Assembly: GCA_947172415.1 (NCBI GenBank)
Contig: OX359189.1
Coordinates: 8,508,501 to 8,572,500 of the forward strand
Direction of reading: 5' to 3'
DNA: 64,000 nt
DNA from: Chondrosia reniformis
Lineage: Eukaryota > Porifera > Demospongiae > Chondrillida > Chondrillidae
Shown: positions 1 through 64,000 of the stretch, piece by piece
Layout of the letters: the number at the start of each line of letters is the position of its first letter
Numbering within the stretch: the stretch's first letter is position 1
Notes under the pieces: model-generated
Databases searched by the model: none
What the model saw: only the letters and a program-made list of their open reading frames with translations
Told to the model about the DNA's origin: nothing
Position numbers and translations under genes: made by a program

Positions 1-603
1 CATTGAAGTATAGCTATGGTACACTGTGTGCACTGGCATCATCATTTAGCCATTGTACAACAAGCCAGAAGGAGGATCTATCTGCCCGAAGGCTTTATCA
101 GAACTAAGTTTAAAGGCTTTAATTGACAAATTTAGCATCAGAAAGTCTACTGTCTGATATTCTGAAGCGCAAACAAAGCTATTAAGATAACTACGAAAGA
201 AATCGTGAAAAATAAATGTCATCATAGTATATGAAACCTCACCAATTTAAACACCTCTCTAAACCAAACCTTTTGTTGGTCCAAGGGTGTTTGGTTTAGA
301 GAGGCTTCACTGTATGTGTAACAAACATAGCATCTGTATATTCCTAGTCCTCTTTCATTTGATTGAACTATATCCCCAGGTCAATCTCTCATGACTGTGA
401 TTGCAAAATCTGAAGGTTCACTCTGAAGGTTCATTGATTTTACATACATCCATAATACATAACAAAGATGTGAGAATGCATTTATGTTACCACAAAATTC
501 TGTAGGTATAAATTATTGATGTAGTGCTATATTAATAAAACATGTGTTATTCAGATATTTGATGTTTCAGTAATCTACTCCACATATTACGTAGCATATG
601 ACT
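1..603. other. Non-coding stretch, no gene seen
   Basis: I find no convincing exon here. The stretch is AT-rich. Around 241-311 there is a short imperfect foldback with a GGTTTAGAGAGG core that ends in CAGTGAAG-like sequence on the minus strand. This resembles the terminal inverted repeat of a pogo-type DNA transposon, and is an old fragment at most. Confidence 0.4.
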
Positions 604-1086
604 GCTTAAGGGTACATACATGTATATGTACATACTAATAACCACTTTACGGTAACTGTAAGGAACCTCAAAGTAAAACAAGGCATGGATAACTTATATC
701 AAGGTACATCAAATAGAGTTTAGAATATCTTTCTTTTGTTAAAATTTAAAATGGCTGCATTGTCAAAGAGAACTACGTAAATGGCACAATGAAATAATGC
801 CTCTTCGGATGATATTTGTTCTCGGTAAACTTGCCAAGCTCTGTAATTCAATGCTTTTCTTGTTTCAGAAAAGACAAGTATTACTAAATATTACCAGAAA
901 AGGTTCATCTAAAACTACAGTAAGCTAAACATTGCAGCTGATCATAGTCACTATGCAATCTTGTGGATAGTATGTCTGAAATGGGTTGCTCAACCAGTGA
1001 AAGGAATGAAACTTCCAACAATGTTGCTTTAATGATTATATCTGGTTGTGCTGAAAAAGCAGTCAATGCATGAAGTTCAAGCTACC
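604..1086. repeat. Duplicated block, copy of 26922-27394
   Basis: This block matches 26922-27394 almost base for base by eye, including the segment around AATGGCTGCATTGTCAAAG. It is one part of the segmental duplication that spreads through the window. At its right end the other copy carries a single 28-bp unit, while here that unit is expanded into the minisatellite that follows. Confidence 0.85.
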
Positions 1087-4000
1087 AGGTGTACTTAGAG
1101 GGGTCAGGATAGACAGGTGTACTTAGAGGGGTCAGGATAGACAGGTGTACTTAGATGGGTCAGGATAGACAGGTGTACTTAGAGGGGTCAGGATAGACAG
1201 GTGTACTTAGAGGGGTCAGGATAGACAGGTGTACTTAGAGGGGTCAGGATAGACAGGTGTACTTAGAGGGGTCAGGATAGACAGGTGTACTTAGATGGGT
1301 CAGGATAGACAGGTGTACTTAGAGGGGTCAGGATAGACAGGTGTACTAAGATGGGTCAAGATAGACAGGTGTACTTAGAGGGGTCAGGATTGACAGGTGT
1401 ACTTAGAGGGGTCAGGATAGACAGGTGTACTTAGAGGGGTCAGGATAGACAGGTGTACTTAGAGGGGTCAGGATAGACAGGTGTACTTAGAGGGGTCAGG
1501 ATAGACAGGTGTACTTAGAGGGGTCAGGATAGACAGGTGTACTTAGAGGGGTCAGGATAGACAGGTGTACTTAGAGGGGTCAGGATAGACAGGTGTACTT
1601 AGAGGGGTCAGGATAGACAGGTGTACTTAGAGGGGTCAGGATAGACAGGTGTACTTAGATGGGTCAGGATAGACAGGTGTACTTAGATGGGTCAAGATAG
1701 ACAGGTGTACTTAGAGGGGTCAGGATAGACAGGTGTACTTAGAGGGGTCAGGATAGACAGGTGTACTTAGATGGGTCAAGATAGACAGGTGTACTTAGAG
1801 GGGTCAAGATAGACAGGTGTACTTAGAGGGGTCAAGATAGACAGGTGTACTTAGAGGGGTCAGGATAGACAGGTGTACTTAGATGGGTCAGGATAGACAG
1901 GTGTACTTAGAGGGGTCAGGATAGACAGGTGTACTTAGAGGGGTCAGGATAGACAGGTGTACTTAGAGGGGTCAGGATAGACAGGTGTACTTAGATGGGT
2001 CAAGATAGACAGGTGTACTTAGATGGGTCAGGATAGACAGGTGTACTTAGATGGGTCAGGATAGACAGGTGTACTTAGATGGGTCAGGATAGACAGGTGT
2101 ACTTAGAGGGGTCAGGATAGACAGGTGTACTTAGATGGGTCAGGATAGACAGGTGTACTTAGAGGGGTCAGGATAGACAGGTGTACTTAGATGGGTCAGG
2201 ATAGACAGGGGTACTTAGATGGGTCAAGATAGACAGGTGTACTTAGAGGGGTCAAGATAGACAGGTGTACTTAGATGGGTCAAGATAGACAGGTGTACTT
2301 AGATGGGTCAGGATAGACAGGTGTACTTAGATGGGTCAGGATAGACAGGGGTACTTAGATGGGTCAAGATAGACAGGTGTACTTAGAGGGGTCAGGATAG
2401 ACAGGTGTACTTAGAGGGGTCAGGATAGATAGGTGTACTTAGAGGGGTCAGGATAGATAGGTGTACTTAGAGGGGTCAGGATAGACAGGTGTACTTAGAG
2501 GGGTCAGGATAGACAGGTGTACTTAGAGGGGTCAGGATAGACAGGTGTACTTAGAGGGGTCAGGATAGACAGGTGTACTTAGAGGGGTCAGGATAGACAG
2601 GTATACTTAGAGGGGTCAGGATAGACAGGTGTACTTAGATGGGTCAGGATAGACAGGTGTACTTAGATGGGTCAGGATAGACAGGTGTACTTAGAGGGGT
2701 CAGGATAGACAGGTGTACTTAGAGGGGTCAGGATAGACAGGTGTACTTAGAGGGGTCAGGATAGACAGGTGTACTTAGAGGGGTCAGGATAGACAGGTGT
2801 ACTTAGAGGGGTCAGGATAGACAGGTGTACTTAGAGGGGTCAGGATAGACAGGTGTACTTAGAGGGGTCAGGATAGACAGGTGTACTTAGAGGGGTCAGG
2901 ATAGACAGGTATACTTAGAGGGGTCAGGATAGACAGGTGTACTTAGATGGGTCAGGATAGACAGGTGTACTTAGAGGGGTCAGGATAGACAGGTGTACTT
3001 AGATGGGTCAGGATAGACAGGTGTACTTAGATGGGTCAGGATAGACAGGTGTACTTAGAGGGGTCAGGATAGACAGGTGTACTTAGAGGGGTCAGGATAG
3101 ACAGGTGTACTTAGAGGGGTCAGGATAGACAGGTGTACTTAGATGGGTCAGGATAGACAGGTGTACTTAGAGGGGTCAGGATAGACAGGTGTACTTAGAG
3201 GGGTCAGGATAGACAGGTGTACTTAGATGGGTCAGGATAGACAGGTGTACTTAGATGGGTCAGGATAGACAGGTGTACTTAGATGGGTCAGGATAGACAG
3301 GTGTACTTAGATGGGTCAGGATAGACAGGTGTACTTAGATGGGTCAGGATAGACAGGTGTACTTAGATGGGTCAGGATAGACAGGTGTACTTAGATGGGT
3401 CAGGATAGACAGGTGTACTTAGATGGGTCAGGATAGACAGGTGTACTTAGAGGGGTCAGGATAGACAGGTGTACTTAGAGGGGTCAGGATAGACAGGTGT
3501 ACTTAGATGGGTCAGGATAGACAGGTGTACTTAGAGGGGTCAGGATAGACAGGTGTACTTAGAGGGGTCAGGATAGACAGGTGTACTTAGTTGGGTCAGG
3601 ATAGACAGGTGTACTTAGATGGGTCAGGATAGACAGGTGTACTTAGAGGGGTCAGGATAGACAGGTGTACTTAGAGGGGTCAGGATAGACAGGTGTACTT
3701 AGAGGGGTCAGGATAGACAGGTGTACTTAGAGGGGTCAGGATAGACAGGTGTACTTAGAGGGGTCAAGATAGACAGGTGTACTTAGAGGGGTCAGGATAG
3801 ACAGGTGTACTTAGAGGGGTCAGGATAGACAGGTGTACTTAGAGGGGTCAAGATAGACAGGTGTACTTAGAGGGGTCAGGATAGACAGGTGTACTTAGAG
3901 GGGTCAGGATAGACAGGTGTACTTAGAGGGGTCAGGATAGACAGGTGTACTTAGAGGGGTCAGGATAGACAGGTGTACTTAGAGGGGTCAGGATAGACAG

Positions 4001-5770
4001 GTGTACTTAGAGGGGTCAGGATAGACAGGTGTACTTAGAGGGGTGAGGATAGACAGGTGTACTTAGATGGGTCAGGATAGACAGGTGTACTTAGAGGGGT
4101 CAGGATAGACAGGTGTACTTAGATGGGTCAGGATAGACAGGTGTACTTAGATGGGTCAGGATAGACAGGGGTACTTAGATGGGTCAAGATAGACAGGTGT
4201 ACTTAGAGGGGTCAGGATAGACAGGTGTACTTAGATGGGTCAGGATAGACAGGTGTACTTAGATGGGTCAGGATAGACAGGTGTACTTAGAGGGGTCAGG
4301 ATAGACAGGTGTACTTAGATGGGTCAGGATAGACAGGTGTACTTAGAGGGGTCAGGATAGACAGGTGTACTTAGAGGGGTCAGGATAGACAGGTGTACTT
4401 AGATGGGTCAGGATAGACAGGTGTACTTAGAGGGGTCAGGATAGACAGGAGTACTTAGATGGGTCAGGATAGACAGGTGTACTTAGATGGGTCAGGATAG
4501 ACAGGTGTACTTAGAGGGGTCAGGATAGACAGGTGTACTTAGAGGGGTCAGGATAGACAGGTGTACTTAGATGGGTCAGGATAGACAGGTGTACTTAGAG
4601 GGGTCAGGATAGACAGGTGTACTTAGAGGGGTCAGGATAGACAGGTGTACTTAGATGGGTCAGGATAGACAGGTGTACTTAGATGGGTCAGGATAGACAG
4701 GTGTACTTAGATGGGTCAGGATAGACAGGTGTACTTAGATGGGTCAGGATAGACAGGTGTACTTAGATGGGTCAGGATAGACAGGTGTACTTAGATGGGT
4801 CAGGATAGACAGGTGTACTTAGATGGGTCAGGATAGACAGGTGTACTTAGATGGGTCAGGATAGACAGGTGTACTTAGATGGGTCAGGATAGACAGGTGT
4901 ACTTAGATGGGTCAGGATAGACAGGTGTACTTAGATGGGTCAGGATAGACAGGTGTACTTAGAGGGGTCAGGATAGACAGGTGTACTTAGAGGGGTCAGG
5001 ATAGACAGGTGTACTTAGATGGGTCAGGATAGACAGGTGTACTTAGATGGGTCAGGATAGACAGGTGTACTTAGAGGGGTCAGGATAGACAGGTGTACTT
5101 AGAGGGGTCAGGATAGACAGGTGTACTTAGATGGGTCAGGATAGACAGGTGTACTTAGAGGGGTCAGGATAGACAGGTGTACTTAGAGGGGTCAGGATAG
5201 ACAGGTGTACTTAGATGGGTCAGGATAGACAGGTGTACTTAGAGGGGTCAGGATAGACAGGAGTACTTAGATGGGTCAGGATAGACAGGTGTACTTAGAT
5301 GGGTCAGGATAGACAGGTGTACTTAGAGGGGTCAGGATAGACAGGTGTACTTAGAGGGGTCAGGATAGACAGGTGTACTTAGATGGGTCAGGATAGACAG
5401 GTGTACTTAGATGGGTCAGGATAGACAGGTGTACTTAGAGGGGTCAAGATAGACAGGTGTACTTAGAGGGGTCAGGATAGACAGGTGTACTTAGATGGGT
5501 CAAGATAGACAGGTGTACTTAGAGGGGTCAAGATAGACAGGTGTACTTAGAGGGGTCAGGATAGACAGGTGTACTTAGATGGGTCAGGATAGACAGGTGT
5601 ACTTAGATGGGTCAGGATAGACAGGTGTACTTAGAGGGGTCAGGATAGACAGGTGTACTTAGATGGGTCAGGATAGACAGGTGTACTTAGATGGGTCAGG
5701 ATAGACAGGTGTACTTAGAGGGGTCAGGATAGACAGGTGTACTTAGATGGGTCAAGATAGACAGGTGTAC
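1087..5770. repeat. 28-bp minisatellite, about 167 copies
   Basis: The 28-bp unit AGGTGTACTTAGAGGGGTCA+GGATAGAC is repeated head to tail for 4.68 kb. Units differ mainly at two positions: AGAGGGG versus AGATGGG, and CAGGAT versus CAAGAT. Rare variants include ACAGGGGTAC and ATAGATAG. The unit length is not a multiple of three and the unit carries TAG, so it is not coding. Runs of the same variant, such as the block of T-type units near 3230-3440, suggest local unit duplication. The right end runs straight into the histone fragment. Confidence 0.97.
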
Positions 5771-6050
5771 TGCTGAACGTGTCGGTGCTGGTGCCCCAGT
5801 CTATCTGGCTGCAGTGATGGAGTACCTGACTGCTGAGATCCTCGAGTTGGCCGGCAACGCTGCTCGTGACAACAAGAAGCAGAGGATTAACCCAAGACAT
5901 CTCCAACTCGCCATCAGGAACGATGAAGAATTGAACAAACTTCTCTCGGGTGTCACCATTGCTCAGGGCGGTGTTCTTCCAAACATTCAGTCTGTGCTCC
6001 TGCCAAAGAAATCTGGAGGAAAGGGTGGATCCCAGAGTGTTGAATTGTAA
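5771..6050 (+). pseudogene. H2A: 5'-truncated histone H2A
   Basis: The frame opens at 5772 with [19 protein letters not shown] and runs to TAA at 6048-6050. It covers the H2A histone fold from the start of helix alpha-2 through the docking domain ([25 protein letters not shown]). The first 40 or so residues of H2A, with the N-terminal tail and alpha-1, are missing. The sequence instead abuts the minisatellite, whose frame holds stops. The C-terminus reads GGSQSVEL, an SQ dipeptide that is not the terminal SQE[Y/F] of H2A.X. No histone 3' stem-loop is visible, and duplicated repeat DNA resumes within about 10 bases of the stop. It is probably a dead fragment. A spliced exon with its 5' part lost in the repeat is less likely. 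Confidence 0.85.
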
Positions 6051-6844
6051 ACTTTCTTAAACTTTTCAAATATGTAGCTAGGTATCATGCAATCTGAAAC
6101 CTGACGTCTGATCCTGTGTAGTTCTTGGTAAACTTGACAAGCTTAATAATTCAATGGTATTCTTGTTGCAAAGATAATTAGGTACGTATTACCAGAAAAG
6201 GTTTGTATTACTGTATAAAAGAACACAACACTTGTTGTACATACCAGTAATCTTTATTGTCCAATAAATATAGGAATAAACAATAGTATGCTTAAACATT
6301 ACAGCTGATAGCAATCACTGAAATTTATGGTTGCAATGGAATTTCTGAAATGAGTTGCTCAACCAGTGAAAGGAATAAAACTTCCAAACAATGTGGCTTT
6401 AAAGGAAGCTATCTGATTGTGTCAAATTAAAGGAACTGAAAGAGCAGTCAGTGAAGTTCAAGCTACCAACTGTATGTACAGTAGATGGGTCAAGATAGAT
6501 AGATCAAGGTCACTCAGTATATCTCTCTACAGTGGTTATTCACATAATACATAAAATAAAGAGGTGAGAATGTATCAAGGCTGCTGATTCACATTTATAT
6601 ATCCTAAACTTAATATATTATCAAATCTCCGTCACTTCCTATGAAGTGCTGTTATACCATAACATATACAGACATCTTGATAACCTCAACACATATTTTA
6701 TACTACCTCACATAGAACACCTGTAGACATGTGTCCAATATTGCTATATACATACGTACTGTAACTGTATACGTATATAGTGTGTACACACACTACACCT
6801 ATGTGGTACTATACCAGGTATTATACGTACGTACTTCATTACAT

Positions 6845-7002
6845 GAATTGGTCACAATTTGAGCATCAACAACACTTATTACAAATACTGGTTGTATACC
6901 TTCCTCCTCATTTATTGCTGAGTAAGACCTACGGGTTGAAACGTCCTAACATGCACTTTGATTAATAATAAGTATTGCTGATGCTCAAGTTGTAACCAAT
7001 TC
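6845..7002. repeat. Foldback repeat with hammerhead-like core, copy 1
   Basis: Two arms of about 37 bases (GAATTGGTCACAATTTGAGC outward, returning at 6965-7002) flank a loop. The loop holds the core CTGAGTA-AGACC-TACG-GGTT-GAAACGTC at 6918-6945. The family recurs at 27789, 30376, 53226, 60007 and 61731. This copy has T at the G8-equivalent of the core, so it would not be expected to cleave even if the hammerhead reading is right. Confidence 0.75.
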
Positions 7003-8245
7003 ATTGTGAACGCAACAAGTACCCCTTATTACTTCACTTCAATACATGTACTTATTTGTTGTCACTATTATCAATGTTTTGACTTACTCTTAAATAACCA
7101 ACCAAGATGCAGTGAACACACAAAGTATGTCAGATACACATGTGAGATGAAGGATTCTAATGACTCGTCCTATCTCACTGTTAATATGTCACCACTTATT
7201 CATGAATATAGGATTAATGAAACACATTACAATTTAACTATGGTAACAGGTGCATGACCTTTATAGTCAATAATGGTACCAGCACCCTAAATTGGATCCC
7301 CATAGGCTGAAGGTCACCTTTACATTTTACAAACGGAACTATATACATTTTCACTAATTAACATGCTACTACACTGATATACAGTCTGTCAGGCTTCTAA
7401 ACACAGTGTATATTATTAGATGTCAGTATTTACATAAAGGTATGAAGCATATTACAGTGAAGGTGAGTGTAGGAGGAGGACAGTGGATAGGCTCGGGTAA
7501 ACATTACTTATACAAGTAGATACGTATGAACAAAACAAGATATGAAGGAAAAACTGAAGTGTTTCACTTTTATTATTCAAGAATTTTCACTGTTTATAAA
7601 GGTGGATAGTTAGGAAAGGAAATATTATGCACATAAAGTTCAGTATATATAAAACCTTTCAGCTAGTGAATATATACGTAGTACAGGCACTGACTAATGA
7701 CTATATACAGACCAAGAGATGTATGATTGATAAGTCACAGTGTTGCCTGAAACATCCCTTAAGACTAGCACATTGTAACCTTTACCTATAGCACTAATAT
7801 ATTTACGTATGATACTATTATCTATCGAAATGGCTAGTTTACATAAAACCTTTCCCATGTACCATATTTATTTTTCTTCTCTAAATGTAAGGTTATATCA
7901 ATTTTTGCATAATACTATTCTCTACAAGTAGCAGAATACAATTGGAAAAGTTTTAATTGTGCTTAATCATCCACATGAATACTCACAATATAAATATGCA
8001 TAATGTTTACAGTGTGCAGTATCTTAGAAACCATACAAATTGTCCCATGAATGGGATAACATGACCTCCAGGTTACATAATATGTAAAGGTACACTTGTA
8101 TGGGTGGAAATATGTTTAAAACTCTAAATAACAAATTTATGCGCTTTTAGAGGTAATCGCCTCAGTTCCTCCTTTAACAATAATTAATACAAACCTTGAA
8201 CATTATGGTAATAAGCAAGAACAGAAACAATACATACATGTTTAC

Positions 8246-8557
8246 CTGGTGGATCCACTGTAATACTGTTATTACTGTAGACTCTTTCATTAGTTACTTG
8301 ATCAGCAGTATAACATCTATAAGTGTAGACTTTATTCTCAAACTCTTCTCTGGTCACAGTGATAGTTAGAGTAGTAGTAGTTGGAGTAGTCTCAACTGAC
8401 TGATGAGTGGCACTAGCTGTAGTACTAAGGAACACTCCATCCTTCTCCCACAGAAGAGTACTTGTTGCAAGAACAGGATGTGTACATGTTAACTTGTAGG
8501 GTTCACCATCAAAACAAGGAGGACTTGATGGAGCAGTGATTGTAACAGTAGCTTCAG
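8246..8557 (-). CDS. N-terminal Ig-domain exon, receptor copy 1
   Basis: The exon is 312 bp, phase 1-1, bounded by TTTTACAG upstream and GTAAAC downstream. It encodes one Ig-like domain of 104 residues that starts EATVTIT. It has the first cysteine in KLTCTHPVL, a Trp in LLWEKDGVF, a conserved TREEFENKVYTYRCY segment carrying the second cysteine, and ends VDPPG. The paralogues are at 31376, 53854 and 62920. It follows a signal exon at 8989-9038. No matching FN3/TM body lies downstream inside the window: the minisatellite and H2A occupy that side, so this copy may be an orphan N-terminus. As a cell-surface Ig domain its ligand is unknown. Confidence 0.85.
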
Positions 8558-8988
8558 CTGTAAAATGTATCAGAACCTTATTACACATAAACGTAGTTGG
8601 AATGATGAAAGAGGTTCTAGCTAACAATTGCAGTTAACAAAGAACTAAAAAGAGCTACGTAAATCAGCATTTATGATTCTCATCTGAAGAAATAGTACTT
8701 TTAATTTTTTTACATTTACACTCATTATTACAAGATTTTCTGCTCATGTCAATGCTTATAACATAATTAATGTGAAATAACACTGGTTAAGTATGTACGT
8801 AAATGTGTAAGGATTACTGTAAATGGTTAAAATGCAGAGTACATACATACAATGTCATAAATATGTTTTTGGTGCTGAATAGTATTAGTTTAAATGAATC
8901 TCAACAACACAATTTTTTAGCTTCGCCAGGAGGTGCTGATGAAAACCACATAATGTCATATTTTTAAATATGTAATTTGTAATTTTAC

Positions 8989-9038
8989 CTTGTTTCAATG
9001 CACACGAAATGAGGTAAATGGTAACTGCAAAGTATAAT
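8989..9038 (-). CDS. Signal-peptide exon, receptor copy 1
   Basis: This 50-bp candidate exon ends ACAAG|GTAAAA in phase 1, which joins in frame to the Ig exon at 8557. In that frame it reads LYFAVTIYLISCALKQ, a hydrophobic run followed by a small-residue site as in signal peptides. The equivalent exons at 32144-32193 and 63491-63537 keep the frame and the hydrophobicity. The initiator ATG must lie in a further upstream exon, which I could not place. Confidence 0.6.
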
Positions 9039-12000
9039 CTATATAGGGATAGAAATAGATACACATAAACTATGACTGACGTTACTGACTGTCAGCAATC
9101 ACAAGTAACCACAAAGTGACCTGTCTCAAACTATATACTCTAATCAGGTGGTATATATAACTTATAACTGTATTGTAATATATACTGTACACACTGTATG
9201 TACATAGATGAGATATCATTTGCACATATGTACGTACTTTACAAAAAGCAAAAATCTATTTGTCACTCCCCATGCAAATGCTTAAGGTTGTAAACTGCTG
9301 ATTCATCATTTCGCTGATATTTAAACATTGCTGGCTGAGTGAACTACAACATGCCGACAGACTAATACTTCCTCCTACAAATAGCTACACATGCCAAGAA
9401 TGCAGTCTGTTTTGACTACACTAACACACTAATCTCAGTTAAGCTTTGCTGCATTCACTAGTTTAGAAATTTGTGTAGTGTAACAATATTATTATGAAGA
9501 AGTACAAGTAAACTGAAACTGAAGAGTTTCCATTACCTTGAACCTTGAAAATTAACAGTTGTACTCCTTTTAATAGAATATTCATTACAAAGTAGCATTT
9601 TAAAAGTTGTAAATCCTAGAAAATGTTTATCAGTGTAACATGTGTACATCTTAGGTAGTAACATCCATATACGTATGATAGGAGTAGTACCTGAGACTGC
9701 ACCAAACATAATCTAGCCTATGATATCTAACTACACAGCACATAACGGGCTTCTATTAGAACATACGTAGTCCATAAGTTTAGGGTAAGATACCACTACA
9801 TGATAAGTAGTGGTTCACAGTGGTGATATACTGTATATGGTATCAACTGTGTGATGCTGTTGAGAGCATGTGGGGAAAGATGAAGGTCCAAATTATGAGA
9901 GTTACTAACATTTTGCAAAGCATTCCTTGACCTTCATAAAAATCAGTAGTAATTGTATTAAGTATGTGGTATACTGACTGGAACTGCTGAAATATAATGA
10001 CTAAGTTCTTAGCTTGTAATAATGCCTACAGGCAAAGAAAGGTAATTGGTAGCTAGGGTAAACTGAGTACTATATATAGTCAGTTACTAGTAGATCACTT
10101 CATTCAATATAGTTAAGGTGAAATGTAAAACTCTGCAGTACAATGTTAACATTATATATGTATGCTGATTTCATTTGTGATAAGACGGTGATATGATCTA
10201 CTACTGACTACTCTAATATTAATATCTCAGGGGTTTATGGGACCAATTAACACAATTGACCACACATACTAGTACATATAGTGTATCTGGTGATGCCAGT
10301 AATCACTGCACTGGACTGACATGTATTCTAAAATGTAACTACGTAGATGTTCCAGGCTCATTTAATCAACACCTTACTACATTCCCAGAAATCAGCTGGT
10401 ACATATGTGCTCTACATCTACGTACATATATCAGTGTTCTATTGTTCAATGAGTTTTATATGGTATGCTAGTACAAAACAATTTTATTACATCTTACAAG
10501 AGTAGGAATAGCTACAATGGTCTGGACGTTGCAAACTGGTCACTTATTCCTATTACCTAAGAATGATAACTAACACATCTGTACATACATATATGTACTA
10601 ATCGAACAATAACAAGCAGTTCACAGCAGACAAGATTACAATAATAGAACCAATTAGAGTTCATTATAAGCCATATAAATTTAGCATATGGGAGGTGATA
10701 TTTTCAGTATATATTCAATTAAGGAATGTGACAAGTGGCATAAAGAAACATTTTAAAAGGACCTACAGTAACGTTTGCATAACAAATACACCTACATGCA
10801 TGAATAATCTAATATGTACATGTTATGCCTACTCTGTAAAAACACCTATAGGGTTGTATATAAACCTGGAGAGAGTCCAAGAGACTCCGCCTCCTCAACA
10901 AGTACACATGCTTTCCATAGTACCTCCACCTACCAGAATTGCTTTTTCTTAGATATTATATACAGGAGTAGCTTGCCTGGTATAGTCTGATGTTTTTAAA
11001 GAATTAATATAATGACTAGATATGTATGCTTGGCTATATATTATCAGGTTTACATGTTTAGTACTACGTACATATCTTGGGTGTCAGTACATTAGGGGAA
11101 GTATGTAGACATATTAGCAATGACCAACACTTTATACACTAAGCATGTTTGAGTAAAACACCAGTGGATTGGAGATTATATGTATCATAGTGAGTGGAAT
11201 ATTATAAAGACAGTAAACCACAGCTTTTGAAATAAAAATCAGTTATAAACATTAGAATCCCTACAAATGAAAGGGTTAAATCTTGTTTACTGTATACACA
11301 CAACTAAATTAAGAACGTTAGTCTTGCATCAATGATACCATATATATGAAGTTCATATTTAGCTCTCAAAGAATAACGAGATGGTTGTGCATGCTTAAAT
11401 ATTCTGTGTGTAGAAACTATCACCATTTACTGTAGGTTGAAGATGTAATAAACATTGCCTGCGAAATACCTTTACAGGCAAAACTAAAAATATGCAAAGT
11501 TATATAAGGAAGCCCTAAAAGAGGCCTGTTTACTATAGAAGCTATTCAATTACTTACAAAGAATGTACGTAGGCAGGAAAGGCAATGGGAAATACCATAC
11601 ACATTATACTCAAGGAAGTAGAGTACTGAACTACGTATACACTTCATGCGCTACACTCTATATAGGAACATCACTACTGAATATATATATACAAATTAAT
11701 CTAACATAGAACTATGGATAGATTGTAGTGCATTGTAACACTTAACTAAGCTATCAACTGTATGTAGCTGTTATTACCAATTGTGTATATACAGTAGAGT
11801 ACGTATATTAATGCCATCTTGTACGGGTGATATGACTTCAGCTGCATAATTCATAAGGTTATAGTTTATAAGGTTACCAGTCTTGTTGGCTGCCCATATT
11901 ACGTGCAGCTAGGCATAGAGGGACCTCCCATAAATCACATTCCTCAGTATCTAGCTGACTGTAGTGTTACATATCAATTTTGAGCTTACTACGTACATAT

Positions 12001-12653
12001 CTTGGGTGTCAGTACACTAGGCCTTGTTTACTATAGAAGCTATATAACTACTCACAAAGAATTTTGGTACGAAAGGCACTGGGAAATACCATACACATTA
12101 CTCAAGGAAGTAGACAACTGTACTATATATACACAAATTAATCTAACACTCCACTACATGAAGAATTTATGTACTTTTTGGGGCAACTATGGATAGATTA
12201 TATAGTGCATTGTAACACTTCCAATATTTAACTATAAGCAGTCAATAATTGAATTGTTATTACTTCAGCTGCAAGGTTAAAGGTTATAAGGTTACAGTCT
12301 TGTTGGCTAGGTGTTAATCCCGCCCATATGTGAATGTGATAAGTAGTTACATAAATATTCCTTATATGGGCAAACCAACGCATTGAGGGCCCTCCTATAA
12401 AACTTCCCCTCGTATTTGAGATACAGCACAGGAGGAGTTAGTCATGTACTATCTAGCTGACTGTAGTGTTACAGATCAATTTGAGCTTTAGGTAGAACGA
12501 AGAACGTACATAAATATGTCCTAATTTAGGTGTATATATAACGTGAGCATATACGTTCAGTCTCCATTTGATTATAATCTACCAAATCGTCCTATCAGAG
12601 AGTACGGTAGTACTCTCTAAGTAGTAGAGATATATAACAGCAGTTCAAGGATA
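9039..12653. other. Non-coding 5' flank of receptor copy 1
   Basis: No exon was recognised. The stretch is conserved with 32194-35540. The most conserved, GC-richer block is 10857-10945 (a TATATAAA followed by CTCCGCCTCC), also present at 34311-34400. Confidence 0.5.
10857..10864 (+). promoter_or_regulatory. TATATAAA box candidate in conserved block
   Basis: TATATAAA is followed about 30 bases on by GACTCCGCCTCC. The whole block is kept in the duplicate at 34311. It would fit a TATA-type core promoter on the plus strand, but no plus-strand gene is visible next to it, so the role is uncertain. Confidence 0.2.
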
Positions 12654-13767
12654 TAGGGCGTGGCTTCTATATTCGGACACCATGTAATTTCGGACGCCTG
12701 TTCTCAGTAGCAAAGCATTCAATCTTCTTCCTTTTCTGCTCACATAATAAGTAGACTGACCCTAGATGGTGTACCAAGTTTGGCCCAGAAATAGCGTCCT
12801 GACTAGAAGTTATCGACCAAAGTTCAAAGTTACCGAAAAAATATATTTTCGGACGAAAGTCATGTATTTCCGGACAGTAGCTCGTAAACTTTGAAGCAAG
12901 CACAGTCGCCGACTTTTAGTTGCTCTAATGATAGATATACTCAAGGGTTACTACCAGGAGAAGATTCAGATTCAACCGTTTTGAGATGACAGAGGAAGGT
13001 TTGTTTTGATTAGGCGCTCTGGGGTCATCTAAAATCGGACACCTTTCCTTCAAAAAATGAAAATAACTGAAGTTAGTGGTGTTAAAATGAACTTCTAGGA
13101 CTAATGTAGCAGTTGTATTCTAGGCATTATTTGGATGTTAACTAAAGCTTATTTGACACTGTTAAATTAAAAATGGGTATTGACCTAGTAAAATACCTAA
13201 TCCCACTTGTGCACAGATTAAAAGTGTGAAAATTCAGGAAGGTCGGTGGTACACTAAGATAAAATGACTCTGTGGTTGTTATTACTGATATTTAGTTTGA
13301 ACTAGCCTTGTTAAAGACATTAGAAGCTACAAAGTGGATACCTAAGCTATTTACAGCCCAAGAATGTCGAAATTAGTAGCAGATGGTGTCCGATTTTAGA
13401 TGACCCCAGAGCGCCTAATCAAAACAAACCTTCCTCTGTCATCTTTAAACGGTTGAATATGAATCTTCTCCTGGTAGTAGCCTCTGAGTATATCTATCAT
13501 TAGAGCAACTAAAAGTCGGCAACTGTGCTTGCTTCAAAGTTTACGAGCTACTGTCCGGAAATACATGACTTTCGTCCGAAAATATATGTCACTTTGAACT
13601 TTGGTCGATAACTTCTATTCGGGACGCTATTTCTGGGCCAAACTTGGTACACCATCTAGGGTCAGTCTACTTATTATGTGAGCAAAAAAGGAAGAAGATT
13701 GAATGCTTTACCACTGAGAACAGGCATCCGAAATTACATGGTGTCCGAATATAGAAGCCACGCCCTA
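12654..13767. mobile_element. 1.1-kb foldback DNA transposon
   Basis: The terminal inverted repeats are about 385 bp (12654-13043 and 13385-13767), starting TAGGGCGTGGCTTC and ending with its complement, flanked by a TA target duplication. The 340-bp centre has no ORF, so it is non-autonomous. The paralogous copy 2 reads AACAGCATTCATGTATTATA at 35533-35552 with no insert, so the element landed in copy 1 after the duplication. A TA target fits the Tc1/mariner-pogo or related groups, but the family is not identified. Confidence 0.9.
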
Positions 13768-15390
13768 TAATATTATTATACTATTGGTCAAGTGCCAGTA
13801 TGATTATCTACCGTTTTAGGTAAACTGCTTTAAGTTTAAACGAATGACATGGTTACATGAAAAGGGACCTTATTGTGACACACATTTATATATACTTATA
13901 CGATACGTAATTGAGTATGAATGATTCGCTACTGATGAGATCATCGATTAGATTGATTCTTTCTAACCTTGTTAGGAGTTGGCACACCATGTTTCGAAGA
14001 ACCTTCTAAAATTCTCTCTTCAAAAACCTCTTCTAGATATGTTACTTACGTAGAATATCGAAAGGATCAATTTATATACCATAAACGACGCACACTATTA
14101 TTCATGACCAAATATGAATATCATTACCATTAGAGAGCACATTGTAAAATATTATTAATATATATAGATTAGAATCCCTACAAATGAAAGGGTCAAATCT
14201 TGTGTACTGTATACACACAAAAAATGCAACTTTGGACTTTATATATTAGCTGCGATTATGCCTAAACGTATAGAGAGATGTGCATGGTGAAATCATTAAA
14301 ATTTCAGTAAAATATTCTCAAGCACCAATGAAAATTATAAACCTCTATATATATAGCTAGGTATACAGTATACCTAGCTATATATAGTTGCTGTGCCATG
14401 GTATATACGTACTTGATTCTCCAGAATTAGTATATCAGAAGTATGTAAACTTACTATGGATGATCACAAACTTCAGATTAAAAATTTACCAACATTGTTC
14501 ATGCTGTCTTTATGCTGTAAGGTCTTCCCCTTTTAAAACCGCACAGATACAGTCATCTTTAAAATACAAGTATATTGCAACTGATTTATACTATCTCCAC
14601 TGTACAGATTGATGTATAAAATTGATGTGTCATGTACAACACGTTGATATAGAATCTTCCTGCCTGGTGCATGGTGATGTTCTCACAATTTCTACAAAGT
14701 TGTACTATGCATTGCATAATTAATTGATAATAGAATAATAGTTCCACCATGCATTGCACACTACATACGTACATTGTGCATGTGTATATTATGTACGTAT
14801 ATATAAAAATCTGATGGACATTATTGCTGACATTAAAAGTGAAGAGCAAATGCTCAGTCTCTGATTTTGAAATGATCTATATATAGAAGCAAACCAAAAG
14901 ATTATCAAGTGCTGACACTGTATAATAATATAGAGAATTTTCTACAAAAATAGTGAAGATGTAGGGATGGCACAAAAAGCACAGAAACAAGAAAGGGATG
15001 TTACACAGTGAAGCATTAGCTATATATTCATGAATCATACAATAACCTTACTTGAAGGATTCATGCATAGAAAATTTTTATTGTTCTCTAGTTTCTGTAC
15101 TTTTTATGGAGCATAAGAGCTAGGAATTCGATTGTATTTAAACCCACATTTTGGTTTCGCAATCTTCGACTGAATATGACGTCATTAAAATGGCGAATTT
15201 ATTGAGGCCTTGTCTGAGGCCATGAAAACTGTCATACTCAATAATTGCGTTATCGCTCTTGCTTCTACAAAAGAATATAGCTCGGAAAACTTGCAATAGT
15301 TTCGTTTAACAATTAGTCCAAAAGCTTTTATAGTTTTTTAGTTATGGCTGGCAAAGAAGAATATGCAGAATTATTCAATGGGTTACTAAC
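13768..15390. other. Non-coding, end of duplicated block plus unique DNA
   Basis: 13790-14930 matches 35560-36500. The remainder is unique. At 15177-15184 there is a TGACGTCA palindrome (CRE-like) followed by AAAATGGCG. The ATG there opens only about 11 codons, so it is not a gene. No exon was found. Confidence 0.4.
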
Positions 15391-15723
15391 CTCCAACTCT
15401 CACAGTCATAGGTTCACTCTCCTCCATACTACCATCAGCATACACAACAGCACAACAGTAGTTAGCCTCTCCATTGAGGAAGACACTCTTTCTTGTTGTC
15501 ACACTCACAAATGTCTCAGTATTACTCTACAACTATATGGTATAGATTTTTCATGTATCAGGTAGATCAATCCTCTCTCCATCCTTCATCCACACTACAG
15601 GACTGGTCTGACTGAAGATGGGTCTACTTGATGTAGTATCAGTTATATCATGATGGTGACAGGTGAGTTGGACTTGTCTGTCATAACAGACTGAAAGGGG
15701 CTGGAAGGTTACATTCTGAGCCA
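15391..15723 (-). pseudogene. Dead Ig-domain exon with three in-frame stops
   Basis: The exon is 333 bp and keeps good splice borders (ATTGTAG upstream, GTTAGT downstream), phase 1-1. It reads as an Ig domain with CYDRQVQLTCHHHD near the start, VVWMKDGERIDL at the C strand and EANYCCAVVYADGS at the F strand. Between the C and E strands three stop codons (TGA, TAG, TAG) lie in the same frame. Its start resembles the Ig exon of receptor B (CYDRYVKVTCSHHD). It is the relic of a further receptor unit; the matching FN3 relic is at 19880-20056. Confidence 0.85.
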
Positions 15724-16858
15724 CTACAATAAAACATTAACTTGAATAATATACACTAATATATAGTCCTGAATGCCACATATATATATATATAGAACAC
15801 ATATGAAAAGGCAAACATTTGCATTATCTGTAAACAGGACATAATACCTATCTATATATCAACAAGATTATATAAAACAGCTGCACTTGATAAATTGGCA
15901 TATTGGCATAACATCATTTAACCATCTATACCCATAACTGCTCACATTATATCATAAAATTTCAAGATTGCTAAATTTAACCTCCCAAAACAAACTATGA
16001 TACATAAATAAATACATACTTGAGCGCTCAAGAGGCCACAAGTGTGGGTCAGAGACCCTCTGGGGAACTCGCCGATATGTACTTTCAATCACTGCTGTAT
16101 GTATATACAATGTAACATGCATTCCATATTATCTTGAAACCATATGCATCGATCTAACTAATATATATATATAAATCATCATCAGATCAACACCACTTGA
16201 CAACGTATGCTGGTTGTTCAACACATTAAATGCAAAGTGAGTGATCTGCAACTGCACTTGTTGAATTCAAAATTACTTAAAACCATGTAGTACCACAACT
16301 GTATGCATGCTATATAAACCTATCAGGGTCATAAAGGCTGAGGCCATTAATTTATTTCATGAACAATGTACCTTGTGCACAAGTTACTAAATCATGTCTA
16401 ACCCTGTTGTTTATGTGAATGTATGCAAGCAACCAACGGTACTCCTAGCTCACACTCAAGGCAAGTCAAATCTGCGGTGATTATTGGCTGAGACCCCCTG
16501 CATGAGACTGGAATTTTTGCTGATAATGGCATACAGAGGCATCTTCAGTCTATACTAAGGTGTGAAAATGTAATTGGAAGGCCATGTGTATAACCTTATA
16601 TGATCTGTAGAGACTACTACTCAGTATGCAGAAGTTGAGAATTTCAGTGTGACTAAAAAAGTCCTGTATATACGTAGCGTTTAATATACCTGATTGTGAT
16701 TATTTCGGGAGTCATTTGCATCCGTATTATATTATATACTTCAGTGTGATTATCTTGGGAGTCACTTGCATACGTGTAAAAATTTGTAACTTGCACTGTG
16801 CAGTATTTGATTGTAAGTAAACGTGCATACCCCTACATATACAATTACACTATATATA
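15724..16858. other. Intron-like DNA of the dead receptor
   Basis: No exon. Parts (15960-16260) resemble 49640-49830, the upstream flank of receptor E's FN3 exon. 16590-16760 carries a dispersed repeat (GATTGTGATTAT, then GGGAGTCA) that recurs at 59550-59710. Confidence 0.45.
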
Positions 16859-17439
16859 CAGTCATGATCAGACCTTAGTTATCCGCACCTCAGATAACCG
16901 GTTCCCTCACCATCCTCAACATTTCCCGCTGAAACTAATCTGCACAATACATTTTTACATAGACTAACCTACATACGTGTATGTTGGTTAGTCTATGATT
17001 TTTACCTCTATTAACCGGAAACCTCACTATCCACATCTGTTCACACTTTTTGTATACTGTTGTATACCAATCCGTATAATTTTTCCTCAGTTAACCGTTG
17101 GTCTACACCTTGAGTGAAGGCTACGTACGATGGTATCCAAGCGCACTTCGAGAAGGACTGGGGGTTCAAGGTCAGCCTTTACACCATTGGTGATGTCTGG
17201 CGCGCTCGCGACAAATAGTTGAAGGTAGAAGACGACAGCAAGGCATGCCATACCCAGACGCCAAAGAACCAGAGCGTGGAAGATGCACTATGGCTTTGGT
17301 TTTGCCAAGTGTGTACGTCTGGAGCTGCCATCAGCGATCTCATCGCATGCAATACTGCACCCTCACTTATCCAGTTCCCTCACTTTATCCGCAAATTCAC
17401 CCAGAACGGATGTGTGCGGATAACAGAGGTCTGACTGTA
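16859..17439 (+). mobile_element. Decayed pogo/Tigger-like element
   Basis: The ends match as inverted repeats (CAGTCA..GACC..TTATCCGCAC left, GTGCGGATAACAGAGGTCTG right), flanked by TA. Inside, 17110-17216 reads as a psq-type helix-turn-helix (GFKVSLYTIGDVWRARDK) broken by a TAG. 17260-17340 reads SVEDALWLWFCQ, the CENP-B-type DNA-binding motif found in Tigger/pogo transposases. The DDE domain is gone, so it is a non-autonomous relic. Confidence 0.75.
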
Positions 17440-17573
17440 TATATATAAACTATATATATATCATGCAATCCACCATCTTCATGCACGTGACTTATACCGT
17501 ATAGTGGGAAATTTTTGAGGGACAAAATTTTCACAAATTTTCGCGAAATTTTTGTACCTCAAAAACTTTATCT

Positions 17574-18695
17574 ATGAGTGACGTCACGATGGGTGTTAAA
17601 TATCTAAAGCGACTACAGACCTTCTACAACCGCTCGAGGCTGCCATGCGATGGTGTCTTTTGCCGGCTCTGTCAGGTCAACCACCACCCAACAATCTGGT
17701 TTCTACGTGAGGTGTTTTCTTTTCCACCTAAGCTCGGAGGTTTGGGCATCATTAACCCCACACCAACTGCTAGCGAACAGCACCATGCCTCTGTAAAGGT
17801 CACAGCTCCCCTGGTTGAAAATATCTTACAGCAGTCAACCATCTCACAACCTGACTCGTTCCAGGGGCAGATCAAAACAATGGTAAGGGCAGTGAAAACC
17901 TCAAAGCTGAAACAACGAATGGAGGAGTTGCTGCCTAAACTCCGGATCCCCTCCCAGTTGCAGCATTGCATCGCACTAGGCCAAGAGAAGGGTTCTTCTT
18001 CGTGGTTGACCTCCCTGCCAATCGGGAGACACAGCTACAGCTTACACAAGTCGGATTTCAAGGACACCATTGCTCTTTGTTACGACCTGCCCCTGCAACA
18101 TACCCCTTCTCACTGTGTATGTGGCCACACATTCAGTGTGGAGCTTGCACTATCGTGCCCTACAGGGGGCTACACTGCAATCAGGCACAATGAAGTAAGA
18201 GACTTGACAGCATCCATGTTACAAGAGACATGCCACAACATCCGGGTGGAACCTCACCTAAAAGCACTGACAGGGGAAACCATGGCACATAAGACTGCCA
18301 ACACAGACCCCGGTACTCAGCTGGATATCTCGGCTTGCGGTGTCTGGGGGGGGGGGGGATTTGAAAGGATATTCTTTGATGTCAGAGTTTTTAACCCAAG
18401 CGCCTGATCAAATCGTGCCACCTCCTTTAAGTCCACCTACCGCAAGCACGAATTGGAGAAGAAGAGACACTATGAAGAAAGGATCCTGGAAGTTGAACGA
18501 TCCTCCTTTACACCACTTGTCATGTCTGCCACAGGAGGTATGGGACCACTTGCCACAACTTTCTACAGCCGCCTAGCTTCGATGCTAGCTGACAAGCAGG
18601 GTACACCCTACAGCAAGACCATCCAATGGGTCAGATGCAAACTGAGTTTTGCACTGCTGCATGAGGACTGCCTTTCTGTGCATCCAAGGATGTAG
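17574..18695 (+). pseudogene. LINE 3' ORF: RT end plus restriction-like endonuclease
   Basis: The 373-codon frame has one internal TGA at 18405-18407. Landmarks in order are LGGLGI, the HHASV stretch, SSWLTSLPI, a cysteine cluster CVCGHTF..LALSC followed by RHNEVRDL, LDISACGVWGGGG, FFDVRVFNP, then after the stop YRKHELEKKR, VERSSFTPLV and ATGGMGP. From memory of the family this is the C-terminus of non-LTR retrotransposons with a PD-(D/E)XK restriction-like endonuclease; LDI and FFDVRV would be the catalytic strands. The RT fingers and palm are missing, so it is 5' truncated. A run of ten G lies at 18349. It is not functional as it stands. Confidence 0.75.
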
Positions 18696-19421
18696 AACCT
18701 CTTACAGGCCACGACCCCAAGGACAGAACGCCATTGATCTCCAGATTTCTAATTTTTCTTTCCTTAATTCAATTGTTAATTTATTATAAATGTTACTTTT
18801 ATGTTATACTGTGTTTATTATTGTAATAGAATTCATAATTATTATTTATTTGAAAAAAGTTAAATATCTAAACGAGTGATTTAATATAGTGTGCATGTGC
18901 CTTTTACTTGAATAACAGCGTTTATTCTTAAAGCTTAATAACTTTCATTTGAAGTAGTCCAGGATTCTTAAAGGTATGCAGCGGAAGAAATTGCTCCGTA
19001 CCTTACTGTTGTCATCTCATCATCTGTGGCTTGATTAATCCCAGAGATTCTCTAGCTGATTTTGGTCTCAAAGAATATATGCTGTTGTTAAAGTAAAAGG
19101 CACACACACACTATAATTAACTCACAACTTTATTTAACATTAAAGCTTCAATTCCGTCAATTCCTAAATCCTTCAGATTTTTGCTTCATACGACTTGCTA
19201 GCGAATTCTTAAGCACACGTTCTGACAATATCGCCATTTTTTTTAAAGTGGAAGCTTTCTTTTGACCGCATGTGTAGGAGCTATGTCTCTTTTGAAGTAC
19301 TTAAAGCGAAGCGATCTGACGGAGCATGTTCTCCCAAAGCCTCGAATCTTCGACTGAATAATGTAGACCTCTTCATTCACAGCCATTCCTGAAAAACTAC
19401 TCTGCTTCCACGTGCGTGAAG

Positions 19422-19482
19422 CAAGTATTTCAACTTTAAAAAAACTCGCGTGGGCGTGGGGGCCCAAAACTCAAACTACTTG
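19422..19482. repeat. GC-rich palindromic hairpin, site 1 of 3
   Basis: CAAGTATTTCAACTTT returns as AACTCAAACTACTTG around a GC loop (GGGCGTGGGGGCCC). The same design occurs at 51054-51105 and 56726-56782, and the downstream TCCGGTTAACCGATTC is shared with 51119. Confidence 0.65.
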
Positions 19483-19879
19483 CTGATTCTGAAATGTCCG
19501 GTTAACCGATTCTGGTCGTCAGATGTTGACAGATATACAAGGTTACGAATAGGAAGCCATACTTAACTAATTTCTATAGGAGAGATTTGTGAAAATATTT
19601 CCTCGAAAATTCGCAAAATGGTGCAATTTGCGAAAATTTAGTCCCTCGAAAATTTCCCGCTATACAGTATATAAATGGATGGATGACAAAAAGTTTACAT
19701 TATTGAAGAATTCCGATCACCTAATTAAAAAGGATGACACAAATGCATGCATAGTTAAGATATAGCATGTAGTTGAGTTGTTGTATTACTGTACATGAGT
19801 TGTTGGGTTTGAGTGTGAGCTGCACAAGACTAAATACTTAGAGATGAAAACTGCACTTCAAATAAAGTTAAGTAGACAT

Positions 19880-20056
19880 TTAAACATCACTGTCTGAGGT
19901 TGCAGTCCCTCTATTGTGTTATGTGGTAATTGTGAGGTAGTCATCAGCATCGGAATAATTCCATACTATTACTTACGAGAATTCCACTCTAGAGCAATCT
20001 CTTTACTTCTTTGCTGTATGTTTGATAGAGTTGGAGTAACTGGCTTTTCCACAAAG
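19880..20056 (-). pseudogene. FN3 exon relic
   Basis: Two pieces of an FN3 domain remain: KPVTPTLSNIQQ..KEIALEWNS (20056 down to about 19985) and a fragment matching EGLQPQT near 19890-19910. The middle strands are deleted or scrambled. The closest intact relative is receptor E's FN3 (49297-49578), with KEIALEWNS identical. The acceptor has decayed from TGTAG to TGTGG. It belongs with the Ig relic at 15391. Confidence 0.75.
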
Positions 20057-20383
20057 TGCTTACATATATAATACATAATAAAAGGTTGTTAGAGATTCAC
20101 ATATTATGTTGGCTTATGCATGTTTACTAAGTTAAATTCTTGATTACAGCCAGTACCAGATACAAAATCACTCTTCCATTTATTCCTATCCAATCAAGAT
20201 ACAATACAAATATAAAGAAAAGGAATCCACATACCTACTGTAATTATACGTTTATGTTAAATGTAAAATGTTTTGCTATTATCATTCTACAGATTTACTA
20301 AATGTTTTTGATGAAAAATATAATGTAAAAAGTATTCAAACTTAGCTTACTACTAAATTTCTGTCATAAATGAAACATACCAG

Positions 20384-20418
20384 AAGCCTCTGAATCTACT
20401 ATGACAATTGAGGTTCTA
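20384..20418 (-). CDS. Possible cytoplasmic mini-exon
   Basis: This short stretch is bounded by CTCATTAG and TTCTG|GTATGT and reads TSIVIVDSEAS when joined in phase 2. The phase fits the upstream mini-exons at 20766 and 21554. It is too short to be sure of. Confidence 0.25.
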
Positions 20419-20765
20419 ATGAGAGAGTGAATGAGAGTGAGAGAGTGATGGAGAGTGAGAGTGAGAGAGCAGATGACTAAATTTTAAAGCTCTTAACGCT
20501 AAAAATTGCATCCTAAAAGTACCCAAATTTTCTAACTTGCTTCATGTTAAGTGTTCAAACCTGAGGTTGCTTATTCCCTATTTAGACAACATACACCTAA
20601 GAAACATACATTTATGTATAAGCTATAGTTTGTACACTAGCAAAATACGTACAAGAAGAAAATGAGGGTAACTGGAAGCAGTCCTATAACTTTAGGTGCA
20701 GGCTAACCCGTATTACATTGAATGAAATATAATGAACATAATTAATACAATCTATTATTACTCAC

Positions 20766-21594
20766 CACACCAGATATAGACTATCATCCTCCTTAGCAGC
20801 TGGATCCTAACATGTAGGAAACAATTACTTTAAAAAGGAAGCGATTAAGAAATTCTCAAAAGTACTGGCATTACTAACTAATATATCTAGCTTATTTTGC
20901 ATTTACATGTACACATATGGTATTGATTATACGTACACTAAAAATTGAATTTAAAATGCTACGGACTTACAAAAAGTTCCTGATTATTCTTTGAGCATTT
21001 TCATTCTGTATAAATTGTATAAATACTACACTTGAAAAGGTGTGCTTTTTTCTGATAATTTAAAGTTCTCTCAAAACGTACTAGAAAATAGTCAGAGTCC
21101 GCTTGAATTTCTGCTAGATCTTTCGCTTGTTCTTCCGCTTGATCTTCCGCTTGTTCTTCCGCTTGTTCTTCCGCTTATTCTTCCGCTTGATCTTCCGCTT
21201 GATCTTCCGCTTGTTCTTCCGCTTGTTCTTCCGCTTGTTCTTCCGCTTGTTCTTCCGCTTGTTCTTCCGCTTGTTCTTCCGCTTGTTCTTCCGCTTGTTC
21301 TTCCGCTTGTTCCTCCGCTTGTTCTTCCGCTTGTTCTTCTTCCGCTTGATCTTCCGCTTGTTCCTCCGCTTGTTCTTCCGTTTGTTCTTCTTCCGCTTGA
21401 TCTTCCGCTTGTATAGTTTGTACACTAGCAAAATACGTACAAGAAGAAAATGAGGGTAACTGGAAGCAGTCCTATAACTTTAGGTGCAGGCTAACCCGTA
21501 TTACATTGAATAAAATATAATGAACATAATTAATACAATCTATTATTACTTACAACACCAGATATAGACTTTCATCCTTCTCAGCAGCTGGATC
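20766..21594 (-). CDS. Duplicated tail mini-exon pair (SLYLV)
   Basis: Two 41-bp exons, 20766-20806 and 21554-21594, share CTA or TTTAG-type acceptors and GTGAGT/GTAAGT donors, starting in phase 0 and ending in phase 2. They read DPAAKEDDSLYLV and DPAAEKDESLYLV; in the second the split codon begins TT, so SLYLVL or SLYLVF would result, and SLYLVL would fit the S-x-Y-x-x-L ITIM pattern. They lie in a 790-bp tandem duplication around a minisatellite. They look like cytoplasmic-tail cassettes downstream of receptor B's terminal exon, so use would need that exon to be skipped. Confidence 0.5.
21117..21412. repeat. 12-bp minisatellite (GCTTGTTCTTCC)n
   Basis: About 25 units of GCTTGTTCTTCC with GCTTGATCTTCC variants and two 15-bp units. 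Because 12 is a multiple of three, long frames open on both strands (KNKR repeats on minus, LVLP and FFRL on plus). I treat these as repeat artefacts within an intron. Confidence 0.95.
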
Positions 21595-22241
21595 CTAAAA
21601 TGTAGGAAACAATTACTTTAAAAAGGAAGCGATTAAGAAATTCTCAAAAGTACAGGCATTACTAACTGTTATATCTAGCTTATTTTGCATTTACATGTAC
21701 ACATCTGGTATTGATTATACGTACACTAAAAATTGAATTTAAAATGCTACAGACTTACAAAAAGTTCCTGACTATTCTTTAGAGCATCTTCATTCTGTAT
21801 AAATTGTATAAATACTACACTTAAAAAGGTGTGCTTTTTTCTGCTAATTTAAAGTTTTCTCAAAACATACTAGAAAATTGTCAGAGTCTTTAAATTGATA
21901 ATTTCCATAGCCCTAAAAGGAAATATAGGCATGGACTGAAGTCATGCTGGAGATATGTTGCAGTAACAAGTTTTATACTATAAAAATTCATTGACTCTAT
22001 ACACATACAAATATTATATAAAATACATAATACATACAGTATACATGAAATATGCGTATACACAGTGTCACATATATAGATGAAGTAAATAAAGATATAC
22101 ACCAAGACTATAATCACAGAGTATAAATATGTGTATATACCCTTTAACATGCACATACTAATCACAGAGTACACAACAACTGCATGCATACGTACATGTG
22201 TATATCCCCTTAACAAATATAAAAATGATTAAAAAACCAAC

Positions 22242-22726
22242 TTGCTGTCTGTCAGGATCGTCATTGCTTTCAAGGGCATTAGCTGAAGAAACCTACAATT
22301 CAATATAAGTATGAAGATAATAAATACAAATAATACAATCTAATTTTACTCACAGGTACCAGATTATCATTTGGTATAGCTTGTTCCAGTATAACCTTAA
22401 CAAAAAAATGTACTATGTATAATTACAAGGAGACCTTAATATAACTACCCTTTGTACAAGGAGTTATGCAATACTATCACAGTCAGTCAGTCATCAGTTT
22501 GTTAAACAGGAAATCGCAGAGTATATACATGTGTATATCCCCTTAACAAATATAAAAAAACCAACTTGCTGTCTGTCAGGATCGTCATTGCTTTCAAGGG
22601 CATTAGCTGAAGAAACCTATATACAATTCAATATAAGTATGAAGATAATAATAAATACAAATAATACAATCTAATTTTACTCACATGCACCGGATTATCA
22701 TTTGCTTCAGCTGGTTCCAGTATAAC
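22242..22726 (-). CDS. Array of four cytoplasmic mini-exons
   Basis: Two exon types occur alternately, all phase 0-0: 22685-22726 (VILEPAEANDNPVH), 22566-22616 (VSSANALESNDDPDRQQ), 22354-22395 (VILEQAIPNDNLVP) and 22242-22292 (identical to the 51-bp type). The VILE exons have GTGAGT donors; the 51-bp exons have weaker GTTGGT donors. The pair is a tandem duplication of about 330 bp. Phase 0-0 matches the tail mini-exons of receptor G (57911-57955, 57361-57390). The array is therefore best read as an alternative or dead cytoplasmic tail of receptor B. Confidence 0.5.
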
Positions 22727-23123
22727 CTAAACAAAAATGTACTATGTATAATTACAATGAGACCTTAATATAACTACCCTTTGTACAAGGAGTTATGCAA
22801 TACTGTCACAGTCAGTCAGTCAGTCAGTCATTAGTTTGTTAAACAGGAAATCGCAGTACGTATTTCTTGACTCTGTGCTGGAGAGTAATGAAGAATGGAT
22901 GTCTTAACAGAGCCTAAGCTAAGACCATCATGACTGATATTCGCAGCAATTTCTGCCCTAAGTGGCATTTTACCATTTTTTACATTCTATATACTGAAGA
23001 CATTGTGCACAGGAGAGGAATGGTTGTATTTGCTATGTTGCCTTCAGGTCACCTGCACACCTGTATATACGTATGTACATATATGCACAAGGTTTGTAAT
23101 AAATGAGAACTAGCTCCTTCTTG

Positions 23124-23288
23124 TTAATTGTATCCACTGCTACTGCTAGATGAACTCACTAATACTTCCTTCTGACAATTTGCAACAGTGGCATATTCTG
23201 TTCTCAGCATACTGTTATCCACATTGGCAGGTCCCTTTTTAAATTGTTCAGGATTAAGTTGGGCATATTCTACTTCCCCCTTCTTTTC
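23124..23288 (-). CDS. Receptor B terminal exon with ITIM and ITSM
   Basis: The exon is 165 bp, starts in phase 0 after TTTATTAG and ends at TAA. It encodes 54 residues starting EKKGEVEYAQLNPEQF. VEYAQL fits the ITIM consensus (I/V/L/S)xYxx(L/V/I), and 22 residues later TEYATV fits the ITSM consensus TxYxx(V/I). The tail ends in a serine run, SGYN. In vertebrate receptors such pairs recruit SH2-domain phosphatases or SAP-type adaptors. Its phase matches the TM exon at 23798. AT-rich 3' UTR follows. Confidence 0.8.
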   Translation of the reverse strand, partial: EKKGEVEYAQLNPEQFKKGPANVDNSMLRTEYATVANCQKEVLVSSSSSSSGYN

Positions 23289-23797
23289 CTAATAAATTCA
23301 AACATGCTAAATAACTTCAAATACCTCATCATATTTCATTCAAGGCTACTGACATACATGATTTCCTATTACAAAAATGGATGCTAACATAGCCTTAAGT
23401 AATCATTCTGTCATGCATCTAAGACACCACCAACTTTGCAAATATATAACAACAATATACGTACCTACGTATGTATGACATCTATACATACAGTAAATTT
23501 GGAAGGCATATCACACCTGCAGTTTGTCCAACATCAATTTACTGATATACGTATATAGCTGACAAATTAATATTAGTGTATGTACAATAAAACCTGTACA
23601 TTCTCATTTAAAACACACCATAATATCAATTAACAAGGTAGTGCCAGGATATATTGGAAGTGAAATGAGATCACATCAACTGTACCTCTAGACACTCATA
23701 AAGTAGGCAGATGAACCACCCAAAAGACAGGTTCAACGTACTTAGCAATACATAGGAAATGCCCATCATATGTACATATTAAAGTTAAAGCACATAC

Positions 23798-23943
23798 AGG
23801 GACTTCCTCTTCTTTTTCGTGGTTGCAATGAGATGATTTTGATCTTCCTCTTTTGTAGTATAATACAATTACAATAGGTAGCACAACAACAGTGAGAACA
23901 AAACAAACAGCTAGCACAATTCCTACTATCACCCCAGATGAGA
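23798..23943 (-). CDS. Receptor B transmembrane exon
   Basis: The exon is 146 bp, phase 1 to 0, with CTGCAG upstream and GTATGT downstream. It encodes SSGVIVGIVLAVCFVLTVVV and more hydrophobic residues to IVLYY, then a basic stop-transfer KRGRSKSSHCNHEKEEE. Type I orientation is implied by the ectodomain order. It joins the FN3 exon upstream and the ITIM exon downstream in frame. Confidence 0.85.
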
Positions 23944-24039
23944 CTGCAGAAAGTAAAGGAGAATTTAACACAAATTCATTTCAATAACATAGTTACATAT
24001 ATATAGCAATTTTAGAGTAATACATACATACACACATAC

Positions 24040-24338
24040 TTGAACTAGAAGTCTTCACAGTAATTTTTATAGCAGGACTTCTTTTTAAAGGCATATCCTC
24101 ACAATAGGCAAAAATCTCAACTTCATATTCTGTAGAAGGTTGTAGATTCTCTATAATATACTTCTTGTTAGATGTGTTATGATTTCCAAGAGTGTTTGCT
24201 GAGCCCATGCCATCCACTGAATTACATATTGAAAGTTGCATACACCTTGAAAGCAAGCATCAGAGTGACTCCATCTTAAATCAATAGTCACGTCTTCAAC
24301 TGAATGTTTGGGTTCTACTGGTAAAGGAACTGTGTTTC
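24040..24338 (-). pseudogene. Receptor B FN3 exon with a 1-base frameshift
   Basis: The borders (TTGTACAG, GTATGT) and both end phases (1-1) are intact. The first half reads VEDVTIDLRWSH..CNFQYVIQW and the second half STEYEVEIFAYCEDMPLKRS in another frame. The exon is 299 bp where a 1-1 exon needs a multiple of three, so one base is missing near 24185-24215. This is either an inactive allele or a sequence error. If real, receptor B is broken in this haplotype unless this exon is skipped, which would keep frame. Confidence 0.75.
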
Positions 24339-24437
24339 CTGTACAACATATTATGCATACTTAATCACAGTACTGTATCTGTACATACGTACGTATTTAT
24401 ATAGTATACCAAATACACAATGGTACTTTTAGCTTAC

Positions 24438-24785
24438 TCTTTTCTGAATCATTCATTGCTGTGTAATTTTGAACATCAACTGAAATTCTGTCATCCTCAA
24501 TAGCACCTTTCTTATATTGCACAGAACAATTAAAATGTATCTTATTGTTGAAGGTATGTTTAGAAGATGCTTGTACAGAAACAAAATTAATAGTACCATT
24601 TCCTTTTACTTCCTCGGCAATATCCTCAAAATTATTTTCTGTATTAATACACACAAATTTAGCCTTTTCAGATACAAAAAGTCGCTGACCATTAAGTCTA
24701 TCTTTCAAATCATGGTGGCTGCAGGTTACTTTAACATATCTATCATAGCAAACTCTTGTTTCATTTGCTGAAATTTTACATGGAT
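24438..24785 (-). CDS. Receptor B second Ig-domain exon
   Basis: The exon is 348 bp, phase 1-1 (CATGTAG, GTAAGC). It is Ig-like, 116 residues: DPCKISANETRVCYDRYVKV at the start, first cysteine in VTCSHHD, second in IHFNCSVQY, several N-x-S/T sequons. It resembles the dead Ig exon at 15391. Confidence 0.8.
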
Positions 24786-24853
24786 CTACATGAATATATA
24801 TAAAAGCTTGTAAGCTGTTAAATATGAACACAAAGCAAGGACCAATGACTAAC

Positions 24854-25108
24854 CTAGTGTTGTAAAGATAGTAGTAGCCCTTTCACTACAATAATTATCT
24901 GATGCACAAGCTTGTATACTGATATTGTATACTGTACTGGCAGTGAGGTTCTCAAACGTGTAATTTGTTCTTTCTGTTGTAAATTTTTCTGTTTCATTTA
25001 GTGTGATAGTAAAGTTAACTGAAGAACAAGGATAGTCATGACTCCATTCAAGGAAAGCAGAATTGCTTGTTAGGTCTTCCATAACAATGTTGTCAGCTTT
25101 TTTAATCT
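24854..25108 (-). CDS. Receptor B first FN3 exon
   Basis: The exon is 255 bp, phase 1-1 (TTTTACAG, GTTAGT). It encodes an 85-residue FN3 fold: EDLTSNSAFLEWSHDYPC at strand B, VNFTITL at C, YTFENLTASTVYNISIQA at E-F, TTIFTTLG at G. Its phases let it follow the N-terminal Ig exon at 31376-31687 across a 6.3-kb repeat-filled intron. Confidence 0.8.
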
Positions 25109-26640
25109 CTGTAAAATTTAGATAGTTTCAATAGCAAACTTTGAATGCTAACATTTACATCAGCTCATGCACATGTGATTTACTATACAAATTCCTATCT
25201 AGAGGTACATACATTAACCTTAGGGTGGTGTGGCTATTTACTAACAGTAGTGGCTAGATTGCATGCAGTGCTGAACATTCAGTCATCGGCCAAGTATCAA
25301 GCAAAAAAGCTGGTGCCGACTTTTGAGATGTTGGTCAGCCACCTTGTCAAAGTACAAAAATTACTTAGGTTATATTGTTCTGATTCAGGGTAGAGTTTGT
25401 AGAAGAGAAGTTTTAAAGTGCTGAGGGCCAACCTGCCCTGAAGAGAGACATTACCATGAAATGTGCAATAATTGGTGCACAGATCTTGATTGTGCATGGC
25501 CCAGTGGAGCATAGGAAGAAAGAAAAGACTCCTGTATCTTTATCCAAAGTTCTCTCCAGGTTTAGTTCCCTAAATAGGCTTTTTAATATACTACAGAGTA
25601 GGCATACATAGCATGTAGGTAAATGGTGTATTAAATTATTCATGAACGTCACAGGGTGAAGCGCAATTCAACAATTGATAAATTGTCAGGCCAATTAAGA
25701 TCTAAAAATTGTTTTCAGCGTTGTACACTGGTCATCATGGCTACTAATTCAGTAAAGATGAAGTTAGTCAACCACTCAATGAGGATGAGAATGTCAGTGT
25801 GGAAGAAGACACAAGCTGCAGATGGAAAATTGGAAAAAAACTGAGAAGTTATTACTATATGGTCTGTCAGGCTTGTATATAGACACAGTGTGTGTATGTA
25901 CGTATAATCAGATGTCAGGATTCACATCAAGGTATGAAGCATACAGCGAAAGTGAGTGAGGAGGACACTGGATGGGCTCAGGAAAACATTACTTATACTG
26001 TACAAGAAGATAGGTATGAACAAAACAAGATATGAAGGAAAAGCTCAAGTGTTTCACTATTATTGTTCAAGAATTGTCACTGTTTATAAAGATGAATAGT
26101 TAGGAAAGGAAAAATTATGCACATACAGTATTATAGTTCAGTATATACGTACGTACGTATACAACCATTCAGCTAGTAATTATGACTATATAAACGTATA
26201 TATGGACCAAGAGATTGGATACATGATTGATAAGTGACGGTGTTGCCTGATACATCCACTTAAGACTAGCACATTGCAACCTATAGCACTTCAGTAATAT
26301 AAGTACATATGATAATCTTATCTATAGAAATGGCTAGTTGACATTTACCGTATGACTCCTTATATATATTTTAATGTACGTAAGGTTACAACTTTTTTGC
26401 ATAATACAATTAATGTTATTCTCTATAGGGCCTAATAAAGGTAATTGTAGGGACAGAACTGACTCCATTTTACTATGGGATATGGGGAGGTAAGAAACAA
26501 ACTTAAAATATAATCGTTTTAACTCATTGACTTACAAAATACAGACTACAATTGAAACGTTTTAATTAACCACACAAATATTCAGTACTTAATGGTTATA
26601 TGATGTAGAGTATCTCAGAAACCATACAAATTGAATAGGA
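25109..26640. other. Intronic DNA of receptor B
   Basis: No exon. The stretch from about 25860 resembles 7380-8060 and 62200-62700 (part of the duplicated block). 25145-25850 is unique and shows no coding signal that I trust. Confidence 0.4.
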
Positions 26641-26913
26641 TACCGTATGGACCTAAATTTTCGCGGGACTAAACTTTCGCGGTGTTCAGTTTTTCGCGTT
26701 TTCATTTTCGCAGATGCTTCCTCACTCACGGTAGCCATATTGCGAACTATGATGTCATCGCGTTCTAAAATAGACGTACCTGGTAATTCTCTTGCACTTT
26801 TAAAGCTCTATAATTATAGTCTAAAATTTCGTGGGACTAAACTTTCGTGGATGGTTGCCAATCCACGAAAACCATGAAAGTTTAGTCCCGCGAAAATTTA
26901 GGTCCATACGGTA
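26641..26913. mobile_element. MITE, 273 bp
   Basis: Near-perfect 40-bp terminal inverted repeats: TACCGTATGGACCTAAATTT onward, complement at 26874-26913. No ORF of note. The motif TTTCGCGGGACTAAA is shared in style with the ends of the element at 17495, but the sequences differ. It lies at the join between two repeat blocks that are separate elsewhere in the window. Confidence 0.9.
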
Positions 26914-27788
26914 ATAAGGGTACATACATGTATGTGTACATACTAATAATCACTGTACTGTAACTGTAAGGAACCTCAAAATTAAACAAGACATGGATAA
27001 CTTATATCAAGAAGCATCAAATAGAGTTTAGAATATCTTTCTTTTGTTAAAATTTAAAATGGCTGCATTGTCAAAGAGAACTACATAAATGGCACAATGA
27101 AATAATGCCTCTTCGGATGATATTTGTTCTCGGTAAACTTGCCAAGCTCTGTAATTCAATGCTTTTCTTGTTTCAGAAAAGACAAGTACTACTAAATATT
27201 ACCAGAAAAGGTTCATCTAAAACTACAGTAGGCTAAACATAGCAGCTGATCATAGTCACTATGCAATTTTGTGGATAGAATGTCTGAAATGGGTTGCTCA
27301 ACCAGTGAAAGGAATGAAACTTCCAACAATGTTGCTTTAATGATACTATCTGGTTGTGCTGAAAAAGCAGTCAATGCATGAAGTTCAAGCTACCAGGTGT
27401 ACTTAGATGGGTCAAGATAGACAAAGGTCACTTGGAATGTCTCTCTACAGTGATTTTCCACATACGTAATACATAACATAAGACGTGAGATATATATTGA
27501 GGCTGCTCATTCATATATATCCTCAAGTTATTACATATATTATCAAATCTCTGTCAGTTCCTATCAAGTGTCTACATATCATACGTATATAGATATCTTG
27601 ATAACCTCAACATATATTTTATACTACCTCACATAGAACACCTGTAGACATGTGTCAAGTATTGCTATATACATACGTACTATAACTGTATACGTACATA
27701 TTTATTGTAACTGTATATATAGCGTGTACACACACTACAGCTACTATGTGGTACTATACCAGGTATATATATACGTACTTCATTACAT

Positions 27789-27938
27789 GAATTGGTTACA
27801 ATTTGAGCATCAGCAACACTTATTATAAATACTGGTTGTATGCCTTCCTCCTCATATATTGCTGAGGAAGACCTACGGGTTGAAACATCCTAATACTTTG
27901 ATTAATAATAAGTATTGCTGATGCTCAAATTGTAATCC
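27789..27938. repeat. Foldback repeat with hammerhead-like core, copy 2
   Basis: Same family as 6845-7002. The core 27862-27889 reads CTGAGGA-AGACC-TACG-GGTT-GAAACATC. The outer arm is shortened on the right. Confidence 0.75.
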
Positions 27939-30375
27939 ATTATGAACGCAACAAGTACTCCTTATTACTTCACTTTGTTACATGTACGTACGTATTTGTT
28001 GTCACTATTATCAATGTTTTGACTTACTCTTAAATAATCAACCAAGATGCAGTGAATACACAAAAGTATGTCAGATACACATGTGAGATGAAGGTTTCTA
28101 ATGACTAGTCCTATCTCACTGTTAATATGTCACCACTTATACATGAAAATAGGTTTAATGAAACACACTACAATTTAAGTATGGTAATTACACAAATAGG
28201 AATTGTATTTTCACAAATTAACACACTATACTACACCGATATACAGTCTGTCGGGCTTCTACACACAGTATGCATAATTAAATTAAATTACAATGAAGGT
28301 GAGTGAGTGAGGAGGAAGACATCGAATGGACTCAGATAAGCATTACTTATACAAGTATTCATGAACAAAACAAGATAAAGGAAAAACTGAAGTACGTATT
28401 TCACTTCTATTGTTCATGAATTGTCACTGTTTATAAGGTGAATAGTTAGGAAGGGAAATAGTGAATATTATACACACTGTTAGTTCAGTGTATACATACA
28501 ACCTGTCAATTAGAGAGTTGTGCTAGTGGATAGAACATACAACATACACTGATTAAATACCAAGAGATCCAGCATGATGTAGTAGTGACTACCTGAACGT
28601 TCCTTAGGACTAGCAGAATGCAAATTTAACTAAAACACTTTAGTAATGTAAGTGTGATACTTGAATCTAAAGAAATGGCATACTTTTTCATGTGTAAAGA
28701 TCTCAGAAACCATACAAAATGACATTGTCCTACATGAATGGGGTAACATGACCCCACACTGACGAACTGGCTGCACTCTGACTTAAAGATTTGGTGTACA
28801 CTGCATATGTGAATAAGCTATATGATGCAAGATGGATAGTCATTTCAATAACTTTCATTCTTACTACCACAAATAAGATTTACATAATACAGGCTACGTA
28901 CTTGGATGGTTTGACTTAATTTATTATCCTTCCTACAACTTGTACAGTATATTTACATATAATACTTTAACCTACGTACCTATGCGTGTAGTTTAGTTTG
29001 TACAGATGTAATGATTACTTAAAAAGCTAACATTTAATAGACACATTTATGTTAAAAGCAGATCACATAAAACTGTAGGTTTGAGAATAAATTGGTGCAA
29101 TTGAATTAGTGCCATTAAGGGGGAAAATATGTATTATTCAGTTATTTGATGTTTCAGATTGACATTCTAACAATTAGTCTCCTTCACATACGTACTACTT
29201 ACTATATGACTGCATAACAGTACATGTATGTATACGTACATACTAATAATCTGGAACTGTAAGGAAACTCTATATAAAACAAGGCATTGATAACTTACAT
29301 CAAGGGAGCATCAAATAGACTGTTGTTAAAATTTAAAATGGCTAGACTGTCGTCAAAGAGAACTAAATGTCACACTGAAGTATTGCTATAAGTAACACCT
29401 CTTGGGATTATAATGGTTAATTAATAGCTTTATAATAGCTGGACAGGATCAAATCTCAGATATTATATGGCATGAAACCTATTCAAAATCTCTTGATCAA
29501 AGGGTGCTCAAGTAGATTAATTTCACTGGTTTCAAGTTTTAACAGCCCCTTTTCATGTACTTTCATAACTTTTGAAATCTGGCAGTTCAAAGAGTTTCAA
29601 ATACGTAGATAGGTATCATGCAATCTGAAACCTGACGTTTGATCCTGTGTTGTTCTTGGTAAACTTGACAAGCCCAATAATTCAATGGTATTCTTGTGGC
29701 AAAGATAATTAGGTAGGTATTACCAGAAAAGGTTTGTATTACTGTATAAAAGAACACAACACTTATTGTACATATACTAGTAATCTTTATTGTCCAATAA
29801 ATATAGCAATAAACAATAGTATGCTTAAACATTACAGCTGATAGCAATCCCTGAAATTTATGGTTGCAATGGGATTTCTGAAATGAGTTGCTCAACCAGT
29901 GAAAGGAATAAAACTTCCAAACAATGTGGCTTTAAAGGAAGCTATCTGATTGTGTCAAATTAAAGGAACTGAATAAGCAGTCAGTGAAGTTCAAGCTACC
30001 AACTGTACGTACAGTAGATGGGTCAAGATAGATAGATCAAGGTCACTCGGTATATCTCTCTACAGTGGTTATCCACATAATACATAAAATAAAGAGGTGA
30101 GAATGTACAGTATCAAGGCTGCTGATTCACATTTATATATCCTAAACTTAATATATCATCAAATCTCTGTCAGTTCCTATGAAGTGCTGTTATACCATAA
30201 CATATACAGACATCTTGATAACCTCAACACATATTTTATACTATCTCACATAGAACACCTGTAGACAAGTGTCAAGTATTGCTATATACATACGTACTGT
30301 AACTGTATATATAATGTGTACACACACTACAACTATGTGGTACTATACCAGGTATATATACGTACTTCATTACAT

Positions 30376-30529
30376 GAATTGGTTACAATTTGAGCATCAG
30401 CAACACTTATTACAAATACTGGTTGTATGCCTTCCTCCTCATTTATTGCTGAAGAAGACCTACGGGTCGAAACGTCCTAATACTTTGATTAATAATAAGT
30501 GTTGCTGATGCTCAAATTGTAACCAATTC
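30376..30529. repeat. Foldback repeat with hammerhead-like core, copy 3
   Basis: The best-preserved copy: arms of about 38 bases (GAATTGGTTACAATTTGAGC out, complement at 30492-30529). The core 30449-30476 reads CTGAAGA-AGACC-TACG-GGTC-GAAACGTC. Stem II (GACC/GGTC) pairs fully, with one extra A between CTGANGA and the stem. ACGT in the stem III position is self-complementary. Confidence 0.8.
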
Positions 30530-31375
30530 ATTATGAACACAACAAGTACTCCTTATTACTTCACTTCATTACATGTACGTATTTAGTGTCACTATTATCA
30601 ATGTTCTGACTTACTCTTAAATAACCAACCAAGATGCTGTGAATACACAAAAGTATGTCAGATACACATGTGAGATGAAGGTTTCTAATGACTAGTCCAA
30701 TCTCACTGTTAATATGTCATCACTTATTCATGAAAATAGGATTAATGAAACACATTACAATTTTAGTATGGTAATTACACAAATAGGAACTATATTTCAC
30801 ATATTAACACGCTACAGGATATACAGTCTATTAGGCTTCTAAACATAATTAAATTAAGGAAGACACTGGATGGACTCAGGACAAGCATGTGTAGTAGTGA
30901 CTACCTGAACCTTCCTTAGGACTAGCAGAATGCAAATTTAAACACTTCAGTCATGCAAGTGTGATACTTGAATCTAAAAAAAATTTTTCTTTTCCATGTG
31001 TGCAATGATAAAACGCGGAATTCCAGAATCAGCACTTTAATGGAATTATAATAATCAGAGAATACGATCGACATGGATACCCTATTCAATTTACATATGG
31101 GTTATCACCTTAAAATCTACAACAAATGGATTTCTAACTAACACGAAAGGTAAACTGTTTGCTATTACAATTGGAATGGGAATGCATATTGGAATGGTTC
31201 CGAAGACAATCATTTTAGCAGAACAGCGAAGAATAGGAACAGCAAACGCGTATACGTAAAGTTATAAACCTAAAGGTAATCACCTCAGTTCCCTTTAACT
31301 ATATAATAGTCAATTAATACAAAACTTGAACATTCTGGTAATAAACAAGAACAGATACAATACATACATGTTTAC

Positions 31376-31687
31376 CTGGTGGATCCACTGTAATGTTATT
31401 ATTACTGTAGACTCTTTCATTAGTTACTTGATCATCAGTATAACATCTGTAAGTGTAGACTTTATTCTCAAACTCTTCTCTGGTCACATTGATAGTCAGA
31501 GTAGTAACAGTCTTCTCCAAATTAACCATCTCCACATGTGTGGGATTTCCTTGTACAATGAAGAACACTCCATTCCTCTCCCACAGAAGAGTACTTGTCG
31601 CAAGTACAGGATGTGTACATGTTAACTTGTAGGTTTCATTGAAACAAGGAGGACTTGATGGAGCAGTGAGTGTAACAGTAGCTTCAC
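31376..31687 (-). CDS. N-terminal Ig-domain exon, receptor B
   Basis: 312 bp, phase 1-1 (TTTTACAG, GTAAAC), 104 residues: EATVTLTAPSSPPCFNETYK, KLTCTHPVL, LLWERNGVFF, TREEFENKVYTYRCY, VDPPG. It differs from the copy at 8246 mostly in the C-prime to E region (IVQGNPTHVEMVNLEKT versus LSTTASATHQSVETTPT), where a ligand-facing loop would lie. It follows signal exon 32144-32193 and is the likely N-terminus of receptor B. Confidence 0.85.
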
Positions 31688-32143
31688 CTGTAAAATGTAT
31701 CAGAACCTTAATGAACAAATACAATGCTGGAATAGTGATCCATAATACCCACAGCCTTACGTATATACACTGAGCATCAGAATATTAATAGGACTTACAC
31801 ATGCAATTGGAATTACATAAATAGGGTAGCTAACACTTGCAATTAAGTGTTACATAAATCAGCATATGTATAATTTATAATTCTTATATAAAGAAATAGC
31901 CCTATTAAAACGTTTATACATAGGTTAAAAAAATAAACATTTATATTATACGTACGTATAACTGATGTGAAATAACATCAGTTAAGTATGTTAATGTGTA
32001 AGGAGTAAATGGTGAAAATACAGAGTACATACAATGTCATGAAATGATTTGGTGCTGAATAGTATTAGTTTAAATGAATCTCAGGAGGTGCTTATGAAGA
32101 CCACATAATGTCATATATTAAATATGTCATTTGTAATTTTTAC

Positions 32144-32193
32144 CTTGTTGCAACACAGATGAAATGAGGCAAATGGTAACTGCAAGGTATAAT
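32144..32193 (-). CDS. Signal-peptide exon, receptor B
   Basis: 50 bp, acceptor CTGTAG, donor GTAAAA, phase 2 to 1. It reads LYLAVTICLISSVLQQ, a hydrophobic signal core. The upstream ATG exon was not found. Confidence 0.6.
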
Positions 32194-35100
32194 CTACAGA
32201 AGGATAGAAATAGATACACATAAACTCTGATTTAAACTACTGACTGTCAGTAATCACAAATAACCACAAAGTGACCTTTCTCAACATACAGTATGTTCTA
32301 ATCAGGTATACATAGGGACTTATAACTGTATTGTAATACATACACCTAGATGAGATATCATTGGCACAACTCTATCGTTACAAAAAGCAAAAAATCTATT
32401 AGTCACTCCCCAAATGCTTCTATGTATGTAGCTTGTAAACTGCTGATTCATCATTTCGTTGATATTTAATAATTGCTGGTGAGTAAACAACAACATGCCG
32501 ACAGACTAATATTTCCTCCTACAAATAGCTACACATGTCAAGAATGCAGTCTGTTTTGACTGCACTAACACCTAATCTCAGTTAAACTTTGCTGCATTCA
32601 CTAGTTTAGAAATTTGTGTAGTGTAACAATATTATTATGGAGAAGTACGAGTAAACTGAAACTGAAGAGTTTCTATTACCTTTAGCTTGAAAATTAACAA
32701 TTGTACTCCTTTTAATAGAATATTCATTACAAAGTAGCATTTTAAAAGTTGTAAATCCTAGGAAATGTTAATCTGTGTAACCGTGTCTAAATGTGTACAT
32801 CTTAGGTAGTAACATCCATATAGGTATGACAGGAGTAGTACCTGAGACTGCACCAAACTTAATCTAGCCTATGATATCTAACTACACAGCACAAAGCGGG
32901 CTTCTATTAGAACACAGTCCATAAGTTTAGGGTACCACACCATAATATATTGTAGTGGTTCACAGTGGTGATATACTGTATATGGTATCAACTGCATGGT
33001 GCAGCTGTTGAACATGTGGGGAAAGATGAAGGTCCAAATTAAGAGAGCTTACTCATTTCGCAAAGCATTCCTTGACCTTTATAATAATCAGTAGTAATTG
33101 TATTGAGTATGTGGTATATACTGACTGGAACTGCTGAAATATAATGACTAAGTTCTTAGCTTGTAATAATGACTACAGGCAAAGTCAGGTAATCAGTAGC
33201 TACTGTACTAACTATCCTCCCCTTATGGACCATCCCCTTATGCTGAGTAATCACTTTTAGGAAAGGTTAAAGGAAAGTTCAAGTATACTAGAGCACCAGT
33301 CAACCAAGTTATACCAGGAAAAGAAACACTTTGTACTAGGAATTACTCTCAACAAGCTACTATACCCAATGCAGTATAACTACTATATATGCACCTACCT
33401 ACGTATGTCTTACTACACAAAGTGTAATACATATGTACGTAATTGGGTTAAGATTTTAATGTTAAGCATTCATGGAATTAGTAGGAGAACCTGTTATGAT
33501 ACAGTCCATACACACACTTTATGTCAACTTCCAAAGGGTAAATTGAGTACTATATAGAGGTCAGTTACTAGTAGATCATTTTCATTCAATATAGTTAAGT
33601 TGAAATGTAAAACTCTGCAGTATACGTATGCTGATTTTATTTGTGATAAGATGGTGATATGATCTACTCTAATATTAATATCTCAGGGGTTTATGGGAAC
33701 AATTAACACAATTGACCACATATACTACGTATATATAGTGTATCTGGTGTTGTCAGTGATCACTACATTGGATTGACATGTATTCTAAAATGTAACTAGA
33801 TGTTCCAGGTTCATTAAATCAACACCTTGCTACATTCCCAGAAATCATGCAGCTGGTACATATATGATCTGCATCTACGTAGATATATCAGTCTATTGTC
33901 CAATGAGTTTTATATGGTATGCTAGTACAAAATAATTTATCACTGGTTGGACATCATACAAGAGTGAGAATAGCTACAATGGTCTGGACGTTACAAACTG
34001 GTCACTTATTCCTATTACCTAAAAATAATAACTAACACATCTGTACATACATACATATATGTACTAACAGAACAATAACAAGCAGTTCACAGCAGATGAG
34101 ATTACAATATATATCCAATTAGAGTTCATTATAAGCTATATAAAATTTAGCATATGGGAGGGGGGTATTTTCAGTATATATTCCATTAAGGAATGTGAAA
34201 AGTTGTTTAAAACGACAGTAAAGGTTGCATAACAAATACACCTACATGCATGAATAATCTACGTAATACCTACATGTTATGCCTACTCTGTAAAAACACC
34301 TATAGGGTTGTATATAAACCTGGAGAGAGTCAAAGAGACTCCGCCTCCTCAACAAGCACACATGCTTTCCATAGTTCCTCCACCTACCAGAATTGCTTTT
34401 TTTAGATATTATATACAGGAGTAGCTTGTCTGGTATAGTCTGATGTTTTTAAAGAATTAATATAAATACTATATACGTATGCTTGGCTATATATTATCAG
34501 GTATACATGTTTAGTACTACGTACATATCTTGGGTGTCAGTACATTAGGGGAAGTATGTAGACATATTAGCAATGACCAACACTTTATACACTAAGCATG
34601 TTTGTGTAAAAAACACCAGTGGGTTGGAGATTATATGTATCATAGTGAGTGGAATATTATAAAGACAGTAAACCACAGCTTTTGAAATACAAATCAGTCA
34701 TAAACATTAGAATCCCTACAAATGAAAGGGTCAAATCTTGTGTACTGTATATACACAACTAAATTAGGAACATTAGCATTGCATCAATGATACCATATAT
34801 ATGAAGTTCATATTTAGCTCTTACAGAAATGAGGTTGTGCATGCTCAAATATTGTGTGTAGAAACTATCACCATTCACTGTAGGTTGAAGATGTAATAAA
34901 CATTGCCTGTGAAATACCTTTACAGGGAAAACTAAAAATATGCAAAGCTATATAAGGAAGCCCTAAAAGAGGCCTGCTTACTATAGAAGCTATACAATAA
35001 CTCACAAAGAATGTACATAGGCACGAAAGGCACTAGGAAATACCATACACATTACTGCACAAGGAAGTAGAGTACTGAACTACGTATACACTTCATGCAC

Positions 35101-36560
35101 TACACTCTATATAGGGAAATCACTACTGAATATACATAAGAATAAATCTAACACACCATTTTCCAACACATGAAGAATTTATGTACTTTTGGGGGCAACT
35201 ATGGATAGATTATATATAGTGCATTGTAACACTTCCACTAAGCAGTCAATAATTGAATTGTTATTATAACTTCAGCTGCATAATTCATAAGGTTATAAGG
35301 TTACTAGTCTTGTTGGCTGGGTTAATCCCGTCCAGTCATTGAAGGTTGAAGATGTAATAAACATTGCCTGCGAAATACCTTTACAGAGAAAACTAAAAAT
35401 ATGCAAAGCTATATAAGGAAGCCCTAAAAGAGGCCTGTTTACTATAGAAGCTATTCAATTACTCACAAAGGCACTTGGAAATATCATACATATGTTAAGT
35501 CTTCATTTGATTACAATTCTTCTTAATAACAGCATTCATGTATTATATATACATACTATTAGTCAAGTGCCAGTATGATTGTCTACCGTTTTAGGTAAAC
35601 CGCTAACCTTATAATAAGGAGTTGACACACCATGTTTCGAAGAACCTTTTAAAATTTTGTCTTCAAAAACTTCTTCTAGATGTTACTTACGAAAGAATAT
35701 CGGAAGGATCTATATACCGCACCTCTCCCTCTTTTTAAAAGATTATCGGAATTAAGGATCTATTTATGCCATATATAAACGACGCAACACTCAATTATTC
35801 ATGACCAAACATGAATATCATTACAATTTGGACTATCGATATCCCTACTTTAGCTGCGATGATATGCCTAAACGTATAGAGAGATGTGCATGGTGAAATC
35901 ATTTAAATTTCAGTAAAATTCACAAGCACCAATGAAAATTATAAACCTCTATATACGTAGATAGGTATACAGTATACCTAGCTGCTGTGCCATGGTATAT
36001 ACGTACGTATGTGATTCTTCAGAATTAGTATATCAGAAGTATATAAACTTACTATGGTTGATCACAAACTTCAGATTAAATATTTACCAACATTGTTCTT
36101 TCTCTATAGGTCTTCCCCTTTTAAAACCGCACAGATACAGTCAGCTTTAAAATACAAGTATAATGATTTATACTACCCCCACTGTACAGATTGATGTATA
36201 AATTGATCTGTCATGTACAACACGTTGATATAGAATCTGCCTGCCTGGTGCATGGTGAGGTTCTCCACAAAGTTGTACTATGCATTGTATAATTAATTGA
36301 TAATAGAGTAATAGTTCCACCAAGCTACATACGTACATATGTTGTGCATGTGTATATTACGTATGTATATAATCTGATGGATATTATTGCTGCAATTAAT
36401 GACATTAAAAGTGAAGAGCAAATGCTCAGTCTATGATTTTGAAATGACCTATATATAAAGGTAAAACGAAAGATTATCGATCAAGTGCTGACACTATATA
36501 AATAATACAGCACAGTATATATATATCATGGTCAATCTTGTTTAGGGACTTGATTATGAG

Positions 36561-36650
36561 TATACAGTAGAACCCTGGAAATAAGACCACCTCTGGGTCT
36601 GCTTAAAGTGGTCTTATTTTTGAGGTGGTCTGATTTCTGAAGTTACATTT
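36561..36650. repeat. Possible DNA-transposon end
   Basis: CAGTAGAACCCTGGAAATAA is followed by alternating GGTCTTATTT/GACCACCTC motifs that partly fold back. It has the look of a pogo-like TIR. A degraded partner may lie at 37280-37345 (GACCACCTGAAAAGG). Confidence 0.35.
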
Positions 36651-37135
36651 GTATTCACATTCAATTAACTTCACAGACATGATGTTGTGTACTCGCTGAA
36701 ACCAATGCCAGGTTAGTTCATCGATGTTGTCATAGTCACTGCGATAGCACAGCCGTTTTCTTGAAGAATTAATCCGAATACACTGTACATGGAACTGAAT
36801 TTTGTGAAGGACATTTCTTACAAAAGTGTTTTTTCTCTTTCTCAGGAAGTGGCTGAAAAGGTCAAAAAGTGTATCATTTTCAAAAACATTTAGGTTTACT
36901 TAAAGAATTATATATGTATAATAATATTATATATAGTACAAATTTGCAAAGATGGTACGTATATATATATATATATATACGTATATATGCGTAATGTATT
37001 ATAATGTATAATATCCTTGGTATAATGCACATCACAATGAATTTTATATTCACATATATTCATGTGAGTCTTAATACATTGTTCTCATTGCAAGTATATT
37101 GTTAATTGAACTATCTACAATAATTTAAGGATTCA

Positions 37136-37167
37136 GACGTTTTGACCTGTATGTACGTCTTCATCAG
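37136..37167 (-). ncRNA. Hammerhead-like core, separate context
   Basis: On the minus strand CTGATGA-AGACGTACATACAGGTCA-AAACGTC. The G12-equivalent is A, so it is degenerate. It is not embedded in the GAATTGG foldback family, so it is an independent occurrence of the same pattern. Confidence 0.3.
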
Positions 37168-37471
37168 CATTGTATATACCATCTGTACGTGTGCATATTG
37201 CATATGAACTAGGGGAATTAATCATGAGCCGTGCAAAGACTATGATAATATATATATAAGCAAAATAATCACTGCTTGGAATTAGACCACCTGAAAAGGT
37301 AGTTGGTTTAGTCTCCAGTGGACTCTTATTTGTCTCTGTGCCTGTATGTAAGTATAGAATTTTAAGGCAGTTACTCTGATGGTTCTATATATTATATAAA
37401 AGTTACAGTCAATTACATATAGTTACCTGATTTTTCAATAATAACATACACCTGTTATATGTACATTGTAC

Positions 37472-37735
37472 CTTTAGTTTTTATAGATATGTTAGTAACT
37501 ACAGCTGGTTGACTTCTTTTAGCTCCATCCACTGCTATTACGTAAATATTAAATTTAGTATTTTTGTCATCTAGTTTTCTATCTGATTCAGAAACATTAT
37601 TTTCAATTTTCACTCGATTGATGAAGCTAGTTTCAGGTGTTGTTTCATTACACATTGTTATCCCTCCATCAGCCATCATGGTGCGCCCAAACATGGAAGT
37701 GATGTGTCTTGTTAAGTCACTGAAATTTGAGGCAG
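37472..37735 (-). pseudogene. FN3-like exon fragment
   Basis: The frame reads TNGICTASNFSDLTRHITSM and later KFNIYVIAVDGAKRSQPAVV, ending TNISIKTKG before GTACAA in phase 1. The C-terminal half matches the FN3 of receptor B (EYEVEIFAY..ITVKTS). The N-terminal strand with the Trp is not in frame, and no TM exon follows, so this is probably a relic. Confidence 0.5.
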
Positions 37736-38059
37736 TACATATTCCATTTGTGTATTGTTAGCCTTATTATATGATCATTGTCTTGTTTCATTGCTTTTTC
37801 TAGATGTGATAGGTACTGTTGCAGGGACTGCCATCCCTACTTCTCGTTTCATTTTTTAAATGTTTTTATCTACTTGTATATATACTAGCTAGCTAGTGCT
37901 CTGTATATATATGCATGGCACATGATATATGTATATATGTATATATATACATATAATAGCCACCTTTTAGTCTATTATATGAAATTCATTGCAATTGTTT
38001 ATAAATTGTCTTAAGTCTATTGTATGTGTCACTGCTTGCATAAACATTTCTTACTATAA

Positions 38060-38392
38060 TTACTTAATAATCAAAGCAGGGATATATACTTGATTATTAC
38101 TTGTGTTCAAGAGTATTGCATCAAATATCTCTGGATTATATTGACCCTTACCACTATAATCACAGATGATTAGTTCGTTATACTGTATACCTCTAGAATT
38201 GAACTGTATATACGTATTATATATGAAGCTACTTGTTTCCCTATAAGGGAAGCATTTAGTAATGTAACCTTGATACTTAATAGCATCCATAAAATCACAT
38301 GCAGACACTTGCAGTTCAAATTTTATAAATTTTGTGAGATTGTCTTGCATAGCCAGATACAACTGGTGCTGTTTCAATACATTTACACACAT
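38060..38392 (-). CDS. Unrecognised 110-codon ORF with an ITIM-like motif
   Basis: An uninterrupted ATG-to-stop frame. It contains GIQYNELI, which fits IxYxxL, and further tyrosines (CDYSGKGQYNPEIF). No domain recognised and no splice signals assigned. In AT-rich DNA a 110-codon frame is above background but may be chance. Confidence 0.3.
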   Translation of the reverse strand: MCVNVLKQHQLYLAMQDNLTKFIKFELQVSACDFMDAIKYQGYITKCFPYRETSSFIYNTYIQFNSRGIQYNELIICDYSGKGQYNPEIFDAILLNTSNNQVYIPALIIK

Positions 38393-38582
38393 TGGTTATA
38401 AGACAAGCTAAGATTTATTGACTAAACTGTTAGATATAGTACAATAATTATTTGGCCAATTTACATGGATTAAAAGGTGGATATTTACATAATGTGTATG
38501 TCAAAAAGCTTTCAGTCATAAAACATATCTTAACTATACATATATATAAGTGCATGTGTATCTGTCTTGTAATGTACATTCC

Positions 38583-40257
38583 TTAATTTGAGCCTCTTGC
38601 TGTTGCTGCGAGACCTGTGGCATTTTGAGCAAATGGGCTTTTATACGTATGAACATCTGCTGAAACACTGTTAAGGGGGTCTACTTGAGGAGAACCCTAC
38701 AATTTTAAATACATATAGTGGTTTTATTTATTGAGCTATATAAGTACATAGAAAATTCAAAAAAGACACTTGAATACATAACAAGGTCCCCTTAAAAAGA
38801 TTCAAAATAAATCTAGATGTATCATTATATATATAATATGGATAGCATTATAGCACATACCATACATATACCCATAGATAGGCCATATAAGCAGTGATGC
38901 TATAATACATGTGCATATGTGACAGTAATGACGGGGTGTTACTCACCAAGGACAGTGGTGGTCCATTTTTTTGACGCATCTCCGACACTTACGTACGTAC
39001 GTACTAAATCAGTAGTTGGATGCTTCAATCCATCATCAACCACTTATTATTATGAATATTACCGATTAAGATACTAAGGACAAAATGTCCAATCATTGAT
39101 CATGAGGTGTTAAATTGTTGATGTTTAATATTCAACATATCATAGTAAATGTTTATGTAAAGTGTACTTGTACACTTACATGTTTGCACTTCTCATACCA
39201 TAACTTAAGCCTCTCTCCAAATGTAAGTTGTATAATAACAGTGAGGATTACAGTGAGGATTACTGTTATTAATATGGTTGGAATGAACACAGTCACAGAC
39301 ACAGCCATAGGCAGGTGATCTATGGCTAATTAAAAGAACTTGGTTTATTGTCTATCTTTTGTCGCCTTTGTAATATAGCATATATACATATAGGTATAAT
39401 GCAATGTATAGATTTGACATAACACTCGTGTATATACAGCATCCATACTCTTCTTGAATGTAATTGGCATGCTCATTCCAGTTGACTCACAGTCTTTTTT
39501 GTTATTTCTGAATGTACATGATAAATCTCACGAGGAGTGAAACATTAACAATTTATTTGTTCAAGTGTGAAGATATGCCAAAATTATGAATCACATGTGA
39601 TGAAACATTGGTATGTATTCACCCCTAGGTGAGATTGCCTCATTTTTTTAATTAATTCCTTATACGTAAGTGAGAAAATCTCAATTCTTGTATTTTAACA
39701 GTGCCACTGTCTATATACATATATGCTATAAATATTCATAGATACCTTGGAAGGATTCCAATTTTGGACAAATGTCTGCTTTCATCATTACAGGAACTAT
39801 ATTAAAAGTATAACAATAGTTCATATATATGATGCCATATATATAAGGCAGATCAATGCATATGTATATACATGTATGAACACTTATATATATACAACAG
39901 AACTTTGCTTACTTGCGGTCTCCTTGCTCAAGTGAGATTTGCTCTTTGAAGTCAGTCTAACACTTCCCACATGTGGTGGTATAATAACACCTTCATCAAC
40001 GAAGCATGACTTTCGGGGTAAGTTAACCTCTATAGGGCATCGGTTAATGAATTCTTTTTCCACCTCCATATACATATCATTGTCAATTTGACAAACAGAG
40101 TAATATGTACAGTTTCTATGGACAAACAGTACATTGGATATTTAGTTAGGTGCTTTCAAATTTATTCAACTCACCTAGGCTCCACATTTGTGGGCAATGC
40201 TGAGCAATATTTGTATAATGTGTGCAACAACACACAAATAAATACAGCAATGAATAC
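38583..40257 (-). CDS. Gene H: small Cys-rich membrane protein, five exons
   Basis: The exons are 40175-40257, 39913-40115, 39746-39796, 39180-39325 and 38583-38696; phases run 0-2, 2-1, 1-1, 1-0, 0-stop and are consistent throughout. Exon 1 encodes a hydrophobic run (VFIAVFICVLLHTLY), a signal peptide or first TM. Exon 2 gives an ectodomain with spaced cysteines (NCTYYSVCQID, INRCPIEV, RKSCFVDEG). Exon 4 is a TM (VFIPTILITVILTVILTVII) with the basic follow-on ERLKLWYEKCKH. Exon 5 encodes a 37-residue tail ending ATARGSN. The initiator exon is not located. I recognise no family. It is divergent from gene D. Confidence 0.55.
38947..38987 (-). pseudogene. DHHC palmitoyltransferase signature fragment
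   Basis: 41 bases encode CRRCVKKMDHHCPW, the Cys-rich DHHC core of protein S-acyltransferases, ending exactly at CCTTG|GTGAGT as in spliced ZDHHC genes. Read through, it meets TGA at once. No other ZDHHC exon (PPRSSHC before, NNCVG after) is visible within 1 kb, and its phase does not fit gene H, in whose last intron it lies. It is probably a captured exon fragment. Confidence 0.6.
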
Positions 40258-40638
40258 CTATAAAAATGTATACATGTACACTGTATATACATAGCGGCAT
40301 ATTTAAACACACTATATATATTTTTTAAACTATAGTGTCGTATAACATTATATATACGTCACGTGGAGATTAATTAGGCTCGCTAATATAATAATAGCTA
40401 TTTAGCTAATACATTCTTTAATAGATCGGTGCGCTATCAGCTCCTCTAAAGCAGTTTATCAAAACTTAAAAAGAAACGTTATCACAGATACGCACCTTCT
40501 TGACATCCATTTCTAAACTGGAAACCCACAGAGGGGTAGTTTCCCTAAAAAAGTACCTTGGGCTAAATTTAGCACACATGCGCATGTCATCGATTTGTTA
40601 CCTTGACGTCATCATGCTGCTGTCACAGTCGATTAGCA
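40258..40638. promoter_or_regulatory. Divergent promoter region between genes H and D
   Basis: This 380-bp gap separates the 5' ends of H (minus) and D (plus). It holds TTGACGTCATC with a CRE-type TGACGTCA at 40604-40611, 28 bases before gene D's ATG, and a CGCATGTC stretch. A shared promoter is inference. Confidence 0.4.
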
Positions 40639-42356
40639 ATGGAGGATAGAAGTATTCACAAATACTTTCTTCTCGAATATCTTCTAATCAGTTTTACCAC
40701 TAGCAGTTAGTACAATGTGCATAGCCTATATATATATATTACCAGTTGGATTATTATAAGCTAAGAGCATTAAGTTTTCTTATAATATTATATATATGTA
40801 ATTATAAGATTTATAATATTCCACCAGATCCAATTCAGCTGACTGTCGACCCGAGCAGTGCACTCCCCAGAAGTACTGTCAGAGCTATATGTACATACAG
40901 TGGAAATTTCAACGGAATTCTTCCAATTGTGAAAATAAATGGCACTCCTTATCTTCATGATCGAATAAGACAAGACCCAACTTTAAAAACTTTTGACTAT
41001 AATTTTGTAGAGAGCAGTAATATTACTACTTTTGAGCTCATTCACTCTCAAGTGCACCTGTGGGAATCAGGTACTACTTACCAGTGTTGCTTTCAAGATG
41101 AGGAACGCTATGAGATCTGCAGCAACACTGGAACACTTCTTGTGGTCCCAATACTCAGTCGAGTAGGACCCAGTTCTACTGGACTGCAATCAGATCCATC
41201 TAATGGTGGGTCAGGTTGACTATGTATATATATGTGAGCTTAATGTGCAACTTGCATCCATATTTACCTTTATATACTCTATATATGTTGCCAACTATTA
41301 TACCATATAGTCATTGAAAAATTACACTTTTATCTTATTATCTTATAAATCTATAGAACCTGTTATATCTTTAAGTCTAACAAATGACAAAGGAAATTAT
41401 ACAATACTTTTCACATCATCATATGAATCAACTCATTCACCAGTTAAGGTATGCATGTATTCATCCATTCATTTAGATAAGATATGAAAAATTTAATATG
41501 TACATCATTTTGTACATTACATTATATACAATTAATAGTTCAACCACTTGATGATGCACATCTATATACGTATATATATACGTATATATATATAGTTCAA
41601 TAGTTCGTACACACACTATATTATATATATAGTTCAATAATTCGTAACACACACTATATATATATATATATATATAGTTCAATAGTTCGTAACACACACA
41701 CACATACATATATACTGAAAGCTCTGGTCCTATTAGGTCTGAATAATAACTTGAATGACCTACATATATTATATAGGTTCAGGAGACAAAGGCTATTTAT
41801 ATAAGTACTATAGCTAGTGTCAATGATATGAAAACTAGAAAGGAGAATAATAGGACCTCAACACACAAAAGACGAGAAGGAACAACAGCTACTTTCAGTG
41901 TGTTATATTATATATATCTGTATCAATTGTATATTTATACAAATTTTCATCTTGAATACTTTGGTCAATTATTATTACATATGCAGGTTTGCAAGTGGTT
42001 GCAGGATCTGTTGGAGGTCTACTGTTTATCATAATACTTGGAAATATTGGTTTGGTAATATGCTGCTATGTATGCAAGAAAGGTATATATATACATACAT
42101 ATAACAGGCCATGCAAAACATCCATTTATTATTATGCATACTGTATTTAATGTTTTCCCAATCCTAATATGTATATATAATGCTGATGAATACCTCCGGG
42201 TTGAAATGTCCTAAAGTAGTAAATCAATGTTGCTGATGCTCAATAAGGCCTAGGGTTTATTCTCATGCATACTGTTTTATGTATGTATAATTATACTATA
42301 CATTATTTGCATATAAAATAGAGTATAAAGCAGAAGACCCTCATGGTCAGATTTAA
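40639..42356 (+). CDS. Gene D: complete one-Ig-domain membrane protein
   Basis: Six exons: 40639-40705, 40828-41205, 41357-41448, 41777-41897, 41987-42082, 42322-42356. The total is 789 bp, 262 residues, with all phases consistent. The start is MEDRSIHKYFLLEYLLISFT, a signal peptide. Exon 2 is a V-like Ig domain: TVRAICTYSGNF with the first cysteine, VKINGTPYL, SGTTYQCCF with the second. Exons 3-4 form a stalk without clear fold. Exon 5 is the TM (VVAGSVGGLLFIIILGNIGL then VICCYVCKK). The tail is short, ending EDPHGQI, with no ITIM. It is the only intact plus-strand receptor here; a partner-dependent or decoy receptor is possible. Confidence 0.7.
41540..41720. repeat. TA-rich short tandem repeat in gene D intron
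   Basis: Three or more copies of TAGTTCAATAGTTCGTA with (AC)n and (TA)n runs between them. Confidence 0.8.
42183..42210 (+). ncRNA. Diverged hammerhead-like core
   Basis: CTGATGA-ATACC-TCC-GGGT-TGAAATGTC with the 3' arm GTTGCTGATGCTCAA at 42229-42243. A diverged one-sided member of the foldback family, close to gene D's last exon. Confidence 0.35.
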
Positions 42357-42876
42357 GAAACGTTTTGGTAGTTAATAGTATTGTAATGGTTCAATTTTGC
42401 ATCTGACAATGAAAAACATTGTAGTTAAATTCATGCAACAGGATCAACAAATTAATAACTTAAAGGTCTTCATCATGTGTATAACTGTTAGGCTAGTGGA
42501 ATACGTCATATACATGGAAGTATATTAATCCTAATCATTTTATGTTTAGTGAGACCAATTGCAAAGTACACAAACTCCAATTGCAACAAATTTTCAATTT
42601 TCATTATGAACTTTTAGGAATTATAGCAAATAAGTATTATTTTTCTTCGTCTTTAGTATTCAAATCACAAAAATTCACATATTAAAGAAAGTTTGTTCTA
42701 ACAAACTACATATACGTATGTATACTAGCTATAGCACATTCAATCATTAACATATAAAGCTTCTACATTGTATACCTATACATATATCTTATGCTATGTA
42801 TTATATCTAATACTACATAAAGAATAACTAATGCAGCATAGCCTAATGGGAATTGCAATCTCAAAGCCAATCAATT

Positions 42877-43034
42877 TTAAGCATTAACATATTCCTTCTT
42901 AAGGTCGTCAGATGGAATCTTTACTTCAAGAGGAATGTAGGATGGATTCAATTGTTCCACCATCACAGATCCACATTCTTCATCTTCATCTTCATTAGTA
43001 GGCTCTTCATGTCCATACTGATGAGCACCACTAC
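42877..43034 (-). CDS. Receptor C terminal exon, YIPL/YVNA tail
   Basis: 158 bp, phase 1 to stop. Residues: SGAHQYGHEEPTNEDEDEEC, then SVMVEQLNPSYIPLEV and DDLKKEYVNA at the C-terminus. The final YVNA fits the pYxN Grb2 SH2 consensus; YIPL fits YxxL/YxxPhi. It is nearly identical to receptor E's tail (47905-48074). No ITIM pair. Confidence 0.8.
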
Positions 43035-43173
43035 CTAAATAGAGGCCTAGGTATGTACGTATATACATACTGTACATCTATTTATAGACTGAGTATATAG
43101 TGGATTGGGTATTACATGCATATATATACGTAATTAATAGGTGGTTACCATATGAATACTAATATGTATATAC

Positions 43174-43293
43174 CTTGTTTGTTTTTCCATCTCTTACACA
43201 AACATGTACTCAGTAACATGATGACAAATAGAACAACAGCAGGTGCTAAAATTCCATTTCCAATAAGTGATCCAATTAGACTAGAACGCAGTT
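43174..43293 (-). CDS. Receptor C transmembrane exon
   Basis: 120 bp, phase 1-1 (GTTTTAG, GTATAT). SSLIGSLIGNGILAPAVVLF followed by VIMLLSTCLCKRWKNKQ, a TM plus basic stop-transfer. Paralogue at 48349. Confidence 0.8.
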
Positions 43294-43433
43294 CTAAAAC
43301 AATTGATATGGCATGCAATTAATACTTAAAGTTTTAACACAATAATATTAAATAATTCCATTACACTTGTCAATGACTTCTATATACATGTCCACTCTGT
43401 ACATGCATATACGTATATACACTTTCAGCTGAC

Positions 43434-43784
43434 CTTTCTTGCAGTCCATAACTTCCACATTAACAGGTCTACTCTCCTCTACAATTCCATCGGCTAGAGT
43501 AACAGAACAGGAGTATACTGTATTGCTACCTACACTAAGTGTCTTCAGTACAGTTATAAACATGATCAAAGTTGTTCCAGTTGAAGATGATCTTATTCTG
43601 TAATCAGAATTGTTGCTTAAATCTTCTATCACTTGACCATCTTCCATTATAATAGCTTCTTGATTATTTAGTAGCAAAGCAGTGGTACCATTACAATTGG
43701 ACATGATTCTATTATAAGAGCACTCTAGAATTGGATGATCCCCTTCACAGACTGGAGAATTTAGCACTTCAAGAGTGGTAGTAG
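43434..43784 (-). CDS. Receptor C Ig-domain exon
   Basis: 351 bp, phase 1-1 (ATAATAG, GTCAGC). 117 residues: TTTLEVLNSPVCEGDHPILE with the first Cys pair region CSYNRIMSNC, IMEDGQVIEDL, LKTLSVGSNTVYSCSVTLAD with the F-strand cysteine. Paralogue at 48842. Confidence 0.85.
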
Positions 43785-43850
43785 CTATTATAGAACAAAG
43801 TGGATATACATATTAAATTATAATTCAGATAAAGCTTTAAAAGACACATA

Positions 43851-43880
43851 CATACATACATACATACATACATACATACG
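43851..43880. repeat. (CATA)n microsatellite
   Basis: Seven or so CATA units in the intron between receptor C's Ig and FN3 exons. Confidence 0.9.
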
Positions 43881-43883
43881 AAC

Positions 43884-44168
43884 CTGATGTGGCAACTTGT
43901 CTTTTTAGAGGTAAACTTGATAAACCATTAAGTGTAACAATATGAATTGAAATGTCATAGCAAGTCTGAGGTTGCAGTCCCTCTATTGTAAAGACAGTTA
44001 ACGTTATATTTGTGATTGCTGTGGGGTAGTCATCATCAGTGGTAGATTTCCAGGTTACTATGTATGTAAATACTTCATTTGTAAAACACTCAATTGATGA
44101 ATTCCATTCTAGAGTAATCTCTTTACTTCCTTGCTTTAGTTGTGTTAAAGTAGGAATATTCGGTTTCT
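43884..44168 (-). CDS. Receptor C FN3 exon
   Basis: 285 bp, phase 1-1 (TTTGTAG, GTTCGT). 95 residues: KEITLEWNSS at strand B, VFTYIVTWKS at C, FTIEGLQPQTCYDISIHIV at E-F, RQVATSG at G. It lacks an internal ATG, so simple ORF searches miss it. Paralogue at 49297. No N-terminal Ig exon is seen upstream before 45980. Confidence 0.85.
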
Positions 44169-45984
44169 CTACAAAGATATATATATGAAATCAAAACTGG
44201 TTATGTATATATGTACAAGTAAGAAAGTGAAGGTACGATAAATTGGATAAAACGAAAGTGGATTTCATTAAATAAATATGCAATATTGATTCTACTGAAT
44301 GCCATAAATCACAAATTATATTGTAAAATGCAATATCAATTATATGAGCAGGTTTTCAACTATATATCACCACGCGTACGTGCACTTGATGTAAACATTA
44401 TCTGCAATAAGACATATATATATACGTATATTACTTACGTATACGTATATTAACAAGATTATAAATATAAAAATCATAGAACACAATGTACTTGATAAAC
44501 CTGCACTATTAAGCACAACAAATTATCATAACAGGATTTACCATCTGAAGCATATACATATATAATACATACCAAAAATCACAGCATCGTTAAATTATTA
44601 AACACATGAATTTAACCACCTAAAAACAGGCTATATATATCTGCACTCTAACCATTATCTGCTTGAAATATATAAGACATATATTACTTATATATTAACA
44701 AGATTATAAACATAAAACCATATAGAATACCATGCACTTGATAAACCTGCACTATTGCGCACAACATATATATATATATATTGTTATCATAACAGGATTA
44801 ACCATCACATATATACCACAAGCATTCACAGCATCGTTAGATTAAACACAAATTGCTGATTTTAACCACTTGAAAACGAGCTATTCTATACATACAAGTC
44901 TGGATTGAACTACCAAGCTATACTACAACTCTAAAACAACTTGCATGGGATCCCTATAGCTATACACATTCCAATATACGCGGATTTTAAAAAATTAAAA
45001 TCCACAGAAAGAAGGTGGTACGTAGCTATATATACGTCGCGGATGATTATCTATTATAGTATATATAGTCTGACGAGCCAGACCCTACATCCGCTATAAG
45101 CGTTGAATGTACGTATACGAGGCGCTTCCAATCAGATTGCTGAACGCGTACGTAACTCTTTGCGTTTGATGATACTAGCGCTAGAATTCTCTTAGTAAAA
45201 CAACTTCAAAACATGCCTATAATTACAAGAGCTCGAAAGTATATATATACAGTAAATTCATGACTGTTCATTTTTGTGTATCCAACAGAAGTTGCATTCA
45301 TTTTAATATCATGAGACATCATTCTACAGGAACACCCACATTTATATAGACTATTAAACAATTGTGTCGATCAATTACAAGATTCCTACCTTAGCCTTGC
45401 AATTGTAACTGATAATTATGTACAGTTAGAGTTGCATATTTCATCTCCATGGATATATGTCAATTATTTTTGTACCAATAGATTTTCAAAATTGTATAGC
45501 ACAAATTTCAAATTAACTTTTGTGCAAGTACAATATATGCAATGTTTTAAAAGTGTAAGTATTACTTCCATCAATCTGTAGTTTTACATGTACAATAGTT
45601 TGAACATACACATACATATCATTCATAATAATGAAAAAAGCTAGGTACTGTATATGTATAAACCGTTGTCCATGTGTGTTTGTGAAAGCATAACAAGGAT
45701 CACCCTTCACCTTACCTACATAAGATAAATACACTATTTAATTACATAGATATAGTCACTTGCACAACAAGTATATATCATTACAAACATAGTAACTAAA
45801 GGCAAAAATTAGTACATAAAGTACATCATCCCCAGTTCTAAAATACCCATGTATGCTCCATATAAATACACAGGTAATGCACTAGTTAAACAAGAAGACC
45901 ACAAATTAAGGAATTCATATTCAAATGTTCTTTATATACTTCCCCTATCAGTTATTTTCTGATAGGTTAAGGGTTTCTTCTAAG
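44169..45984. other. No gene seen
   Basis: AT-rich DNA with a tandem-like repetition between 44400-44600 and 44640-44870. The patch 44950-45180 is richer in CpG. The first exon of receptor C should lie here or further up, but I could not place it. Confidence 0.35.
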
Positions 45985-46112
45985 TCAAATTTCTGGGGTC
46001 TTCCAACAAGACCAATAAAAATGCATCTTTAGATGAACCTTTCAAAGATAATAACAGTGATTTTACTGAGTCAAGCAACAGCGGGATCCCTTTCGAGGAA
46101 TCTTTAAAGTGA
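45985..46112 (+). CDS. Possible plus-strand terminal exon
   Basis: After a pyrimidine-rich TTTCTTCTAAG, the frame reads KFLGSSNKTNKNASLDEPFK and on to GIPFEESLK with TGA, 128 bp, phase 1. The composition is coding-like and polar, but no upstream partner exon is identified. Confidence 0.25.
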
Positions 46113-46152
46113 TATACGTATTTGTAATACATTATGGATTTTCAGACTGACC

Positions 46153-46269
46153 TCATTTGGCATGGACAGTTTGATAGTCCACTATATACATTTCATTTTC
46201 CACTACTCTTGTGTTGTTTGTCTGCTGTTCTTTAAATGATAAATCAACGTAAGTTACACTTCCTTCACT
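46153..46269 (-). CDS. ITIM-pair terminal exon, second receptor
   Basis: 117 bp, phase 0 to TGA, acceptor AATCTCTAG. 38 residues: SEGSVTYVDLSFKEQQ and RVVENEMYIVDYQTVHAK. VTYVDL fits the ITIM consensus; VDYQTV is a second (V)xYxxV site. It aligns with receptor G's tail (ITYADLTF, VVEYTSI). It joins in phase 0 to the TM exon at 47202-47356. Confidence 0.8.
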   Translation of the reverse strand, partial: SEGSVTYVDLSFKEQQTNNTRVVENEMYIVDYQTVHAK

Positions 46270-46374
46270 CTAGAGATTACATAAACAACAACTATATACG
46301 TAGCAAATAGCAATAATATTTACCTAAAGAGACGACAAATTAGACAGTTATACAGTCACATTTATATATCAACG

Positions 46375-47065
46375 ATAAGATGGCACTTTCATTGAGATTG
46401 GAGAGAGTACAAAACTACTCTATGAGGGTTATCCTAAACCAGCCCCCACGTACACCAAGTGTTTTCTTGAGGAAGCAGCTAAATTGGACTTCCCTGGCTC
46501 AGAGGCGCCAAAATCATATGCTGAGTCAGGTATATCGATGTATAATTGGCAGGGCCCCCCAGTATCTGAGGGATAAGTTTGTGAGGAACTCGTGTTTTTA
46601 CTCCTGTACATGTGGAGCAAATAATCTTCATATTCCATAGCCTCGTACCAACATGTTGAAATATTCGTTTGAGTATCAAGGGGCATTTCATTATAATATT
46701 ACCATATGAGATTAAAGAAAAGTCAGATGTATTCTCTTTCAAAAGGGCTCTCAGACTGAAAACCTTAGATGAAAAATTTTTTGTTTAATTTAATTTAATT
46801 TTATTTGTATTATCTCGATCATATCTCATGTAATACATTTTTGTTTTAGTTAGTCATTTAATTTTCATATCATCTAGTAATTTATTGTACAGGAGCAATT
46901 AGTTTTTTTCTCTTCATTTTTTTTCTTTCAGTCATACTTAGAATCATCCTTGTCTTTTTTTTCATTTAATCATTAAATTTTTCCAGGGCCTGCATGAAAA
47001 CCCACATGATGGATGCAGCTTTCCTGTTGATAAATAATAATATCTATCTATCTATCTATCTATAT
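46375..47065 (+). mobile_element. 5'-truncated LINE with (TATC)n tail
   Basis: The frame 46380-46640 reads SLRLERVQNYSMRVIL, LNWTSLAQRRQNHML and YRCIIGRAPQYLRDKF, the post-RT end of CR1/Jockey-type non-LTR elements. It is broken by stops, with the next segment (PYEIKEKSDVFSFKRALRL) in another frame. The 3' end is CATGATGGATGCAGCTTTCC then (TATC)n. It lies antisense within the intron between a TM exon and its ITIM exon. Confidence 0.8.
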
Positions 47066-47201
47066 TCGTTTACGTACTGGTAATGTAGTATTGTAACTGT
47101 TTGGTTGTGCTTCAAAAACCTAAGTATCCAAGAACAAAAATAATCTGTTTTACTTGAGTACAGTTAAATAAATTACATCTATCGTTATGTAAAGGACATA
47201 C

Positions 47202-47356
47202 CATTTCAGGAGTAGGTTTGGGCTGAGACATCTTAAATTTATAGCAAGCCACTCCCAGAATCAAAAACAACAATAAAATTGCAACTGCTAAAAGGACCCC
47301 AATTGAAGCACCAATAATAACATCTGGTCCAGAAGTCCTTTCTGTTGGATTTACTG
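47202..47356 (-). CDS. Stand-alone transmembrane exon upstream of ITIM tail
   Basis: 155 bp, phase 1 to 0 (ATATAG, GTATGT). VNPTERTSGPDVIIGASIGV, then LLAVAILLLFLILGVACYKF and KMSQPKPTPEM. It has no ectodomain exon of its own next to it: the exons just upstream are receptor E's complete TM and tail. It may be an alternative membrane/tail pair for the upstream Ig and FN3 exons. Confidence 0.8.
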
Positions 47357-47445
47357 CTATATTGTAACAATACAAATTTTGACATTATAATGGATATACT
47401 TACATACTGTACATATATATATATATGTATTGTATGTATACAATA

Positions 47446-47725
47446 CAGTCGAACTCCTTTATAACGAACCCCCTTGGGACTGTATATCAGGGTGTTCACT
47501 GTAACAGGGTTTAAAAAGCAAATGCAATATTATGTAATAGAAATAATGACAACTAGACTATAAAAGCAAACCAGCAGTAAAGAGTACTGTCGAGGTCATC
47601 GTGCTTTGCGCTGCGCATCTTTTTTCTGCATGAGGAAGACGCTCCATCTTCAACAGAGTTCCTCAGCTTGGACACATAGCCTTGTTTTGTCGATTTTCGG
47701 CCTATTTCGGGATTTTGCTCCTATA
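47446..47725 (-). mobile_element. pogo/Tigger-like fragment
   Basis: TIR-like CAGTCGAACTCCTTTATAAC at 47446 plus an internal GC-rich piece. On the minus strand it reads KQGYVSKLRN and KKMRSAKHDDLDSTLYCWF, a CENP-B/Tigger DNA-binding motif. The rest of the transposase is absent. Confidence 0.6.
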
Positions 47726-47904
47726 CCGATGTATGGGGAATTTATGTATACTAGCACATTCAATTATTAACATATAAAGCTTCTACATTGTATACGTACC
47801 TATATGTATATCTTATGCTATGTATTATATCTCATACTAAATAAAGAATAACTAATTAATGCAACATAGCCTATTGGGAATTGCAATCTCAAAGCCAATC
47901 AATT

Positions 47905-48074
47905 TTAAGCATTAACATATTCCTTCTTAAGGTCGTCAGATGGAATCTTTACTTCAAGAGGAATGTAGGATGGATTCAATTGTTCCACCATTACAGAACC
48001 ACGGTCTTCATCTTCATCTTCGTTAGTAGGTTCTTCCTGTCCATCCTTCTCTATGCCCCGATGGACACCACTTC
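47905..48074 (-). CDS. Receptor E terminal exon, YIPL/YVNA tail
   Basis: 170 bp, phase 1 to TAA. Starts GSGVHRGIEKDGQEEPTNED, then the same SVMVEQLNPSYIPLEV and DDLKKEYVNA as receptor C. The last 35 codons are nearly identical to C, suggesting recent duplication or gene conversion. Confidence 0.8.
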
Positions 48075-48221
48075 CTAAGTAGAAACACTCTCAAATCACT
48101 TTAAAAATTGAGGTGGTTAAGGAATTATGTAAATCCGTCACAAAAGGAGGCACAATCGGCACTTAGATTGGATAGTGGTTTAAACACACAGATAAAATGG
48201 CTGTCTTCATATAATACATAC

Positions 48222-48300
48222 ATCTAATGTATACATCTATCGGAATGAATGTATACATCTAGTGGAATGAATGTATACATCTAATGGAATGCAGCTGGAT
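48222..48300. repeat. Short tandem repeat, GAATGAATGTATACATCTA
   Basis: Three to four imperfect units in the intron between receptor E's TM and terminal exons. Confidence 0.8.
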
Positions 48301-48348
48301 AATGTCCAGTGGAATATAGATTATATCAGATGAAAAACATGTATATAC

Positions 48349-48477
48349 CTTGGTTGCTATTCCTTTTCCTATACAAACATGTACTCATGATCATCAAAAT
48401 GATGACAAGCAGAACAACAGTAGTTCCTAAAATTCCATTTCCAATAAGTGATCCAATAAAACCGGAAAATAGTTCTA
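48349..48477 (-). CDS. Receptor E transmembrane exon
   Basis: 129 bp, phase 1-1 (TGTTTAG, GTATAT). SGFIGSLIGNGILGTTVVLL then VIILMIMSTCLYRKRNSNQ. Confidence 0.8.
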
Positions 48478-48841
48478 CTAAACAAATTGGTATGAAAAAC
48501 TTTACCACAAGTAATAACAATTCTTAAAACTTAAAATTATTAGCACAATTAATAATAATTCCAACATGCACTTGACTTTGTATAAAAAAGAGAGTATGAA
48601 TAGTTATACACTCTGCCCCTAGAGGCTTTTCGCAGGGTAACTCAAGCTTATAGGCATTTACGTATATACTGAATTATTGGCAGGATATCGCAATGTATAC
48701 TATAATAAGAGGCCAAAGTGCCTCTTATTATAGTTATACAACGTTTGTTGAATATAATTTGCCTTGGTTGCCCCAGCAACAGTGTATATATGTACGTATA
48801 CATGATAATGCAAACCCTATATATATACACTTTCAGCTGAC

Positions 48842-49189
48842 CATTCTTGCAGTCCATAACTTCCACATTAACAGGTCTACTCTCCTGCATAGCTCCATCG
48901 GCTAGTGTAACAGAACAGGAGTACACTGTATTGCTACCTACACTAAGTGTCTTCAGTACAGTTATAAACATGATCAAGGTTGTTCCAGTTGTTGATCTTA
49001 TTCTGTAGTCAGAATTGTTTTTTAAATCTTCTATCACTTGACCATCTTCCTTTATAATGGCTTCTTCATTATTTAGTAGTGAAACAGTGGTAGCATTGCA
49101 ATTGGACATGAATCTATTATAAGAACACACTAGAATTGGATGATCACCTTCACAGACCGGAGAATTTAGTACTTCAAGAGTGGTAGTAG
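48842..49189 (-). CDS. Receptor E Ig-domain exon
   Basis: 348 bp, phase 1-1. 116 residues: LEVLNSPVCEGDHPILVCSY, IKEDGQVIEDLKNN, NTVYSCSVTLADGAM. It is one codon shorter than receptor C's exon, in the loop STTGTT. Confidence 0.85.
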
Positions 49190-49296
49190 CTATTATAGAA
49201 CAAAGTGGATAAAACTGGATATACATACATATAATGATATTAAATTATAATTCAGATTCATATATACAAAGCTTTAGACTATACATGCATGCTCAC

Positions 49297-49578
49297 CTGA
49301 TGTGGCAACTTGTCTTTGTAGAGGTAAACTTGAAAAATTATTTGGCGTAACAATTTGAATTGAAATGTCATAGCAAGTCTGAGGTTGCAGTTTCTCTATC
49401 GTAAAGACAGTTATATTTGTAATTGCTTTGAGGTAGTCATTATCAGCGGAAGATTTCCATGTTACTATATATGAGAATTCTGCATTTTCAAAACACCCAA
49501 CTGATGAAGAATTCCATTCTAGAGCAATCTCTTTACTTCCTTGCTTTAGTTGTGAAAGAGTTAGTGTACCTGGTCTCT
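49297..49578 (-). CDS. Receptor E FN3 exon
   Basis: 282 bp, phase 1-1 (TTTATAG, GTGAGC). 94 residues: RPGTLTLSQLKQGSKEIALE, FSYIVTWKSS, QTCYDISIQIVTPN, RQVATSG. Its phase would also accept splicing from receptor F's exons upstream. Confidence 0.85.
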
Positions 49579-51564
49579 CTATAAAATTAAAAACAACTGA
49601 AATTAAATCCTTCAATATTAATTTTGTTATATATACATATTAAAGAAGAAACATAAAGGTTTGATAAGCTCCCAAAACAAACTATAGACAGCTACATACA
49701 TATTTTAATTTAATTTAATAGTAATTTTAAATAAAACAACCAGACAGAAATATTTAGCTAAACCATCAGATCAACACTACTTAATAACTATTGGCAATTC
49801 AACACAAATTTCCGCACTTTTCAAAATTATTAAGGCGTGCTATATAGTAAACCGCCGTTATATTGCAATTGCACGTATACGTAGACGCTACTTATCTGAC
49901 AGAGTTCAAATTAGCTGTAGACGTTGTGTTGCCCCTATCGTCTATTAATTAATCAGAATACACTGTACATGGAACTGAATTTCGTGAAGGAATTTAAAAA
50001 CTTCAAAACTCACAAGCACTGAACAAAACAATATACTGTAACTGAAGGTGGTTGCCCATAGGCACTGTCTTATTAAAAAGTTACACATCAATATCTATAT
50101 ATATAGCTTGTTTTTGACCACAATCGATCGTATATATACATCGATCGATCAAGCACTAGCTACTGTCATGAACAGCAATCCACCATCTTCCATGCACACG
50201 TGACTACTATTATTTTTTATGCAAAATATGGATGCCAACCTTTACATCATTGATCATGAAGAATTTCAATCACCTAAAGGATGGCACTATATAGCATAGT
50301 TAAGATAAGTAATTGCATACAAGACTGGCAATTGATTAATTATATACGTACAGTAACTTAATTATTGGATTTAAGTGTGTGAGTTGCACAAAGCTAAATA
50401 CTTAGAAATGAAAACTACACTTCTAATAAATTTGAGCATTAATTGCACTGAGCAGTGCAAAGGCTATGATGATAAGCAAAAAATATTCAATGGAAGATAT
50501 TACGCCAAACCAGCCAAGTGACCGAAGTCTAATCTTGGCTGGGGGACCGAAGTCCTATATTAAAATGGCAACCAGTGATCGCCTCCCCAGTCATTCAAGA
50601 TATATCTTTCAGTGATTTTTTTGCTTATCAAATTTGAGCATGCAGATATTTAAACATAACAAGCAAAACTTATAGACATTTAAAACATTATTATTGACAG
50701 TTTAGTGGTGTGTGGAATTGCAATCATTAACAAATTACATATATTATATATATTATTATCATTTATTATTGTTATTAGAGTGCATTGTTTGCAGAGCACA
50801 CAAGAGCCTAATGGCTCCATGTAGCACTGTACATAGAAAATATAAATAAATTATATGTAGTGGTAAATAATATAAAAGCTTTCTCATGTTACAGCTAAAC
50901 AGAAGGTAAAGGGTTGATCCCTCATATCATGTGCATAAGCTGAAATTCTTCCACTTTATCCTGTATAACAGAAAAGAGGTGCATTGTCATTCTGTTGTGA
51001 AACCTCTGATGTACATGGAATTCCATGCCTCATCAGCACTTTACTTTTCAAAACAAGTATTTCGAGTTGTGGGGCGCCACGCCCCCTCAAAACTCGAACT
51101 ACTTGCTGGTCCTTAGATATCCGGTTAACCGATTCCGGTCGTTGCTTGATTGCCGTCAACTTCAAGACCATATCTTGCAGAAAACGTTTTTGCGCAAGCT
51201 CTACATTACATAGTATTAGTAAGGTTGGTTTTTTAAATCGATTTCGTTCGTTGAATGTTCTACGCTAAGGAAGAGAAAGCTAATTTTAAGCTAGAAAACC
51301 AAAGCCACCCGAACGTCCGCCATTTTTTGACAGATTATAAGGTTACGAACAGGAAGCCAACATACGTAGTTAACACAGTATTGTTCACAAGTTCTGGGTT
51401 ATTGATTTCCATCTGTAAAATAATTATAGAAAATGAAGAATATTGTAGTAAAATACAACTATCACAATGGACACATTTGCATGGACAAAACCATGTATAT
51501 ATGTACATGTATGTATATATGTACTTGTATAAGGTATACATTAAAGGGGGGTCAATATGCTTAC
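49579..51564. other. Intergenic or intronic, no exon seen
   Basis: 49640-49830 and 50168-50440 match 15960-16260 and 17459-19890, the flanks of the dead receptor. They show the empty sites of the transposons there. 50931-51330 is a GC-richer repeat with the hairpin at 51054. Confidence 0.45.
51054..51105. repeat. GC-rich palindromic hairpin, site 2 of 3
   Basis: CAAGTATTTCGAGTT pairs with AACTCGAACTACTTG around GGGGCGCCACGCCCC. It is followed by GGTTAACCGATTCCGGTCGT, shared with 19500. Confidence 0.7.
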
Positions 51565-51714
51565 ATTCTTTGTTTCACTGTCACTTTCTGGTTGACACTT
51601 TGGGTTCTTCTGATAGCACTTCTTAGAGTATATATACAATTATAAGAACTGTAGTTACAGTCAATAGGAGCACAACAGCAGCAACACATCCAACAGCTAT
51701 TCCAATAATGAGAC
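51565..51714 (-). CDS. Receptor F transmembrane exon, tail out of frame
   Basis: Acceptor CAACACAG, phase 1. It encodes LIIGIAVGCVAAVVLLLTVT, then TVLIIVYIL and TAA at 51623-51625, directly after the membrane. In another frame the DNA continues as KKCYQKNPKCQPESDSETKN up to a GTAAGC donor at 51564. The exon is 150 bp where the family pattern (phase 1 to 0) needs two bases more. The shift lies in the TATATA run just before the stop, pointing to a dinucleotide slip. As written the protein has no cytoplasmic tail. Confidence 0.65.
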
Positions 51715-51924
51715 CTGTGTTGACACTCCCAGTAACTCACAGGGGGGATAACTGAATGTACAGTAAGTAAAGAGAATACAAACATAATTAAGTATACGTA
51801 TAGAGTAAAGCATATAATATTACTCACACTAATATAATATGCTTAAAGTACACATTCATGAATTATCTAAAATATACCATTTTAATATTCCAAAATCAAT
51901 ACCTAAGTAAAAGCATGAACTAAC

Positions 51925-52209
51925 CAGTTACTGGATATTGAATTTCTATCGGATCACTCTCTTCCACTCCTCCTGTCATTAAGTGTATTGAACAAGAAAC
52001 CTCATCTCCATCATCAACTGCCATATTAACAGTCTGAAAGGGTTCAGTGTTAATTATGGTCACTTCACCAGTTACATTAATACCATTCCTCTTCCAGGAT
52101 ATTTGGGGAGGATCAGAATAGATTGTATTCTCACTGTTGTTGTACATGCAAGTCAGAGTGGCAGTGTTATTGTATAATGACATCGACACTTGTGTTACAA
52201 TGACTCTCG
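51925..52209 (-). CDS. Receptor F second Ig-domain exon
   Basis: 285 bp, phase 1-1 (TAATTAG, GTTAGT). 95 residues: VIVTQVSMSLYNNTATLTCM with the first cysteine, PPQISWKRNGINVTG with the Trp, VDDGDEVSCSIHL with the second cysteine. Confidence 0.85.
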
Positions 52210-52317
52210 CTAATTAAATTGGACATGCAGTATATAATGGAGAGAGCTAGAAATGACCCATAAGCACTAGATATGGCAATGTACATCTTGCGTATACAGA
52301 ATGTACGTAACACTAAC

Positions 52318-52587
52318 CAAAAGTTGTCAAATACATTCTTGAAGAATTGGAGCTATTAGTTCCATTAGGAAAAATCTCCGCACTGTAATTTGTGTTTGGA
52401 TCCAATCCAGAAAACATGAATTCTGTTTCATCAGTTGTATTGTCAATGATAACTTCATTGTTGCTTACTCTGGTACATCTACATCTATAAGTGGTACCTG
52501 GAAAGCAAGCTAGTTCTACCGTAGTCCAATTACAAAAGACTAATGTGCTTCCTTTCAGGTCAGAAGGAGTCATTAGAATGAGCTTCT
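52318..52587 (-). CDS. Receptor F FN3 exon
   Basis: 270 bp, phase 1-1 (ACATCAG, GTTAGT). 90 residues: EKLILMTPSDLKGSTLVFCN, FPGTTYRCRC, FMFSGLDPNTNYSAEIFPNG, MYLTTFG. It joins the N-terminal Ig exon at 53854 in phase. Confidence 0.8.
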
Positions 52588-53853
52588 CTGATGTATGTAC
52601 AGGGAAAAATACAAACATCATTGCAAATCCAGAAATAAACATATTCACTATACCCTCTCCTTTATTAATCTTGTCCCAAAGGAGGCAATAAGATTTGAAT
52701 TCTGCCAGTATAACAGCAGGTTTACAGTAGGTCAGTGGGTCAGAAAATTCGAAATACTTTTTCTTGATGTACTTGTTGCAAGCACTGGCATTCCTACTTC
52801 TACCTTCATTTTTAAATGTTTTTAAGTATAATAATTTTCCTACACTTGAAATTCGGGTTGAAACTACGTATATGTAGTCTCAAACCTTCAACTGGAAAAC
52901 TTGTAAAACATATACAAAAGAACCTTTCTAAGTTCATACATATCACATTGACTTTCCACATAAGGTGTGAGAATGTATTGAGGCTGTTCATTCACTTTGG
53001 TTCTAAAGTTAATTATCAAATCTCTGTCAGTTCCTATCAATTGTACTGGTATACCATAACATATACAGTCATCTTGATAACCTCAACATATATTTTACAT
53101 AGAATACCTGTAGACATGTGTCAAGTATTGCTATATACATGTACTGTAACTGTATATATAATGTGTACACACACTACAACTACAATGTGGTACTATATCA
53201 GGTATATATACGTACTTCATTACATGAATTGGTTACAATTTGAGCATCAGCAACACTTATTACAAATACTGGTTGTATGCCTTCCTCCTCATTTATTGCT
53301 GAGGAAGACCTACGGGTCCAAAGGTCCTAATACTTTGATTAATAATAAGTGTTGCTGATGTTCAAATTGTAACCAATTCATTATGAATGCAACAAGTACC
53401 CCTTATTACTTCACTTCATTACATGTACGTATTTGTTGTCATTATTATCAATGTTTTGACTTACTCTTAAATAACCAACCAAGATGCAGTGAACACACAA
53501 AAGTATGTCAGATACACATGTGAAATGAAGGTTTCTAATGACTAGTCCTATCTCACTGTTAATATGTCACCACTTATTCATGAAAATAGGATTAATGAAA
53601 CACATTACATTTTAAGTATGGTAATTACACACATAGGAACTGTATTTTCACATATTAACATGCTACTACACTGATATACAGTCTGTTAGGCTTCTAAACA
53701 CAGCTCAGGACACTTTTACTGTTCACGAATTATCACTGTTTATAAAAATGAATAGTGAATAGGAAAGGAAATAGTGAATATTATGTAATCATTGTTAGTT
53801 CAGTGTATACAACCTAATCACTTCAGAGAACTTGTACATGTGTTAAAACAAAC
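52588..53853. repeat. Receptor duplication block, copy 3 intron
   Basis: 52960-53850 matches 30090-31300 and 61580-62200, including the foldback repeat. No exon. Confidence 0.7.
53226..53379. repeat. Foldback repeat with hammerhead-like core, copy 4
   Basis: Arms as in 30376-30529. The core 53299-53326 reads CTGAGGA-AGACC-TACG-GGTC-CAAAGGTC: the G12-equivalent is C, so predicted inactive. The 60007 copy shares the same change. Confidence 0.75.
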
Positions 53854-54156
53854 CTGGTGGATCCACTGTAATGTTGTTACTGTAGTCCTTTTCATCAGTA
53901 TTTCGATTCTCAGTAAAACAAGTGTAAGTGTAGACTTTATTCTCAAACTCTTCTCTGGTCACAGTGATAGTCAGAGTAGTAGTAGTTGTACTAGTCTCAA
54001 CTTCATCATGAGTGGTACTAGCTTTAGGACTAAAGAATACTCCATCCCTCTCCCACAGAAGTGTACTTGTCACAAGTACAGGATGTGTACATGTTAACTT
54101 TGAGGTTTCATTGAAACAAGGAGGACTTGATTCAGTGAGTGTAACGGTAGCTTCAG
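53854..54156 (-). CDS. N-terminal Ig-domain exon, receptor F
   Basis: 303 bp, phase 1-1 (TTTTACAG, GTTTGT), 101 residues: EATVTLTESSPPCFNETSK, KLTCTHPVL, LLWERDGVFFSPKASTTHD, TREEFENKVYTYTCF, VDPPG. It is three codons shorter than the 8246 and 31376 copies. No obvious signal exon is seen upstream. Confidence 0.85.
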
Positions 54157-54568
54157 CTGTAAAATGTATCAGAACTTTTATGTACAAATACAATGCTGGA
54201 ATAGTGATCCATAAAACCCACACTGAGCAGCAGAATATTATAGGACTTACACAACTGGAATTATTTTGAATGATTAAAGAGGTTCTAGCTATAACACTTG
54301 CAATTAACTAAGACAACATGAACTAAAAAAGTGAGTGTTACATAAATCAGCATTCTAAGAAATAGCCCCCGTTTATAATCTTTTTATATACAGGTTAAGA
54401 AAAGCCTAGTATAGTTATTAATAGTTATACTTACATTGCTCCTTGAATGAGCCAACACATGCATAATATTATGGATGCAGCACAACCACCTCAAACTCAA
54501 TCCCACAGACCAAGCTCCATGTTAATATCCATCCACCTTGCAAATGTGTGAATGTCTCACTATAGACA

Positions 54569-54669
54569 TTAAACAGGTTTCTGAATATTCTCCCTTCCTT
54601 TGACTATATATACTGTGATGTAGTTTGGTCCTCTTCCAATTAAGCTATATTTCTCAGAAACTTGAGTTC
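54569..54669 (-). CDS. Unrecognised coding-like terminal stretch
   Basis: After TTTTACAG it reads GTQVSEKYSLIGRGPNYITV..ENIQKPV and TAA. The next 100 bases read FNVYSETFTHLQGGWILTW in another frame. Possibly one ORF with a frameshift. Family not recognised. Confidence 0.25.
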
Positions 54670-56358
54670 CTGTAAAATTATGTTACTAGGTTAAGAATGG
54701 TGTGTGATTACCAGTAACTAGTACATCTAACTAAAGAAATGTGATAAGCCTTATCATACAGAAGTTGGCAATGCATATTATACTAAAATTTAAGTAATTA
54801 ACTTAAACATTTACACTCTGAGTTTGGGCCCATGCACTATTCCTATATATACGTAGCTACTTCAGCTTGGTGTGCCTTTATGCTTGATTAATAATTAGAG
54901 TGTGCGAGAACCTACGTATATACCTTGCACAGTATATTGTATATGCATAACGAGGAATACAAAGTACCTCAGTATGACAGGTTACCTCAATCCAACAAAG
55001 TACTTTTGTAATTGCTCTTTCTTATATGCAGTACATTTTGTAAATTTTAATAAACATAATTCATATGTATCCTTAAAACATTAAGAAAAGTACTCAATAT
55101 GTAAAATAACAGGAAATTCAATGGTTACATGACATATGTATCAATGTATTTTTTAGCATAGCAGTCATTTTTGATAGGAGTGTTAGAAATTCTCCCTATA
55201 TAATGGAAGAAAATGTCAATCATCACTACTCAAACATGTATACCAAATTTACCATACAGACAGTTGTTCTATATTGACTAAAAGTAAGGTAGTACAAATT
55301 AAAGCTGTCATGCAAAATATTGTATATAATCAATCAATGATTAACCAGTTTGACCTTCGATAAACTTTAAAAATGAGTTACAAGTAAAGCTTAAAAAAGA
55401 GGATTTATGGACATTGAATAGAAACAGCTGGACAGGTATGGAAAAAATTACTCTAACTTGTAGTCTGTGAATGCTTTTAATTTAACACTATAGTTGAGTC
55501 TTTACTCGTATAATTAAAATATTTACCATTAGCAGATCACATCACAAAAAGTCTAAACTAAACTTGTAAACTGTTTATATACAGAATTAGTGGCGAATAA
55601 GTAAACGTTATTGTATAATATCATAGTTAGATTATTAGAAACAAAGTTGTTTCGAATTAAGAGACGGTTAAGTGATACTTAGCATATAAATTTAGGAGGG
55701 CTTCCTGTAACAGATCTACGCTTGAAATTTGGCCATCTTCGGTTCAGAAAACCTAAGACTTTAAACATACCTTACGAATTTCTTTTCTTACTTTTCACCA
55801 GCCAGCTGTTCAGTTTTTGATATCATAATTATTGCTTCTGGGATTTTAGAATTATGCAGCACTAATGCTTTTTAATGTGAATATTATCACTAAAAACATG
55901 TGCATATTTTAATAACTAACCCATTCACCGTGGTATTAATAGGCCCTATTCAATGCATATTATCAATTAACACCTCATAAATCAACAAAGATCCAAATTT
56001 CAGTTGCATTGGAGTGTTATACGTATATGCCATATATGCATGCCTTTCCAAATGCCAAAAGATTTTGCAATGCTATAGAGACTGTGAAGTGGGATACTAG
56101 GTTGGCTAGTAGCTGCCTGATGTTCTTCTAGCCTTGTCTCCAAGGTCTTCTTAGTCTCTCCGGAGAGAACTGGTGAACAGGGATCAGGGTTTCAGCATTG
56201 ATGGTTATTGGAAGTACTTCATCCAGAGAGAAAAACAGAGACAGAAAGATAGACCTAGGCCTAGATGACGTTTTATGGCATCATTAGTTTCTGTCCAATC
56301 AGTGTGGAGATAATATAGTTTTTAAAAACAAATTTCATATTGCTTTGTTTAGTGCACT

Positions 56359-56391
56359 CTGATGAAGGCCACAGCACGTGGTTAAAATGTC
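56359..56391 (+). ncRNA. Hammerhead-like core, separate context
   Basis: CTGATGA-AGGCCACAGCACGTGGTT-AAAATGTC. The stem II candidate CCAC/GTGG is clear, but the G12-equivalent is missing. Not in the foldback family. Confidence 0.3.
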
Positions 56392-56725
56392 AGTAATTTA
56401 TTGTGAATTGTTGAATTCTAATCACTTGGTTTAATCGAAAGAATCATCACCATAATATATAGACAACATTCATAAAGTGGTTAAACAGAAAAAGCCCAAT
56501 TCAAAATTTTTGAAATTATTTTGAAAATTTGAAAAAAATCCAAATAATGTTGCAATCAAAGAGAGAAGAACAGATAACCAAGATCTTTTAATTAAAAAAT
56601 GGTGGCTAAAAGGCACCAATTTCAGCACAGTCAGAATCCCCATATCAAAGGATTTAATGACGATTTAGACCTAGTATATGCTGGTATACATAAGTTTACA
56701 CTAGCTCATTTGAAAACAAAAGAAA

Positions 56726-56782
56726 CAAGTAATTTGAGTTAAAAACTCGTGGGGGCTGCCGCCCCCGCATTCGAACTACTTG
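56726..56782. repeat. GC-rich palindromic hairpin, site 3 of 3
   Basis: CAAGTAATTTGAGTT pairs with ATTCGAACTACTTG around GGGGGCTGCCGCCCCC. Confidence 0.65.
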
Positions 56783-57122
56783 GCTGCATCATTGGGATTT
56801 AATATATATATTCCTAATATTAACGATTGAGGACACTTAAGTGTCCTGAACATTATAAATAGCGACAAAAAAGCCTCGTTAACTAAAGCTTCCTGAACCC
56901 CTCCATTTGCAAAAATGATATATTGATGTACGTATAAATTAAGTGTTATAATAGTTTCGTATCATCACGTATTATATATATATATCGGTCTATATATACT
57001 TCCATAACATGAAGCCATACGTACAATGGAATCGGCAAATGAAAACAATATAAGGGGCTCTGACCTAAAACAGCTATACGTATATTAGATATTTAGTGTT
57101 TAAAGAGTGTGCTAGTATAAAC

Positions 57123-57248
57123 TCACAATGACCTTTTCTGAATACTAGTGTATTCTACTACATACAAATCATTCTCCACTGGTTTTATCTCAGACATTTC
57201 AGTTTGAAATGTCAAATCAGCATAGGTTATGTTTCTAGGTTCGCTGTC
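57123..57248 (-). CDS. Receptor G terminal exon with two ITIM-type motifs
   Basis: 126 bp, phase 0 to TGA (acceptor TTTTAATTAG). 41 residues: DSEPRNITYADLTFQTEMSE and IKPVENDLYVVEYTSIQKRS. ITYADL fits the ITIM consensus, and VEYTSI is a (V)xYxxI site in the ITSM position. The order and spacing match 46153-46269. Confidence 0.8.
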   Translation of the reverse strand, partial: DSEPRNITYADLTFQTEMSEIKPVENDLYVVEYTSIQKRSL

Positions 57249-57360
57249 CTAATTAAAATTAAATACAAAAAGGTCTTCCTGAATGAATATGGCTATACTA
57301 CATTGTGGCTCAGGCAATTAATAATATATTAAATGAATCAATAATCCAGTAGATACGTAC

Positions 57361-57390
57361 CTCTAACTGCATGGGGGTTACTTTTGTTTG
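57361..57390 (-). CDS. Receptor G cytoplasmic mini-exon 2
   Basis: 30 bp, phase 0-0 (TATATAG, GTACGT), reads QTKVTPMQLE. It joins in frame between 57911 and 57248. Confidence 0.55.
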
Positions 57391-57910
57391 CTATATAAAT
57401 GGAAAGAAACAATTAAGCAGTATATCAACTCAGTTGGAGCTACGTATATACACAGTTTTTAAACTTATATTTGGTAGAGTTTGTACAAATACGTATATAG
57501 GCAGCACACAATTATAGTTCATCCATTTTCAATAATGTCATGTGACCCATAGCAAAATGCAAAATCATTCTTATTAAGTGGAGATAAGCTTCTGTATTAA
57601 GGCCTAAACAGTCATAGGCCATTTGTGTAAATTAAGGGAGTGATATACAAAGTCATATGTTCTACAGTGTATGTATAGAGCATATACATCCTACTAGTCT
57701 CTTTCTGCTGAGAGTCACATGACAAGAAACAGATATACGTAGGGTGAATATTTCTAAATTTTATGATTACTAAAGGTGTTGTGTACAAATAAATATTATT
57801 TAATGATCTGTTAAAGAAACAAAATGTATAAGGGTAAACTACTGTAATTACCTGTCCTTTAAAGTACCATAAAGGATTGACAATATTAAAATGTAAATAA
57901 TATTGCTTAC

Positions 57911-57955
57911 TGTATGATCAATTTCTCGAGACAAGTCTACATCTTTTGGTTTAAT
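57911..57955 (-). CDS. Receptor G cytoplasmic mini-exon 1
   Basis: 45 bp, phase 0-0 (CACTTAG, GTAAGC), reads IKPKDVDLSREIDHT. Confidence 0.6.
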
Positions 57956-58030
57956 CTAAGTGCACAAATATACATAAATGTTGGTAAGATGATAACTCTG
58001 ATAATTACGTACGTAGTTTACTTTACTCAC

Positions 58031-58161
58031 TGCTTTTCTGAAGCAACACCAACATACTACCACAATGACAACTGATATCAATATAGTAATAACAACTGGT
58101 ACTATCACAGCTGCTATATTGATATCATACTCCTCATTATAACTCACGGTTGGATATTTTT
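58031..58161 (-). CDS. Receptor G transmembrane exon
   Basis: 131 bp, phase 1 to 0 (CTACATAG, GTGAGT). KYPTVSYNEEYDINIAAVIV then PVVITILISVVIVVVCWCCF and RKA. Confidence 0.8.
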
Positions 58162-58219
58162 CTATGTAGTAATAATGTCATGTGGATTTCAGTTTCAGAT
58201 CTTTTTACTTTAGACTTAC

Positions 58220-58498
58220 CTTGTACAAGGACCTCATTACTTAGTTCCATTTCTTTTTCAATTCCAGGGAAAGGTAAGGCACATCTATAGTTTGCTGAAC
58301 TATTAAATGTCATCAAAATAAAGCATTTCACCATTATACCATCTTCTGTACAATTTGGTGGTTTAGTTGTATTTAACATCTCTTCCCCTTTCATCCAGAT
58401 TATTCTTGCTTTATTAAATTTATTGTTAAACTTGCATTGTAATGTGAAGGTTTCGTTCACCATTAATTCTTTAGGTTCTGCAGTTATGCTAGTTTTTT
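58220..58498 (-). CDS. Receptor G second Ig-domain exon
   Basis: 279 bp, phase 1-1 (TTTAAAG, GTAAGT). 93 residues: MVNETFTLQCKFNN, ARIIWMKGEEML, NSSANYRCALPFPG with the F-strand cysteine, NEVLVQG. Only 61 bases of intron separate it from the FN3 exon. Confidence 0.8.
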
Positions 58499-58558
58499 CT
58501 TTAAAAAAATAAGTGCTAACATCTGATTATTCATTATTAACTAAAATTAAAAACTAAC

Positions 58559-58852
58559 CTGTAGTATTGACCATTTGCACCGTTTCCTCACTGGAAACAT
58601 ATTCAAATTCTGCTCGATACATCACTTTGTAGGTAGTGGTTTGATTCAAAACAATTCCCATTGGCATGAGATCCCTTCCACTTTGATTATTTGTTGTATG
58701 CCATACTAAGACATTTCCATTCCAAATACTGATGTATAAACTGCTTAATCTTTCATTCTCATTAAAACACATATTATCCTGATCCATCCTTGACCATACA
58801 CAAGCTATTTTACTACCCCCACCCACCAAAATAACATTCTGATTCCGTGGCT
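58559..58852 (-). CDS. Receptor G FN3-like exon
   Basis: 294 bp, phase 1-1 (ACTTGCAG, GTTAGT). 98 residues: NQNVILVGGGSKIACVW, SSLYISIWNGNVLVWHT, TTTYKVMYRAEFEYV, TVQMVNTTG. The fold is divergent FN3; a two-cysteine cytokine-receptor-like variant is possible. Confidence 0.75.
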
Positions 58853-60006
58853 CTGCAAGTAAATTGAAATACACATTTATCATATTTTGGCATATAAAGA
58901 TATATGAAGAAGACACAACAGAGCCAGGGTAGTAGGGAAGAGGTAAACAAAAATTGTTCATCAATACGTGAAAGGACTCTGTAAAATGATCACTAGGGCA
59001 TGCAGGAAGATAAATCTCGAAACTATCTTCCCTAATTAGTAGACATCACTGAAGATTATCCTAAACAAATACAGTCTACTATGGATATTAAAGGTAATAG
59101 AATAAAGATTTCTTCCAATAAACTTAAATTATCTTTTGAAAGGTTCATCTTGCAATATTTTGTGCTTCTAGAGACACAGTTAGTGATATTCTTTGGGCTG
59201 TTAAACGTTTCAACGCTTCATTAAAACCTACGTATGATATTCTAAAAGATATTTATCAAACGCACCTCTAGAAACTCAAAAAAGTTTGGAAGATGTAACA
59301 CTCAAGATAAGTTTGACACAGTTACTATAGAAGAAATTTTATTCTATTATACATGTATGACATATGTACATATATACATGTAAATAGGACCTTTCAAAGG
59401 AGTAGAAATGACTAAACCGTGTTTATGGTAAAGTGAAGCGTAAACATTCATATAAAGTAGCTTTACTGAATTTGCAAGTTTTTTCTCACAGAAAATGTTT
59501 TGAGAGTTACCGTGCAAGAGAAATAAAAAACATTGGTAGCCCATGTGTTCTACTGTGTATGATCTGTGTAAACTACTACTCTATATGCAGAAGTTGAGGA
59601 TTTCAATGCTTTTTTAAGTGTGAATAATATCTTATACTTTTATACTATATACTTTTTAATATATGTACTTGATTGTGATTATCCTAGGAGTCACTTGGAT
59701 TTGTAACTGTACTTGATTACTGTAGTACTTGAACATGAATAAATAAAAAAGTGAGTAAATGTTTGGGCGCCGCAGGTGCCCTATATTGTTTTCAGAAATT
59801 ATTTTCGTAACATATATAGTCATCTTGATAACCTCAACACATATTATATACTACTTCACATAGAACACTTGTAGACATGTGTCAAACATTGCTATATACA
59901 TACATACGTATGTACTATAACTGTATATATAATGTGTACACACTCTACAACTATGTGGTTCTATACCAGGTACAGTATATATACATATATACGTACTTCA
60001 TTACAT

Positions 60007-60160
60007 GAATTGGTTACAATTTGAGCATCAGCAACACTTATTACAAATACTGGTTGTATGCTTTCCTCCTCATTTATTGCTGAAGAAGACCTACGGGTCC
60101 AAAGGTCCTAATACTTTGATTAATAATAAGTGTTGCTGATGTTCAAATTGTAACCAATTC
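60007..60160. repeat. Foldback repeat with hammerhead-like core, copy 5
   Basis: Core 60079-60106 CTGAAGA-AGACC-TACG-GGTC-CAAAGGTC; arms intact. Confidence 0.75.
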
Positions 60161-61730
60161 ATTATGAATGCAACAAGTACCCCTTATTACTTCACTTCAT
60201 TACATGTACATATTTGTTGTCACTATTATCAATGTTTCGACTTACTCTTAAATAACCAACCAAGATGCAGTGAACACACAAAAGTATGTCAGATACACAT
60301 GTGAGATAAAGGTTTCTAATGACTAGTCCTATCTCACTGTTAATATGTCACCACTTATTCATGAAAATAGGATTAATGAAAACACATTACAATTTAACTA
60401 TGGTAACAGGTGCATGACTTTTATAGTCAATAATGGTGCTACAGGCTACATACTTGGATGGTTTGACTTAATTTATTATCCTTCCTACAACTTGTGCAGT
60501 ACATTTACACATGATACTTTAACCTATGCGTGTAGTTTAGTATGTACAGATGTAATGATTACTTAAAAAGCTAACATTTAATAGACACATTTATGTTAAA
60601 AGAAGATCACATAAAACTATAGGTTTGTGAAAAAAATTGGTGCAATTGAATTAGTGCCATTAAGGGGGAAAATGTGTATTATTCAGTTATTTGATGTTTC
60701 AGATTGACATTCTAACAATTAGTCTCCTTCACATACGTACTACTTACTATATGATTGCGTAACAGTACATGTATGTATACGTACATACTAATAATCTGGA
60801 ACTGTAAGGAACCTCTATATAAAACAAGGCATTGATAACTTACACCAAGGGAGAATCAAATAGACTTTTGTTAAAATTTAAAATGGCTAGACTGTCGTCA
60901 AAGAGAACTAAATGTCACACTGAAGTATTGCTATATATAAGTAACACCTCTTGGGGTGATAATGGTTAATTAATAGCTTTATAATAGCTGGACAGGATCA
61001 AATCTCAGGTATTATATGGCATGAAACCTATTCAAAATCTTTTGATCAAAGGGTGCTCAAGTAGATTAATTTCACTGGTTTCAAGTTTTTAACAGCCCCT
61101 TTTCATGTACTTTCACAACTTTTGAAATCTGGCAGTTCAAAGAGTTTCAAATACATACGTAGATAGGTATCATGCAATCTGAAACCTGACGTTTGATCCT
61201 GTGTTGTTCTTGGTAAACTTGACAAGCTTAACAATTCAATGGTATTCTTGTTGCAAAGATAATTAGGTACATATTACCAGAAAAGGTTTGTCTTACTGTA
61301 TAAAAGAACACAACACCTATTGTACATACCAGTAATCTTTATTGTCCAATAAATATAGGAATAAACAATAGTATGCTAAACATTACAGCTGATAGCAATC
61401 ACTGAAATTTATGGTTGCAATGGGATTTCTGAAATGAGTTGCTCAACCAGTGAAAGGAATAAAACTTCCAAACAATGTGGCTTTAAAGGAAGCTATCTGA
61501 TTGTGTCAAATTAAAGGAACTGAAAGAGCAGTCAGTGAAGTTCAAGCTACCAACTGTACGTACAGTAGATGGGTCAAGATAGATAGATCAAGGTATACTA
61601 TCTCACATAGAACACTTGTAGACATGTGTCCAGCATTGCTATATACATATGTACTATAACTGTATATATAATGTGTACACACTACACCTATGTGGTACTA
61701 TACCAGGTATATATACGTACTTCATTACAT

Positions 61731-61883
61731 GAATTGGTTACAATTTGAGCATCAGCAACACTTACTACAAATACTGGTTGTATGCCTTCCTCCTCATTTA
61801 TTGCTGAGGAAGACCTACGGGTCGAAACATCCTAATACTTGATTAATAATAAGTGTTGCTGATGTTCAAATTGTAACCAATTC
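61731..61883. repeat. Foldback repeat with hammerhead-like core, copy 6
   Basis: Core 61804-61831 CTGAGGA-AGACC-TACG-GGTC-GAAACATC; arms intact. Confidence 0.75.
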
Positions 61884-62919
61884 ATTATGAATGCAACAAG
61901 TACCCCTTATTACTTCACTTTATTACATGTACGTATTTGTTGTCATTATTATCAATGTTTAGACTTACTCTTAAATAACCAACCAAGATGCAGTGAATAC
62001 ACAAAAGTATGTCAGATACACATGTCAGATACATATGGGAGATGAAGGCTTCTAATGACTAGTCCTATCTCACTGTTAATACGTATGTCACCACTTATTC
62101 CTGAAAATAGGTTTAATAAAACACACTACAATATTTAAAGTATGGTAATTATACATATAAACTGTATTTTCACAAATTAACATGCGACTACGTACACTGA
62201 TATACAGTCTGTCAGGCTTCTAGACACAGTATAGTATTAGATGTCAGGATTTAAGGTATGAATCATATTACAGTGAAAGTAAGTGCAGGAGGAGGATACC
62301 GGATAGATTCAGTAACATAACTTATATACAAGAAGATAGGTATGAACAAAACAAGATATGTAGGAAAAGCTCAAGTGTTTTACTATCATTGTTCAGACTG
62401 TTTATAAAGGTGAATAGTTAGGAAAGGAAATATTACGCACATACAGTATTATATATGCAACCTTTCAGCTAGTGAATAGCACAGACAATGACTAATGACT
62501 ACATACGTATATACGGACCAAGAGATTGGATGCATGATTGATAAGTTTTGCCTGAAACATCCCTTAAACTAGCACATTGTACCTATAGCACTTTAGTATG
62601 ATATTCTTATCTACCTATAAAAGTGGCTAGTTTACAAACACACTTTCCCATGTACTGTATGACTGGCTATTTCTGACTATAATAAATAAATAACCAGTAT
62701 CTTGGAAACCATACTTGTCAAACGGATTGTCCTGTATGACCTCCAGTTGACTATATTGCATGTACTCTGACCTCATACAGGTTAGAATAAAGATTTGTGG
62801 CATGTTGCAATTGACTTGGGTATAAGCACACACAATTAAATAATCACTTTAATAAGAATCATTATCTATTACATACAGAAAGTAAGGAATTACATGTCCA
62901 TACTTATGTACTCACTCAC

Positions 62920-63249
62920 CAGGTGGATCTACAGTAACTTCATTACTGATGACTCTATTTGGATCAGATGTACCACGAGTGATATCATAAGTAAAACATC
63001 TGTAATTGTACACTTTATTCTCAAACTCTTCTCTGGTCACAGTGATAGTCAGAGTAGTAGTAGTTGGAGTATTACCACCTTCATCATCATGATTAGGAGT
63101 AGACTGAGGAGTAAATCCAGCTCCATTTCTCTCCCACTCAATTCCAAGGCGAATATCTCCATCAAGTACAGGATGTGTACATGTTAACTTGTAGGTTTGA
63201 TTGAAACAAGGAGAACTTGATGAAGCAGTGAGGTTAACAGTAGCTTCAA
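62920..63249 (-). CDS. N-terminal Ig-domain exon, receptor G
   Basis: 330 bp, phase 1-1 (ATTTACAG, GTGAGT), 110 residues: EATVNLTASSSSPCFNQTYK, KLTCTHPVLDGD, GIEWERNGAGFTPQSTPNHD, TREEFENKVYNYRCF, VTVDPPG. It is the longest and most divergent of the four copies, with extra residues before the Trp and after the second cysteine. Confidence 0.85.
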
Positions 63250-63490
63250 CTGTAAATGCATCAGAAGTAATGAATAAAATTGTGTACAATGCTATGCAAA
63301 ATCAAACTTTGTTTTCCTTGAATACCATGTACTTACAATTATAAACTTAACATTCCCAACAAAGTCGCAATATCTAGTTGACATTAAATCACAAGTTAAG
63401 TAAGGTTAATTGTTAATGTGTAAGGAGTATATGGTTAAAATATATAAGTACATATTACAATGTCCTGTTAAAATACATCCATAATCTTAC

Positions 63491-63537
63491 CTTGTTGCAA
63501 AACACCCAAAAGGAGGCAAATGATAACAAGGGATAAT
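63491..63537 (-). CDS. Signal-peptide exon, receptor G
   Basis: 47 bp, acceptor TTCTGTAG, donor GTAAGA, phase 2 to 1. LSLVIICLLLGVLQQ. One codon shorter than its paralogues. The ATG exon was not found in 63538-64000. Confidence 0.65.
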
Positions 63538-64000
63538 CTACAGAAGGAAAGAAATAGATAGACATAAACTATGACTGACGTTACTGACTTTCAGCAATCA
63601 CAAGTAACCTCAAAATGACCTGTCTCAAACTATATGTTCTAATCAGGTAAACATGGTAGGGACTTATAACTGTATTGCAATATGTACACCTGGATGAGAT
63701 TCATTGGGACGACTTTATCCTTACAAAAAGTAAAAATCTATTTGTCACTTCCAAATGCTTCTACGTATGTAGCTTGTAAACTGCTGATTGTCATTTCGTT
63801 GATATTTAAAAATTGCTAGTAGAGGAAATAACAACATGCCGACAGACTGATATTTTCTCCTACAAATGGCTACACATGCCAAGAATGTAATCTATTTTGA
63901 CTACACTAACACCCTAATCTCAGTTAAGCTTTACTTCATTCACTAGTTTAGAAATTTGTGTAGCATAACACCGTTTTATGAAGAAGTACAAATAAACTGA
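63538..64000. other. 5' flank of receptor G
   Basis: Matches 9040-9510 and 32195-32670. No exon identified; the initiator exon should lie here or beyond the window. Confidence 0.4.

Follow-up and report, generated by a model that had tools for sequence, protein, structure and literature searches.

In Hydractinia, a non-bilaterian animal, the Alr genes form a large cluster of single-pass receptors of the immunoglobulin superfamily (IgSF), and ITIM or ITAM motifs are described on candidate genes of its allorecognition complex in the accessible parts of the reports (PMC11067881, PMC12065747). A 2025 review, as far as its accessible text goes, sees no mutual conservation among the proteins put forward for allorecognition in sponges, cnidarians and ascidians; the common part is proposed to be the intracellular machinery that interprets binding, with ITIM-type motifs present in Botryllus and Hydractinia (PMC12065747). 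According to the available portion of its description, the FcoR locus of Botryllus encodes type I IgSF receptors with ITIMs, the ectodomain comprising a V-type Ig domain, sushi and two C2 Ig domains, and at the oligomorphic FcoR loci the signalling motif can be swapped through alternative splicing. The receptors by which sponges tell self from non-self are an open question. No earlier report of sponge ITIM receptors, or of the complex described below, was among the literature matches listed, which mostly cover work outside subscription papers. An ITIM follows the consensus [SIVL]xYxx[ILV] and an ITSM the consensus TxYxx[VI].

Three receptor genes with two-tyrosine tails

The window, the whole stretch of 64,000 nucleotides of Chondrosia reniformis DNA that was analysed, had been described in an earlier note as a cluster of Ig/FN3 receptors in a sponge-like genome, and the sponge origin is supported. 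The three terminal exons on which that description centred (genes A, B and C, Table 1) proved to be as proposed: all are on the minus strand and open to a confirmed stop, each starts in phase 0 behind an AG acceptor as judged by inspection of splice sites and frame, a transmembrane (TM) exon lies upstream of each, and the two tyrosine sites follow in identical order. The further claim of an ITIM followed by an ITSM holds for tail A, in which TEYATV is the sole ITSM-type site of the three, but not for tails B and C, where VDYQTV and VEYTSI are second ITIM-type sites.

The two-tyrosine motif by itself was rejected as evidence, because open reading frames running from an AG to a stop with two tyrosines are common in the AT-rich DNA of this region; with loose motifs the window contains 20 of them, three of which are tails A, B and C. 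The B and C tails match each other in the genome-wide search (E 0.034-0.038), and a tyrosine pair spaced by 22-25 has a probability of P = 0.0001 to 0.007 per tail in residue shuffles of tails A, B, C, E, F and I. It is this homology and spacing, and not the motif, that lifts the tails above chance.

The splice junctions named beforehand turned out to be incomplete, because gene C has two extra short exons and gene B one candidate exon of this kind. The partial spliced models of genes B and C, with their predicted junctions, are open across every GT-AG junction, while the frame of the gene A model is broken with exon 24338-24040 and open without it, for one set of exon boundaries. That the tails follow a TM exon in matching phase on Ig/FN3 ectodomains is correct as to phase 0 and the TM exon, but no separate ectodomain exists for tail B. 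Its TM exon lies behind the TM exon of another receptor and a stop-containing tail, and Ig and FN3 exons are reached only via a splice from 48842 to 47356. With its two TM/tail modules, locus B could permit exchange of the signalling motif by alternative splicing, which recalls the motif swap in the available account of FcoR.

Table 1. Receptor exons located in the window (Y-Y, spacing of the two tyrosines)
Feature	Position	Strand	Basis or remark
Ig1-type exon, another receptor unit	8247..8555	-	
Gene A terminal exon, EKKGEVEYAQLNPEQFKKGPANVDNSMLRTEYATVANCQ... to stop; VEYAQL + TEYATV, Y-Y 24	23124..23288	-	open frame, alignment
Gene A TM exon	23798..23943	-	splice model
Gene A second FN3-like exon	24040..24338	-	internal frame change
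Gene A Ig-like exon	24438..24785	-	similarity to other second-Ig exons; without Pfam immunoglobulin-domain model
Gene A FN3 exon	24854..25108	-	fn3 31-31.9 bits, above cut-off 25
Ig1-type exon upstream of gene A, candidate member of its transcript	31377..31685	-	similarity
Paralogue of gene B module 1 without ITIM tail	42880..44166	-	FN3 44166-43885, Ig 43782-43441, TM 43294-43175, tail 43035-42880
Gene B terminal exon, SEGSVTYVDLSFKEQQTNNTRVVENEMYIVDYQTVHAK stop; VTYVDL + VDYQTV, Y-Y 25	46153..46269	-	open frame, alignment
Gene B candidate short cytoplasmic exon, phase 0 (VFEAQPNSYNTTLP)	47078..47119	-	splice model
Gene B TM exon of ITIM tail (module 2)	47202..47356	-	splice model
Gene B locus alternative tail exon (module 1)	47905..48074	-	with stop, without ITIM (...NPSYIPLEV...KKEYVNA stop)
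Gene B locus module 1 TM exon	48349..48477	-	
Ig-like exon common to both possible gene B products	48842..49189	-	Ig_2 22.5-23.6 bits, cut-off 27
Gene B FN3 exon	49297..49578	-	fn3 19.8-23.4 bits, cut-off 25
FN3-like and Ig-like exons of the neighbouring receptor	51926..52588	-	FN3-like 52588-52319, Ig-like 52207-51926
Ig1-type exon of the same neighbouring receptor	53855..54154	-	query for genome count
Gene C terminal exon, DSEPRNITYADLTFQTEMSEIKPVENDLYVVEYTSIQKRSL stop; ITYADL + VEYTSI, Y-Y 24	57123..57248	-	open frame, alignment
Gene C short cytoplasmic exon, phase 0 (QTKVTPMQLE)	57361..57390	-	GT-AG and open frame
Gene C short cytoplasmic exon, phase 0 (IKPKDVDLSREIDHT)	57911..57955	-	splice model
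Gene C TM exon	58031..58161	-	splice model
Gene C Ig-like exon	58220..58498	-	Pfam Ig_2 19.3 bits, cut-off 27 not reached
Gene C membrane-distal exon, FN3-like from position alone	58559..58852	-	without Pfam fn3 match
Ig1-type exon upstream of gene C, candidate member of its transcript	62920..63249	-	similarity

Ectodomains and extent of the receptor complex

Ig domains were assigned from sub-threshold Pfam and weak PDB matches, the latter mostly with Ig proteins by name. Pfam immunoglobulin models stay below the cut-off in genes B and C, none except the phage-tip model Ig_J is listed for gene A, and one Ig1 member that was scanned gave no Pfam match. In the PDB, all 12 matches of the Ig1 profile are Ig proteins by name, every one at E 0.14 or worse; so are 24 of the 29 found with the second-Ig profile, and the remaining five comprise four entries for ROS kinase and one for a poxvirus protein. 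Taken together, the gene B ectodomain and the two Ig profiles matched weakly to Ig proteins, CD80 and OX-2 among them, to FN3 proteins and to a few others (protocadherin-15, ROS, the poxvirus protein). The fn3 model exceeds its cut-off of 25 in genes A and F, remains below it in gene B and is not listed for gene C. A simple scan of four Ig1 exons gave a weak signal peptide candidate upstream of one. The TM exons, the phases and the open partial models point tentatively to a type I single-pass Ig/FN3 architecture.

The cluster claimed for the window is supported, and the family extends far past it. With exon 53855..54154 as query, the genome, represented by one haplotype, yielded 189 Ig1 candidates in all, of which 150 were scored; 117 of these 150, some partial or split, lie within a single 1.75 Mb interval of chromosome 1 (C1, 7.70-9.46 Mb), a large linked IgSF cluster of the kind formed by the Alr and FcoR complexes. 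To the extent that their accessible descriptions permit comparison, the Alr genes of Hydractinia, like the predicted receptors of Chondrosia, are a big genomic cluster of single-pass IgSF receptors in a non-bilaterian animal, whereas Chondrosia combines Ig with FN3 domains and has a common two-ITIM terminal exon. The predicted ITIM-bearing type I IgSF receptors, grouped in one locus, have a counterpart in the partly available account of FcoR; unlike FcoR with its sushi domain, the partial Chondrosia models show none when scanned with Pfam.

Among 324 candidates in a protein search with gene C, none was a homologue at E up to 1. The corresponding search with gene F returned 37 proteins: 36 lie on ENA contigs, and the other is a distant match from a JGI metagenome. 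Among the 12 of these 37 that were examined, P0003 repeats an ORF of L066, and the ENA contigs are therefore probably other assemblies of Chondrosia reniformis. Neither search identified a homologue in a clearly different species.

A family of homologous tails

Looking for the same tails elsewhere in the genome, as the earlier note had advised, uncovered at least 16 homologous tail exons, a minimum because the queries did not include tails D, G, H, K and M. Both tyrosines, whose loss in relatives would have spoken against the proposal, are kept in 13 of the 16 paralogues of this genome. All 13 are in phase 0 and lie on C1 between 7.71 and 8.97 Mb. At a median pairwise core identity of 33% (0.33), four columns are invariant (the first tyrosine, its +3 L, an N and the second tyrosine), which partly arises from the similarity-based retrieval of the copies. 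Each of these columns uses more than one codon: either tyrosine is encoded by TAT in 11 tails and TAC in 2, the L by four different codons. All 13 paralogues have a strict ITIM at site 1 and 10 have one at site 2, where the +3 residue fails in VDYSKC and in VEYATT (twice). At position -2, every tail has V, I or L in site 1 and V or T in site 2, this T occurring in A and A2 only and V in the other 11. Judged on these residues, the family would not be of the SLAM-type ITSM kind, the ITSM-type second site being confined to the A lineage. The tyrosines are 24 apart in seven tails, 25 in two, 23 in one and 22 in two; a hand count gave 23 for the thirteenth. At L072, 1.3 kb of sequence holds FN3, TM and tail exons one after the other, and the same is true at L074 of Ig-like, FN3-like, TM and tail exons, both read by eye; the L072 model with the tail attached reaches 47.5 bits with Pfam fn3.

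Such tyrosines might be YxxPhi sorting signals directing AP-2 endocytosis of adhesion receptors, the phosphatase not being involved. YxxPhi is the endocytosis-signal consensus, signals of this type are used by some animal adhesion receptors, and YADL, YAEL, YATV and YTSI all fit it. However, sorting requires neither the -2 residue kept in 13 of 13 tails nor a spacing of 22-25, and the three tails without a hydrophobic +3 residue at site 2 still retain the tyrosine and the V at -2, so that we consider this explanation unlikely.

Pairwise dN/dS was dropped as a test of selection. Synonymous differences exceed non-synonymous ones in one of four pairs only, F-G (6 to 1), the others being C-D (0 to 5), A-A2 (2 to 4) and J-K (3 to 4), and this mixed outcome is why we rely on the deep tail alignment. 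A further alternative is that the tails in the window are remnants or unused exons of a decaying cluster. Two tail copies on C10 are decayed and one on C1 is shortened; the second FN3 exon of gene A is out of frame, as is, relative to its paralogues, the TM region (51727-51559) of the receptor with Ig1 exon 53855..54154, and tail B sits behind another tail. Retention of both tyrosines in most tails despite synonymous codon variation, the open models of genes B and C, and the F-G pair, although not the other three, make such decay a very improbable explanation.

SHP-type phosphatases and a possible inhibitory pathway

Two adjacent loci with the order SH2-SH2-PTP are present on C3 of the sponge genome. 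The first is similar to PTPN11 (1.7e-90 over 253 residues) and to PTPN6 (2.9e-75), in each case across SH2-SH2 and the start of PTP, and the second has the same exon order. Both are predicted to encode SHP phosphatases on account of their domain order, the first also by its match to PTPN6/11. The first locus resembles SHP-1 and SHP-2 (PTPN6/PTPN11) in having two SH2 domains and a PTP domain; the difference is that the sponge phosphatases are predicted, known from exons and encoded by two neighbouring copies.

We consider it probable, though well short of certain, that the tails belong to type I Ig/FN3 receptors of a lineage-specific family, whose homologous two-ITIM tail (sites about 24 apart) inhibits through SHP. 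If expressed and spliced as modelled, such a receptor, once engaged or clustered, would be phosphorylated on both tail tyrosines by a Src-type kinase; one of the two SHP-type phosphatases would then dock on the phosphorylated pair through its tandem SH2 domains, and nearby activating signals would be damped. Alternatively, SHP or other SH2 proteins might be recruited to send a signal that is positive or of the adaptor kind. In many animals SHP2 acts positively in receptor kinase pathways. Since Shp2 homologues are older than animals, according to the accessible text of PMC7260276, inhibition need not be the ancestral role. The genome contains 102 exon-level SH2 matches, so partners other than SHP are possible. 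Two ITIM-type sites on a short tail are, however, the known inhibitory arrangement in vertebrates, and a positive signal seems to us improbable. No activating partner came to light in the analysis.

The complex is large and divergent, which prompts the guess that the receptors recognize self and non-self or microbes. A bolder and rather doubtful extension is that C1 7.70-9.46 Mb is a sponge histocompatibility or immune-receptor complex, a large and fast-diverging Ig/FN3 array across whose ectodomains a paired-ITIM cassette acting via SHP has spread, in places together with an exchangeable second tail. If so, unrelated receptors of sponges, cnidarians, tunicates and vertebrates would each have acquired the same two-site brake. 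A paired-ITIM receptor complex together with SHP-type genes would extend the idea of a common machinery to Porifera, and testable genes, peptides and one chromosome interval can now be named.

Whether the tails are convergent or ancient had been left undecided. The gene C and PDB searches gave no homology to Siglecs, the SLAM family or PD-1 beyond a weak likeness at the level of Ig and FN3 domains; convergence therefore fits better than ancestry, although a failure to detect similarity is no proof of it. The best reading may be that the tails function like those of vertebrate ITIM receptors, to which homology was not detected. PD-1, BTLA, SIRP-alpha, PECAM-1, Siglecs, KIR and LILRB likewise have two tyrosine sites in the same order, but unlike these paired-ITIM receptors Chondrosia has FN3 domains and an ITSM-type site in the A lineage only. 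In PD-1, VDYGEL and TEYATI are separated by about 25 and resemble VEYAQL and TEYATV of tail A, and SIRP-alpha contains ITYADL, the first site of tail C.

Results

A conserved two-tyrosine tail

Two loose tyrosine motifs in an AG-to-stop open reading frame are common in this DNA, a motif scan of the window giving 20 such frames, and the motif alone therefore means little; homology, not motif, is what counts as evidence that the tails are more than chance. Genome searches with seven tail queries (A, B, C, E, F, J and I), plus small regions fetched, found at least 16 distinct homologous tail exons, a DNA match at 8593672 being no separate copy since it lies inside tail A2. Both tyrosines (Y1 and Y2) are kept in 13 of the 16, all on the minus strand of chromosome sequence C1 (Table); the other three comprise one copy that is shortened (L061, at 8.5959 Mb) and a pair on C10, both decayed and nearly identical to each other (L075 and L076). 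The earlier note had described three such tails in the window and proposed looking for them in other Ig genes of the genome. The core of that observation stands and is extended, with corrections of detail.

Core identity among the 13 tails ranges from 0.18 to 0.97 (median 0.33), and the invariant columns are Y1, the L at +3, an N located seven residues before Y2 in most of them, and Y2 itself. As the relatives were found by similarity search this invariance is partly selected for, which does not apply to the codon variation: every invariant column uses more than one codon. Site 1 is a strict ITIM throughout (13/13), and site 2 fits the same definition in ten tails, failing at +3 in VDYSKC and two VEYATT. 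The two tyrosines are separated by 24 residues in seven tails, 25 in two, 23 in one and 22 in two, and by 23 in the thirteenth according to a hand count. When the residues of six tails were shuffled, a pair at 22-25 spacing arose with P between 0.0001 and 0.007 for each.

Table. Tail exons with both tyrosines and the two ends of locus B
Feature	Window position	C1 position (Mb)	Strand	Reading
Tail exon A	23288-23124	8.5317	minus	open, phase-0, stop at end
Tail exon B	46269-46153	8.5547	minus	open, phase-0, stop at end
Tail exon C	57248-57123	8.5657	minus	open, phase-0, stop at end
Locus B end 1	TM 48477-48349 + tail without ITIM, stop ending at 47905		minus	open
Locus B end 2	TM 47356-47202 + ITIM tail		minus	open
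Intact tail		7.7121	minus	
Intact tail		7.7266	minus	
Intact tail		8.5054	minus	
Intact tail		8.5939	minus	
Intact tail		8.6881	minus	
Intact tail		8.7068	minus	
Intact tail		8.8170	minus	
Intact tail		8.8302	minus	
Intact tail		8.9465	minus	
Intact tail		8.9708	minus	

Gene models in the window

The tails had also been placed behind Ig/FN3 and TM exons in matching phase. The reading frames agree with this for genes C and B, whose partial spliced models (FN3 or FN3-like, Ig-like, TM and short exons plus the tail) read open across predicted GT-AG junctions with consistent phases, but not for gene A as modelled with exon 24338-24040, which has an open frame only without that exon. At locus B a single FN3/Ig pair is predicted to have two possible ends, both open. 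End 1 is also present in paralogous units at window 44.2-42.9 kb and in L067, a genomic piece around a paralogue; we looked for a relative of tail B beside these units and found none. The ITIM cassette is missing from some receptors, namely tail 48074-47905 and its two paralogues. In a neighbouring receptor, the TM region (window 51559-51727) carries extra bases compared to its paralogues and the frame is broken.

When gene C is compared with its paralogue D (L060) over window 56950-58853, the FN3 exon shows 25 differences in 294 bases (8.5%), whereas three introns and the 3′ flank diverge by 0-2.3% (97.7-100% identical). Synonymous and non-synonymous changes are both raised in this exon, which may reflect exon-wise gene conversion, diversifying selection or a combination of the two.

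The receptor complex on C1

The genome searched comprises 117,379,552 bases in 15 contigs (C1 10,409,357, C3 9,415,654, C4 8,954,400, C5 8,804,818 and C6 8,731,016 bases), and the window corresponds to C1 8,508,501-8,572,500. The published excerpts on assembly odChoReni1.1 of Chondrosia reniformis give 117.37 Mb in 14 scaffolds plus the mitochondrial genome, with chromosomes 1, 3, 4, 5 and 6 at 10.41, 9.42, 8.96, 8.80 and 8.73 Mb (PMC12181767). The guess of a sponge-like genome was thus right.

A genome search with the Ig1 exon (54154-53855) gave 189 candidate relatives; scores were obtained for 150 of them, at E up to 5e-4, and some of these are partial or split. The interval 7.70-9.46 Mb of C1 holds 117 of the 150 that were scored, and among the strongest 69 it holds 57; those outside include ten on C10, eight on C4 and six elsewhere on C1. 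The majority of the 131 genome matches to the gene B FN3 exon also fall within this interval. Read by eye over 1.3 kb each, L072 has the order FN3, TM, tail and L074 the order Ig-like, FN3-like, TM, tail. The FN3 assignment is firm for some members, which reach 45 and 47.5 bits where the Pfam cut-off is 25. The Ig models remain below the Pfam cut-off throughout the members scanned, one Ig1 member giving no Pfam match, and PDB profile matches of the Ig exons are weak and mostly to Ig proteins.

Several minor features were observed. Upstream of the ITIM exon, the TM exons of the tail-bearing genes in L072, L073 and L074 have one more tyrosine context in common, close to the exon end (NIYQ, NVYQ and NVYQ). 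On the plus strand, an Ig-like-looking exon precedes a TM-like stretch (41987-42142), the region 40725-42142 giving no Pfam match, and a histone H2A fragment at 5733-6050 (Histone_H2A_C, 72 bits) lies next to the cluster. Several frames of both strands stay open through a long simple-repeat tract at 21036-21479.

Discussion

That this sponge receptor complex includes a conserved two-tyrosine cassette is strongly supported. In vertebrate receptors such as PD-1 the sites lie about 25 residues apart, and a narrowly held spacing would suit a pair of linked SH2 domains. In the mechanism that we propose, a Src-type kinase would phosphorylate both tyrosines, the tandem SH2 domains of an SHP would dock bidentately on the pair, and activating signals nearby would be damped locally. 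Less probably, the same tyrosines might act as sorting signals, or the tails might send a positive or adaptor-type signal. The case is moderate for inhibitory signalling and weak for any particular biological role.

By analogy, the family would work like ITIM receptors. The interpretation given in the earlier note is partly supported: its paired inhibitory-type tails stand, but its ITSM second site, as in the SLAM type, fails in 11 of the 13 tails. Since, in addition, sequence and PDB profile searches found no homology to Siglecs, SLAM or PD-1, we do not class the family with these receptors. Judging from the excerpts of two reports, the family has its nearest analogues in the Alr complex of Hydractinia and in the FcoRs of Botryllus (PMC12065747, PMC11067881). 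Among the matches listed from open-licence papers, we found no report of sponge ITIM receptors.

SH2, SH2 and PTP exons occur in this order in each of two neighbouring loci on C3 (9.105-9.117 Mb), and an exon encoding SAGIGRTG of the PTP signature was found in both. The SH2-SH2 part and PTP start of the first match PTPN11 (1.7e-90) and PTPN6 (2.9e-75). Such SHP-type loci are expected, because Shp2 homologues have already been reported, in the excerpt consulted, from the sponge Amphimedon and from choanoflagellates (PMC7260276).

At least 173 PTP exon matches occur in the genome (best 150 of 531 candidates scored), with dense arrays at C6 0.6-1.26 Mb, C6 6.6-7.0 Mb and C13 1.65-1.96 Mb that suggest a large expansion of phosphatase genes. 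A run of SH2 exon matches lies at C4 2.906-2.963 Mb, on the same chromosome as an Ig1 cluster (2.51-2.69 Mb).
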